The position numbers and the translations under genes are program-made. From Bursaphelenchus xylophilus (taxonomy: Eukaryota > Nematoda > Chromadorea > Rhabditida > Aphelenchoididae), in assembly GCA_904066235.2 (NCBI GenBank), contig CAJFCV020000006.1:9920001-9984000 (forward strand): a stretch of 64,000 bases of DNA, in the 5' to 3' direction. The notes below the pieces were generated by a model. It was not told where the DNA came from. It worked only from the letters and a program-made list of their open reading frames with translations, and did not search any database. Position 1 is the first letter of the stretch. Each line of letters begins with the position of its first letter. Below, piece after piece: positions 1 to 64,000 of the stretch.

Positions 1-266
1 TCCGGAGATCTGTTGCAGAATGCCAAAAATCAAATTTTCGTGCCAGGAAATGGAAATGTAACCTAATACGGTGAAAATTTACAGTAATTCCGACTACAAA
101 TACCTTTTTGAGGTAAAATACGGCGCCCACTATCACCATCACCTTTTTAAATTCAAAAAAATTAAATTATATCACACTTGGTAGCAAAATTTCAAAAAAT
201 TCCTTCCGGGTGCAAAAGTTACTTTGCAAAAATCAGTGGAATGTAAAAGAAGGTTGAAACTCAGAC

Positions 267-320
267 CTGCGCCACATTCTCTTTGTTTTCGCCAAAGTTG
301 GCCTCGCCCATGAAGCTCAT
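267..320 (-). CDS. Possible first coding exon at the window edge
   Basis: A minus-strand reading frame of 18 codons starts at ATG 320-318 and begins MSFMGEANFGENKENVAQ. It is much richer in G and C than its surroundings. A TTTCAG acceptor about 50 nt upstream could be a spliced-leader site. The following donor would be GTCTGA, which is weak, and the rest of the gene would lie left of position 1. The peptide contains a KEN triplet but is too short to assign. This is a tentative call that needs transcript support. Confidence 0.28.
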
Positions 321-372
321 TGTGTGGTTTTTTTCGGCCGCGGAGGCGGTCACTGGTCACTTTCTCTGAAAC

Positions 373-2230
373 GACATGACATTCCGGGTAAATATAATAA
401 AATATCGGAAATTGAGGCTTTGCGCGACTTGACGGAGGAATTTCTTAATCCGAGCGGGAGTTTTTTGTGATTTAAAGAGGGGTTTTTTCATCATGAATAA
501 TATCGGGAATTGAAAAAAATGAAAAAAAATTATGGGTTATGGATGTAAAATACCTCGCCGTGTAATACATGGTATCTTAAAATATTTTTACAATGTTATT
601 TCTTTCAAATTCGGGCGTTTTACAGCAAAAAAAAATAACTTTTTTAGTCATTATGGAGAATATCAAAAAATGACCTAAAATACGATAAAGCTGTCCGATT
701 TTTGACAAAAAAAGCTTTCTAAGATGATGGCAATGCCCCGTAGACAATTTATCAGTCTAATGCACAAAGTAATTGTGAAATTTTACCCCAGAAAAATCAA
801 AAATTTTAGTCATCCTGGAGAATATCAAAAAATGACTTAAAACACGATAAAGATGTCCGATTTCTGACAAAAAAAGCTTTCCAGGATAATGACAATGCTT
901 TGTAGACAATATATCGGCCAATTTTACATATTAATTTTGCCATCTTGCAAGAGAAAAATCAAAAATTTAGTCATCACGGGTAATATCGGAAGACCCCATC
1001 TACCCTGAAAATACAGTAAGATCTGACTGGAAAATCGTGTTTTTCAGGATAAATAGGACAGACAGAACATATATGCAAGTTTTTACAGAGCTTTGTGGAG
1101 AGTAATTTCAAGAAAAATCTAAAAAATGTTCTAGTCATCATGGATAATATCGAAAGTCCTGTTACCCAAAAATTGGTGTCAAAAATAACGTCAAATAGCC
1201 AAATTATCATTCCCAGCCGCATCTTCGGCATTCTAAAGATCTTGGCGATCATCGGTGCCTCGTATTTTACCCAGAATCATCAAAAAATTCCCAAAAAACC
1301 ATTATTTTGATGACTAAAGTCAAAAAAAATCGTATACCTTGCGAGAAAACCCGTTTCTCCACGTGAAATACTCCCCCAGATATCTTGAAAGGCCCGAAGA
1401 TCCATTTGGAAATTTGAGCCGCCTTAAGCCCGGAGGGTTTTGTTTGGTTTCCGCGCATTTTCTAATCCCCAATACATCCAAATTCATGTCGCATGGTAAC
1501 ATGGGCCATTTATCAAGGGCAAAAGTCTCTGCTAAAGCCTCCGAAATTGCTCGTTCTACCATTTTTATCAAGATGTCGAGCTATTTTTAGCCAAATATTA
1601 CGATTTATGGCCAAAAAATGAGAAAAGTCATCAAAAATTGGGGAAATTTGAGAAAAATAGGGTAAAATTGAGGGGAATTAGGAGAGGTTCGAGTAAATAT
1701 AGAAAGATACGACGATTTGAAGGCTCGGCAATAAAGGATAATCCCATTAAATTCCCATTACCCATCCAACATCTCCACTTTTCGGGGAAAGGGCGGTAAA
1801 TTTTCGCGCCAGATGGCCATAAACATATGGAATGGTGTCAATTGGATTTCAAATACCATCAGAAATAATCGTAGATGACATTTTATAATGCCCTAGGGCA
1901 TACAATTCTCTATAATCATAAAAAAGTTAATTTTTTGGGGAAAATTTTTAAAAAATCTAAAAAATCTCGATTTTCAGGGCTGAAAAGCTTTCAAAATATC
2001 GCAAAATGGCTTCAAATGAAATGTAAAAATAATACTGATATATTTGAGACCTTGAAACCCCTTCCTTTCCGGGGTTTTAAGCCTATTTTCCGCGGTTTAA
2101 GACCTTTGCGAACCAAAAAATCTCTCCATATCCCCGCATAACTCATTCCCAAGGAGAAAAAACGCTTAACGATTCTTCCAGGACCCTCTTCCGGCTTTCT
2201 CGGATCCTCCTCGGATAAAGCCATAAAGAA
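373..2230. other. AT-rich region with no recognised gene
   Basis: No gene is recognised. Between 490 and 1150 there are five variants of a short motif of the form AGTCATNNTGGANAATATC at about 160-bp spacing (near 492, 649, 808, 970 and 1132). It reads as a degenerate tandem repeat. At 1320-1571 a minus-strand frame of 83 codons has mixed, protein-like composition and could end at an AAG/GTATAC donor. I do not recognise it and have no second exon to support it. Confidence 0.5.
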
Positions 2231-2250
2231 TTAGCATAACAAATAAAACT

Positions 2251-3580
2251 GCACGGTGCAAAAAATAAAGCCGAGTTTTTTGCACTGTGCGGAGGAGAAG
2301 TTGGGTTGGATGATGCTATTTTGGAAGTTTATGGAATACATAATTTTATTGCTCAACCAAAAATTTCGTAGTTTTATCGCAAGTGCAGTTTTAGACAAAT
2401 CTTTGCACTGCACAGTGCAGAAAATTAAATTGTAGTTTTCGCACAGTGCAAAGAGAAAATTGAAATTATCGTTACATAGTAAGGTGAGTAGTAGAATAAC
2501 TAGTACTTATACATAGTAAAAAATCTTGTTTTTCAACAGCACTGTGCAGTTCAAGCTCAACTTTCCAACTGCACCGTGCAAAAAATTAAATTGGAAATTT
2601 CGCACAGTGCAAAGAAAAAATTGAAATTATTATCGTATGGTGAGGTGACTAATAGAACAACTAGTACTAATACAAAGAAAAAATCTTTTTTTTTCAACTG
2701 CACTGTGCAGTTCAAGGTCAATTTTCTCACTGCACAGTGCAAAAAAAGAATTTCAATTTTCCGTAATGTGCCGTAAAAAGAAAGCTTCCAATGCCATTGC
2801 GTGGCCAATAAACAAGATCGCCAGCTAGTGGCATGAGTAAACAAAGCTGTTTTTCATTGAACAATGCAAGAATAAAACGCGTCTTTCTTTCGCGCAGTGC
2901 CAAAAACAATGTTTGTTTTTGCCGCATTGTAGAGTGGAAGATGAAGAAGAAGATGGAAGTTTTAGAATAAAAACAGTGACAAATTTTATTTTTGAATGAA
3001 AAAAATTCCTATTGGGTTTTTGCACAGTGCAGAATAGGCATCTTTTACTAATGCACTGTGCGTTTGGAAAAATAAGCATTTATTGCACTGTGCAGTAGAA
3101 AGTAAAAGTGAAAATAACGTGTATAGATGGTAATAGGTGTAAATGTATTATTTTCAATAAAAAAACCAAAAATTTGGTTTCTGCACAGTGCGAAATTTTC
3201 AATTTTTGAAACTGCACTGTGCGTTTGGAAAAATAAGCATTTATTGCACTGTGCAGTAGAAAGTAAAAGTGGAAACAGTGTGTTTAGATGACGACAGATG
3301 TAAATTTTTTATTTCGACAAAAAAAATTAATTTTGTTTTCTGCACAGTGCGAAATTCCCAATTTTTCCCACTGCACTGTGCGGTTTTTACAAACTTAATT
3401 TTTCTGCACCGTGCAGAAGCTGAATTTACAAAAAGCGTTATAAAATAAAAATTCAAGCCCTTCAGACTGGATACAGTTCAAAATGAAGTCTCATTTCACC
3501 GCACAGTGCAATGATCCGTTCAATTTTTATTCACCGCACAGTGCATTCGAACTGAAAGTGTTCTATGGAGCGCACCGTGC
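2251..3580. repeat. GCACNGTGC palindrome array 1
   Basis: About 25 copies of the odd palindrome GCAC-N-GTGC lie in AT-rich DNA, usually with Y before and R after, so the full core is YGCACNGTGCR. Parts are tandemly duplicated: the segment around 3050-3260 repeats a TTGGAAAAATAAGCATTTAT unit between palindromes. No protein-coding gene is supported here. Apparent frames are rich in CTVQ, AQC and HCAV, which are translations of the motif. Confidence 0.85.
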
Positions 3581-4015
3581 GAAACACGATTGGAATTCGA
3601 AACAAATGACCGCAAATATTAATAATCAACTACCAAAAAAGGGGAGAGAAACGACGAAACAGGTGAGCGAAAATTCCCATTCGAGCCAAACAAGCTCGGT
3701 GACCTCAGAATTATGCGGAGGAAAGGGCGGGTAAAAATAAAAAAAAAATGACTGGCTGGGGATGCGCTGTGTTATATAACAATATAAAAAGCCCAACTCG
3801 GCGTTTCGCTCCGAAAACAAACGCATTTTCGTCCAAAAATCGGGCATGAGAAACAGGTGAAAATGGATGGAGAAATTGGAGAAAATGACAAATCCCCTCG
3901 AGCAACGAGTAATTAAAAAGATCTCGGATGAATAATTCAATTACTCCATGAATTTGGAGGAGTTTTAATTGGATTTGTCGAGTAAATGAAGGGTTTATTG
4001 GGAAAATTCCGGTTG

Positions 4016-4310
4016 CACAGTGCGATAAAAAAGAAACAAAGATTTTGCACGGTGCAAAAACATGTGGAACGAAAAAATTGCACTGTGCAGTCTCAAAAAA
4101 TTGACGCACGGTGCAGAAAAACGAATGGTGACAAAACTGCACTGTGCGATAAAAAAGAAAAATCTGATTGCACAGTGCAAAAATGAGAATAAATTGCACC
4201 GTGCAGACAAAAAATCATATGCACGGTGCAAAAAGATACTGCTAAAACGCACTGTGCAGTCTCAAAAAATCGACGCACGGTGCAAAAGTGTCGCTGAGAG
4301 TGCACTGTGC
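4016..4310. repeat. GCACNGTGC palindrome array 2, left part
   Basis: Eleven copies occur in about 300 bp at roughly 28-bp spacing, with the central base varying among A, T, C and G. The array stops at a transposon and resumes on its far side at 5822, so the array is older than the insertion. Confidence 0.88.
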
Positions 4311-4331
4311 GATAAAAAGAAAAAAGAAATA

Positions 4332-5817
4332 TACTCCTCGTACAATGTTTTGACCCCCCTCCTAACTCGGTCCAAGGTGTACTAATTCGGACCAAATTTG
4401 GCATGTAGTATACTCACAGGCTAGTAACAAAAAATAACATAGCAGGACATACCTTATAGTTGAATTTCAAAATCTAGAAACAATTTTCAAAAATCACCTT
4501 AAAAAATCGAGGAAAAAGTTTTGACCCCCCTTAAAAAACGTTAGATATCACCAGCGGATGCCATGCAAACTTATTGTAATCGACGTCCCATACCCGAATA
4601 CAGGTTAATATATGGTTTTCCGTTGAATGCTTCGTTGCATTTGAGGATTCAACGCGTTAAACCGTTTTTAATGCAGAGCTGCCCAAAATTGTAAAAATCT
4701 TGCCCGCTTTCCTAAAGCTGTAAATTGGGTTTATATTACGTGCTTTAGACCTGTATTTACCTTCTCCTTTCAATAAAAGTGCATGGTGGCCTGGCGGTGT
4801 AGATTCGGCAGATACCTTCTTGTCATGCCCAGCTTTGGTGAGCCATTTGCTCTTCGACTCAAGGTCGAGATGTGGTCGTTAGGTCCTCAATGTAATCCTG
4901 AGACTCCTAGTTGCTCTCAGTAACGTAAAATGTTTTGATTTGGCACGTTTTGTAATGGGTTTTATTCGCCTTAATCTTAACTTTGCCGTTACTGTAGATG
5001 ACCCCGAGTACGATGACATCCCCACCTCCCATTTGGCGTTTCATACGTCTCAAATGAGAATGGTGGGTGCCGTAGCGTCTTAAATTACCTGGTCCATCAA
5101 ATGAAAGCCGTTTTTGGTGGCTAAAAATCCATTTGAAAAACGCGGGTTTTTCGTTAAGGTGCAGATCGGCGAAGTTGCGCCTGCAAACCATATGAGACCG
5201 TGTCAGCCGGAGTTTATTCTTTGTTTGAAAGTAACTAGGAGTCTCAGGATTACACTGAGGACCTAACGACCACATCTCGACCTTGACTCAAAGGGCAAAT
5301 GGCTCACGAAGGCTGGGTATGACAAGAGGGTATCTGCCGAATCTACACCGCCAGGCCACCATGCACTTTTATTGAAAGGAGAAGGTAAATACAGGTCTAA
5401 AGCACATAATATAAACCCAATTCAGAGCCCTAGGAAAGCGCTAGGGCAAGATTTTTACAATTTTGGGCAGCTCTACATCAAAAACGGTTTAACGCGTTGC
5501 GTCCTCAAATGCAACGGAGCATTCAACGGAAAACCATTTATTAACCTGTATTCAGGTATGGGACGTCGATTACAATAGGTTTGCGTGGCATCCGCTGGCG
5601 ATTTCAGACGTTTTTTAAGGGGGGTCAAAACTTTTTCCTCGATTTTTAGAGGTGATTTTTGAAAATTGTCTCTAGATTTTGAAATTCAAATATAAGGTAG
5701 GTCCAGCTATGTTATTTTTTGTTACTAGCCTGTGAGTATACTACATACCAAATTTGGTCCGAATTAGTACACCTTCGACCGAGTTAGGAGGGGGGTCAAA
5801 ACATTGTACGGGGAGTA
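4332..5817. mobile_element. 1.49-kb foldback element with TA target duplication
   Basis: Long inverted arms of about 585 bp (roughly 4332-4915 and 5230-5817) surround a unique centre. The tips read TACTCC at the left and GGAGTA at the right, each flanked by TA (4330-4331 and 5818-5819), as expected for a Tc1/mariner-type target. No transposase frame is visible, so it is non-autonomous. It contains none of the GCACNGTGC palindromes that border it on both sides. Family assignment rests only on the TA target and the structure. Confidence 0.85.
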
Positions 5818-5821
5818 TAGA

Positions 5822-6140
5822 TCGCACAGTGCAAAGAAGAAGAAAAAACCTGCACCGTGCAAACACAAAAAGATCAACGCACGGTGCAAAAAATGTGAGA
5901 CTAAAAAAATTGCACTGTGCAAAAGTGTCGCAAAAATAAGCCGCACTGTGCGGCTTATTTTTGCGAAAAAATGAAGAGAAAATCTGCACCGTGCGAACAA
6001 AAAATGCATTGCACTGTGCAAAAGTTTGCCGCAAAAACCGCACTGTGCAACAAAAATTTGTATTTTTTTCGCACGGTGCAAAAAATCAAAACTTGCACTG
6101 TGCAAAAAACAAACATAATTTCGCACAGTGCAAATTTTTG
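5822..6140. repeat. GCACNGTGC palindrome array 2, right part
   Basis: The array interrupted by the 4332-5817 element continues here, with about ten copies. At 5928-5966 one copy sits at the exact centre of a perfect 39-bp odd palindrome: 19-nt arms, TCGCAAAAATAAGCCGCAC and its complement, around a central T. Confidence 0.88.
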
Positions 6141-8929
6141 AAAAGCCTAAAATACATGTGGAAGAGCAATAATTTGTGCGAATACGCAAAAAATCCGTCA
6201 AAAAATCGTAATTCAACTTCCGAATGACTAAAAAATCTACGGGTTTACCATGAAAAACGTATGGAAAGCGCGGTAATCTCCAAAACAAACAGTGATCAAG
6301 ACGAAAGAATACTAAAGCACGTTCCATTCTAATATTTGCACAACAAGAAATTTTATAGGCAACAAAAAGTAGAGGAAATTTGCATAAAACGAAGGGAAAT
6401 GCCATCGAAAAGATGCGCAATTAAGGTTAATGGCCGTTAGTGGCATTCCTAATCGAAAAAACAAGGACAATCCATTAAGGCGGTGGATGGGGAGTAGTAA
6501 GAGATCGTGAGAACGATAATTTGGAGAGGAAATTGTGATTTATGAAGGGGTTTTTGGAGTCATGCACGGTGCAAGTTGGATTTTGGAGAACTGCACAGTG
6601 CAGTTAAAATTGATTGTAAAATACGAGTTTTTTAAATTGTTCATGATGTAAAAAAATTTTTACTGTATTCTCAAGATGCTGTAGATCATTTTACAACAGA
6701 AAGCGGCAAAGGAAATTCGAATTCCCGCGGGATTCACAAAAATTTTTGTATTGCACTGTGCAGAAAATTTCAGATCCCAAATTTAGATATTCAAATGACA
6801 TTTTTGCAAAGATAAGCTTGTGTATTCGAAAAAGAAAAGTTTTTTGTATAAGTTAAAGCAGAATTTTTTTCAAATTCTACTTGAGATACGAACTATGAGA
6901 CAATTTGATTATTTGCACTGTGCAGTCAGAAATTATTGGAGAAATCACAAAGCCGGGAGAGTTGAGCAAGAGATCCGTATTTTAAAACACTCTATGGCAC
7001 TGATTGGACGTCTGCGAGGACAAGGATTTTTGCAAAAATTGCAAATTTTCGAATTTCTCAAAATTTTTTCAAACTGCACAGTGCAGTCGACATTGATTGT
7101 AATGAAACGCGCCCTGAGGCAAAACTTCTATTTCAAATATGTTTTAATTGTCATGACGTTATCTTGAACTTCTTATTTTTCCATTTTGCACTGTGCAAAT
7201 TCTAAATCTGACTGCACAGTGCGGCAATTTTTAAAATCTGCACAGTGCGTTTTCTTAAATCTTGATTTCAGCCAATAAACAAACTAAAAATTGTGGAATT
7301 GTTGATCAGCAAGATGTTTCATCGTATTTGAGGTTGATTTATCGGAGATTTCACCACAGATTTCCTTTATCATCGCCATTCCTCGAAATCCCATCAAATT
7401 ATATAACATTTCTTATGTCATCGCTCCACTTCCACGACGATTCCTCGATTGGTTTCAGTCCCTTTTTACTTTCTCTCCTCCAGATCCATCCCATTTTCCT
7501 TTCGATGGTCACACGTCGCTGAAAACTCATTGGAGGCGCACTTTTTTTCTTTTCTTTTTTGATTGACCTTGTTTTTTGCGCGGATTTCAAACGTTTAGCC
7601 CGTTGAACACCGGCTGAAAAATCAGCTGAGGAAAGGTTTCAACTTTCTTTTTCATTATTTTATTCTTTTCTTTTGGATTCTACGACTGCACTGTGCAGAA
7701 GTTTGCCTTTTGTTTTATGCACTGTGCAGTAAAAAGAGAGTTTGAATTTTCATTTCTACTGCTTGAATAGACCCTTAGGGCACACATAGCATCGACACAT
7801 TTCTATTTTTGCAAACTTGCCGAAATAAAACGTCTTTCTTTTGACTGCACAGTGCGAATTTTAAAGCTTTCTGTTTCTTGCACGGTGCAGTAAAAAATCG
7901 ATTTGAATTTTGTCGCACAATGAAATATTAGCCTCTAAGCGCTTTGTCGAACATTTTTTAGGCGACACAACTTTGAATCCTAACCTTAAAAAGCCGGATT
8001 TTTTGACTGCACTGTGCGGAAAATACCGATTCTTGATTTTCGCACTGTGCAGTCAAAACTGGACATGAAATTTTTATCGACTGTGTCAAACGAATGTTTA
8101 GAAAGTCTAAAATGTACTTTTACAATTTTTTGGATGCTCTCCATTGTACTGTGGAAATTATTTTTTTACCGCACTGTGCGGATTTTTTTGTTTTTCGTTT
8201 TTTGGACTGTACGGTCAATGTTAATAACAATTTTTGATTCTGAATGTAAACACATACCCTAGAGGTCCTAAATTTATTTTTTAAATTTTTTCTTATCTAT
8301 CTGTCGCACAGTGCAAACGCCTTTCCAATTTTTTGCACTGTGCAGTCAGAAAAAGCGATTGCACTGTGCGGTGAGAATTTCGTGGACTAGCAAAGTTTAC
8401 GTAGGATGCACAGAGCCCACTTTTATCCATTTTGAGTTTTTTTGTCGCTCAAAAGTTTCATTACACCACTAAAATCTCATTTGGCTTACAAAACTCCCCT
8501 TTTTTGCCCTAAAGGCCTTTGGAAGGTAACCAATTTTTATACTGAACCGGACCTTTGGATCGCATTCTTCTCTCGCCACCAATTTTTTGGTTGATGAATC
8601 GCGTTGATGGACAAATAGCGGTTTAAATTTTTCATTTCCCTCTCCGCCCGTCCCAAACGAAACGGGTTTTCAGCGGTTTTCTCAGCGTCGTTCGATCGCA
8701 AAACGTCCATTTTTCTGGGGGTTTTCGAGGAATTCTCTCGCCAATTTTACTAATGACCGCAGAAACAACACCTTTATTGCCCGCGGCGCGCCTCCAGGTT
8801 CTGCGATTTTAGTGGTATTTTTTGGGGAAACTGGTAATGAAACGGGCGATTCAGAGGGCGTGAGGTCTTGCGAAATCATTTTCCAAAGTTATTTTTTCGA
8901 TTTTTTTACATTTCAATTTTTTTCTACTG
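6141..8929. repeat. Scattered GCACNGTGC copies, no gene recognised
   Basis: Single copies occur at wide spacing (for example near 6564, 6592, 6754, 6916, 7076, 7189, 7213, 7688, 7851, 8009, 8041, 8170, 8306, 8335 and 8360). I see no convincing exon chain. The 8400-8900 stretch is less AT-rich but has no supported frame. Confidence 0.6.
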
Positions 8930-9700
8930 CACAGTGCAGAAATAATTTTTTGCACCGTGCAGTCGGCTTTTATTTCCGAAATTGATGCACGGTGCAATGG
9001 GGCCTTTTTCAAAACCGCACAGTGCAATCTTATCGCACTTTCGGGATGTCGCTGATGCACAGTGCCGGTTCAAAAAGAAAAAATTGTCGCACAGTGCAAT
9101 CAATTCGCTTTTCAAAAGTCACTGCACGGTGCAAATTTTTTTGTGTTGAGTTGTCGCAATTGCACGGTGCGATGGATTCGTTTTTAAAACCGCACAGTGC
9201 AAATTTCAAAAAGATCATCGCACAGTGCAATAATTGGCTTTTCAAAAGCCACTGCACAGTGCAATGGATCGTCTTTTTAAAACCGCACAGTGCAATTTTG
9301 ACTCATTTTTGGGATGGCTGATGCACAGTGCAGATTTCAAAAAGATCACCGCACAGTGCAATAAAAGTTGTTTTTTCCAAAGTCACTGCACAGTGCAACA
9401 GATCCTTTTTCAAGACTGCACAGTGCAATTTTGAAAACCTTTCGAGATGTCGCTGATGCACGGTGCAAACTTCAAAAAGAGAAAAATCACCGCACAGTGC
9501 AATCAATTCGCTTTTCCAAAGCCACTGCACAGTGCAAATAATTTTTCTGTTGAGATGTCGCCATTTCACGGTGCAAATTTAAAAACGAAAATAATGAGCG
9601 CACAGTGCATTAAACTTTCTTTCATTTCTTGAACAATTGCACAGTGCAATCAATCTCTCTGCACAGTGCAACTAGTTTTTTTACTAGTTGCACTGTGCAG
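8930..9700. repeat. Dense GCACNGTGC palindrome array 3
   Basis: About 28 copies occur at 20-45 bp spacing. A larger unit of roughly 130-150 bp carrying about four palindromes is repeated, recognisable by recurring fragments such as GATGTCGCTGATGCAC and CTTTTCAAAAG. At 9659-9700 two copies form an 18-bp perfect inverted repeat (arms 9659-9676 and 9683-9700, 6-nt loop). The array ends about 120 bp upstream of the DB-domain gene. Confidence 0.88.
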
Positions 9701-9810
9701 GCAGATTTTTTTATTATTTTATTTTTTCGCACCGTGCAGTTCCGGGAAACGTGTTGTAATGAAGTACAATATGGATACGTCGTATTTTAACATTACATAA
9801 AATTTATAAA

Positions 9811-9822
9811 CAATTTTTACAG
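9811..9822 (+). promoter_or_regulatory. Spliced-leader-type acceptor of the DB-domain gene
   Basis: CAATTTTTACAG ends one base before the ATG at 9824. A splice acceptor with no room for a 5' exon is typical of nematode SL trans-splicing. It also fixes the start codon choice. Confidence 0.65.
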
Positions 9823-9823
9823 G

Positions 9824-11399
9824 ATGTTCACCCGGTTATTGGCGTTGGCATTAGTGGCGGCGGCGGTTTCTGCCCAAAATAAAGTCACAGAGTTCGAGAA
9901 TCCAACAGTAAGTCTGAAAAAATTTTTAATTTTTTTCTAAAAATTGTTTATTTGTAAAATACGAGGAACTCAAATCCTTCTGCTTCATTCAAAATTCAAC
10001 TAAATTTGCTGTAAAAATGATTTCAAAATTGAAATTTTTTGATTTCTTTTATTATAAAATACAAGAATAAAATGACAATAACGTATTTTAAAATCAAAGA
10101 TAACGTATAAAAACAAGTGCCATGATCTTTATTATCCAATTTTGATGATTTTTTTCATTAAAAAAAAAAAAAAATACAAATCAAAAATTTTTTTTTTAAA
10201 TAAAAATTTTCCTCCAAAAATCTTGACTTCCCCTAAAATCATCATTTTTTCACAAAAAAAAAACAAACAAAAATTTTCCTTCAAAAAATTCCAAATTTTT
10301 ATTTATTTTGCAGGACTGTGGCAACCAAGCATCGGACTGGAAGCCCTGCATTGAGCGCAAGATCGCGGATCAGGTGTTCGGTTCGTGCTGCGAGCGTTTC
10401 GTTCCCCCAGAATGCCGCGGCCTCTGCATCTACGAGAACCATCCGATCGAGGCGAGGGTTGTGCTGATGCACACGATCCAGCCGAGTCGTTGTCGGCTCT
10501 ACAAATACCTCAGCTCCATCATCCATTGTGCCGCGCAAACCCACGACAACTCGGAGTGTTGCCGGGACATGGGATTGGAGGACATTGGACCACAGTGCAT
10601 GCAGCTGTGCCGACCTCAGGTGAGGAAATGACATGTTGGCGGGCCGTTTAATGCGTCCCAAAATCGCACTGTGCAGCAAGAAATTTGTGTTTTTTTATCG
10701 CACTGTGCAGTTCCAAAATCCGATTTCTTTCCGCACTGTGCAGCAAAAGATTAATATTTTCTTATCGCACCGTGCAGTTCCGCAATTTGTTCTTTTTTAT
10801 TGCACTGTGCAATTTGAAACTTTATTTTTTACTGCACTGTGCGGTTTCCATTTTCAATTCTGACTGCACTGTGCAGTTACAAAAGTTGATTTTTTATTGC
10901 ACTGTGCAGTTCAAAATTTCTATTTTTTACCGCACGGTGCAAAGGTTCAACTTGCCACTGACCGCACTGTGCAACCTGAAATTTTTTTGATGCACTGTGA
11001 GGTCTAAAATAGGTTGATTCTTTGCTGCACTGTGCGGTTTCTGAATTTTATTTTTCATTGCACTGTGCTATTCGAAATTTGCTTTTTTATCGCACTGTGC
11101 AGTTGAAAAATAGACCCTTTTCATCGCACTGTGCAGTTTCAATTTTCATTTCTGACATGCACTGTGCAACTCAAAAAAAAATTTTTCTGCACTGTGCAGT
11201 CAAAGTAAATCTTTTCATTTCTAACGTCAAAATTTTCCAGGCGAATCCTCGTCAGTTGTGGGGTGCCAAGTCGCTGCGTAAGGACCTGGTTCAATGTCTT
11301 TCCAAATGGGATCAAGTAATGCATTGCCATCAATCGGGGCTTCGGGCTCGCAAGATCAACGTCCAAAACGAGCCCCAGTCGGAGTTGAAACACATTTAA
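9824..11399 (+). CDS. Secreted DB-domain protein, 182 aa
   Basis: Three coding exons, 9824-9907, 10314-10619 and 11241-11399, all in phase 0 with GTAAGT/GTGAGG donors and TTTTGCAG/TTTCCAG acceptors. Residues 1-17 (MFTRLLALALVAAAVSA) form a signal peptide, so the product is probably secreted. The mature part starts with DCGNQ and has a dense cysteine pattern (SCCERF, CRGLC, CCRDMG, CMQLC, CLSKW, CHQSG). It ends with the DxxxQCLxxxxDxxxCH-like block typical of the nematode DB module (Pfam DB, PF01682). DB proteins are nematode cysteine-rich secreted proteins of largely unknown role. Intron 2 (10620-11240) is filled with GCACNGTGC palindromes. A poly(A) signal follows 59 nt after the stop. Identification is by motif recognition, not a search. 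Confidence 0.88.
10666..11210. repeat. GCACNGTGC array inside intron 2 of the DB gene
   Basis: Roughly 16 copies at 25-45 bp spacing fill the intron, separated by T-rich spacers, mostly in the form TNGCACTGTGCAGTT. The flanking exons contain no copy of the full motif, although exon 2 has a partial CACAGTGCA. Confidence 0.88.
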
Positions 11400-11457
11400 A
11401 AGGCCCTTGTAATCAATGTTGTTAACGTATTTTACTTCTCGGATAGCTGCGGACTTG

Positions 11458-11463
11458 AATAAA
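11458..11463 (+). terminator. Poly(A) signal of the DB gene
   Basis: AATAAA lies 59 nt past the stop codon, a normal nematode 3' UTR length. Confidence 0.6.
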
Positions 11464-11638
11464 GACACAAATTTTATTTTCAAAAAAGATTTTTCGGGGG
11501 TTTTTTGTCGATAAAATGATGATTAAGACATTTTGCGGTACCAGAGTGAAGATAAAAGCTGGATTCACATTGTATTTTTTTAGCAATTATTAGGGTGAAC
11601 CAAAAATTTTTTCCGATTTTTTATTAAAAATTTAAATA

Positions 11639-11830
11639 TTAGGTTGTTCAAAATGAGATGTCGGATTTTATCCTTTAACTTTAAAACACCATAACTTTTT
11701 TTATAATAAACTTTATTAATCGAAATAAGAATCATTAGAATCAACACACTTTTGCCAACGAGATAGAAGTTTATTTATGCCGGTAGCGTAAAAATCCCGA
11801 CAGATTTTCTTTATCAAATCTTCACAAGGA
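11639..11830 (-). mobile_element. 3' remnant of a mariner transposon
   Basis: On the minus strand, a frame ending at 11716 finishes with IKKICRDFYATGINKLLSRW followed by QKCVDSNDSYFD and a stop. This matches the C-terminus of mariner transposases (FYxxGIxxLxxRWxxCVxxxGxYF). Beyond it the plus strand starts TTAGGTTGTTCAAAATGAG at 11639, preceded by TA, which looks like a mariner terminal repeat. Only this end is present. The other end and the catalytic domain are missing, and the DNA runs straight into the last exon of the six-module gene. Confidence 0.75.
11712..11717 (-). terminator. Poly(A) signal inside the mariner remnant
   Basis: AATAAA on the minus strand lies about 105 nt downstream of the last stop codon of the six-module gene. 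It could serve as that gene's 3' end, in which case the signal was supplied by the transposon. Confidence 0.45.
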
Positions 11831-12853
11831 ATGCCTGTTCTTCCGTGTCCTGTTTGCAGCCGGTCTTTCAACGGGTGCTGCGTCCGAAAACTCGGTCGCC
11901 ATGGTGGTTGGAATGTCTTCGTAAGCTTCTCCATGTGGTGGGCTCAATTCCTGCCTCAACGAAGCGGCAATGGCTTCGAGAGCGTCATTTAAGGCGTCGT
12001 CGTCGAATTCCGGAGCCTTGTAATCCGGGATAGGTTCTGAAGTCGTGGGCTTAATGTCCCCTGGCGGTACAGCTTCGTCCTGACTGTCTTGGTGAACGGC
12101 ACGCTCCATTATTTCGCGGCAGTCGTCTTTCCAGGACGTCGGCCCAGTCTCTTCAAATACAGCCGATGTGTTAGCGTGATACATCATTCTTTGACGGATG
12201 TTTGTCTTGAGTTTGCCAAGAATTGCACTTTGTTGTGGGTGCCCTTCAAAGCATTCCTTAACCTTGTTGTAGATCATCTCGGATCCCTCCTGGGGTGTTA
12301 TGGCGTTTGGATGTTTTTTGACCAACTGGTTTACCGACCTGAAACAGAACAAACATGAAACTCATTAAACTGTTCACCAGTACTTACCGCATTTGCTGCT
12401 CCATCAACACCTTGTTAATGGGAAACCCGTGCCCTCGCTCCATGCAGATGTGCTTGCCTTCATCCGGGTCCGACTTCAACATCATAGTGGTTGTATTCAC
12501 GGTGTTTTTCGATCTTCCTCCTAGCAACTTGCACTGAACGCAGATGACGCGAACAGATGTTCCTGCTTTGTTGGTCTTATTCTCATTCTTGGAGAACTTG
12601 TATCCAAAACCCTTGTAGCGGTTGCTGGCTGTGTAGTAGATCGGATTGTTTCTCTGCGACGTTCCAACTGAAACATGACGTCCGGAAGTTGTAAAGCTTT
12701 CCAGCGGAGTCGCCATCGGACCTGTGCACAAGGCTGCTGTTCGGCGCACCTTCTTCTTTGGTTCCTCGACATTCAGCTCGTCTTCTTCTTGACCAGCGTA
12801 TGCTTCGCTTTGTGCTGAGGTCCCTGCTTCGGGTGTGGTATCCCAAAATGAAG
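11822..12853 (-). CDS. Module 6 (terminal exon pair)
   Basis: Exon a 12388-12853 and exon b 11822-12338, with a 49-nt intron. The a exon has the FSKNENKTNKAG form, two residues longer than modules 1-4. The b exon, unlike all the others, has no donor. It runs into a tail rich in Pro, Ala and Arg and stops at TGA 11824-11822, at the edge of a mariner remnant. This is the natural 3' end of the array. Confidence 0.6.
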
Positions 12854-15800
12854 CTAAACGTAACAGTTGGATTAATAAGGGAGTACCAAAAGGAGAAGGA
12901 CAAAATGCCACAACAAAATCTTTCGTGTGGTTTGTCGATCGAAAGTTTTTTTTCTCGAATTGTTTTATTTTTTTTTTTATCAATTGTGACACTTCGTTTG
13001 GACGAAACTTCAAAGTAGGCGGGAGACATTTTTGTTCTATTTGAGATTGTCCTGCCGTGTGAAAACGTGAGAAAACTTTTTGGCCTGCCTGATAAAGTGT
13101 TCATGTCTGAACTCTCTCCCTGCTCTGAAAGATTTTCCCTCTCGAAGCCGAAGATTTTTTTAAACGTTGCAGAGGGTGTTTTTTGGATCGATACTCGGAA
13201 ACTGAACAAGTTATGTTTTCAGCTAGCCCGATTTCCTCTTTCATTTGACATGCAAAATATTGGTTTTCTTGCTGGAGAACTTGTCGAATTTTGTTGTCAA
13301 CCTTTTAGAACCATGTAGAACATTAAATCGGAAAACTCGGCAAATGCACTTGCAAGGAACTTATTTTTTTAGGTAGTCGGCGAAAGATTACAATATGAAT
13401 ATTCAAACATGTTGAACTAGGGCTTTTCAGCTGGCCCACACCGTAATCTTTCACCGACTTCCCGAAAAATAAGTTTCTTGCAAGTGCATTTATCAAGTCT
13501 TCCGATTGAATGTTCTACATGTTCCCAAAAGGCTCGACAACAAAATTTGACAAGTTCTCCAGTAAGAAAACCAACATTTTGCATGTTAAACGAAAGAGGA
13601 AATCGGGATAGCTGAAAACATCACTTGTCCAGTTTCCGAGTATCAATCAAAAAACACCTTCTGCAACATTAAAAAACATTCTTTTTTCGAGAGGGAAATC
13701 AAAATTTTATAAAAAGATTTTCTGAGGCTCTGTTCTGACCTCCTTTTACAGTGTCTGGCAATGTGATTCGAAAAAAGGAACACCTCGAGAACAACATGTA
13801 AGTCAATATTTAAGTTTTTTTAGCGATTTTTGCTAATTTTTGACATTGTGAATTACCGGATTGAGTTATACTGGTTGACAAAATTTTCTTTCCACCTCGT
13901 ATCTCGGGAACCACTGGGCCTAGAACCTCCAAATTCGGCATAGAAACATCCTAGGACAGTCTAACACCATGCCCAAAAAATCATATAATTTGATGCACTT
14001 TACATGCCCTTTTTCCAAAAAAGGCAAAAACCCGGATGACAAAATTTTCTTTCCACCTTGGAAAAAACGTTTGTAACTCATAAGCCAGAGGGTTTTAAGG
14101 CATGGTTGTGGTATCGTTGTGTTCGCGAAGAAGTCCTCTCTCGATTTGTGTCACAACCTTACGGGGGTTTTAGTTTCTTCGCCCTTGGGCGTCGGCTCAT
14201 CGTTGCCTTGTCCATTTTCAGCCAAATTCGTGGCCAGAGGAGCTCGCATAAGGCACAAGGAGATGAAAATTCCTTTAAAAAATCTGGCATTCATGTTTGC
14301 AACATTGTTTCCTCCGGCAGCAGAATTCGATTTAATTTAAGTGCGTTGCAGGGGAAAACGCGCGCTTCCAAGGTTTTCGTTACCAGAAAATTACGCTATT
14401 ATGGGAACACTGCAGATAATTCAAGTAACTTTTCCTCCTTATATATTTTCTATGATACTACAGAGTTAAAAAATAGTGACGATTTTAATCACTGATGTCG
14501 CGCTTAGATGTGAGCAGAAGAAAGGTTCCAAACGCCCCATGTACAAAATTTGCGACTCTAAGCTTCCTGTGAAAGCTATTCGTCGTGGAAAAAACGTTGA
14601 AGGCCTGTCAAGGTCAATGTATTAAAGTAGTCTGGTAGCCAAAAGTCCCAATATACCAAGCTTAAGTAATGCCAAGGCCTAGTGCAACAACCTGCGTTAC
14701 TTGAGACGACATAGACCAGAGAGGGGTAAGATAAGCTGGTAGATTTCAACACATGCTGTCGTATAAGCCCTAAAGTACGCCGTATGTAGCGAAAATGGAT
14801 GTAAATTTGGACGTTTCCATTCTGTACAGAAGTGATTCTTCGGTTTTGCGGACCCAGGCAGCGCTCATTTTCCCCTGCGACGCACTTAAATTAAATCGAA
14901 TTCTACTGCCGGAGGAAACAATGTTGTAAAAATGAATGCCAGACTTTTTAAAGGGATTTTCATCTCCTTATGCCTTATGCGAGCTCCTCTGGCCACGAAT
15001 TTGGCTAAAAATGGACAAGGCAACGATGAGCCGACGCCCAAGGGCGAAGAAACTAAAACCCCCGTAAGGTTGTGACACCAATCGAGAGAGGACTTCTTCG
15101 CGAACACAACGATACCACAACCATGCCTTAAAACCCTCTGGCTTATGAGTTACAAACGTTTTTTCCAAGGTGGAAAGAAAATTTTGTCATCCGGGTTTTT
15201 GCCTTTTTTGGAAAAAGGGCATGTAAAGTGCATCAAATGATATGATTTTTTGGGCATGGTGTTAGACTGTCCTAGGATGTTTCTATGCCGAATTTGGAGG
15301 TTCTAGGCCCAGTGGTTCCCGAGATACGAGGAGGAAAGAAAATTTTGTCAACCAGTATACGTTTTCTTCATCTGGTGCGCTCAATTCCTGCTTGAACGCA
15401 ACAGAGGCAATAGCTTCGAGTGCATCATTTAATGCTTCATCGTCGAAGTCGGGCACGCTTTTATCCGGGATAGATTCTGACGGCGCCGATGTGTTAGCGT
15501 GGTACAGCATTCTTTTACGGGCGTTTGTCTTGAGTTTGCCAAGTATTGCACTTTGTTGTGGGTGCCCTTCAAAGCATTCCTTAACCTTGTTGTAGATGAT
15601 CTCGGATCCCTTCTGGGGTGTTATGGCGTTTGGATGTTTTTTCACTAACTGGTTTAAAGACCTGAACCAGACCAGACATTACATTTAACTGTTCCTCATT
15701 CCTTACCGCATTTTCTGCTCCATCAACACTTTGGTAGTGGGCAAACCGTGTCCTCGCTCCATGCAGATGTGCTTGCCTTTATCCGGGTCCGACTTCAACA

Positions 15801-18800
15801 TCATAGTGGTTGTGTCCACGGTATTCCTCGATCTTCCTCCTAGCAGCTTGCATTGAACGCAGATAACGCGAACAGATGTTCCTGCTTTGTTGGTCTTGTT
15901 TTCATTCTTGGAGAACTTGTATCCAAAACCCTTGTAGCGGTTGCTGGCTGTGTAGTAGATCGGATTGTTTCTCTGCGACGTTCCAACTGAAACACGACGG
16001 CCGAAGGTCGTAAAGCTTTCCATCGGCGTCGCCATCGGACCTGTGCACACGGTTGCGGTTCGTCTCACCTTCTTTTTTGGTTCCTCGACATTCAGCTCGT
16101 CTTCTACTAGTTCGGTGTCGACTTCACTTTGTGCTGAGGTCCCAGCTGCGGACGTGGCATCCCAAAATGAAGCTAAACGTAACCGTTGGATTGATAAAGA
16201 CGAGAAAAATTCACGATGTGTGAAGTGCGAAATAAACTCTTGATGGAATGCAACAACAAAGTCTTTCGAGTGGTTTGTCGATCTCACAATCAGAATTGTA
16301 TTATTTCTTCTGTCAATTGTGACACTTCGTTGGGACGAAACGCAAAACTGGGCGGGAGACATTTTTTTTATTTTGGATTTTCTTGCCAAACAGAAGAATG
16401 TTTTTCTAATGTTGCAGATGGTTTATTTCTGTATAGACAACTGGGGAACCGACCAAATCGGATATTTTCAGCTAGCCCAATTGTTCCTCTTTCGTTTGAC
16501 ATGCAAAATATCGATTGTCTTGACGGAGAACTTGTCGAATTTTGTTGTCGAGCCTTTTGGGACCACGTTGAACATTCATTTGAAAGACTTGGTAAATTCA
16601 CTTGCAAGAAACATGTTTTTTATGCAGTCGGTGAAACATTACGATCTGAGCCTGTTGAAAGCTTCTTAATTTCTTCCGTTTCTGAAATATCGATACGAAG
16701 CCATTTTCCCAGGAAATGTTTATTCAAACTAATTGAACTAGGGCTTTTCAGCTAGCCCACACCGTAATCTTTCACCTACTCCCTAAAAAATATGTTTCTT
16801 GCAAGTGAATTTGTCGGGTCTTCCGATTGGATGTTTACATGGTCCTATCAGTCTGGCCGAAAAAGAATTGTCCTCCGCGCCCCCCTCCGTCGCACTCTCT
16901 CCAAACCCCAATTTGAAATTTGGAGGGCGTCGCCGAAAGAAAGAGCAAAAACGACGCATCGCTGGCGATAAAAGTGTGTTTTGCACAGTGCAAACGGCTT
17001 TTTTGCACTGTGCAATCAACAAAATTCCCCAAATTTTGGCGATTTTCTCTCGTCGCGCGCACTTTTGCGATGCATCGCTCAAACTTTCGGTGCCGCTCAT
17101 TTTCGAGGTTGCGATTTCGATGCTGCGACGAGGGTAATTCTTTTTCGGCCAGACTGATAAAAGGCTCGGCAAAAAAATTCGACAAGTTCTCCGTCAAGAA
17201 AACCAATATTTTGTATATCAAATGAAAGAGGAAGGGTTAGCTGAAAATATCCGATTTGGTCGGTTCCCCAGTTGTCTATATAAAAATAAGCCATCTGCGA
17301 AATTAGAAAAGTATTTTTTTTACAGGGATATGAAGGGTGACTTGCCATTTTGCGGCAGTGGTTCAGCGATTGGCATTTGTAACGGCGGTGCAAGGGCGGA
17401 TTGAGTTCCGTTTTCTCCATGTGGTGGGCTCAATTCCTTCTTCAACTCAACAGAGGCAATGGCTTCGAGTGCATCATTTAACGCTTCATCGTCGAATTCA
17501 GGCACGTTTTGAGCTGGGATAGGTTCTGACGGCGTGGGCTGAATCTCCACTTGCGGCACACCTTCGTCCTGACTGTCTTGTTGAACGCCGTGCTCTATTA
17601 CTTCGCGGCAGTCGTCTTCCCAGGACGTTGGGAGAGTCTCTTCAAGTCCAGCCGATGTGTTAGCGTGATACAGCATTCTTTTACGGATGTTGGTCTTGAG
17701 TTTGCCGATAAGTTTACTTTGTTCTGGGTGCCCTTCAAAGCAATCCTTAAGCTTGTTGTAGATCATCTCGGTTCCCTCCTCGGGCGTTATGGAATTTGGA
17801 TGTTTTTTCACTAACTGGTTTACCAACCTGAAACAAAAAAAACATGACATTACGCTGTTTCTGAGTACTTACCGCATTTGCTGCTCCATCAATACTTTGG
17901 TAATGGGAAAACCGTGTCCTCGCTCCATGCAGACGTGCTTGCCGTCATCCGGGTCCGTCTTCAACATCATAGTGCGTGTGTCCACGGTGTTCCTCGATTT
18001 TTCTCCGAGCAACTTGCATTGGAAGCAGATGACACGAACAGATGTTCCTGCTTTGTTGGTCTTGTGCTTACAGAACTTGTATCCAAAACCTTTGTAGCGG
18101 TTGCTGGCTGTGTAGTAGATCGGATTGTTTCTCTGCGACGTTCCAACTGAAACATGACGGCCGGAGGTCGTGAAGCTTTCCAGCGGAGTCGCCATCGGAC
18201 CTGTGCACGCCATTGCTGTTCGTCGCGGCTTCCTCTTTGGTTCCTCGACATTCAGCTCGTCTTCTGTTTGACCAACATCGGGTTCGTTTTGTGCCGACGT
18301 TCCTTCAGTAGATGCCGTGTTGCAAATTGGGACTAAACGTAACCATTGGGTTAATAAAAACGAGAATAGCGCGAAACTAATTCTTTTGAAAGGGAAGGCA
18401 CTGCACAGTGCATTCTTCCTTCGCACTGAGGTTTCCCCCTCGAAAAAGAGTTCTTTTCTAATGTTGCAGTCGATTTTTTGGATAGACTACTCGGAAACTG
18501 ACCAAATTATATGTTTTCGACTAACCCGATTGTTCCTCTTTCGTTAGATATGCAAAATGTTGGTGTTTATTGCTGGAGAACTTGTCGAACTTTTTGTCGA
18601 GTCTCTTAAGACCATGTATAACTTCAAATCGGAAAACTTGACAAATGCACTTGCAAGAAACTTATTTTTTAGGGAGTCGATGAAAGATTACGATATGGGC
18701 CTGTTGAAATCTCCTAAATTATCTTCATTTTTTGAGGGGTCGGTACGAAGCTCTCTTAACCAGGAAAACTTCTCAATTTGATTCAACTAGGACTTTTCAG

Positions 18801-21800
18801 GTAGATCACACCGTATCTTTCACCGAGTCTCAAAAAAAAACAAGTTTCTTGCAAGTGCATTTGCCGAGTTTTCCAATTTGATGGTATACATGGTCCTAAG
18901 AGGCTCGGCAAAAAATTCGACCAGTTCTGCAGCAACAAACACCAACATTTTGTATATCAAACAAAGAGGAATAATCGGGCTGGTAGAAAACATATAATTT
19001 GGTCAGTTTCCGAGTAGTCTATCCAAAAAATCGTCTGCAACATTTAAAAAAAAACATTCTTTTTCGATAGGGAAATCAAAAAACGTTTCATTCAAAATTT
19101 TTCCGCTTGGCTAGGAAGGTCCCAGCCATCAATTTGGGCTTCGTGGAAATTGGACAGAGTGAAATTCGACAGAGTGAAATTGGACAGAATGAAATTGGAC
19201 AGATTTTCGCTGCAATCGTACGAAATGTCAATATTGAATCATCAAATAATTATTTTTTGCAGTGAAAAAAAATCTGTCGAGTTTCACTCTGTCCAATTTC
19301 ACCCTGTCCAATTTCCACGCTCTGTCCAAATTATTTCTGTCCAATTTCACTCTGTCCAGTTTCCACGAAGCCTCAATTTGGTATATTTCTCCGTCAATTC
19401 AGAATCAATAATTCCCAAATTTTGGATTGTTAATAAAATTGTGACTTACCTTCCTGCTTCAACGCAAAGGAGGCAATGGCTTCAAGTGCATCATTTAACG
19501 CTTCATCGTCGAATTCAGGCACGTTTTGAGCTGGGATAGGTTCTGACGACGTGGGCTGAACGTCCACTTGCGGTACACCTTCGCCATGATCGCGTTGGTG
19601 AACGGTGTGCTCCATTATTTCGTGACAGTCGTCTTCCCAGGACGTTGGGAGAGTCTCTTCAAGTCCAGCCGATGTGTTAGCGTGGTACAGCATTCTTTTA
19701 CGGATGTTTGTCTTGAGTTTGCCAAGCAGTTTACTTTGTTCTGGGTGCCCTTCAAAGCATTCCTTAAGCTTGTTGTAGATCATCTCGGATCCCTTCTCAG
19801 GTGTTATGGCATTTGGAAGTTTTTTCACCAACTGGTTTATCGACCTGAAACAAACATGATATGAACTGTTCTTCAGTACTTACCGCATTTGCTGCTCCAT
19901 CAACACTTTGGTAATGGTAAAACCGTGTCCTCGCTCCATGCAGACGTGCTTGCCGTCATCCGGGTCCGTCTTCAACATCATAGTGCGTGTGTCCACGGTG
20001 TTCCTCGATTTTTCTCCGAGCAACTTGCATTGGAAGCAGATGACACGAACAGATGTTCCTGCTTTGTTGGTCTTGTGCTTACAGAACTTGTATCCAAAAC
20101 CTTTGTAGCGGTTGCTGGCTGTGTAGTAGATCGGATTGTTTCTCTGCGACGTTCCAACTGAAACATGACGGCCGGAGGTCGTGAAGCTTTCCAGCGGAGT
20201 CGCCATCGGACCTGTGCACGCCATTGCTGTTCGTCGCGGCTTCCTCTTTGGTTCCTCGACATTCAGCTCGTCTTCTGCTTGACTAGCAACGGGTTCGCTT
20301 TGTGCCGACGTTCCTTCAGCAGATTCCGTGTTGCAAATAGGGACTAAACGTAACCGTTGGGTTAATAAAAACGAGAAAAAATCACGGTGCACATATTGCG
20401 AAACTAATTCTATTGAAAGGGTAGGTACGCACTACTGCTCAGTGCATACTTCCATCGCACTGAGGTTTTCCCTCTCGAAAAAGGATGTTTTTCTAATGTT
20501 GCAGACGATTTTTTGGTAGACTACTCGGAAACTGACCAAGTTATATGTTTTTGGCTAGCCCGATTGTTCATTTTTCGTTTGATATGCAAAATGTTAGTGT
20601 TTGTTGCTGGAGAACTTGTCGAATTTTGTTCTCTGGCCTCTTAGGACCATGTATAACATCCATAAGGCTCGACAAAAAAAAATTCGACAAGTTCTGCAGC
20701 AACAAACACCAACATTTTGTATATCAAGCAGAGGAATAATCGGGCTGGTCGAAAACATATAACTTGGTCAGTTTCCGAGTAGTCTATCCAAAAAATCGTC
20801 TGCAACATCAGAAAAACATTCTTCTTCGATAGGGAATCAAAAAGCGTTTCAGTCAAAATTTTTCTTCTTGGCTAGGAAAGTCCCAGCCATCAATGATTGG
20901 ACCGCTCGAAACTCATCTTACTTTGGTAAATTTCCCCGCCAATTCAGAATCAATAATTCCCAAATTTTGGATTGTTAATAAAAATTGTGACCTACCGTTT
21001 TTCGGCGGTGGTTCTACAATAGGCATTTGTAACGGCGGTGCAAGGACGGATTGAGTCCTGTTTTCTCCATGTGATGGGCTTAATTCCTGTTTCAACGCAA
21101 AAGAAGCAATGGCTTCCAGTGCGTCATTTAATGCTTCATCGTCGAATTCCGGAGCATTGTAATCCGGGATAGGTTCTGACGTGGGCTTAATGTCCCCTGG
21201 CGGTACACCTTCGTCCTGACTGTCTTCGTCGAAGTCAGGCACGTTTTGACCTGGGATAGGTTCTGACGACGTGGGCTGAATGTCCACTTGCGATACACTG
21301 TCGTCTTGACGGTTTTGTTGGTGAACGGCACGCTCCATTATTTCGCGGCAGTCGTCTTCCCAGAACGTTGGGACGGTCTCTTCAACTCCAGCCGATGTGT
21401 TAGCGTGGTAAAGCATTCTTTTACGGATGTTTGTCTTGAGTTTGCCGAGAAGTTTACTTTGTTCTGGGTGCCCTTCGAAGCATTCCTTAAGCTTGTTGTA
21501 GATCATCTCGGTTCCCTCCTCGGGCGTTATGGAATTAGGATGCTTTTTCACTAACTGGTTTACCAACCTGAAACAGAAAAAACATGACATTAAGCTGTTT
21601 CTGAGTTCTTACCGCATTTGCTGCTCCATCAACACTTTGGTGATGGGAAAACCGTGTCCTCGCTCCATGCATACGTGCTTGCCTTCATCCGGGTCCGTCT
21701 TCAACATCATAGTGCGTGTGTCCACGGTGTTCCTCGATTTTTCTCCAAGCAACTTGCATTGAAAGCAGAAAACACGAACAGATGTTCCTGCTTTGTTGGC

Positions 21801-24161
21801 CTTGTGCTTACAGAACTTGTATCCAAAACCTTTGTAGCGGTTGCTGGCTGTGTAGTAGATCGGATTGTTTCTCTGCGACGTTCCAACTGAAACATGACAG
21901 CCGGAGGTCGTGAAGCTTTCCAGCGGAGTCGCCATCGGACCTGTGCAGGCCATTGCTGTTCGTCGCGGCTTCCTCTTTGGTTCCTCGACATTCGGCTCGT
22001 CTTCTGCTTGACTAGCACCGGGTTCTCTTTGTGCCGACGTTCCTTCAGTAGACACCGTGTTGCAAATCGGGACTAAACGTAACATTTGCGTTGGGTTGAT
22101 GAAGGAAAAAATCACTGTGCACGTCAATCCAGCGCATTTCCTGAACCGTTTCGAAACTTCGTATCGTTTTCATTGATTTAAAAGCGAGACGAAATGTCGC
22201 GAAATTATCGGCACTTTTTTCGCCCGAAATAATTGCTTTTTTTCTCGAAAAGGAGGAAGAAAGATAAGAAAATGCGTTTTATCGGAGAGTGACATTTCGT
22301 TTTGAACGAATCTCCAAAAAGGGGCGGGAAATTTTTTCTTCTATTTATTTTGGATGGACGTGCTGTGCGCATATAACGAATTATTTTGAAAGGGAAAGCA
22401 CTGCACAGTGCATTCTTCCTTCGCATTGAGGTTTTCCCTCGCGAAAAGGATATTTTTCTAATGTTGCAGACGATTTTTTGGATAGACTGCTCGGAAACTG
22501 ACCAAGTTATACGTTTTCGACTAACCCAATTGTTTCTCTTTCGTTTGACATGCAAAATGTTGGTGTTTATTGCTGGAGAACTTGTCTAATTTTTTGTCGA
22601 GCGTCTTAGGACCATGTATACCATCAAATCGGAAAACTTGGCAAATGCACTTGCAAGAAACTCACCTTTTAGGGAGTAGGCGGAACAGATTACGATGTAA
22701 GCCTGTTCAAATTTCTTAAATTATCTTCCTTTTTTGAGAAGTCGGTACGAGACTACTTTTCCCAGGAGAACTTTATTTAATTTGATTCAACTAGGGCTTT
22801 TCAGCTCGCACACACCGTAATCTTTCACCGAGTCTCAAAAAAAAACAAGTTTCTTGCAAGTGCATTTGCCAAGTTTTCCGATTTGATGTTACACATGGGT
22901 CCTAAGAAAAAATTCGACAAGTTCTCCAGCAATAAACACCAACATTTTGCATGTCAAACAAAAGAGGAACAACCGGGTTAGTCGAAAACATATAACTTGG
23001 TCAGTTTCCGAGCAGTCTATCCAAAAAGTCGACTGCAACATTAGAAAAACATTATTTTTCGATAGGGAAATCAAAAAGCGTTTCAGTCAAAATTTTTCTT
23101 CTTGGCTATTAGCCCCCAGCCATCAAAAAGTTAATAAAATTGTGACTTACCTTCCTGCTTCAACGCAACAGAGACAATGGCTTCGAGTGCATCATTTAAT
23201 GCTTCATCGTCAAAGTCAGGAACGTTTTTATCTGTGATAGGTTCTGGCATGGGATGAATGTCCCCTTGCGGTGCACCTTCGTCCTGATTGCCTTGGTGAA
23301 CGGCGTGCTCCATTATTTCGCGACAGTCGTCTTCCCAGGACGTCGGGACAGTCTCTTCAGATCTAGTCGATGTGTTAGCGTGGTACATCATTCTTTGACG
23401 GATGTTTGTCTTGAGTTTGGCAAGCAGTTTACTTTGTTCTGGGTGCCCTTCGAAGCATTCCTTAAGCTTGTTGTAGATCATCTCGGTTCCCTTCTGAGGT
23501 GTTATGGAATTTGGAAGTTTTTTCACCAACTGGTTTATCGACCTGAAACAAACATGATATGAAAGTGTTCCTCAGTACTCACCGCATTTGCTGCTCCATC
23601 AACAATTTGGTAACGGTAAAACCGTGTCCTTGCTCCATGCAGATGTGCTCGCCCTCATCAGGGTCCGTCTTCAACATCATAGTGGTGGTGTCGACGGTGT
23701 TCCTCGACTTGGCTCCAAGCAACTTGCATTGAAAGCATACGACACGAACGGATGTACCTGCTTTGTTGGTCTTGTGCTTGCAGAACTTGTATCCAAAACC
23801 TTTGTAGCGGTAGCTGGCTGTGTAGTAGATCGGATTGTTTCTCTGCGACGTTCCAACTGAAACATGACGGCCGGAGGTCGTAAAGCTTTCCAGCGGAGTC
23901 GCCATTGGACCTGTACACACCGTTGCGGTTCGGCGCACCTTCCTCTTTGGTTCCTCGACATTCAGCTCGTCTTCTACTGGTCCAGTACCGACTTCGCTTT
24001 GTGCTGAGGTCCCTGCTGCGGGTGTGGCATCCCAAAATGAAGCTAAACGTATTGTGAGTTTATTAAAAATTTTCGTTTAACTTACGTAATTCATCGTGCT
24101 TCAAGAGGGATGTTGCGTTTGCAGACTCTGTAATTCCATCAAACGGGCGTTTCAAAGCCAT
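11822..24161 (-). CDS. Six-module zinc-finger-like repeat protein gene (predicted single gene)
   Basis: I propose one gene of 13 coding exons: a start exon (24086-24161), then six copies of an exon pair. Exon a lengths are 460, 460, 460, 460, 466 and 466 nt. Exon b lengths are 392, 572, 395, 482, 314 (before an insertion) and 517 nt. Every a exon enters in phase 1 and leaves in phase 2; every b exon enters in phase 2, and all but the last leave in phase 1, so all joints keep frame. Only the first pair has an ATG exon and only the last b exon has a stop codon. The coding sum is 5520 nt, about 1839 aa, if module 5 is counted without its transposon. Each a exon encodes GFGYKF, then CxxC, then a HxCxERGHG block, reminiscent of a FLYWCH-type zinc finger. 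Each b exon begins with a conserved helical block NQLVKKHPN...ECFEGHP. Function is unknown. Six separate genes is the alternative. Confidence 0.6.
13130..13712. repeat. Foldback element in intron between modules 5 and 6
   Basis: Arms of about 250 bp (roughly 13130-13370 and 13445-13712) are inverted copies around a loop of about 75 bp. Shared blocks include the GCAAATGCACTTGCAAG and GAGAACTTGTCGAATTTTG segments and their complements. The same family occurs upstream of modules 2 to 5. Confidence 0.8.
13857..16172 (-). CDS. Module 5, exon b split by a transposon
   Basis: Exon a 15707-16172 is intact, with donor GCG/GTAAGG and a 45-nt intron. Exon b starts at 15661 with the SLNQLVKKHPN block and lacks about 25 residues of the usual linker. 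At 15358-15359 it is cut by a 1489-bp foldback element. The remaining 10 coding bases and a GTAATT donor lie on the far side (13857-13866). Without the element, exon b would be 314 nt and leave in phase 1 like its sisters. As it stands the module can be read correctly only if it is skipped or the element is removed. Confidence 0.6.
13869..15357. mobile_element. 1.49-kb foldback element inserted in a coding exon
   Basis: Inverted arms of nearly 490 bp (13869-14355 and 14870-15357) surround a 510-bp centre. Tips are TACTGG and CCAGTA with TA duplications at 13867-13868 and 15358-15359. It is almost the same size as the 4332-5817 element but has a different tip sequence (TACTGGTTGACAAAATTTT). 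No transposase frame is visible. A protein-like frame in each arm is simply the same inverted sequence seen twice. Confidence 0.87.
16397..17318. repeat. Foldback element in intron between modules 4 and 5
   Basis: Left arm 16397-16570 and right arm 17160-17318 are inverted copies, with a second inner inverted pair near 16600-16650 and 16770-16840. A 310-bp MITE interrupts it at 16848-17157. It has the same core blocks as the other intermodule foldbacks. Confidence 0.78.
16848..17157. mobile_element. 310-bp MITE nested in a foldback arm
   Basis: Terminal inverted repeats of about 20 bp begin TCAGTCTGGCCGAAAAAG and are flanked by TA at 16846-16847 and 17158-17159. The interior is unusually GC-rich for this window and carries two GCACNGTGC palindromes (near 16983 and 17004), the only full copies known here inside a discrete mobile element. 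Confidence 0.83.
17346..18332 (-). CDS. Module 4 exon pair
   Basis: Exon a 17873-18332 (460 nt) and exon b 17346-17827 (482 nt). The a exon is nearly identical in DNA to that of module 3 over at least 200 bp, indicating recent duplication or gene conversion. The b exon carries the long linker ending LPQNG, and its donor is GCAAGT, a GC-AG type site where the sister copies have GTAAGT or GTAGGT. Confidence 0.6.
18435..19078. repeat. Foldback element in intron between modules 3 and 4
   Basis: Left arm 18435-18700 and right arm 18800-19078 are inverted copies of the shared intermodule family, with the GGAGAACTTGTCGAA core in both arms. A single GCACAGTGC palindrome lies just outside at about 18400, and the same placement is seen next to the foldback near 22402. 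Confidence 0.78.
19138..19377. mobile_element. Small foldback/MITE with TGGACAG repeats
   Basis: The ends GGCTTCGTGGAAATTGGAC and its near complement bound about 240 bp. Inside each end the 15-bp unit TGGACAGAGTGAAAT is repeated three to four times in opposite orientations. There is no coding capacity, and the target duplication is not clear. Confidence 0.6.
19450..20343 (-). CDS. Module 3 exon pair
   Basis: Exon a 19884-20343 (460 nt) and exon b 19450-19844 (395 nt), separated by a 39-nt intron. The b exon is the short form, ending KQE plus one base at a GTAAGT donor. The a exon repeats the CxxC and HVCMERGHG features. No internal stop is present. Confidence 0.6.
20467..20838. repeat. Foldback element in intron between modules 2 and 3
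   Basis: This is the shortest member of the intermodule foldback family. The two arms (about 20467-20660 and 20665-20838) meet with almost no loop, making a near-continuous inverted repeat of about 370 bp. Confidence 0.78.
20996..22072 (-). CDS. Module 2 exon pair with duplicated linker
   Basis: Exon a 21613-22072 (460 nt) and exon b 20996-21567 (572 nt, the longest). In the b exon the acidic linker is present twice in a row (SEPIPGQNVPDFDEDSQDEG, then SEPIPDYNAPEFDDE), an in-frame internal duplication. The donor is GTAGGT in phase 1. Confidence 0.6.
22440..23066. repeat. Foldback element in intron between modules 1 and 2
   Basis: Inverted arms (about 22440-22640 and 22870-23066) with an inner inverted pair around 22650-22700 and 22800-22860. 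Same family as the other four. The right arm ends about 85 bp from the donor of module 1 exon b. Confidence 0.78.
23151..24161 (-). CDS. Start exon and module 1 of the six-module gene
   Basis: Start exon 24086-24161 encodes MALKRPFDGITESANATSLL plus KHDEL and leaves in phase 1. A 43-nt intron with GTAAGT and ACGTTTAG leads to exon a (23583-24042, 460 nt), then exon b (23151-23542, 392 nt) with a phase-1 GTAAGT donor. This is the only copy with an initiating exon. The a exon residues include GFGYKFCKH, VVCFQC and HICMEQGHG, compatible with a CCHC/CCHH metal site. Confidence 0.65.
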
Positions 24162-24184
24162 TCGTTCTGTGTGAATGTTCAAAT

Positions 24185-24196
24185 CTAAAAACAAAA
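24185..24196 (-). promoter_or_regulatory. Spliced-leader-type acceptor of the six-module gene
   Basis: TTTTGTTTTTAG on the minus strand ends 24 nt before the ATG at 24161, marking the 5' end of the gene. Confidence 0.55.
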
Positions 24197-24301
24197 GTAT
24201 CCTTCTCGAAATTGCAAAAATTTTTATAGAGATCGAAAAGTCCCGTGAAACGAAGAGTCCGGTTTTCGAAGAGTCCACTTTAAAAAAAAAATAAAAATGG
24301 T

Positions 24302-24496
24302 GGTGACATTTTATACGATGAAAATTTTATTCAATTTTTTCAAAGTGTGACAAGTGTGGGAAAACAAAACACAGGAAAGAGGAACAATAAATTTGATAAG
24401 TAAAAATTTCACTGTATAAAATATCCTATTAGAAAAAATGAGTAAAATTTTCGTCGTAATAATTGAAGAAAATTTTCCATCGTATAAAATGTCACC
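24302..24496. mobile_element. 195-bp MITE-like inverted repeat
   Basis: Ends GGTGACATTTTATACGATG and its complement bound an AT-rich interior without coding capacity. A target duplication is not evident. It lies in the divergent intergenic region between the six-module gene and the 25505 gene. Confidence 0.6.
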
Positions 24497-24509
24497 TCGA
24501 AAAAAGAAT

Positions 24510-24542
24510 CTCAAAATCTCAGCAGCCGCCTGAGATTTTGAG
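24510..24542. other. Perfect 13-bp hairpin
   Basis: CTCAAAATCTCAG at 24510-24522 pairs perfectly with 24530-24542 around a 7-nt loop, CAGCCGC. It is adjacent to the MITE-like element and its role is unknown. Confidence 0.6.
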
Positions 24543-25489
24543 CTGCCTTGTTGATCTACAATCTTCAAACAGAAGGGTAAAATAGCAATCCAAAACCCTG
24601 GAAAGATTGGTTCAGGAGGATTGATGGAGAAGTTAACCAAAACACGAAGGGAATTTCGAGCGTAAAATTTCACCTGGCATTTTTCTAATTTTTATTTTTG
24701 GTCAAAACGGGGGACACCTGGAGAAGAGGGAGTGTTCAGATCTCATGAAAAAGAAACGAAGTGGGACTCTTCGAAAAGGGGGGACTCTTTTCCTTCCACG
24801 CGAAAAAGCCGGGAAGAAGAGAGTGGATGGGTAAAAAAGCGTTCGTTTCGGAGAGACATCAGACTGCGAGAGTCCCATAAAAACATTGTGCTTCCAACAG
24901 AGACGCCCGACTATCGGATAGAACCCGCAAAACAAAGAGAGCGATCGACGGAAAAGGACGCGAATGAGTCGACAAGGGGGAAAGAGCGCACGAGAAGAGA
25001 GGGTGCAGACCGAAAACATGGGAAATGGCGCCTTTTCGCGAGGGTTGGGCTCTGTTTCGAATTTTGCGCCGATCTTTCCTCCAGCCCTCTGATTCTCTGC
25101 ACTCTCCGCGCACTCGCCCACTGTTTCTGGCCTTAATTCTCTGGCATGCACTATTTTTTCTTGCACTCTCTGTCTGCATCTGGGTTGTGTGGCTCTCTAG
25201 ATGGGATGGCAAGCAATTTTTCGCCTTATTCTCCCCATTTTTTCAACCGAATTTTTTGCAGAACAACTTGTTCCGGATTCTGCAACGCAAATTCGTTGCC
25301 ATACCGTGATCTGAAACCAGCTATCGACGGAGTTTGGCGAGATACTTCAATTTTTATATTATTTTAGGTATCAATTTTTGGGTTTTCTCGAATTTAGTTC
25401 TCATTTTTTTATTTTAGAACCGTTTAGCCGTTAAAATAGTATTTTTACCTATTAAACATCCTTATTTTACCCTTGGAGTTTTAATTTCC
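24543..25489. other. Intergenic region between divergent genes
   Basis: No exon is supported. From 24720 to 25250 the DNA is less AT-rich and purine/pyrimidine asymmetric, then becomes T-rich. It presumably contains the promoters of the divergent genes starting at 24161 (-) and 25505 (+), but I see no specific element. Confidence 0.4.
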
Positions 25490-25499
25490 CACATTTTAG
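25490..25499 (+). promoter_or_regulatory. Acceptor upstream of the 25505 start
   Basis: CACATTTTAG ends five bases before ATG 25505, consistent with trans-splicing or a 5' UTR intron. Confidence 0.5.
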
Positions 25500-25504
25500 G
25501 TGGT

Positions 25505-27910
25505 ATGGATGCAACTCCAGACACCACTCTTGGCCAAGTGCTAAAAGAATGTGCGAAAGCCATTGCCAGAACGCGAAAGTCCCCGAACGGTACAGATCAG
25601 CCCTGCTCCAGTCAATCCAACGGAAATTCCCGGCCAGGATCCGCCGATCTGGCCGAGGGAACCGTCCAGACAGTTCCACTAGTTAAAGAGGAGATAGAGG
25701 AAGTAATTGAGCCATATGTCACGTCCAAGCCTCCAAATGGTATGTTGCCTACTATCCTGACCTCAATCATGACTTCTTCTAGCTATTTCCCAGCATTTAT
25801 TGTGTTTCAGAATCTTATAACCCCCAAAAATCATCAAAATATTATTCATGACCATCAATTTTTAGGTATCCCTCCGATTCCCTCCATTTCCGAGGAAACT
25901 GTTGCCCCGCCGGACAAATATGTCGATAGCAGACCGGCAAATTGGACTGGACTCTACGCTGCAATTCAAAATGAACCGATTGACCCGATCCAATTGGGGA
26001 AAGACCTCCTGGAAGAGACCAAAGGAGATGTTAACAAGTATAAGGTAAGATTTGATTGTTTTGGAAAAAGTGTTGGGGATATGGAGCTGGTTTTAGGAAT
26101 AGCTATTCTTTTTGACAGTTGGAATAAGTGTTGAAAATTTGAGGACATTAGGTTTTGATAGGGCGAAGTTATTTTGACCGGAAGGTAGATGTCGATTTTG
26201 ATGGGTATGATGATAAAAGACGATTTTACCAAGGAAAACTGGTTGTTTTTGAATAGATTTTATAGTAAAATTGAGAGAATACAGTAGCTTTTATCAAATT
26301 ATGACAAAATTTTTGTAATTTTACGTAATATGCGGCTCTTGTAATGATTTTTTGATTTGCTACTTTTAGAAGGTAGTACAAGGTAAAAAAACTGGTCCGC
26401 AACGTCCTTTAAAAGTGAACATGCCGTATTTTATGTTCATAGAAAAAAGTATTAGGCCTTTTCTTTCTTTTTGACATCAATTTCTAATCTTTCCGATAAA
26501 AATTGACCTTTTTATAGCCAAAATATTACACTTGATGACTTATTTTTTCAGTGCATAATGAATGGCCTAACTGGCCGTCCCTTCCGCTTGGATCTCGCGC
26601 GAATGTATCAACGACGTCAGGATTTGGTATCCAAACTCTCGGAAGACGACCCGATTATTCAAATGTTCGACTTTAACATGGGCACCATGGTCAAGTTGGA
26701 CATGGACCGGCGAATGTTCAACAACGTCGCGAATGTGACAAATGCCGCCATCTTCAAGGACACTGTTCGAAGTCGCAAAATCCCCGACAGGTATCGGTTC
26801 AGTCCGCGCCGGATGCGCGAGATGATCTTCTTCACTCCGATTGATGTTGAAGAATATCAGAATACGAACTCGATGGATGTGATCAACTGGGCGTGTGAGG
26901 CCTTCATCGCGGAGAAGACCAGTTCCGAGGAAATCATCAAGCATTTGACACAGAAAACTTTGTTTAGCGTGAGTTTTTGCCGGGTTTTATGTTATCCATG
27001 AGGGAAAGTGGGAGTTTTGGGGTAAATCTTGGTTATAGAAGAATTGAGTGGAGTAAGAAAGGTTCTAATGTTGGTTTTGCCAAATTTGGGAGATATTTTG
27101 ATAGAAAAACCGAAATTTTGAAAGACTTTTTATATTATCCATGAGGATTTGATCATCTTTGAAGCCTAAAATCATATAAAATGAACTTTTAAAGGAGAAA
27201 ATTATTTTCTAAATTAATAACCGCAATCTATAACTAGGATTATAAATGAATTCCATCAAAAAAATATTTTTTTATATTATCCATGAGGATTTGATTATTT
27301 TTGAGGCCTAAAATCATATAAAATGGACTTTTAAAGGAGAAAATCATTTTCTAAATTAATAACCGCAACTAATCACTGATATTAGACATGAATTTTATCA
27401 AAAAAAAAATTTTTTTATATTATCCATGACAAAAAATATCACTTTTTGACCATTTAGCCTCATAATTGATCTCAATACTTATCTAAAATCGAATTTCAGT
27501 GTGTAAAAGCGCAGTATCTCACCTGCATGACCATCAATCCCAACCCAAAAAATGGGCGTCGCGTCCTAAAACCGGAATTTTACATGTTCATGAAGCGAAT
27601 CCTGTTCCAATCCTTTGGCCTCCCCTTCCAAAAGTACCTCTCAATCAGTGTGCCCGACCTCATCGCCGGCCTCCCACCTCAAGAGGACCCTCTGGAACGC
27701 GCGGCCGCCGTCCTGATTGTCCGCTTCGCCAGCGAAACCCTGGGGGCATTTTGCGACGATCTCGAGGTGAAGAAGCGAAAACCCACCACCGTGTTGGACG
27801 ACGACAGCGAGGAAGAGTACACACCCGAGGAGCAGGTCAAGAAGAAGCACAACAACAAGAAAATCCCGGTCCTTCGCAAGAAACGCCGGACCATCTCAAT
27901 CTCCGACTAA
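25505..27910 (+). CDS. Unknown protein of 413 aa, probably nuclear
   Basis: Four exons, 25505-25739, 25866-26044, 26552-26968 and 27500-27910, with consistent phases (1, 0, 0) and standard splice sites. I do not recognise the family. Residues 1-80 are polar and low complexity. The central part (about 139-277) has an alpha-helical look with motifs GLTGRPFRLDLARMYQRR and RFSPRRMREMIFFTP. The C-terminal exon contains a compact region (MKRILFQSFGLPFQKYLS) and then an acidic stretch DDDSEEEYTPEE followed by basic KKKHNNKK and RKKRR, a likely nuclear localisation signal. Intron 1 is 126 nt with no stop in frame, so a 42-residue longer isoform is possible. Intron 3 is made of tandem 142-bp repeats. 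Confidence 0.78.
27128..27440. repeat. 142-bp tandem repeat in intron 3
   Basis: Two full copies and the start of a third begin at about 27131, 27273 and 27416, each opening with TATATTATCCATGA. The same short motif recurs elsewhere in the window, for example near 26987, 39071 and 46284. Confidence 0.75.
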
Positions 27911-28538
27911 TTTTTCAACATTTACACTTATTTTTTGCCTGTTATTGTTCTCCGATTGCAATTTTTCAGATAAATACATGATTATTGAGGTATTAGGAGG
28001 AGATTTGACCAGAAAATTGAGGAAAAATCAAGCGAAAAAGATGAAATTATATTAGACTAGGTGTAATATAGAGAATGGCTAAAATTTTGATGTTTCACCC
28101 TAATTCATGTGAAAAACTTGTTTCGTTTGATAAATAGAACTCATAGAGAGACTATTACACCATGCTTCATCGACGTTATACATCGAATTTTACCTGAAAT
28201 TGACCAATCTTCATCTAGATGTCTAGTATAATATAAAATTGGTCAAAACTTGATGTTACTGGCCAAATAAGGTTACAAAATGAATGGAGATGGATAAATT
28301 AATTTATGAAAATTGTAGTTACATTGCTTTCTATCTCAAAAAGCCGGAAAATTCTTTTTTATTTTTTAAAAAAAGTAGCCAAATGGGACCCGAAGCGAAA
28401 GCATGAAATGCGACCAAAATAAAGCCCAATAAAAATCCCAATTATCGATAAAAACTTGATTTATAAGTACAAAATACAATTGATAATACAAAATAACGAC
28501 ATCTCCTCCATAACAACCACTCATGCCCTCAGGGGCTG
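27911..28538. other. Intergenic region between convergent genes
   Basis: AT-rich 3' region of the 25505 gene (+) and the zinc-finger gene (-). It contains variants of a CTAGTRTAATATA motif (near 28072 and 28228) also seen near 43567, 46303 and 51582. No gene is seen. Confidence 0.5.
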
Positions 28539-31500
28539 CTAACCAAATCGTGGCTCCAAATTCTCATCGTTCTCTGGTCCCCAAAACATCACAGTGGCCT
28601 GATGTCTCAACCACGCCGGGATATCGCCGTTATCGCCCTCTTCGCCGACGGCGACATGTTCGGTGGCCGGGCCGACGGGAGCCGGATCCTGTCGCAGGGC
28701 ATCTTCGGGGTTGAAATGGCCAATCGGATAGCCAGAGCCGTCCACCGAGGGATCGTGGAGCTGCTGCGGAGGGTTGTTGGGAACGGGGACCGACAATTCG
28801 ACCACTGGGATCGGCCGGGGCTGCTCCAAGTCCACGGCCTAAAATATAAGAGTGAAGACAGAAGATTTCGGAGGAAAATTTTGAAAATTTTTCGAATTCA
28901 CTTTTTTTTGAAAAAGAGAGTAAAAATCGAGAAATTTTATGGGTCGGCGAGTAGGAATCGAAATAGCTTTCAAAATTCCCATTTTTGGAGTGAATTCCGA
29001 GTTTACTTTTTTTTCGCCTTTTTTTGGAGTAAATTCAGAATTTACTCGCCGAAGGTGCCGGCGAGTAAATCCAGAGTTTACTCCCGGGGAACAGTTGACC
29101 CCTGGGCGCAAAAGTCGCGCCGAACTTTCGAAAAATTTTGCCGAATTTCGCGGGGTTCCTGACTCTTCGTACAGTCAACACTTCCTGACTGTGGTCCATT
29201 CAGGAATCCCGCGATTCCCGACTGGGTGAGGGGTCAATAACTGTTGACTAGGACGAAGAAATAGGGAGAAAAAACGAAGAGAACGAGAGAAACGCGCGCT
29301 ATTTCGGGCTGTCTCTGCCTCTCAGCGCCTTCTTTCCGTTTCGCGCTCTCTCTCTCTCTCTCTCTTTCGAGAGAAAGCGAGAGAGCGCAAAAAAAGGAGA
29401 GAGAGAGCGAAAGAGCGGGAAACGAAGAGAGGGCGCAGAGAAGCAGAGAGAGCACGAAATAGCGCGCGTTTCTCTCGCTCTCTTCGTTTTTTCTCCCCGT
29501 TTCTTCGTCTCAGGTGACTGGGATGTCGATTTTGAGGCCGCCCAGTCAAAAACATTCCTGACTGCAGGAGCTGAGGAAATAATTGGAAGCGAGCAAAATC
29601 CAGATTTACTCGCCGCCATTCGATTTCTCGGCCCCGGCGAGTAAACTCCCAGTTTACTCCCGAAAATCAAAGTTTTTTCCAAATTTTGGAGTAAACTTCG
29701 TGTTTACTTTTTTTTTGGCATTTTTGGGAGTAAAAAAAATTTTTACTCCAAAATCGAAAAAAAAGTGAATTCGAAAAATTTTCAAAATTTTCCTCCGAAA
29801 TCTTCTGTCTTCACTCTTATATGGTAAAGTTAGGGCATAGAATTAGTTAAAAAAATCTATAAAAATTATTTTTAGTATGTCGCCAGACAAGTCAAATAAA
29901 AATTACAAAAAAAAAATAAATTTTCCCAAAATTGCAAAAAAAAATTTCGCACTGTGCAAATTTTTGAAAAATTTGTTTTACTGTGTAATCACCAATCAAA
30001 ACAAAAAATTTTCGGGGTGAATTTACTTGGCTAGTCATCAAAAACAACTTTGGTTTTCATCCAACAAAAAATTTTCCATTAGAGCCGCACAGTGCAATGA
30101 TTTATTTTGACTGCACTGTGCATGAAATAAAAAAACTTTTTGCACAGTGCGGTGACTTATCAAAAATAAAATTTGGGGCGCTAGAAAATTTTGTCCAACT
30201 CTGAAATTTTTATTTTTCATCGATTCATTTTTTAAAATGCCCGCAGGGCCGCACAGTGCAGCAACATATTTTGACTGCACTGTGCAATCCTTTTTTTCAT
30301 AAAAAATTACTAAAAGAGCACTAAAACAAATTTTAAAAAATGTAATCCATAGCCAATTATACCTCTACAAGCTCGTTCTGACCGTCAAGAAGGGCTGGGA
30401 ATTCATCTTCATCATGAATAATATTATTCATCTCCATTTGAGGGGCATTTTGAGGTGGAATCTGCTGACCAAACACGTTCGGATTTCCCAGTGGACCAAC
30501 CAAAGCGTTATTTCCAAACGGGAAGACCACTTCGAGCTGATGGTTCATGGATGAGACATCCAAATTCACCATTTGAGGGGGTTCGTATTGAAAATGGAAT
30601 TGGCGAGGAGGATCGGGAATCGCCTCTCGACGCTTTCTGGTGGCTAAATACGATTTTTTATTTTCTTATTTTTTATTGCGTTGATACGGTGCAATTTTCA
30701 AAAAAAAATTTTTTTGCACTGTGCAGTGGAAAAAATAGGCTTATTTTTGGCTTGCACAGTGCAATTTTATGAAAGAAAATTGTGCACTGTGCAGTTGGAA
30801 TTTTGACTGGTTTTGTCATCTGCACTGTGCAAAGAGCGCGACAACCATTTGCACTGTGCGCTTGCGACGTTTCCCCGCCAAAAATTCGTCTTCGAAGAGC
30901 ACAGTGCAATTGAACAAAAAACTGCACCGTGCAAATTTATCTCTTCTTCCGCCGCATCGCACAGAGCAAAACCCGCGACAACCTTTTGCACAGTGCAATT
31001 TAATCAAAGAAAATTATGCACTGTGCGGCTGAAATTTCGACTGGTTTTGTGATTCGCACTGTGCAAGAATGGCGACAACCATTTGCACTGTGCGTTTCCG
31101 ACGTCTTCCCGCCAAAAAATTGCACAGTGCAAAACCTGCGACATCCTCTTGCACAGTGCAATCAACTTCTTTATTCGGACTTGCAAGAAAAAAACTGCAC
31201 CGTGCAAATTTATCGCTTCTTCCATCGCATCGCTCAGCTGCAAAACGCGCGCCAACCTTTTGCACTGTGCAATCAACTTTTTTATCCACACTTGCACCGT
31301 GCAGTCGGCAAACCTTTTGGTCTGCACTGTGCAATCACAATTTCCCTTACCCTTTCCCTTGCGTTTGTTCTGACTCTTGGAGGGGCTTGGCTGTCCATGC
31401 TTGAGGCGATGCAGGCCGCACATGTTGCGACGGATGATCTGGCCGCACTCCCGGCACTTGATTCCTCGGATGTTCTGAAAAAATTGTTAAAAATATTAAA

Positions 31501-32214
31501 AATTTATATTGAAAATTGAATTTTTCAGGTGATTCGTTGCTAAATTAGACTCACATTTCCCCGTCGATCCACGAAAAAGACGCCTTCAGCTTCATCGTAG
31601 CCTTCAATGGGATGACGCTGAAAAAATTTGCAATCAAATTGAATCTGAGGGGGAAAGAAGTTTGAGAAATGGATGTTACAGTAATCTCATAGGTCTAAAA
31701 ATTTTTTAAATAGTTTTTTTACGCTGATTGTACGTATTTTACAACATAAAAACCCGTAAATTTCTTAAAAAAACATTTAAAAAAATTTCAAAATTAGTGT
31801 TACAGTAACCCACAGTCGTCCAATGAGCCCTAGATTTCATCAAAAATCGCAACAAAAGTCCAGGGGTCGTATTTTACATCCTAATCAACGTTTTCAGTTC
31901 TAATTTAGAGTGAAAACGATGAAAATTTGAAAAAAAAAATTAAATTACAGTAACCCCAACGACTAAAATCACTTTAATAGAAGTCGGATTTACGTATTTT
32001 ACAACTAAACAGACCCATTATTTTTAGAATTTTTTCAAAAAAAAGTCATCAAAATTTCTCAAAATTTGGTCTCAAAATTACAGTAATCCAATTCAAAAAA
32101 TCTAAGAAAAAGGCAAACTATAGAAACCCCAACAACGACGTATTTCACCCCCAAACTTACGAAACGAGCTCTCGCATTCTTGGTGGCAGGTTGAGGACGC
32201 GTCACATTCATCAT
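28539..32214 (-). CDS. C2H2-like single zinc-finger protein, 273 aa
   Basis: Five exons on the minus strand: 32161-32214, 31555-31617, 31351-31474, 30363-30643 and 28539-28838, with phases 0, 0, 1, 0 and good splice sites. It starts MMNVTRPQPATKN. Exon 3 carries the only recognisable domain, CRECGQIIRRNMCGLHRLKH at residues 46-65, a C-x2-C-x11-H-x3-H arrangement one residue shorter than the classical C2H2 spacing. A basic KSQNKRKGKATRKRRE stretch follows, probably nuclear localisation and DNA contact. The C-terminal half is rich in Pro, Asn, Gln and acidic residues, with no domain seen. Intron 3 holds a palindrome array and intron 4 a 973-bp foldback element. DNA or RNA binding is an inference from the finger. 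Confidence 0.75.
28847..29819. mobile_element. 973-bp foldback element in intron 4 of the zinc-finger gene
   Basis: Arms of over 400 bp begin TAAGAGTGAAGACAGAAG and are flanked by TA (28845-28846, 29820-29821). They carry repeated GAGTAAATTC and GAATTTACTC blocks. The centre is a (CT)n/(GA)n microsatellite arranged as an inverted repeat (29340-29480). The left tip lies four bases from the acceptor of the last exon, so the element supplies much of that acceptor's upstream tract. Confidence 0.83.
29949..30290. repeat. Sparse GCACNGTGC copies in intron 4
   Basis: Seven copies at wide spacing, partly in a duplicated unit of about 160 bp (30080-30150 and 30245-30290 share GCCGCACAGTGCA followed by TATTTTGACTGCAC). 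Confidence 0.75.
30715..31335. repeat. Dense GCACNGTGC array in intron 3
   Basis: About 20 copies. A larger unit of roughly 220 bp repeats two to three times, recognisable by recurring GCGACAACCNTTTGCAC and TCCCCGCCAAAAA stretches. The array stops about 15 bp before exon 3. Confidence 0.87.
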
Positions 32215-32469
32215 TCCGGGTACTCAGAGGGTAGGTGACCGCAAGCCGAGGGGTCAAGAAGGAAGAATGCACCACAATTTTACCTTGCAGAGCAAAAAAT
32301 TTGAATAAAATTTTAATTTTTTGACTTTTTTTGGAATTTTTCATTATTTTTTTAAGTTTTCGAATAAAAAATCGGTTGGATTTGAAAAATTCATCTCTAG
32401 AAGCTTCGTATTTTACATTATTCACTTTATTTTATTTTTTTTTGCATTGCTTTTTGGCCTCTGAAATTC

Positions 32470-32960
32470 CATTGCACAGTGCGGTCAAAAAAAATTTTTG
32501 CACAGTGCGGTCAAAAAAAAATTTTGCACAGTGCGGTAGAAAATACCTTTGCACTGTGCGGTCAGAAAATATTTTTGCACGGTGCGGTCCAAAAAGATCT
32601 TTGCACGGTGCGGACAAAAATATTTCTGCACCGTGCGATCAAAAGATAATTTTGCACTGTGCGGTCAAAAAATAGTTTTGTATGGTACTGTCCAAAAATA
32701 TTTTTGCACGGTGCGAACAAAAAATAATTTTGCACAGTGCGGTCAAAAACTATTTTCGCACAGTGCAAACAAAGAATATTTTTGCACGGTGCGGTCAAAA
32801 AATATTTTCGCACTGTGCAGTCCAAAGGCAAATCTGCACTGTGCGATGAACCCAAGAATCTTTTTTATCGCCAAATAAATTCATAATTCGCTGCACTGTG
32901 CAATTTCCTCTTCTCTCTGCACCGTGCAATCAAATTCAAAAATCTCTGCACAGTGCAAAA
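32470..32960. repeat. GCACNGTGC array between two minus-strand genes
   Basis: About 18 copies at a regular spacing near 27 bp, with a spacer of the form GGTCAAAAAATATTTTT. The end lies in the 3' region of the membrane-protein gene. Confidence 0.88.
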
Positions 32961-32965
32961 AAAAG

Positions 32966-32971
32966 TTTATT
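32966..32971 (-). terminator. Poly(A) signal of the 32997 gene
   Basis: Minus-strand AATAAA lies 26 nt past the stop, just inside the palindrome array. Confidence 0.55.
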
Positions 32972-32996
32972 CAAAAAATTGTAAAAAAATTCAATT

Positions 32997-34331
32997 TCAA
33001 GTGATTCTCGCGTCGAATTTAGATTCCTGTCGTTGTAGTTCATCTTTGAAAATGATTTTAACCGCTGACAAAGTCTCCGGTTTTATCTTTTTGCCCGTTT
33101 TTTCCTCCGAAAGCCAATTTTGTTGATCCATGTAGACCAAAACCAATGTGTAAAGGTGGAATGGGACAAAAGTGAGAAGCACAAGGAATATCATGGTCAA
33201 TTCGAAGCAGTCAGGTTTCAAAACTGCCTCTTGAACGGCAAATCCGGACAAAATTCCGAGCAAAATTAGGGTTAGGATCTGAAAAAAGTGTTACAGTAAT
33301 CCATATGGCGGTGGAAAATAAAAAAATTTTCTAAAAAATTCATTCTCACCCCTACAACATACGTTGCATACCAATAGACGGGCTTTTTCTGCTCTAATTT
33401 TCTAATAGTACTGTAAGTTACTAATAAGGCGAAAGGTAGTATAATCCATTCCAATTTGTAAAACCAAGCGATCAAAAAGAAGCCAACCAGTCCAATTAGT
33501 AGTCCAGTGTTCGACACACACACTTGCCATCGCTAAAATGTGGAATTTTTAATTAAAGTTTAAAAAAAATTTCTGCACTGTGCGAATTTTTTTTTATTTC
33601 ATTTTACGATGCAGAGGAAGGGAGAAATTGGACAGTGCAATCAGATAGAGACTAATTAGTCGATAAAAAACTCATATTTATCTTTTGCTTTACGCAGTTC
33701 TGCTCCTAGACTGCACAGTGCAAAAAAATATTTTGACTGCACAGTGCAAAAAAATATTTTGACTGCACTGTGCGGAAATTTTTCCATTTTATTTCACGGC
33801 GCAGAGGAAGAGGAAAATTGCACAGCACAGTTATATAGGGCCTGAATAATCAGTAAGAAACTCATATTTATTTTTTGTAAAACACCATCTTGCTGCTAGA
33901 CTGCACAGTGCAAAAAAATTTTTTGACTGCACGGTGCGGGGATTTTTTAAATTTTATTTCACGGTACAGAGAAGGGGTAAAATTGGACAGTTCAATGATC
34001 TAGAGGCTAATTAGTCAATAAAAAACTCATATTTATCTTTCGCATTACACCTTGCTTCTATACTGCACAGTGCAAAAAAATTTTTTGACTGCACAGTGCG
34101 GAGATTGTTCAACCCTATCGCACAGTGCAGTGAAGAGAGAAATTTGCACAGTGCAATAACTAAAGGTCTAATTAGTCGAGGAAAAGACTATATTTCAAGG
34201 TTCAATGTGCAATTTTGCTGCTAAACTGCACAGTGCAAAAGAAAATTCTGACCGCACTGTGCGGATATTTTTTATCCGAATTGACTTACAACTGACCCAA
34301 AACAACTGCAACAAGCGAAATAACAACACAT
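32997..34331 (-). CDS. Small four-span membrane protein, 168 aa
   Basis: Three exons, 34290-34331, 33350-33532 and 32997-33278, all phase 0. The N-terminus MCCYFACCSCFGS is packed with cysteines, as in palmitoylated tetraspan proteins. Four hydrophobic segments follow at about residues 22-38, 43-58, 67-88 and 101-122. A charged C-terminal tail of about 40 residues contains SEEKTGKKIKPE. The layout resembles small nematode tetraspan families (LAPTM-like or DUF7027-like), but I cannot fix the family by eye. Location is presumably an endosomal or plasma membrane. The first intron (757 bp) is filled by a palindrome-bearing tandem repeat. Confidence 0.72.
33573..34262. repeat. Roughly 175-bp tandem repeat in intron 1, four copies
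   Basis: Four diverged copies begin near 33573, 33765, 33930 and 34090. Each carries a pair of palindromes linked by TTTTGACTGCACAGTGC and a conserved AAAACTCATATTTAT segment. In places the palindrome itself has decayed (GGACAGTGCAA, GCACAGCACAG) while neighbours stay perfect. Confidence 0.82.
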
Positions 34332-34593
34332 CCACGATTCACTTTGTTAGTCCACCTACTAATAATAGATAATTTCAGAGCCAATTACAAATTTCTTGTT
34401 ATTATCGGGGTTAGAGAAGCCGGAAAAAAGGTCGCTGATAAGTATTTACGATTTTCTTTGTATTCCAGTTTGTATTTTTTAGAGTTTAGAGGTTATGTCA
34501 TCGTATTTCACAAATTTTTTTTGCACCTTGCTATTTTTCAGAGTGTGAAAAAACATTTCACTTTGTTTTTTCCTCAAAAACAAGGTTTTTTAT

Positions 34594-35425
34594 GTGCACT
34601 GTGCGCAGAAATAATCTTGTCGCAAGTTTCGCACAGTGCGAAAATTTTTTTCCGATTTTGCACAGTGCGGAAGGTTTTTTGTTGTTCGCACGGTGCAAAA
34701 GTCCGCGCGATGTTTCTTCGCACAGTGCAAAAAAACATTTTTTATTTTCGCACCGTGCGGAAGGAGTTTTCGTCGTTCGCACAGTGCAAAACACCGCGCG
34801 ATTTTCCCTTGCACAGTGCAATTTTGTGGCATGTTTTGCACACTGCAAAAATTCACTGTGCAATCAATCTTTCTTTCTTATTTTTGCACAGTGCGCATGA
34901 TGTTTTGTCGTTCGCACAGTGCGAAAATGTTTTGCGGCATGTTTCGCACAGTGCAAAAAAACTTTTTCCGATTTTGCACCGTGCGGAAGGAGTTTTGCCG
35001 TTCGCACAGTGCAAAAAACCGCGCGATGTTTCTTCGCACTGTGCAATTTTGCGACAAGTTTCGCACAGTGCAAAGAGTCTTTTTTTCATTTTGCACAGTG
35101 CAATCAATCATCTTTCTTTCTTACTTTTGCACCGTGCGGAAGGAGTTTTTGTCGCACAGTGCAAAACACCGCGCGATGTTTCTTCGCACTGTGCAACTTC
35201 TCAGCTTGTCTCGCACAGTGAGAAAAGTCTTTTTTCATTTTGCACTGTGCAATAAAATCATCTTTCTTTCTTTTTTTTGCACAGTGCGGCAAATTTTCAT
35301 CGCGTTTCCAGTCCAACCAACTTTTCCGTTGACCGCACTGTGCGATAAGATAAGCCGAAAGGTCAAACACGCTTCGCACAGTGCATCAACTTTTCCCAAC
35401 TGATTTTCGGCTGCACTGTGCAAGA
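34594..35425. repeat. Dense GCACNGTGC array with about 190-bp units
   Basis: About 27 copies. A unit containing the ACCGCGCGATGTTTCTTCG segment recurs near 34700, 34790, 35020 and 35170. Apparent frames of up to 303 codons across this array are motif translations. Confidence 0.88.
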
Positions 35426-36246
35426 GAAAAAGACTTTTTTGGCGCCGAAATTTGATCTTTGGGGTCAGAAAGTTCTAGATTTTTCTTGTTTTCGTATTTG
35501 AATGCGACGAGCCCTCTTCGTAAAAACGTTTCGCCCTTTTGCGAGAGCTTTCCATGGGAGAAATCGAGAGTTTTTATGAAAAAAATTATTTTGCACTGTG
35601 CAGAAAGTAAAAAAATGAAAGAAAACAAAAAATTAGTAATTGCCTGGGGCAAAAATTTTGTCATGATTTTTTTTTTGATTTTTATGTTCTTTTTTCGCTA
35701 TATCTGATCTTTTTTGAGATGATTTTTCCAAAAAATCTCGATTTTTCTCAATTTTTCAGAAAAAAATTTTTTTTAAAAGATGTCGTTTAAAATTAAAATT
35801 AGAAGCTCCCCTAACGTCACTGTCCTTTCCCAATCAATTTTAACTCCGTTTTCTTCCAAAAAAACAAACTTTTTTCTCAAAAATTTTCGAAATTTTGCAC
35901 TCTTCCCAATCTTCCACATGTTTTCGAGGCCAATTCACTGTGCTAAACCCCCGAATCCGGCCAATGTTTACGTCGTACGTGACTTTCATCAAGTACGAAC
36001 CTAGAAAATGGCAAACAACCGCTCTCGAACCGTGCAGATCCGCCTGAAAATACGATTGGATCGCTTCGCGGTCCGTCTTTTTTTCAAATTTTTCGCACTT
36101 TTCCCCTGTTTTTGTTTATGCCTTCGCTCACATGGCAGGCGAAATGGAGGGAGGAACGCCGTGTTTTCCCAAACGTTCCACGAGCATTGTCTCTTTTCGC
36201 TTTTTTGACGAATATTTTTAGCTCAAAACACGAGGTCCGGGGGTTT
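35426..36246. other. Intergenic stretch with no supported gene
   Basis: One isolated palindrome occurs near 35594. At 36008-36200 the sequence is more complex and an ATG frame begins MANNRSRTVQIRLKIRLDRF, but no splice partner or known family supports it. Confidence 0.4.
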
Positions 36247-37080
36247 TGCACGGTGCAAAAGAGCGATTTGGAATGCACAGTGCGGTTTTTTTCGAAAGTT
36301 TCGACCGCACAGTGCAATTTGAGAAGGTTGCGATTTTTTGCACGGTGCGGAAAATTGTTTTTGAGGCGCACTGTGCAGTCGGAAAGTTAATTTTGTTCGG
36401 CGCGACAAATACTTTTTTGGTGCACTGTGCAGATTTTGCACTTTTTCTATTCCACGGTGCAGAAGGGATTTGGAACGCACAGTGCGGGTTTTTTCGAAAA
36501 TTTGGATTGCACATTGCAATTTGAGAAGGCTGCGAATTTTTGCACGGTGCGGAAAATCGTTTCTGAGGCGCACTGTGCAGTCGAAAAGTTAATTTTTGCA
36601 CGGTGCGGAAAGATTTTTTTTGCACTGTGCAGATTTCAAACTTTTTCTGTTGCACTGTGCAAAGTCGCATTTTCAAAAAATTTGCACAGTGCAATCTGAG
36701 AAAGTTGTGAATTTTTGCACGGTGCGAAAAATTGTTTTTATTGCATTGTGCAGATTTCAAACTTTTTCTGTTGCACGGTGCAAAACCGCATTTCCAAAAA
36801 AATTTTTGATTGCACTGTGCAATTTGGAAAGTTTTTGAATTTTTGGTTGGCACCGTGCAGATTTTGAACTTTTTCTACTGCACGGTGCAAAACATGTTTT
36901 TTTTGAAATTTTGCACAGTGCATCGTACAAAAAATTTAGGTTGCGCTGTGCTGTGCAAAATTTTTTTTCTGTTTCGCACTGTGCGACTTTAACTTTTCTC
37001 TGAAATTTTGCACCGTGCAAAAAAAATTTTTTTAATTGCACTGTGCGGTGTGCAATTGTATTATGTTGCACCGTGCGATT
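36247..37080. repeat. Dense GCACNGTGC array with about 290-bp units
   Basis: About 28 copies. The unit (near 36247, 36455 and 36650) contains a fixed order of palindromes with different centre bases, separated by recurring stretches such as GAAAATTGTTTTTGAGGCGC. This shows duplication of whole multi-palindrome blocks. Confidence 0.88.
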
Positions 37081-37329
37081 TGAAAAGAACTCCTTGTTTC
37101 TTTTTTTGATCAGACAAACTTTTTTCGTAATCCAGAGGTCAAAGTGCACTCCCATGAAGAGTGATTGCTGAACACAAGGCTTTTGCTTGAAATTTGTCCG
37201 CTACAAATTTTGTTACTTTCCTTCTTCGTTTTTAGTGTGCGTGACGTTTTTGGGATACGTTTTTACTGATGTAAAGTACAATGCTACCTTCGGATTCTTT
37301 TTTTTGTAACACAAACTATGACATTTTTA

Positions 37330-37890
37330 CTTGCACGGTGCATAAAATTTCAGATAAAAGTTGCACCGTACGAATGGAAAAATTGATTAATTTTTCTCCG
37401 TAAAATGGGGAAGTGGAAGTAAAAATAGTCTCAAATTAAAGTTTACATCGTGTTCTGCTTGCTAGCTGGCTTTTTGATTCAATTAATTTGTATTTGCGCA
37501 CTGTGCGGTAAAATTTTTTTTATTGCACTGTGCAGAATTTGAAAAAAGTTTATTGCACTGTGCGGAAGCAAATTTTTTGTCAAAATTTCATTTTGAATAT
37601 TCACTGTGGTATTATTCTACCATCTACATTACTTTTCAACTTCTTTTACTCACTGTGCGGTAAAAAAATTTTCATTGCACAGTGCAAAATCAAAGATGTC
37701 ACGATTTTGCACTGTGCAGACAAAGTTTTCGTCCAGAAATGTCACTATAATTTTCCAATGTCGTATTTTACTATTTACACTACATTTTGGCCAATAATTA
37801 TTAGCAAAACGCACTGTGCGATGACAAAAATCCGACTGCACCGTGCGAAAAACAACAAAATTTAGAAAACAGCTGATTGCACCGTGCAAA
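37330..37890. repeat. Scattered GCACNGTGC copies
   Basis: About ten copies, including half-decayed ones such as TTCACTGTGG near 37602. No gene is supported. Confidence 0.75.
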
Positions 37891-39409
37891 CGCAAATCTT
37901 TCTTCCAAAACATCTTCTCAAGTCAATGACCCTGTCTTTCTGGCATCTCCATTGTTATCTTTCCCTTCTCTCCCCCATTCTTTCTCAAAAAAAACATCCC
38001 AAAAAGTCGCTCACTGGTAAACAAAAGTTCCTCCGCTCTTTCGAGAGAGTGGTCGGACGTGTAGAGAGTAAACTGAAAAATTTGTTGGGGGGAAAATATC
38101 AAGCGACGGACCGGCGATAAGAACGGAGGTTTGTCTTTTTTTGGGCTGGCTTCAATCGAGACAAACACTGTTCGAACTCGCATTTCCCTCGTTTCAAGGG
38201 CTGTCAGAGCATTGTTGTCACGTTGAGATTAAAAAAAAAAGAAACAAAGTTTCTGCCGCGTATTTTACCTTATTTTAGGGGGAAAATATCAAAAAATTCA
38301 AAAAAAATTTAAGCACTTTTGGTAATATTTTGTTGTCATTTGAGTCAAAAATAGGGTTAGAGTGCTTCAACAACCATGCCATTTAATTTTTCATCAAAAT
38401 TACTTACGTATTCCACTTCGGAACGCTAAAATTTAATTTCTTGAAGAAAAATCTCTAAACTTTCCCATTTTTTGCCAAAAAATCCTAATTTTTTTGTGAT
38501 ATAACTGTAACCAGAGACTTTTTCAACTACATTTGACATCTTTAAGTCATTTTGTGCCATTCCCGCTGCGTAATTACATTTTCTTTCCCGAGAAGAACAG
38601 TTGACCCAAACCATTAGGATGGGTCAACTCTTTCTCTTCAATTTACTCTTTCTTTTTTTGAAACGTTATTTGTTTACCATGCAGCTCTGTAACCGCGCAA
38701 TAGCTCCCAGATGGTTTCTAATATGTTTTTTCTCACTTTTAACGAGAATTTTTGCTCTCGATGTTATCCGTGGAAAACTTATTATTTTTAAAAGAGGTTT
38801 AGGCCGGTCATACTGAATATCCATGGGAAGGACGTGTTGTTTATGCCCTTCTTTTAGCTTTTAGGGCTAAAGAGACTTATTTTTCTCCATAAATTCAAAG
38901 GAATGTTGAATTTTTGGAGATTGGATTTAAATTTATGTCAAGTGTAATATAACTCTAATTTTTTGGGGATTTGAAAGTCGTAATTGATTGTTTTAGGTAG
39001 TTCAGTTGTTAAGCGTTCTATTTATATAATATTCATATGACATTTTGATTAAATTTCCGTCAAATTTCTCATGAATAATATCAGATGTCAAGTGTATTTA
39101 AAAATAATATTTTTTTGCTTGTTTATGGGGAAAATTTTGTCAGTCTAGCTGCCTTGAAGCTTAAACTTTGCAATGTTGTCCTTTTATGACCTAATTTTTA
39201 AACTTTTCCATCAAATTTTGCCATGGGTAACATCAAGATAGTCAAGTAAAATTTAGCTTCATATATGGGTAAATTCTGACTCCAAAAGTTCACTGAAGCT
39301 TCATTGCACCCTACACTTGCTTCCAACCCACGATTCCGCTATATTTTATGTGTCTTCGAGCTACATTACCCACTTCGAACATCAGATATCAAGGACAATA
39401 TAAAATTTT
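37891..39409. other. Upstream region of the acetyltransferase gene
   Basis: No exon is recognised and no palindromes occur from about 37880 to 46620. Two ATGAATAATATC/ATGGGTAACATC motif variants with adjacent GTCAAGTGTA segments occur near 39071 and 39225. Confidence 0.45.
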
Positions 39410-39419
39410 TGATTTTCAG
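39410..39419 (+). promoter_or_regulatory. Acceptor in the 5' region of the acetyltransferase gene
   Basis: TGATTTTCAG ends 68 nt before ATG 39488. It could be a spliced-leader site or the end of a 5' UTR intron. Confidence 0.45.
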
Positions 39420-39487
39420 TTTCCAATCGAATCGATCATTGTTCACGGGACTGCACACGGCACGTAGACGTCTGATATCACCGAAAA

Positions 39488-42400
39488 ATGGCGTGCAGGC
39501 GAGCAATAGCCCTCATTTCCATGGGTCAACGGAGCTGGGCGCGCGGCGCTCTGATCCGCCACAACTTTCGTAGTGTAAGTGTGTTTGAAGTTTGGTTAAG
39601 TGTTTGATGTTCTTTAGAGTCTATATAATGGACTTTTGGTGATGATATTTTTTGGGGGGCTTTTTACCCTTATTTTTTGGAATTTTTGCGTTTTCGAGCT
39701 AATGAAACGAAGGGAAAACGGGTAAATCGAGGTGAAAAAACTGTAAATTTGGGAGTTTCAAGGGGAATGTGGAGTGACTCCACTGTGGTGGTCGCTAATT
39801 TGGTCTTGTCTGCTTGGACTGATTGATTTTTTAGATGAAATGTTTAAATTTTGGGGGTTTTGTGGTCTTTGAATAAAGGAGAATTTATTCTTTGGAGATT
39901 GGGGGGTAAAACTGAACAGTTTAGATTGAAAAATAATCTGATACTTTGTTGATCAGCTCTATTCCCCGGTTACAAGGGATTTTGAGAGGTTTCAGGTCTT
40001 CGTGGTGGGACCCACTGGGTCTGAAAACGAAAACTGGAAAATCAGCTGTAAATGGCTTAAAATTTGTCAGTAATGTTCATAACTCCACTTCTAAATATTT
40101 ATTCGCGTTTTTATCGTCATACAACATTTTATTTTTATGACGTGTTTGAGGCCCGGCACGAGAACTTGAAAAATTTTTGTTTCGTTCAAATGAATGTACC
40201 TTTGAACAACGCTTCATTCAATTTATGACGGAAGGAATTAATAAACTGAATGAAGCGTTGTTGATTGTTTTTGGTCGTTTTGGACGACTTTGGACATAAG
40301 TTTTGAGCGAAACAAAAAATTTTAAAGTTTTCGTATCCGGACTCAAAACACATCATAAAAATAAAATGTTTTATAATGATAAAAACGCGAATAAATATTT
40401 GGAAATAGAGTTTGAAACATCACTGACGAATTTTAAGCCATCTACATCCGCTTTTCCAGTTTTCGTTTTCAGACCCAGTGGGTCCCACCACGAAAACCTG
40501 AAAACTTCCAAACCCTATTGAAACCGTCTGAAATCGAATTGTAGACATAGGAATTGCATCCGTACGTTTTATTCATTGCTTTTTGTTGCGTTATCACTCC
40601 GAAAAAAGTGTTGATTGCTCTTCAATGAAATATTACCCAAAAAAAAGCGCGTTCCGTATCCCAAAAGTCACATTTCTTGCGCCTCGAGCGCCCACTGCTC
40701 TTTCACCCAGAATACAACTTTTATATTGCCGTAAATTGGGCGAACCGTCTCAAGGGTTGTTGCTGTTTTCAGGCAGTCGCCGCTTATCAACCCTCCCGAC
40801 CGCTCTCGAACTCGGCTACGCTCCAAACACTCACCGACAATACGATGTTGGGCCAGAACGACAAGGCCAAGAACATTAGAATGGCACAGAAGAGGAGCTA
40901 CGGTAGGTTTGAGAGATGAATATTGAAATTTTGGATATTGTTTTAGGTAGAAATGAAGTGAAAAGAGCTTTTTTTGAATTTGAGTGGGGTTTTGGACAGT
41001 TGCCTGAGGGAATTTGTGGTTTTTAAGGAACCATGGGATGTGTTTTACCTGTTTTTGCCGGTATTTTTGACTTTCCCTGATTTTCAGGGATTTCGTGGTG
41101 GGACTCAAAATTTATTTAAATAAGTGGTAAAATACGACTTGTAGAACCGCAATTATATTTGCACAGAAAGAGTAAATTTTGTAAATTTATTAACGGGATT
41201 TTTAAAATTTCAAGTTTTCGTTGCGAGACCTGAAATGAAAGAAAAAAATCAAAAATTTTGAAATAGATAGGTAAAATACGTTAACAAAAGAATAAAAAAA
41301 TGTTTGTGAAGTAAAATCATGCGAACCTTTGTGGTCAATTTTGGGATTTTGAATCAAATTTTATCATAAAAAATGCAAAATTTTGCGATTTTTCTTCTCA
41401 TTTTTCAATTCCAGGCTACCAAACCAACCTCCCAAAACTCCCGGTTCCCGGCCTCGAAGAGACGGTCCAAAAGCTCGTCGATTTCGCCAAAGTCATCCAA
41501 TCTCCCGAAGATTTTAAAGTCACTCAAAAAGAAGCGGCCGACTTTCTGAAGGACGAGAATGCAAGAAAACTCCAAGATTTGTTGCAACAACGCGCGATGC
41601 GCCTCGATAACTGGCTGACCCCGTGGTGGCTGGATGCCGCATACCTGGCGGGCCGTGATCCACTGCCAATTGTGACCAGCCCCGGCATGACCATGGCTTT
41701 TGGGGACTTTGAAGGAGAGGAAGGCCAGTTGGAGTACGCGGCCAAGCTGATTCAAGCCGCTTTGGACTTTAAAAAAATGGTCGATGAGTAAGTTGGAGGG
41801 CATATTTTGAGAGGGTTTGGGTTTGGAGAAGTTTTGAAGAATTGTCCTGATCTTCAGGGAAGTCGTGGTGGGACCAAAATTGAGCTTTTGATTGGATTCT
41901 TGGGGTTTATAGGGTCTAAAATACTCTAAAAATTGCCTTTCTTGGTCTTGTACTACCTGTTTTTGGATTCTGGAAAATTTTGCGCAGTTTCCGTGATTTT
42001 CAGGGAAGTCGTGGTGGTACCAAAAATTGAGTTTTCTTTTGGGATTCTTGGGGGTTATAGGGTCTAAAATACTCTAAAAATTGCCTTTTTTGGTCTGTTG
42101 CTATACAGGGTGCGCCAAAAATATTGGGACTCATATTTTTACTTGCCCTGCGGGCTGTAATGGTACAAGAGCAAAGTGGTCGCTTGTGCAAACGTGCAAT
42201 GCTCCCAAGAATCTACCTTCAAAGTTTCAGACAGAGTAGTCGTATACGACACCTGTTCTGCCATTATAAGTGCTCACAACTTAGGCCCCTGAGACACGGA
42301 CCCCAAAATGGATAAAAATTGGAAACACTAGTTTTACCGTTGCATGCTATGGCAGAAATTCACTTTATATGACAGAGTAGCGGTCGCTTTTTATACACTA

Positions 42401-45400
42401 AAAATGATTTTTACTTATAATGGCGATTACATCTTGTCTGACTAGTCGTCTTTGAAAATTTATTTTTTTATCTTCTGCTTCTGGGGGATGAAATAGTGAC
42501 TACAGCGGTAGAATTTACTCTAAGGTTGCTCGTCAAGTGAGCTTGGACTGAAGATCGCTAAAAGTAATTCAGTTGTGTCAGCATGTATCCCGAGTACAGC
42601 GTTACGTCGATTTTTACGCTCAAGTACTTTTCAACTTGTAGTAAACTACCAAAATATATCAAGCTTCGAAGGACCGTGCCTCCAATCCGCACCATAAAGT
42701 TTTTTCCATACAGAAACTGTCCCCTTGTAGGTGTAGATTTTCTTTTACAGTATGACAATTCCCTATGTACACACTCTATAACCACAAAATTTTAGAGCAA
42801 CACGGGCGATACTGTGATATTGAGATCGTTAAAAACATAAAAATCCGAACTTTCGGGATTTTTTTTTGTTTTTTCGACCAGCGCCGCCATATCGGTCGTC
42901 AACCATGATTACATACGTTGTTACGAAGTGAATATCATGTGCTTTATACACAATAAATTTGAAGGATCTTACTTTCACTTAGCGGAAATAATGGCCAAAT
43001 TGATTTCCCGGTCATCCACTTGAAAAGAACATTTTGGTCCCCCAAAAACTTTTGAATATTTTTTCAAGTTTACAATAAGCCCTAACCCTGGCATTACCGT
43101 TGCCGTATAGCAAGACTGTTACCCTTGCCAAAACGGCCAAAAGTTTTGATTCCAAGGCCAGCCGAAAAAAGCTACACGGAATGTATTTTTGTCCCAATAT
43201 TTTTGGCGCACCCTGTATATTTTTGAATTCTGGAAAATTTTGGGCAGTTCCTTGATCTTCAGGGAAGTCGTGGTGGGACCAAAAAAAGCAAAATTTTGCC
43301 CTAGAAATGGTCGAAATGTCTTATAAATATACTCTGTCTAATTTTAAACTTATTTTTGTCAATTTTTCAGAAAATCTCTGACTCAAGACGGCGGAAATAC
43401 ACCTTTTGACATGAGTCAATTTGATAATATCTTTGGAACAACTCGAATCCCCAGACCGGGAAAGGACATCCTGAGGTACGGCAGGGACTCCCCCAACAGA
43501 GTGAACCACATTTTGCTCACCAGGAATGGACATGTAAGTAAAATTTTAGGCTTTTTTATATTTGGGTCTAGTATAATATAATAATTTGGTTATTTTGATC
43601 TTCAGACCTTCCGATTCCCCGTATACTCAAAGTCGGGACAGCCTTTGGGCCTTCAACAGCTCGTCCACAACTTCAAAAAATATATCTTACCGGCCAGCCA
43701 GGAGAGAAACCCAGAACCGATCAACTTACTCTCGGCGTCGGATCGAGAAACCTGGGCACCGGTGTACATGAAATTAGCTAGTAAGTTGATTTATGATGTG
43801 TTGAGGACCCTGTTTTTTAGTATTTCAGTAAAAAGACGATTTTTTCAAATTTTTAGGTCCCACCACGAAAACCTGAAATTCGAAAAATTGGCCTTTTTTC
43901 GTTGGAATTGTTATATTTTCTGAAGGAATTGAATTTATTTTAAGTTTGAAGATGTTTTACGGCCTGAAAAAACTTTTTTTGAAGTAATTTTGGGTCCCAA
44001 CACGAAAGTTTTATTTTTCGAAATTTTCGATTTTTTGATCGGAAATGGTAAAATATGGGCAAAAAAGACTATTAGTTCCTAAAATATCCCTTTTTGTTCA
44101 ATTTCCGATATAATTTTTGTAATTTTTACTGTTTTTTTAGAGAACAACGCCGCCGAAATCGAGGCCTTCGAGGACGCGCTGTTCGTGATGTGCCTGGACA
44201 ACGCCTACCCCATCCCCACCGGCTACAATCGCCGCGAAGCCAACATGATGAACGCCCTGCACGGCGGCGGCGCCAAACAGAACACGGTGAACCGCTGGTT
44301 CGACAAATGCCTCCAGTTCTACGTGAGCCCCAGCGGCGCCCTCGGCCTTTGCTACGAACACACCCCGGCCGAAGGCCCACCGGTCGCCAGACTCCTCGAT
44401 TATTGTCAGGATCGCCTCAAAGCAGGCCAGTTCAATTACATCACCGACAATTGTGAGCACAAACCCATCCGATTGAACTGGAGATTGACCGAGCTGGACA
44501 GATCCACTCTACATGCAAATGTGGAGAAGAATGATGAGTAAGTGGAGGGAATTGGGCGGATTTGAGGTGTTATAAGGGCAGGGGGAAATTTGAAAGTAGT
44601 TTGGGTAGGAATTGAAGAAGTTTGAGAAGTTCCCCTGATCTTCAGGGTTTTCGTGGTGGGACCAAAATTTAAAAATTTGGTTTCAATTTTTGGGTAAAAT
44701 ACGCCAACGTATGTGGAGTTTTCATTAAAATTTATCAGGTAGTAATTTATGTACAATTTTACGCTATGGCAAGAGATTTGGAGAACTTTCCCTGATTTCC
44801 AGGGTTTTCGTGGTGGGACTAAAATTGATAATTGAATTCTTGGGTAAAATACGATATACCGATTTGGAATTTCATTAAAATTTATCAAGTAATAGTTTGA
44901 ATACAATTTTACGCTATGTCAAGAGATTCGGAGAAGTTCCCCTGATTTTCAGGGCTCTCGTGGTGGTACCTAAATCGAAAATTGAACTTTTGGGTAAAAT
45001 ACGACGTATTTAACAGTAGTAATATGAGTAAAACTGATCAAGCAGTAATTTGAACACAATTTTACGCTATGGGAAGAGATTTGGAGAGGTTTCCCTGATT
45101 TTCAGGGCTTTCGTGGTGGGACCCAAAATTTAATTTTTACAATCTTTAAAATACGTATAGCCTTTCTGGATTGGCGTCAGAGAGGGATTTTGAGAAAATT
45201 TAGTATTTTCCGATTTTGATTTTAGCTCAAAAATCGGTATTTTAGACGTAACGCCGACCTGGAGGTACGATCCCTGGAATTTGACGATTTTGGCAAAAAA
45301 CTGGCCAAAGATGCCCATGTTTCCCCCGATTCCCTGATCCAAATGGCCCTCCAATGTGCCTACTATCGCTTGCATGGCACTGTTGTCCCCACGTATGAGA

Positions 45401-46573
45401 CTGGAACGCTCAGAAAGTTCAAGGACGGCCGAACCGACACGGTCCGCCTCCCAAACGAGTCCTCGAAACAAATGGTCGAGGCGCTGGCGGGCCCCATCCA
45501 ACGCGACTCTGTCGCCGAACAATGCTCGTTGCTGGTGAAGGCCTGTGACGCCCACAAGCAGTATGTGAACACGGCGATGAGCGGCAAAGCCATGGATCGG
45601 CACATTTTGGGATGGAAAATGATCGCCGCCGAAGAGGGAATCGAATTGCCCCCTTTGTTGCAAGGAAAAGCATTGCAGAGACTTGTCAGATTCCAGGTAG
45701 GATGTTTGGGATCGATTTTGGAGGGTTTCAGCGCGTTTGGGGAGATTTCAAGTTTTCGTTGTGGGACCTGGAAGAGATAGAATTTGTTGGTTTAGTAGAA
45801 AGAACAATGTTGAAAACACCTTATAAGAGTATATAACTGTTTTGGACGCATTTTTGGGAGATTTGAGGCGGTTTGGTAAAGATTCAAGTTTTCGTGGTGG
45901 GACCTGGAAGAGATAGAATTTGTTGGTTTAGTAGAAAGAACAATGTTTAGAAAGACTGTAAAAGAGTATATAACTGATTTGGAAGCATTTTTGGGAGATT
46001 TGAGGCGGTTTGGTAAAGATTCAAATTTTCGTGGTGGGACCAAAAAAGTTGAAAAACATCAAAATTAAGACTGAATATGACTGATTATGAGGAATTCATG
46101 CGATAGGAAGCTTAATAAAGAAGTTGGAGCTAATTTTTACAGTAAAAAGTCAAGATTTCGTGGTGAGACCTGAAAATAAAAATTATTTTAAAATCATTGA
46201 AATACAGTTTTTATTGAAATATATAGGATGCTAGAGTAAGTTACTCAGCTTTATAGGTCATATGAAATCTTTTTTCTCCAATTTTTAGCCGATATTATCC
46301 ATCTGATTATATTACACTTGCCAATTTCAGATCTCCACCAGCCAAGTCCCGACCAAAAACGAACTCCATCTCGGCTTCGGACCCTCGGAGCCGGACTGCT
46401 ACGGAATTTGCTACAATCCGAGAGAAGACCGGATCTACTTTACGATCACTGCCTACCACAGCCACCCCAAAACTTCGGCGAAACTCTTCCAGCAATCGCT
46501 GGTCAGCAGCCTGCGCGACTTCCGCCAAATCTTCATCGACTCTGGCCGAATCCAGCTCAAAAACAAACTCTAA
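39488..46573 (+). CDS. CRAT: Carnitine O-acetyltransferase, 672 aa
   Basis: Eight coding exons: 39488-39574, 40773-40902, 41415-41787, 43371-43533, 43606-43780, 44141-44537, 45246-45696 and 46331-46573, all phase-consistent. The enzyme transfers acetyl groups between CoA and carnitine. Family landmarks are DNWLTPWW in exon 3, NRWFDK and the catalytic block YEHTPAEGPP in exon 6 (catalytic His near residue 383), YYRLHG and GRTDTVR in exon 7, and the STSQVPT motif in exon 8. Exon 1 encodes an Arg-rich, acid-free leader (MACRRAIALISMGQRSWARG) fitting mitochondrial import. The C-terminus ends NKL, a weak peroxisomal signal. Introns 3 to 7 are loaded with the TCGTGGTGGGACC motif and lack the palindrome. 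Introns 1 and 3 hold transposon-like insertions. A choline or octanoyl acyltransferase is less likely given the CRAT-like motif set. Confidence 0.93.
39971..40525. repeat. Foldback element in intron 1 of the acetyltransferase gene
   Basis: Inverted arms (about 39971-40165 and 40300-40525) share blocks including the AAATATTTATTCGCG segment. Between them is a smaller inverted pair (CAACGCTTCATTCA and its complement). The TCGTGGTGGGACC motif sits near the outer end of each arm. Confidence 0.78.
42106..43215. mobile_element. 1.1-kb Tc1/mariner-like non-autonomous element in intron 3
   Basis: Terminal inverted repeats of about 28 bp begin CAGGGTGCGCCAAAAAT and are flanked by TA at 42104-42105 and 43216-43217. 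No transposase frame is seen. It is related in tips and parts of the interior, in opposite orientation, to the element at 56192-57440. Confidence 0.87.
43255..46170. repeat. TCGTGGTGGGACC motif field in the acetyltransferase introns
   Basis: At least a dozen copies of a composite motif, CCCTGATNTTCAGGG followed by NTTTCGTGGTGGGACC, occur in introns 3 to 7 (near 43258, 43856, 44645, 44802, 44952, 45108, 45755, 45890, 46029 and 46157; further copies near 40003, 41092, 41862 and 42001). The first half can form a small hairpin. Within intron 6 (44620-45130) the copies sit in four tandem units of about 155 bp. Confidence 0.85.
45745..46045. repeat. 133-bp tandem repeat in intron 7
   Basis: Two nearly complete copies and a partial one share GAATTTGTTGGTTTAGTAG and end with the TCGTGGTGGGACC motif, so the motif marks the unit boundary. 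Confidence 0.8.
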
Positions 46574-46627
46574 ATTGTTTTGATTTTTCCAACTTTTAGG
46601 ACTCATTTTTGAATTTTTTTGAAAAAC

Positions 46628-46808
46628 TGCACTGTGCAAACACTTTTTTGATTTTTTGCACTGTGCGGTGGGTTGATTGTAAAGCACTGTGCGAAATTCG
46701 TTTTTGGGATTTTGCACGGTGCGAAAAATTGATTTTGTTTTTTTGCACGGTGCAGTTTTTATTTGTCCGCACAGTGCGGGGAAATTTTTGTTTTTCGATT
46801 GCACTGTG
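46628..46808. repeat. GCACNGTGC copies downstream of the acetyltransferase stop
   Basis: Seven copies in about 180 bp begin 55 nt after the stop codon. They would lie within the 3' UTR if the AATAAA at 46891 is used. This marks an abrupt switch from the TCGTGG motif field to the palindrome field. Confidence 0.85.
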
Positions 46809-46890
46809 CAGATTTTTTTTTTGTTTTGTACGGGAAATAATCACACTTACTACTGTAAAAACTTGTAAATTGTAATATATATTGCTCAAT

Positions 46891-46896
46891 AATAAA
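46891..46896 (+). terminator. Candidate poly(A) signal of the acetyltransferase gene
   Basis: AATAAA lies 318 nt after the stop. It is the first clear signal on the plus strand. Confidence 0.4.
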
Positions 46897-46899
46897 TAT

Positions 46900-47400
46900 T
46901 TTTTGATTTTTTACTGATTTTTTTGTGGAAAAATGAAAAATTTTTGGAATAAAAAAAATTTTTTAGCGAAAATATGAAAAATAATGTAAAATATCATTCG
47001 AAAATGTTTTGTTTTACTTCAAAACCATCCTACGTGCCTTTTACAACCTAAAATCCGGAGCTTTAATCACTTTTTCTTTCATTTTTCCCCATTTTTCGCC
47101 GCTTTTCAAGCCGAACCTTGTAAAAACAAAACAACAACCCAAGACGAAGGATAATAATACAGACTTGTCTCTTGTGGGCTTGTGTTTTCAAGCGCGACGC
47201 CTCCTTTTTTCCTTTTTTTTTATAAACTCGATCCATTTGTTTAAAATCGATTGCGCAACCCGCCAAGAGCAATATAAGGTGATGCTCTCGCGGCGTGGGA
47301 GTTGATAATTCCCGTCTTTTCCCTTCTTACTACTCCGCAAACAGTAGTGCCAGCAGTTTTTTACAAGTTTCAGTTTGTTCGAGCTAATCGGTTCCGTTGA
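46900..47400. other. Intergenic stretch with no supported gene
   Basis: AT-rich with a more complex central part (47050-47380). No palindromes and no exon chain are seen. Confidence 0.4.
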
Positions 47401-47407
47401 TCTTTTG

Positions 47408-48370
47408 CACTGTGCAATTGGGTTTTTAGTTGAAAAAACGGGCTGCACAGTGCATGAGGAGTCCAAGGTCATTGCACTGTGCGGGGAGGGGAAAGAAAAA
47501 TAATTTTTGTCGCTTTGGCAAGAATGAGAATCTGCACTGTGCGGCCAAATATGTTTTTCATTTTTTGCACTGTGCAGATGATTTTTTGCATTGAAAAAGT
47601 GGCTGCACAGTGCATGAGGAGTCCAAGGTTATTGCACAGTGCGGGGAGGGGAAAGAAAACAATTTTTGTCGCATTGGAAAAGAAGTGATATTTGCACAGT
47701 GCGGCCTGAGATTTTTTTTATTTTTCCGCACTGTGCAGTCGGCTTTTTAGTTGAAAAAACGGGCTGCACAGTGCAGTGAGAAGTCGAAGGTCATTGCACT
47801 GTGCGGAGAGGGAAAAGAAAAATAATTTTTGTCGCATTGGCAAGAATGGGAATGTGCAATGTGCGGCCAGACATTTTTTTTTATTTCTCGCACTGTGCAG
47901 TTGGATTTTTGCATTGAAAATAAGGTCTGCACGGTGCAGTGGAAATTGAAATCAATTTTTTTTGTCGCATCCGAAGGAAAGCTCAATTGCACAGCGCAAA
48001 TGACTATTTTTTATTTTCTTGCACTGTGCAATCGGGATTTTTTTTGAAAAGGCCAAGCGCACTGTGCGAAATTTTTTTTGTCGCAGATTTTATTGGAAGA
48101 AGAAATTCGTCATGGGACAAGGTCCATTTAGACTTGAAATTTTTTTGTGATCTTTTTCAATCAAATTTTTCCTTGCACCGTGCATTCACAAAAATTCTGT
48201 TCAGCGCACTGTGCAGTCAAAATATTTTTGGTTAATGCATTCTGCGATGAAATAATTTTTGTATTGTGAAGACGTCATAGAATTTTGTAGCCAATTAAGG
48301 TTATATATTATCATAAATTTCTCGCTTATATTTTTTCTGCACTGTGCAATATACAAAAACAACTTTTTTT
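47408..48370. repeat. GCACNGTGC array with about 180-bp units
   Basis: Three copies of a unit start near 47440, 47605 and 47760. They share GAAAAANGGGCTGCACAGTGCA, GTCNAAGGTNATTGCAC and the AATAATTTTTGTCGC segment. Further scattered palindromes follow up to the MARVEL-like gene. Confidence 0.86.
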
Positions 48371-48443
48371 GCACAGTGCAGTAAATTTTTTTATTCATTA
48401 TTCGTTTCAAAACCAAAAAAATTTCATTTCAATTTTTAAAATC

Positions 48444-48454
48444 GATAATTTCAG
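48444..48454 (+). promoter_or_regulatory. Spliced-leader-type acceptor of the 48463 gene
   Basis: CGATAATTTCAG-type acceptor ending eight bases before ATG 48463. Confidence 0.55.
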
Positions 48455-48462
48455 GGCCTGTC

Positions 48463-49651
48463 ATGTTGATTAACAAGCATTATTTGAGCAGTAATCATGG
48501 AATGTGCAAAATTTTGCACATAATCACCGGGTTCATCATCTCGTCGCTTCTCTGTGCCAATTGGTATGGCGGAAGGAGCTGTTTCAGCGAGAAATATGTC
48601 GCAATCCCCGCGGGCATTAACATGACGTTGGTATTTGTCAACATTCTCGTTTTCATTTTGAATTTCATCGACTTGGGAAATCGACCACTGGTAAGTTCAG
48701 CATTTTTTTGGTGCTTTTAGTGTTTTTTTTTGCACTGTGCAATCTTTAACGAATGAAAAATTACCGTACTGTGGAGATTTTTGGATTTTTTTTTTCAAAT
48801 CTGCACTGTGCAATCAAAATTTTTTCTTTGATTTTATTGCACTGTGCAGGCAGATTCAAATCTTCACTTTTTTTCTCCTTGCACAGTGCAATGAAAACAT
48901 CATTTGGCGACAAGAAAGAAAAGAAATTTTTCGCACTGTGCGGACCAAAAATAAGCCTAATTTTGTTATTGCACAGTGCAAAATAAAAGAATTTTCTTTT
49001 TGCTGCACTGTGCACTCAAATTTTTATGTCGCGTTTGATTGCACTGTGCAATTTTTTTCATTTTTTCTGTTGCACTGTGCAATCTTCAATGAATTGGAAT
49101 TAGCGATCATCCGGCGACAAGAAAAAAATTTTTTCGCACTGTGCAGTCAAACGATCAAAAGTTTATTAACGATGCACTGTGCAAAACAAAAGATTTTTCT
49201 TTTTGCTGCACTGTGCACTCAAATTTTTTGTCGCGTTCGATTGCGCTGTGCAAATTTTTTTCGTTTTTTCTGTTGCACTGTGCGGTCGAAACATTATTTT
49301 GATGATTGCACTGTGCGGACCAAAAATAAGCCTAAATTTGTCATTGCACAGTGCAGAATAAAAAAATAAGTAAAAATTTTTGTAAAATATGCGCAGTGCG
49401 ATATATTTTTGAGAAAAAATTATTATAATTTTTGATTTTTTAAAACTTTTCACACATTTTTTCAGGAAAAATACTACTCGATGTTGTGCATCGTCCTTTA
49501 TTTTACGGGAATGGGGATTCTGATCTGGTACATGATCCAATTCAACAACCAACGCGGCTGGTTGGCGGCGTCGGTGGTGCTCTTCATCCTGAACACATTT
49601 TTGGCATTTTTTGACGTTAAAATTCTTCAAGGCGATATTGATGATGATTAG
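48463..49651 (+). CDS. MARVEL-like tetraspan protein, 137 aa
   Basis: Two exons, 48463-48690 and 49466-49651, phase 0. Four hydrophobic segments at about residues 14-34, 47-69, 80-98 and 105-122 are separated by short loops, with a short acidic tail ILQGDIDDD. It is a clear paralogue of the minus-strand gene at 57950-58974: identical first exon length (228 nt), the same intron position and shared motifs NYLSSHRG/HYLSSNHG, GSCF and KILQG. Size and layout fit MARVEL-domain membrane proteins that act in vesicle or apical membrane organisation. That role is inference. The intron contains a dense palindrome array. Confidence 0.78.
48730..49398. repeat. GCACNGTGC array in the intron of the MARVEL-like gene
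   Basis: About 22 copies. A unit of roughly 190-320 bp is duplicated, seen from the repeated GGACCAAAAATAAGCCTAA, TTTTTGCTGCACTGTGCAC and CGGCGACAAGAAA-type segments. Confidence 0.87.
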
Positions 49652-49661
49652 GAGAGATGAT

Positions 49662-49667
49662 AATAAA
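49662..49667 (+). terminator. Poly(A) signal of the 48463 gene
   Basis: AATAAA lies ten bases after the stop, unusually close. Confidence 0.45.
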
Positions 49668-50133
49668 TTGTAATTAGCTCGAGGCAAGATGCTCAGATTT
49701 GATAAAATTTGAGGAAAATAATCTACAAAGATTCAAATCAGTGTCTGAAAATTTCAGCTCATTCATTGCGATGGGAGGCAAGATATTGAATGATCTTTGC
49801 AGGCAACAGACATATGTTTGTAACTAAATGTATATGTGGGCGAAAAACATGAAATTTTTCAAAAATTTTAACTGCTGAAAAGTCCAGTGTCCACTCAGAT
49901 AAATTTCAGTCGTTTTCATAACTTTTATGACCATTACACATCAATTATGGACAAAAACGTTAAAATTTATGAATTTTACAATTTATGGAGAAAAAACGTA
50001 ATTTTTTCCACAAAAAATTGTCAATTTGGATCTCAAATCACTAGTCATGGTGGTAATTTTTTACCACCAAAATTTCCACCCTTCAAAATTTCAACATTTT
50101 TTTAAAAAGTTTGCACTTCAATTCCTTGCTCAT

Positions 50134-50345
50134 TGCACCGTGCAAAAAAATGAATTGCACTGTGCAAAAAAATAAATTGCACTGTGCAAGAAAAATGAAT
50201 TGCACTGTGCAAAAAATAAATTGCACCGTGCAAAAATTAAATTGCACCGTGCAAAAAAATGAATTGCACTGTGCAAAAATTAAATTACACCGTGCAAAAA
50301 ACAAATTGCACCGTGCGGAAAATCAATTGCACTGTGCAAAAAAAC
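50134..50345. repeat. Simplest palindrome tandem array, about 21-bp period
   Basis: Ten copies in 210 bp of the unit TTGCACNGTGCAAAAAA plus three or four bases. The central base varies while spacing is nearly constant. This is the most compact array in the window and shows the minimal repeating unit. Confidence 0.9.
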
Positions 50346-50495
50346 AAACATTACATTAGAAAAAGACTTTTTGCATCACTCCTATCAGCAACGTAATCAA
50401 TTCCCACGACCAAAGATTCATCATTCCAGCGCAGTTTTTAGTTGTACGGACGGACGCGAACCGTCCGTACAAAAAGAGTCATACAAGGGAGGAGA

Positions 50496-50506
50496 AATTT
50501 TTTCAG
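50496..50506 (+). promoter_or_regulatory. Spliced-leader-type acceptor of the acyltransferase gene
   Basis: AATTTTTTCAG ends 34 nt before ATG 50541. Confidence 0.5.
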
Positions 50507-50540
50507 TTCAAATTTTCTCTTCAAACAGAAAGTTTATGTG

Positions 50541-53052
50541 ATGCTGAAGGTTGTTGAAATTCCCTCAACTGATATTCAACGACTCCTCGATGAGATTCAA
50601 GGGGATTTAAAATTTTTGGCGACTTTTAACACTTTGAAATTGTACTTGGCAAATGGATTATTGGAGGTGGAATTTAAATTATTTTTGGTTCAAAATGAAG
50701 AATTTAGACATTTTTTGGCCCAACAAATCATGTTTGGCTCTAAGTAAGTGCAATTTTTTTCCAAGTGTCCAATTTTTAAAATTACGTTTTTTTCCATAAT
50801 TTTTTCTACAAATTCATAAATTTTTACGTTTTTATCAATAAAAAATTTAGAATGTCATTTTTTACTGTGCAATATCTTTTTTGACGATATGATTTCTTTT
50901 CACCGCACTATGCAAGAAGATGAAAAATTTTGTCTGCACAGTGCATGGGGTTTTGGCGCTAATTTGGAATTGCCGCACTGTGCAAAAAGAAAAAAAAATT
51001 TCGCACAGTGCAGCACACTTCGATTTTTGTTTTTTTGCACAGTGCAAAGCAAAAATTTATTTTTCTGCACGGCGCAAGAAAAAATTTTAGTCTTTTGCAC
51101 AGTGCAGTGTGGTTTTGGCGCCAATTTCAAAGTGCTGCACGGTGCAAAAAGAAAGAAAAATTTCGCGCAGTGCAGCACACTTCAATCTTTTTTTCTTGCA
51201 CAGTGCGAAGAAATCATTTTATTTTTCTGCACAGTGCAAAACAAAATTTTATTTTTTCGCACAGTGCATGAAATAAAAATGAGAAAAAAATTATTTTTTT
51301 TTGTATTTTAGGCTGAACATTCGACATGAGTGTAATACCGAAGACCCTAGTTTTGTTCGAGACTCAACTTTGGCTTTACTAAGCCATCTTCAGCCAACTT
51401 TTGATCGATTTGATGGATTCATGTCGGTTTCGATGAGGGCCGATATCCGAGAAGTTGTAAGTATAATAAAATACGCGTATTGAATCGTCAAAAACATCTG
51501 GATAGACTTTTTTATTCTGCCATCAGACATTTTTTTCACTGATTTTTTGTTGGAGAAATCAGGGAATTTTATAAAATTTATATTACACTAGACATCAAAC
51601 GATAAAAAAAGATAAAAAACAAGATGAATAATGCCTTTGTAAGTAAAAATATTGCTTCCGAAGCAGATTTCGAGTTTCGTATTTTACAATTTCAGGCCAA
51701 TAAATACTTCGAAAATGCCAATTCTCATCCATTTATCAGCATGGATGAGCCCAATTGGGTCTTTTACCTTGATGATAAGCAAGTCGAAAAGTTGATGAAT
51801 ACCACTCTAAAAGCTCCTGAAGGCTATGAATTTTCAAGTTTGAGGCCAGAAGAAGCCGTTGAAGTGTCAAACGACACGTTGTACATGACCAAAGGCGATG
51901 AGAAATATATTGCGTAAGTTACAGAAAGAACGATTTTCCGGGCCAGAAATAGTACTATTTTATTGAGAAAAATATTAAATTTGTTTTAGTATTACCCCAG
52001 GCGACAAAATTCGAATTTACGTTTTTTGTCCATAATTTTTGAAAATTCATAAAATTTAACGTTTTTTCTCCATAATTCCGAAAAAATCTCGGAAAAGCTA
52101 TAAAATGTATTTTAGACCAAAACTCGCCGGCCTACCGTCGGTTGCAATGCGGAAAACGGACACAAAAGAGATTGTCGCCTATGTTATCCATGACAACTTT
52201 GGTATGATCTCCTCGCTGTTCACTCGCAAACCCCATCGGAACAGAGGAATTGGCTCTTTGATTGAGCGAAGACTCAATCAAATCAACGTTGAAAAGTGAG
52301 CTGCTCCTGAATCAATGAAAAAGTTTGTTGAGCGCACAGTGCGGATTTTTGTTGTGCCTTTTTCTTGCACTTTGCGACAGGTTCAGGTGGAAAATTTGCA
52401 TTTTATTTGCTACACAGGTCCTCTAGATTTTTTCTGTTTATTTTCCAGCATCCCAATTTTCTGCACAGTGCGGATTTTTGAATGAATTTTCACTGCACAG
52501 TGCAGATTTTGTTTGCCTTTTTCTTGCACTGTGCGATACTTTCGGGGGGAAAATTTTTATTTTATTTGCTACACAGGTTCTCTAGATATTTTTTTTTATT
52601 TTCCAGAATCTCCTTTATCTGCACAGTGCGGATTTTTGAATGAATTTGCACTGCACCGTGCTGAATTTTAAGTCATCGTTTTCTCGCACTGTGCCAGAGA
52701 TTCTTGAAGGAATAACTAAAAATCTGCTATTTAAACACTCATTTACACGGCAGTAATTTTTTTGATCTCCATTCCTATTTGCACAGTACATAATTTCGCA
52801 AAATTTGCAACGCACAGTGCAAAAACCAACAAATTGAGATTAATGACCAAACCTTTTTTCAAAACTAAAAAATCAGCTTTTAGGCTCGGACTGGTCCCAT
52901 ACAAAGCAGTTTCCGTAAATCGACCGAGAGTAATGGAGATGAGTGTCAACGCTTACAACGTTGTGAGAGATTCGAAGGGAAACCCCGAAGTCACCTACTG
53001 GACGTATCGCTCAAAAACCCCAAAGAAAATGGTTGTCATCTTCGAAAATTAA
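50541..53052 (+). CDS. GNAT-fold N-acyltransferase (GLYAT-like), 304 aa
   Basis: Five exons, 50541-50743, 51312-51456, 51696-51913, 52116-52295 and 52884-53052, with phases 2, 0, 2, 2. The length and the late GNAT motif fit the glycine N-acyltransferase-like branch found in animals. Exon 4 has the acyl-CoA binding signature HRNRGIG at residues 229-235, preceded by a beta-strand-rich segment (VAYVIHDNFGMISSLF). The N-terminal half (KFLATFNTLKLYLANGLLEV) has no known motif. Expected activity is acyl transfer from CoA to an amine, probably cytosolic; the substrate cannot be told. Introns 1 and 4 carry palindrome arrays. A decayed duplicate with the same exon lengths lies immediately downstream. 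Confidence 0.8.
50900..51275. repeat. GCACNGTGC array in intron 1 of the acyltransferase gene
   Basis: About 13 copies in two units of roughly 170 bp, identified by the duplicated GGTTTTGGCGCNAATTT and CAGCACACTTC segments. Confidence 0.85.
52334..52820. repeat. Palindrome copies in intron 4 of the acyltransferase gene
   Basis: Two units of about 165 bp share TGCTACACAGGTYCTCTAGA and palindromes, some decayed (GCACTTTGCGA, GCACCGTGCTG). Confidence 0.8.
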
Positions 53053-53166
53053 TTAGTTCATGTCAGTTATATAAAATGTGAAATTTACGTTTTTTGCCTA
53101 TAAACTTGAAAATTCATAAATTTCGACGTTTTTGTCCAAAAAATTAATGAAATTGAATGAAATTCG

Positions 53167-53172
53167 AATAAA
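53167..53172 (+). terminator. Poly(A) signal of the acyltransferase gene
   Basis: AATAAA lies 115 nt after the stop. Confidence 0.55.
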
Positions 53173-53839
53173 AAAGGCTCAAAGTCCAAATTTGGGGCTT
53201 CTCTGAACATCTCAGCCCATTTTGAAGTCTCTCCGATCCTTTTTGGGGCTTGTTGCAGAATGCCAAAAATCGCGGTAAGACCTAAAGAATTTCAAATTTG
53301 ACCGTTGTAAAATCTTGTACGTCAGTTTTATACGACTCTTGGAGTCTGCATAACGATTTATACGCAAATTTACAGTATTTCCGGCACTTGCAACAAAATG
53401 CCAAAGTCGTTTTGGGACTAAAGATCGCAGTATGTATAAGAAAAGGTTCAAATCAAAAATTTAAAAGCACAAAACAAACCTTCTATCCCCATAAAATCTC
53501 TTCACAATATTTTTTACACTGTTCTTTTTTCCTTTTGAATGACGACTCTTTAAACTTTTGTTTCTACTACATCTATAAGGTCGCAGAAGAGACAGCATTC
53601 AAAATGGAAGTGACCGAAATTCCACCAACTAATTGTCAGCAAATTGTTGATGAAATCGACAATGATTTACGATTTATTGCGACGAGCAACATCCTGAAAT
53701 TGTACTTGGCCGGCGGACTACTTGGAGTGGAATTTAAATTATTTTTGGTCAAAAATGAAGAGTTTCGACATTACCTGGTGTATGAATTGGCCTTGGGGAC
53801 CAAGTAAGTTGGGGTGAAAATCAAAAAAATGGAAAAAGT

Positions 53840-54190
53840 TTATTGCACAGTGCGGAATATTCAAAAAAAAATTTTTTTGAAGAGCAATGTATTTTTCGTT
53901 AATTTTCCTTTGCACTGTGCAAAAATCTATGCATAAAATCTTCAACGGCCTCTGCACAGTGCATTTTTTTAAACATTTTTGCACTGTGCGGCCGGCAAAA
54001 ATAAGACAATATATATTGGCCCAAAGATAGGATTAAAAAATTCATGTGACTCTAAAATGACCTCTAATCACTTATACAACACCTTCTTTATCTTTTCCAC
54101 CACTTGCCACACAATGCCAAAGATTTTCATGTTTTCTTTGCGGGACCCAAATCAACCTCAAATAATTGGCATAATTTTGCACCGTGCAAT
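53840..54190. repeat. Palindrome copies in intron 1 of the pseudogene
   Basis: Five GCACNGTGC copies near 53845, 53912, 53953, 53981 and 54178. They are fewer than in the intact sister, and the surrounding sequence is not obviously alignable. Confidence 0.75.
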
Positions 54191-55015
54191 GGAAAAGCCG
54201 TATATAATGAATTTTCAGATTGAGTATTCGACATGAATGCAATACCAAGGACCAAAATTTTGTGAAAACTTCGACTTTTGCCTTGTTATCCCATCTTCAG
54301 GCAACCTTCGAAAAATTCGATGGATTTACGTCGGTTTGCACGAGGGATGACATTCGGGAGGCTGTAAGTTTAATTTTTCTTCTATTCTGCAAGCTTTTAC
54401 AGCAAAAATTTTCGAGATTTTTTGTAAAAAAATAAAAAATTTTTTTCTTAAATTTTTAATAATTTTGAAAAAACGACATGAAAGGGCTATACTTTCACAC
54501 AATAGGTTTAGATTTCGTATTTTACATTTTCAGGCCGATGAATACTTCAATTCGATCAATTCTCATCCATTTTTCGCCACGGATTTGCCAAATTGGGTCT
54601 TCTATTTTGATGACAATCAAGTTGAAAAGTTGATGAAAACCTCTTTAGAATTGCCTGAAGGCTATGAATTTTCCAAATTACGCCCAGAGGATGCCGTTGA
54701 AGTCGTAAATGACACGTTATATACGACCAAAAGCGATGAGAAATTTATTGAGTAAGTTTGGAAAAAATCAAAATTTTAACTGAAAAACATTCGAAAATGG
54801 TTTCAATATTGCCTCAGGTGAATTTTTCGTATTTACGTTTTTGTCCATAATTTTCAAAAATTCATAAAATTTAACGTTTTTTCGAAAAATCCAAAAATTC
54901 AATGATAAAATCGGCGGACTTAGAATTGAAGTGATTTAAAAAAAATTTCAGACGAAAACTCACTGGTCTACCATCAGTTTCGGTCGTTCGAAAAGACACA
55001 AAAGCTCTGGTTTCA

Positions 55016-55680
55016 TATTCAAGAAAATTTTGTTTAAAAATAGATAATACTTTGCATAATTGTTGCCTATAACAACCTAATACTAAAAACAAATAAAAGC
55101 AAATGATGCTTTTTAAGAGTAATCTCTATAACTCTAAATTTAAATTAAAAATCTACAAAATGTTACCTAAAACAACGTAATACTATAATCAATTGATGTT
55201 TTTTGTGTAATTCTTTATACTTTCTACACGTAGCTACAGATTGCTGCTTGTGAAGTTGAAGCTTATAATAAAAACAATCAGTTTCGTCCCCTTCTCGACG
55301 TACTGACTGTTTATAAGCTATAAAGATAAGCTAAAGGCGCGGGGACTCGTCAGCGACGAACACCCTTAGCCACTTTACATTACTTCTCTACAAGCTCCTA
55401 CTTCTCCTAAACATAGAAACAAAAATAAAAGCTTCAACACTTACATTCATGTTTCCGTTTGATTGTTTTCAAAATTGATGGAACTTCTGTGTCCTTCGTA
55501 CTGCTCTTTTGTCCGGTCTTTATTCTGCAGAGTCCTCCGATGATATGGGTCTTGTTCAAATGTAGCTGTAAAATTCAACAACTATTATTGCGTATCCAAA
55601 ATACACGATTTTATTAGTATTTCCACGAAAAAATCACAGTCAAAATAAAAATAAAGTTTATGGATTTATGGTGTCTGAAA
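55016..55680. mobile_element. Insertion of about 660 bp in exon 4 of the pseudogene
   Basis: The boundaries are estimated from loss and return of similarity to the intact gene. The interior is AT-rich with a distinctive GC-rich block (55280-55375). It has no palindromes of the GCACNGTGC type and no coding capacity. Clear terminal repeats or target duplication are not visible, so mobility is inferred only from its position in an exon. Confidence 0.5.
55254..55375 (-). ncRNA. Possible hammerhead-ribozyme-like core
   Basis: On the minus strand the sequence reads CTGACGA, then GTCCCC, a loop of about 48 nt, GGGGAC and GAAAC. This is the conserved hammerhead order CUGANGA, stem II, GAAA. A stem III candidate follows (CTGATTG with CAATCTG, one mismatch), ending in GTA, an allowed NUH cleavage triplet. 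A convincing stem I is missing, and an alternative hairpin (AGCTTATAAACAGTCAGT with its partner) competes. It may be a degenerate ribozyme of a retroelement or a coincidence. Confidence 0.3.
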
Positions 55681-56191
55681 ACATATAAATTTAATCCACA
55701 AAGTCCTATTCATCCCGGATTGCGGCAAAACGTTTACAGTTCGGCGGTCGAGATGCGGTTCAATCAGGTAAATTTCGAACAGTAAGTTGTAATTTGAAAT
55801 TCAATTTTGGCCAAAAAATTGAACTGCACTGTGCAGAAATTTGATTGTCATTTTCTGCACAACGCGGTTGGTAAAACTTGAAGTAATGTGGGGAAAAACA
55901 TCTTATCTTTTATTTACTTTCAATTTTAAACAAAAAAAATTTTGATTTTTTCCGGCACTGTGCAGAATTTTGATAATCTTTTGACTGCACCGTGCATTAA
56001 CTTGAAGGCTAAATTTTCGCACCGTGCATATACGAAGATGAATTTTGATGTTAAAATTCAGTTTGAAGCTTCATTTCATTAGATATTTCACAATTCCAAA
56101 CTCGAAACTCAACTGCACTGTGCAGATTTTTATCAAGTTTTCTGTCGCACAGTGCAAATAAAATTTTTTGGTTAAAATTTGTCCAAATATA

Positions 56192-57440
56192 CAGGGTGCG
56201 CCAATAAAATCTGGACTAAACTAAATTCCATGTAGCCTTTTTCGGACGGCCTAAGAATGGAAACTTTTAGCACTTTTAGAAAGGGTAACAACCGTGCTGT
56301 ACAGCAACGGTAATGCCCAAGTCGGTGCCGATTGCAAGAGCGAAAAAATAATCAAAAGCTTTTGGAGGTGCAGAATTTTTTTTTCCAGGTGATGACTGGG
56401 CTATTAATTCTTCCATTATTTCTGCTAAGGGGGACTGACGTTCTTCAAATTTATTGTATATAAAGTACGTGCTGTTGACTTTGTAACAGCCAACGGAATC
56501 ATGGTTGGCGGCCGATCTGGCGGCGCTGGTGGCGGAAACAAAAAAAGGCCCAAAAATTTGGATTTTTATGTTTTTAAGGATCTCAACGCCAGATTATAGC
56601 CCATGTTGCTCCAAAATTCCGTGATTACAGAGCGTATACATAGACAATTGTTATAGTGTAAAAGCAAATCCGCACATACAAGGGGACCGTTTCTGCATAA
56701 ATAAAAGTTCATGGGGGGAATTCAAGGCACGGTCATTCGGGACTTGAAACGTTTTGGCAGTTTGTAACAAGTTGGACAGGCGTTAAGCGTAAAAATCAAC
56801 ATAGCGTTGTATACTGGATACATGCTAATGTAGCCAAATCACTTTTAGAAATATCTAGTCCAAGATCACTCAAACAGCGAGCATATAGTAAATTATGCCA
56901 CTGCAGTCACTATTTCATCCCCAGAGGCAGTCGATAGAAAAATCCTCTTTGAAAGGCGACTGGGCAGACTCTGGTTATCCTTGCAAAAGTAGTTCTGGTG
57001 CTTAACATGTTTGGAATCACACAGGGAAACTTCTACATAAAAATCTTTGATTTAACGGAAGTTTTCGGGGAAGAGGGCCCGTTTTTGAGCCAACTTTGGT
57101 GAGCTGTAAAAAGCCTAATTGTCATAATGAGGCAAAATCAATTTCAGTATATAAAAACCGACCGGAGTTCTATCAAAAAAAGTAAATTTCAGCCCATAGC
57201 ATAAAACGGTAAAGATAGTGCAACCATTTTTTAACCAATTTGGGGTCCGTGTTTCAGGCGCCTTAGTTGTAAGCACTTATAATGACAAAACAAGTGTCGC
57301 AGACGATTATTTTGTCTGAAACTTTAAAGATAGCTTCTTGGACGTATTACACGTGTCCACAATCGCCCACTTTGTTCTCGTACTGTAACAGCCCGCAGGG
57401 CAAGCAAAAATATTAGTCCAGATTTTATTGGCGCACCCTG
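56192..57440. mobile_element. 1.25-kb Tc1/mariner-like non-autonomous element
   Basis: Tips CAGGGTGCGCCAATAAAAT and complement are flanked by TA at 56190-56191 and 57441-57442. It is related to the element at 42106-43215; its right half matches the other's left half inverted (for example CCCGCAGGGCAAG and GGGGTCCGTG stretches). No transposase frame. Confidence 0.87.
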
Positions 57441-57801
57441 TATAAAAAATTCGAATTTTAGGCTTGGCGTCCGGCCTTTCAAGGCAGTCTCCACCAATCG
57501 ACCACGAGTGATTGGGATGAGTTCCAGGGCTTAATTTGGCAGGAAAAGAAGAGATTTTTTACTGGGTTCAACGCTCGAGATACCCGCAGAAACCGATTGA
57601 GATTTATGAGAACTAATGTGAAAATATATTATTATACATTTGAATCGTATTTCAAGCCCATTTCAACACTTTATTATTATTTTTAGACCATTTTTACCCT
57701 AATTTTTCACATTTCACTAAAAAATTCAATTTTTATACGTTCAAAATATAATAATTTGCTTATGTAACAAATAAAATTTTCGTATTTTACCGTAAATTCT
57801 C

Positions 57802-57807
57802 TTTATT
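57802..57807 (-). terminator. Poly(A) signal of the 58974 gene
   Basis: Minus-strand AATAAA lies about 143 nt after the stop. Confidence 0.5.
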
Positions 57808-57949
57808 AGCCAAAAAAATTGTATTTTACATCAAAAAAATGCTAAAAAATTATGAAAATTGGGAAATTATGCGAAAAAAGCGTCGTTACAAAAACTTGAA
57901 GGTATTTTTTGTGATCCAAAAGTAGTAATGGTAGCTTCAGAGTAGTTGT

Positions 57950-58974
57950 CTACCAGTTGGAGGCCTCTCCTTGTAGGATCTTGGAGTCCCAGAGGAACAA
58001 AAGGAACTGGATTATGACCAGAGCGGCGATGGTAATGTAGCCTCCACGGTGGTCGTTGACCACAATCAGCCACACAATCAGGATGGCGGCGATCAGGAAG
58101 AGGACAGTGCCCACAAAGGTGTAGATGCGCTCCTGGAAAAACAATTTTTTGGGTTAGAAAAATCAAATTGAATTTTTGGGGAAAATTCGGGAAAAATCTG
58201 GATTTTTTTGCCAAATTATTAGTTCGAAATTGGAAAAAAAAGCGTCAAAAATTTTGCAAATTCCCTGAAATTTTATTTGGGGCTAAATTTTGGAATTTAA
58301 ATTTTTCGCTGTGGGACCAAAAATTCCAAAAAAATCGAGAAACTTCTGATTTTTGGATAAATATCAAAGCTAAAAACAAGTAAAAAAGATTTCAGATTTA
58401 CTAAAATTTCTCCTGCAGCCTATTTCAACTTATTTTGATAGCCAACTTTTTCGTGGTGGGACCAAAAAATAAAAAAAAACAGAAAAACTCGTAAAGCTTC
58501 GGAATTTTCCAAGAAAAAATCGCGAAAAAAGTCTAAAAAACTTTTTATTCTTCCTGCTAGACCACTAAAATGATAATAGAAATCCAAAATCCCCAAAAAA
58601 AATCAAAATTTTAACGATTTTTTAAAAAATTTGGGTCCCACCACGAAAACCTGAAAACTCATTTTCTTGCTCAAAAACTAGGGAAAATATATTACTACTC
58701 TCATTTCAAGTATTTTTATCCCCCTCCAACGTTTCAATTCTCTTACCAAGCTCAACTGGCTCAACTCGAGCAAGTTCAAGATCAAGAAGACGATGTTGAT
58801 GATCAAAGTGACGCTGTTCAGTCCCGAGGTATATGAGATACGTCCCTCCTTGAAGCAAGAGCCGTGTCCGAAGACGTTGCCACAGGTCAACGACACAATC
58901 ACGATGCCGATGATGATTTGGGCGATCTTGATGATCCCGCGGTGCGAGCTAAGGTAGTTGGAGTCGAAACCCAT
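57950..58974 (-). CDS. MARVEL-like tetraspan protein, 136 aa
   Basis: Two exons, 58747-58974 and 57950-58132, phase 0, on the minus strand. It starts MGFDSNYLSSHRGIIKIAQI and has four hydrophobic segments at about residues 14-33, 47-69, 80-99 and 106-123, ending KILQGEASNW. First exon length and intron position equal those of the paralogue at 48463-49651, which faces it across the acyltransferase pair. Unlike the paralogue, its intron has no palindromes but three copies of the TCGTGGTGGGACC motif (near 58308, 58449 and 58633). A TTTTCAG acceptor ends 31 nt before the ATG. Confidence 0.78.
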
Positions 58975-59005
58975 GGCTAACGGTTAAATTGGAGGGTGGA
59001 TTGGT

Positions 59006-59017
59006 CTGAAAATTATT
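59006..59017 (-). promoter_or_regulatory. Spliced-leader-type acceptor of the 58974 gene
   Basis: AATAATTTTCAG on the minus strand lies 31 nt before the start codon. Confidence 0.55.
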
Positions 59018-59088
59018 TTGTATTACTTCAAGCCACTTTTTAAATCTTTAGGTAAGCCTTGGCCACGAAAAAATGTGAAAAAATAATC

Positions 59089-60075
59089 GCACAGTGCGAA
59101 AAATAAAGATCGGCACTGTGCATTGAAATCGAAAAAAATTGTATGGTTCTATGACTAATATGTTCCAGAAACGTCAAAAATTTTACTCTGCAATCTGTAA
59201 AGCCCTCAGATCAAACCGCACGGCAAGGAGAAACTTTCAAAATGCTCCGCACAGTGCAACAAACAAAATATTTATTTTTAATCGCACTTTGCAGCGTAAA
59301 CCTAACTGAATAAGGTAAAGATAAACGCATCTTCACTTGAGCACACTTATCGCTAATTTGACCCTCTTTCATTTCAAATCACTGTGCAATAACTTTTTAA
59401 TTTTTTCCGCACAGTGCAATCAACAAAATCGTGGTATTTAATTGCAACCTGCGAGTATAATTAGATAGAAAAAACGTATCGGTTAGTCACATAATATATT
59501 TAGCCAACTGCGACAAGATTTAAGCCCGGCCCACCTATTCGCACCGTGCAATATCCAATAACTATATTCCGCACAGTGCGACAAAAAAATCTTGACATTT
59601 CATTGCACTGTGCGGACATAGCTTCATCAAGATAGACCATATGGCACAGGCGGTGGACCCTATGGCATACTTAATCAAATTTAACCCCATTTAGGCTATG
59701 CTCACATCTTTGCACTGTGCAATAACATCTCGATTTTTACCGCACAGTGCAGTAGAAATAACATGATCTTTTATTGTGCTATGCGGTTCGAAAAGATGTC
59801 AAAAAAGACATTGACAAAGCCAATGCCAAATTAGATCAATTTCATCCCAATTTAGACTCTGCTCACTTCTCTGCACTGTGCAATAACATCTCGACTTTTA
59901 CTGCACAGTGCACTAGAAATACAAAGCTCTCTTTTTGTATTATGCGGTAACATTAGATCTCAAATAAGGCATTGACAAAGCTAATGCCAAATTAGATCAA
60001 TTTCAACCCCATTTACACTCTGCTCACTTCTCTGCACTGTGCAATAACCTCTAATTTTTTACCGCACAGTGCAAT
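59089..60075. repeat. GCACNGTGC copies in about 155-bp units
   Basis: About 15 copies. From 59690 to 60075 three units share CACTTCTCTGCACTGTGC, AATAACATCTCGA and CAAAGCNAATGCCAAATTAG. Some copies are visibly decayed (GCACTTTGC, ATTATGCGG). Confidence 0.83.
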
Positions 60076-60162
60076 CTCCTTCAAATTTTCAAATCTTCAA
60101 ATTCCGCTTAAAAATCAAACCTATCGAGTCTCAAACGGGCCGTGGGTTGTAAAACAAAGTAA

Positions 60163-60363
60163 ATGGAAGAAAGGTCGAAGCCAAAACAACCGCCCTTGAA
60201 CGCGGTTTTGACGAAATTAAGGTACCCCCGGCAGGCCGCCAAAAACGAGACCCCTTCTGCGCGTAAACAACCCGCAAATAAACGAATCCCCGAAATGATG
60301 AACAATTTTTATTTCCCCGCCCGCGACCCGCCTCCCGGGTTTAAAACTTGGCGTTTCCCGTGA
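60163..60363 (+). CDS. Doubtful short open frame
   Basis: A 66-codon frame beginning MEERSKPKQPPLNAVLTKLR lies in a locally GC-richer island. It is basic and Pro-rich and ends TWRFP. No family, splice partner or 3' signal is recognised, and the opposite strand is also open. I list it only because composition differs from its surroundings. Confidence 0.15.
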   Translation: MEERSKPKQPPLNAVLTKLRYPRQAAKNETPSARKQPANKRIPEMMNNFYFPARDPPPGFKTWRFP

Positions 60364-60639
60364 CCGAAAAGGGCTCCAACACAAATCAACGAAAAATCAA
60401 TTCGATTACGCACATTGACGTTGTAATTTGGCCGCCGGCGAAATTAAAACACCCAATTCTGCCAATTTCAGATCAAAAAATATGAGAGATGGAGAGAACT
60501 TTGGCAAAATTCGAGAGAATTCGCTGAGAAAACGAATAAAATGGGGGAATTATGGTAATCGAAGACAACTTTCCAGCCCATAAAGCTAATTCCCGACGAA
60601 CTAACGACTCTTGAACATGGAGAGGACCGATTTTTCAAA

Positions 60640-61745
60640 GAATTCCAAGGGTTTCGGGAGAAAAACGTAATTTTTCGGAGAAAAGACGTCAAATTTGAGG
60701 GGTTATGGGGAAAAACGTAAACAGAAAAAGTGATGAGAAGATTGGTAAAGCCATGCCGAAGAATGCCGTATTTTACCAAGCTTATGGAGAGAAACGTAAA
60801 TTATGGAGAAAAGACGTCAAATTTGGGGGAAAAAGTGAAATTTGAACGGTTATGGAAAAAACGTAAACAATAAAACTGTATTTTGACATAGAACTTGATC
60901 TAATCTTGCCTACCCACCCATGTTATGTCGTATTTTACAAGAGTTCTCAGCAAAACACAAGAAATTTTCGAAAAAAATCGAGAAATTTGATGAGAATGGA
61001 CGAGAATCGTAAAAAATAAGTTTCATATTGTTAAAAATTAAAGTATTATACTCCTTTCTTACCATTCATTTCGTATTTTACCAATTCCACATGCAATCGC
61101 ATCAATTATGGGCAAAAAACGTGAATTATGGAGAGAAAACGTACATGGAAAAAAATCCAAATTTATGCGGTTTTGGGAAAAGTTTTAAAAAAATGTTATT
61201 TAGAAGCCAGCCTGGCCAGGACACTTCGTATTTTACCAATCTCAATGACTATCAAATCGATTATGGAGAAAAAACATCAAATTTTACGGATTGCCGAGAT
61301 GCGTATTTTATTTCAAAGAATTTTTACAACGTCTTCCATAACAACCAAAGTAGCTATACAGTTCAATAAACCTAAACTTTTTCACTTTATTTCCTCGAAT
61401 TATGCAGCAAAAACGTAAATTATGGAGGAAAAACGTAAAATTTTACAGATCTCCCTACTTCTACCTATCAACAACTTCCTGAAAGCCTTGCCATTGCAAA
61501 GAAAACTCATTCTAAAATTTTTCAACCATTGGGGGTCATTATTAGTAATGGGATGCTCGATTGGAATGGAGACTTTCCCAAAATTACAAAAACAATGATG
61601 AAAGGTGCAAAGTTTGTTTACAACATTTCCGGATTTCATCAGGAAACTTGTTTTCGGTCACTGATCAACGTAACGCATCATGTTTTTTGGTTTCTAGCTT
61701 CTCTCCATAACTTCCAAAATAAATTAACGTTTTTTTGTTCATAAA
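60640..61745. repeat. Field of the ACGTTTTTNTCCATAATT motif
   Basis: At least ten variants of TTATGGAGAAAAACGTAA or its complement are spread over about 1 kb, together with several CGTATTTTACCAA copies. The same motif occurs near 49925-50010, 50790-50840, 52015-52075, 53085-53130 and 54835-54885, mostly in introns and 3' regions of the acyltransferase pair. Confidence 0.75.
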
Positions 61746-62316
61746 TCTGAAAATTGCCGCTGAAATCTCGGAAATTGTTTGTCAGCACAAACCACAGTGC
61801 CATTAGTCTCGCATCTTTAGTACTTTTTACATCATCTTTACCTGTTTTCCACCGAACCGATTATTAGGGAAAATAAAATCATTTCTTCGCATTTTTAGCT
61901 AGCCAAAACCATAGTTCGCCAGTCCATCCTTACAGAAACTCCATTTGTACTCGCTTTCAACTATTTATGACCTTTATCCACCCACCTCCGAACACCTGTT
62001 AAAGCCCAAACTATGGATGTTTGAGGCCGTGTCGTCAAACATCCATAGTTTGGGTGTTTGGCAGAGGTTAATATCATTTTAGGGGGATTAAGGTCATGAA
62101 TAGTTGAAAGCGAGTACAAATAGAGTTTTTATAAGGATGGGTTAGCGAACTATGGTTTTGGCTAGCCAAAAAGGCAAAAAAATTATTTTATTTCCCCCAA
62201 TAATCGTTCCGGAGGAAAACAGGTAAAGATGATGTAAAAAGTACCAAAAATGCGAAGCTACTGGCACTACGGTTTGTGCTGACAAACAATTTCCGAGATT
62301 TTAGCGGAAATTTTCA

Positions 62317-62909
62317 CAAGGAAAGTACTTTTATGGGGGCTCCTACTTTTTGACGGGACATATCTCAAAAAATCAGAAAAAATGTGCTGATCAAGAATAT
62401 ATAGATCTTAGCTGCCCATTTTAGGTTTTTAGGGGTGAAAACTCAGTCGGAAGTTGACTTAAAGTCCTTATATGAACCCCTTTTCGCTTAATTTTTTCAA
62501 AGGTTTACAATTTTTATTTTGGCTTAAAATGGTGTTTATTGAGTTTCTAAGACGTAATAAGACAGTCTTGGCCCAAAAATTTATTTTTCCGACCTTCAAC
62601 TTCAAAAAAAGTTGACTCAGCCCAAAAGGGAAATCGAACCCGTGCGGCGTCCCCCCTCTTGATTCCCAGACTGCGGCACTAACCACTCGGCCACACCGCT
62701 CTCTTCCGAAGGAAGAGATCGAGTGCTCTTTTTATCGTTTCGAATGTCTGCCTTTTGTAGGGAAATGAAACCAGTTTTTGGGCATTTTCACCCTTAAAAA
62801 CCTAAAATGGGCAGCTAAGATTTATATATCCTTGATCAGCGCATTTTTTCTGATTTTTTGAGATATGTCCCGTCAAAAAGTAGGAGCCCCCATAAAAGTA
62901 CTTTCCTTG
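62317..62909. mobile_element. Nested 593-bp foldback with TCA target duplication
   Basis: Tips CAAGGAAAGTACTTTTATGG and complement; arms of about 115 bp. The 3-bp TCA occurs on both sides (62314-62316 and 62910-62912). Comparison with the uninterrupted opposite arm of the host element shows a single TCA there, confirming the insertion. The loop carries a tRNA-like sequence. Confidence 0.87.
62617..62702 (-). tRNA. tRNA-derived sequence (Ser/Leu-like), probably a pseudogene
   Basis: On the minus strand the A-box-like TGGCCGAGTGGTTAG and B-box-like GGGTTCGATTTCC stand at the spacing expected of a type II tRNA such as Ser or Leu. The acceptor stem does not pair (AGCGGTG against TTTGGGC) and no clean anticodon stem is seen. 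A working tRNA is therefore unlikely, but an internal RNA polymerase III promoter may remain. Confidence 0.5.
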
Positions 62910-63009
62910 TCAGATTTATGGAAAAAAAACTTAATTTTATTTATTTTGGAAGTTATGGAGGCAGGCTAGAAACCAAAAAACATGATGCGTTACGTTGATC
63001 AGTGACCAA

Positions 63010-64000
63010 AAACTTTTCCTTTATAATTTTTCCTTCATAATCCGCAAATTTCCCTCAAAAACAGACTCCCCTATAATTACCCCACCTATAAGCACCAATT
63101 TTACGTAATTTTTTCGAGAATTCCATCAATTTCCGATAGTTTTTGTTGACAAAAACATCTCTCAAAAAATGATCTCTCGGGTTGTCAAACAAGTGTGATT
63201 ATAATTCGTCTCAATCAAAACGGAGAGAAACAGTGACGATGTAACACCGAGGAATGTCCCCCCTTTCGCCTGACTTTGCCTCCAATTGGCTTTTGCTTTA
63301 CACTTTTCGATCGCAAAATTGCGTTAATTGGGAATTGAAAAAAGGACAAATTTGTGACTTGAATGACTATAGATGAGTCATACGCTACTTAGAACTCAAA
63401 ACCAAGAGGCTTTAGAGGTTAGCTGTTCAATTTTTGAAGAAAACAAAACTAAAATTTAGGTGTGAAAAATGCGAGTTTTCAAAAATCAAAAAATTTTTTG
63501 CCGATTTTAACAAAAATTAAGGCTAAAATACGAACAACAGGTACTAAAACCCCTATATAAAATATTATCCCCAAATACAACTCTCATTTTTTATCAAAAA
63601 TTCTCTTTTACCTTATTTTACCCTCTAAAATTACAAAAAAATCGAAATTTCTCCCAAACCCCAAAAATCATCCCTCAAATTCCTTCAGAATCTGATGTAA
63701 GCTGCTGTTTGTGTTTATATAACCTTCAGTCCAGCTGTCTGTTTTCGAAACCACGCGCGAAAAACAATAAAATGGGAATTTTTCGACTCTCCGAATGTTG
63801 TAAACAACTATTTTGAAAGTCACAGGAGTGCGCGTTGCGAGCAATGTGATAGATGCTACTCATTAAGATGGGGAATCATAAAATTTTGTGGGAAATTTAC
63901 GAAATATAGACATAATTTATAATTTTGGTAAATTTTTGCCTAAAATAAGGTCATTTTGATGAATTTTCTTAAAATTTTTGGCAATTTTTTTATTTAAAAT
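63010..64000. other. No feature recognised
   Basis: AT-rich sequence with no supported exon, palindrome array or inverted repeat. Confidence 0.45.

What the first reader, a model, noticed from the sequence alone, without database searches (positions are those of the whole stretch)
2251..60075. Hundreds of copies of an odd palindrome, GCAC-N-GTGC, in non-coding DNA
The nonamer GCACNGTGC, with Y before and R after, recurs at about 20-45 bp spacing in arrays across most of the window. The central base takes all four values while the eight flanking bases are nearly invariant. Copies lie in introns, intergenic DNA and probably 3' UTRs, yet I find no full copy in any recognised exon. Spacers drift but the motif stays intact, which suggests either selection, for example as a binding site of a dimeric protein, or a copying mechanism centred on the motif. 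By style it recalls nematode pairing-centre motif clusters bound by C2H2 proteins, but the sequence differs and that link is only a hypothesis.
Basis: partly seen in the sequence, partly recalled or inferred. Interest (0 to 1): 0.88.

Follow-up and report, generated by a model that had tools for sequence, protein, structure and literature searches.

The report
Forty thousand copies of one palindrome
In what appears to be the pine wood nematode's genome, one nine-letter DNA palindrome recurs about 40,000 times in clusters that avoid chromosome centres, and its eight fixed letters stay intact while the DNA around it and its own middle letter change freely, as expected of a docking site for an unidentified paired protein.

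Summary
The window has 305 GCACNGTGC, 0.40 expected; the genome has 41,616, against 178 for the motif read backwards.

In 125 motif pairs from aligned duplicates, the eight core bases differ at 3.9% of sites, spacers at 17.9%, and the central base in 42% of pairs with intact core. It is not one satellite: 0 of 231 array pairs share detectable spacer similarity. Copies avoid chromosome centres: 3 of 73 occupied bins lie in the middle three deciles, against 17 of 73 for a control. Some arrays fill introns, including the same intron of two paralogous genes.

I read it as the site (YYGCACNGTGCRR) of an unidentified dimeric protein, its core kept by selection while arrays turn over like minisatellites. 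Exchange centred on the motif was tested and is not clearly seen; in-array correction remains possible.

It fails membership in C. elegans pairing centres by map position, but a pairing-like role is not excluded: Clade IV nematodes reportedly lost Dmc1, Mnd1 and Hop2. My searches found no nematode report of the motif.

The parts
2251..3580 (.). motif array, 21 copies (includes 161-bp duplicated units)
4015..4310 (.). motif array, 11 copies; left part of an array split by a transposon
4330..5819 (.). transposon-like element with long inverted terminal repeats (arms 4330-4705 and 5444-5819, 22 mismatches in 376), bounded by TA on both sides, inserted inside the array; Tc/mariner type by TA and my reading of one frame, no Pfam match
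5824..6131 (.). motif array, 11 copies; right part of the split array; no one-mismatch copy on either side
6564..7248 (.). motif array, 8 copies
7688..8369 (.). motif array, 10 copies
8929..9737 (.). motif array, 24 copies, with a 131-bp higher-order unit
10620..11240 (+). apparent intron after a DB-domain exon, filled by a 16-copy motif array (10666-11197)
   Evidence: splice sites by eye
16983..22411 (.). four scattered copies at 16983, 17005, 18403 and 22403, the only ones between 11.2 and 29.9 kb
29949..30285 (.). motif array, 6 copies
30716..31332 (.). motif array, 17 copies
32474..32956 (.). motif array, 17 copies, unit about 26 bp
33575..34262 (.). motif array, 12 copies
34596..35601 (.). 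motif array, 25 copies
36248..37887 (.). motif array, 32 copies
46629..46809 (.). motif array, 7 copies
47407..48379 (.). motif array, 19 copies
48732..49354 (.). motif array, 15 copies
50135..50337 (.). motif array, 9 copies, unit about 21 bp
50744..51311 (+). intron of paralogue A with 9 motif copies (50936-51267)
52334..52820 (.). motif array, 8 copies
53804..54218 (+). same intron of paralogue B with 5 motif copies (53845-54187); spacers not detectably similar to A
55826..56155 (.). motif array, 6 copies
59089..60072 (.). motif array, 13 copies, with 161-bp duplicated units

Best explanation
GCACNGTGC, more fully YYGCAC-N-GTGCRR with a T-rich left and an A-rich right side, is the binding site of a sequence-specific DNA-binding protein that sits on it as a symmetric dimer; N is the uncontacted centre. 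Sites are multiplied by ordinary tandem duplication and slippage, so spacers change and are lost, but copies that lose a core base are selected against. Shown: core held, centre free, flanks mostly Y and R, no copies closer than 20 bp in the sequence held, many unrelated arrays, depletion from chromosome centres, presence in the same intron of two paralogous genes. Inferred: that a protein, and a dimer, reads the core; that selection rather than repair keeps it; and that the task is chromosome-scale (anchoring, chromatin state or meiotic recognition of the arms) rather than control of single genes.
For: Core 35 differences in 896 sites, spacers 919 in 5,122, centre 38 in 90; bootstrap over 27 arrays gives core/spacer 0.22 (0.11-0.34) and centre/spacer 2.39 (1.77-3.00). 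Of 21 changes at the base before the core, 20 are transitions, as Y-to-Y requires; of 12 at the base after, 8 are. Pseudo-motifs in the same spacers are intact in 89 of 298, real motifs in 90 of 112 ungapped pairs. 0 of 231 array pairs share spacer similarity. No spacing of 9-19 bp among 444 copies. 49 of 53 isolated copies have Y before and R after. An array split by a transposon whose arms now differ at 22 of 376 sites has 22 intact and no one-mismatch copies. Both paralogues carry an array in the same intron.
Against: Outside dense arrays the motif is not clean: in 13 stretches of 10 kb there are 9 intact and 21 one-mismatch copies, against 13 one-mismatch control matches, so what keeps the core acts mainly in arrays, which also fits correction between neighbours. 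Genome-wide, one-mismatch copies exceed the control by about 10,600. Individual selection on so many redundant sites is not shown. The centre excess is uneven: 5 of 12 above 90% spacer identity but 1 of 14 at 85-90%. No binding protein was identified, and no related species could be compared.
Confidence: 0.58

Rival explanations
1. Motif-centred copying or correction: a recombinase, nuclease or repair process acts at the motif, copies it between neighbouring sites, keeps the eight bases uniform and re-draws the centre, without benefit to the host.
For: The centre turns over faster than spacers and its changes look like a redraw from the pool (A/T 23, A/G 16, G/T 13, A/C 10, C/T 8, C/G 3). Isolated copies are less clean than array copies. 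In the array 8929-9737 the spacer types change order at motifs, by eye.
Against: Homology between duplicated arrays does not clearly end at motifs: 12 of 86 ends within 2 bp of a motif edge in either sequence, 25 of 86 for a mid-spacer mask; with the edge required in both sequences 7 and 7. Within 1 bp in both it is 7 against 2, the other way. The bases next to the core change about as often as spacers, so tracts would have to be about 9 bp.
Confidence: 0.17
2. Mobile-element system: the arrays are or were binding sites of a transposon's own protein, as VANC motifs are in Arabidopsis VANDAL elements, or internal minisatellites of Helitrons.
For: VANC proteins bind a nine-base motif kept in tandem repeats of non-coding DNA that otherwise diverge (PMC5735166, passages). 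Arrays sit in repeat-rich arms.
Against: No flank is shared by the 22 window arrays beyond one local gene group: of 19 matching flank pairs in 946, 11 are the same stretch seen from both sides, 1 is the two arms of the inserted transposon, 6 belong to arrays at 50-54 kb and 1 is a 35-bp match. The one transposon found interrupts an array rather than carrying it. Helitron ends were not searched for specifically.
Confidence: 0.12
3. Holocentromere box: the motif marks centromeric nucleosome sites along holocentric chromosomes, as the 19-bp box is reported to do in Meloidogyne.
For: Same pattern of diverse repeats sharing one short box in another nematode genus (PMC9673304, passages; the original paper is not held).
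Against: Depletion from chromosome centres is not expected of sites needed along whole chromosomes. The 19-bp sequence could not be compared.
Confidence: 0.05
4. Ordinary minisatellites of recent origin whose cores agree only because the copies are young.
For: Many arrays contain tandem duplicates 75-90% alike.
Against: Between arrays spacers are unrelated while the core is identical, and within duplicates the core differs at 0.22 of the spacer rate.
Confidence: 0.04

Closest known systems
Meloidogyne satellite boxes (CENP-B box-like motif; 19-bp box with CenH3)
   Same: A short box stays conserved across tandem repeats whose units have diverged (PMC9673304 and PMC3694981, passages read)
   Different: Here the box is an odd palindrome with a free centre, occurs every 20-45 bp in unrelated short arrays, also in introns, and is depleted from chromosome centres; the sequences could not be compared letter by letter
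C. elegans pairing-centre motifs bound by HIM-8/ZIM zinc-finger proteins
   Same: Clusters of a short motif outside chromosome centres on every chromosome (PMC9071541, passages read)
   Different: Both arms rather than one end, one motif on all chromosomes rather than several, about 40,000 copies, palindromic
VANC target motifs in Arabidopsis VANDAL transposons
   Same: A nine-base motif kept in rapidly changing non-coding tandem repeats (PMC5735166 and PMC10398659, passages read)
   Different: There the arrays belong to one transposon family; here no shared element was found around the window arrays
Periodic An/Tn Clusters of C. elegans
   Same: Non-coding, dispersed, able to act from introns; the window shows about 10-bp A/T-run periodicity outside the arrays
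   Different: Those are A/T-run phasing without a fixed GC-rich palindrome

Membership tests
C. [quoted passage not shown]
   88 mapped places lie on both arms of the six chromosomes taken together (C3 mostly right, C4 and C5 more left); middle three deciles 3 of 73 bins
C. elegans-type pairing centre | different motif versions for different chromosomes | tested here: inconclusive
   three long variants of one motif were listed genome-wide; two occur on all six chromosomes or nearly so, the third gave only 10 places
C. elegans-type pairing centre | bound by HIM-8/ZIM C2H2 proteins in meiosis | not tested
   no search was made here; a paper reports homologues in Clade V genomes (PMC8455136, section 6)
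Ordinary satellite or minisatellite family | whole repeat unit conserved between arrays | tested here: not met
   0 of 231 array pairs at E 1e-3 with motifs masked and low-complexity filter on
Meloidogyne-type holocentromere box | association with CenH3 nucleosomes | not testable with these tools
   needs chromatin data
Meloidogyne-type holocentromere box | distribution along the whole chromosome | tested here: not met
   depleted in centres
Transposon-carried arrays (VANDAL or Helitron style) | arrays share flanking or terminal element sequence | tested here: not met
   no common flank among the 22 window arrays; Helitron ends not searched for, arrays outside the window not tested
Dimeric DNA-binding site under selection | contacted bases change more slowly than neighbours, symmetrically | tested here: met
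   core/spacer 0.22, interval 0.11-0.34; symmetric flanks
Dimeric DNA-binding site under selection | a protein binds it | not testable with these tools
   needs pull-down or mobility shift

The most novel reading that the evidence does not exclude
The arrays are the arm-recognition sites of a meiotic pairing or synapsis system that arose in a nematode lineage reported to lack Dmc1, independently of the C. elegans HIM-8/ZIM system: one dimeric protein coats both arms of the chromosomes, and its germline occupancy makes the uncontacted centre base mutate faster than its surroundings.
Probability: 0.13. Interest if true: 0.92.

Novelty: new variant of a known kind. Interest (0 to 1): 0.74.

Why it matters
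A single eight-base specification repeated about 40,000 times, kept while everything around it turns over, implies an unrecognised chromosome-scale DNA-binding system in a plant-parasitic nematode genus. Clade IV nematodes are reported to lack Dmc1, and the known pairing proteins are reported from Clade V (PMC8455136), so the arrays give a concrete handle on how such chromosomes are organised and perhaps on how homologues find each other. A fast-changing central base inside a fixed palindrome is also a natural experiment on mutation at occupied sites.

Tried and rejected
One satellite family: rejected. Motif as preferred recombination junction: not clearly seen. Two earlier versions of that test are invalid, because padded pieces aligned to themselves on the main diagonal; their counts are not used. 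Inversion of the motif as source of centre changes predicts mostly A/T and C/G swaps; 26 of 73 changes are of these kinds, so not dominant. Array as part of the inserted transposon: the element lies inside the array. Naming the host by protein search: one search scored no match, so the name rests on assembly statistics. Rfam: no family at gathering score in the window, L022 or L023. Pfam: 6 of 20 frames hit, five over the curated cut-off, the MARVEL hit below it. The CENP-B-type HTH domain PF03221 has 7 matches genome-wide, which neither supports nor excludes a binder. Literature: motif strings with ambiguity letters gave 1 paper, on Pseudomonas. One search listed 5 papers; three hold GCACAGTGC and the word nematode, and I did not open them. 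In one search none of the 12 listed (of 1,684) names B. xylophilus. Searches were for background.
Full report
Where the window lies. It is G000:C6:9920001-9984000 of a 78,253,340-base genome in 8 contigs with TTAGGC repeats at the start of C1. Contig lengths (15,101,617; 12,140,115; 12,730,644; 12,794,883; 12,633,386; 12,822,979; two of about 15 kb) match the published Bursaphelenchus xylophilus Ka4C1 v5 assembly (longest 15,101 kb, N50 12,794 kb, N90 12,140 kb, 78.3 Mb; PMC7561696, whole text read; that assembly lists 11 scaffolds). The name rests on that match alone.

The observation. 305 exact copies lie in the window against 0.40 expected. Only the one-base centre occurs; gap lengths 0 and 2-5 give none. 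Genome-wide there are 41,616 copies against 178 for the motif read backwards; with one mismatch allowed 60,270 against 8,238, so one-off copies exceed the control by about 10,600, a quarter of the intact number. In the window they are 37 against 305 intact. Symmetrised over 443 copies, the base next to GCAC is Y in 98% and the next one out in 84%, T-rich beyond, with the mirror image on the other side; the centre is A or T in 76%. Start-to-start distances of 9-19 bp are absent.

Not one satellite. With motifs masked, 0 of 231 pairs of the 22 window arrays (four copies or more each) match at E 1e-3. Sensitivity for such short AT-rich pieces is limited. Within arrays, spacers are related by tandem duplication, with small units of 21-38 bp and larger ones, several near 160 bp.

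The core is held, the centre is not. I aligned duplicated stretches in about 286 kb held, seeding outside motifs, and matched each motif once to its closest relative: 125 pairs, 13 of them with gaps in the motif and left out of the rates. Core differences 35 of 896 sites, spacers 919 of 5,122, centre 38 of 90 pairs with intact core. Bootstrap over 27 arrays gives core/spacer 0.22 (0.11-0.34) and centre/spacer 2.39 (1.77-3.00). Pseudo-motifs in the same spacers are intact in 89 of 298 (30%), real ones in 90 of 112 (80%). A spacer base with four matching bases on each side differs in 4.9% of columns (42,827 of 882,876; all aligned duplicates, most of them not arrays). The centre excess is uneven across identity bins (5 of 12 above 90%, 1 of 14 at 85-90%), so 'faster than spacers' is likely but not secure; 'not conserved while the core is' is secure.

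Signs of persistence. A gene pair at 50.4-52 and 53.3-54.8 kb, with exon pieces identical at 137 of 200 and 99 of 140 positions, carries an array in the same intron, 9 and 5 copies, with spacers no longer detectably similar; independent gain cannot be excluded. A transposon-like element whose arms differ at 22 of 376 sites split an array; that array has 22 intact and no one-mismatch copies. The arms need not have been identical at insertion.

Where copies lie. Stretches at positions I set, not random ones, gave 9 copies in 13 stretches of 10 kb and 61 in 40 stretches of 1.5 kb, in 8 of the 40, so the motif is clustered. Complete lists of three long motif variants give 88 places on all six chromosomes. 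As 73 occupied 20-kb bins by chromosome decile: 10, 7, 9, 2, 0, 1, 6, 7, 13, 18. The control pattern on C1-C5 gives 6, 14, 4, 5, 6, 6, 3, 8, 10, 11. Middle three deciles: 3 of 73 against 17 of 73; middle four: 9 of 73 against 20 of 73 (Fisher p 0.037). The control itself is somewhat arm-rich. A further variant, fully listed on C1-C3, gives 5 of 72 in the middle three deciles.

Against my reading. Isolated copies are less clean than array copies: in the 13 stretches of 10 kb, 9 intact and 21 one-off, against 13 one-off control matches. So whatever keeps the core works mainly in arrays. That gives no clear support to exchange at the motif and does not exclude very short correction tracts.

Mechanism. 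An odd palindrome with eight fixed bases, a free centre that leans to A/T, mirror-symmetric Y/R flanks and a 20-bp spacing floor is what a symmetric dimer would select (inference). Which protein is unknown. The chromosome-wide, centre-avoiding, intron-tolerant pattern suggests a structural task. A published survey reports loss of Dmc1, Mnd1 and Hop2 in all sequenced Clade IV nematodes and finds HIM-8/ZIM homologues in many Clade V genomes (PMC8455136, section 6 and passages read); Bursaphelenchus is listed in Clade IV (PMC9071541, passage). Here the Mnd1 family gave no match and Rad51 one locus; the controls are prokaryotes, so sensitivity for eukaryotic Mnd1 is not established. How homologues pair there is open, and these arrays are a candidate, no more.

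Comparison with the known. Meloidogyne boxes (PMC9673304, PMC3694981; passages), C. elegans pairing centres (PMC9071541; passages), VANC motifs (PMC5735166, PMC10398659; passages), Caenorhabditis satellites (PMC4595182; passages). None shows this sequence in the passages read. Searches for the motif string found no nematode report, with three papers unopened; preprints and most subscription papers are not held.

Noticed in passing
window outside arrays; samples L009, L011, L012, L014, L016, L018, L020: A/T runs recur with a period of about 10 bp, as in Periodic An/Tn Clusters of C. elegans; weaker and sparser in the six 7-Mb samples from chromosome centres.
   Followed up: partly
642-987, 2407-2746, 3052-3382, 33735-34106, 47407-47938, 50935-51270, 52334-52729, 59674-60073: Tandem units of 158-165 bp recur in unrelated sequences, one of them (642-987) without any motif; about nucleosome length.
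   Followed up: no
11822-24076: Minus-strand tandem gene family: six open frames share the stretch RNNPIYYTASNRYKGFGYKF; two scanned frames have no Pfam match; only four motif copies lie in the region.
   Followed up: partly
19146-19363: A 15-bp tandem repeat (GAAATTGGACAGAGT) followed by an array of nearly its reverse complement.
   Followed up: no
L022 (C7:1-10000) and L023 (C8:1-10000): Two small contigs: C7 starts with telomere repeats and holds a 169-bp satellite; C8 holds 60 motif copies in 10 kb.
   Followed up: no
C1:98-108 kb (L004-L008): Motif places recur at about 2.36 kb, which suggests a large tandem repeat near the end of C1.
   Followed up: no
42102-43222 and 56185-57444: Inverted pair of diverged copies, 76-81% identical, with no motif copy inside; probably a dispersed repeat.
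   Followed up: no
41315-45747: Carnitine acyltransferase gene in at least four exons, in a motif-free stretch from 37.9 to 46.6 kb.
   Followed up: partly
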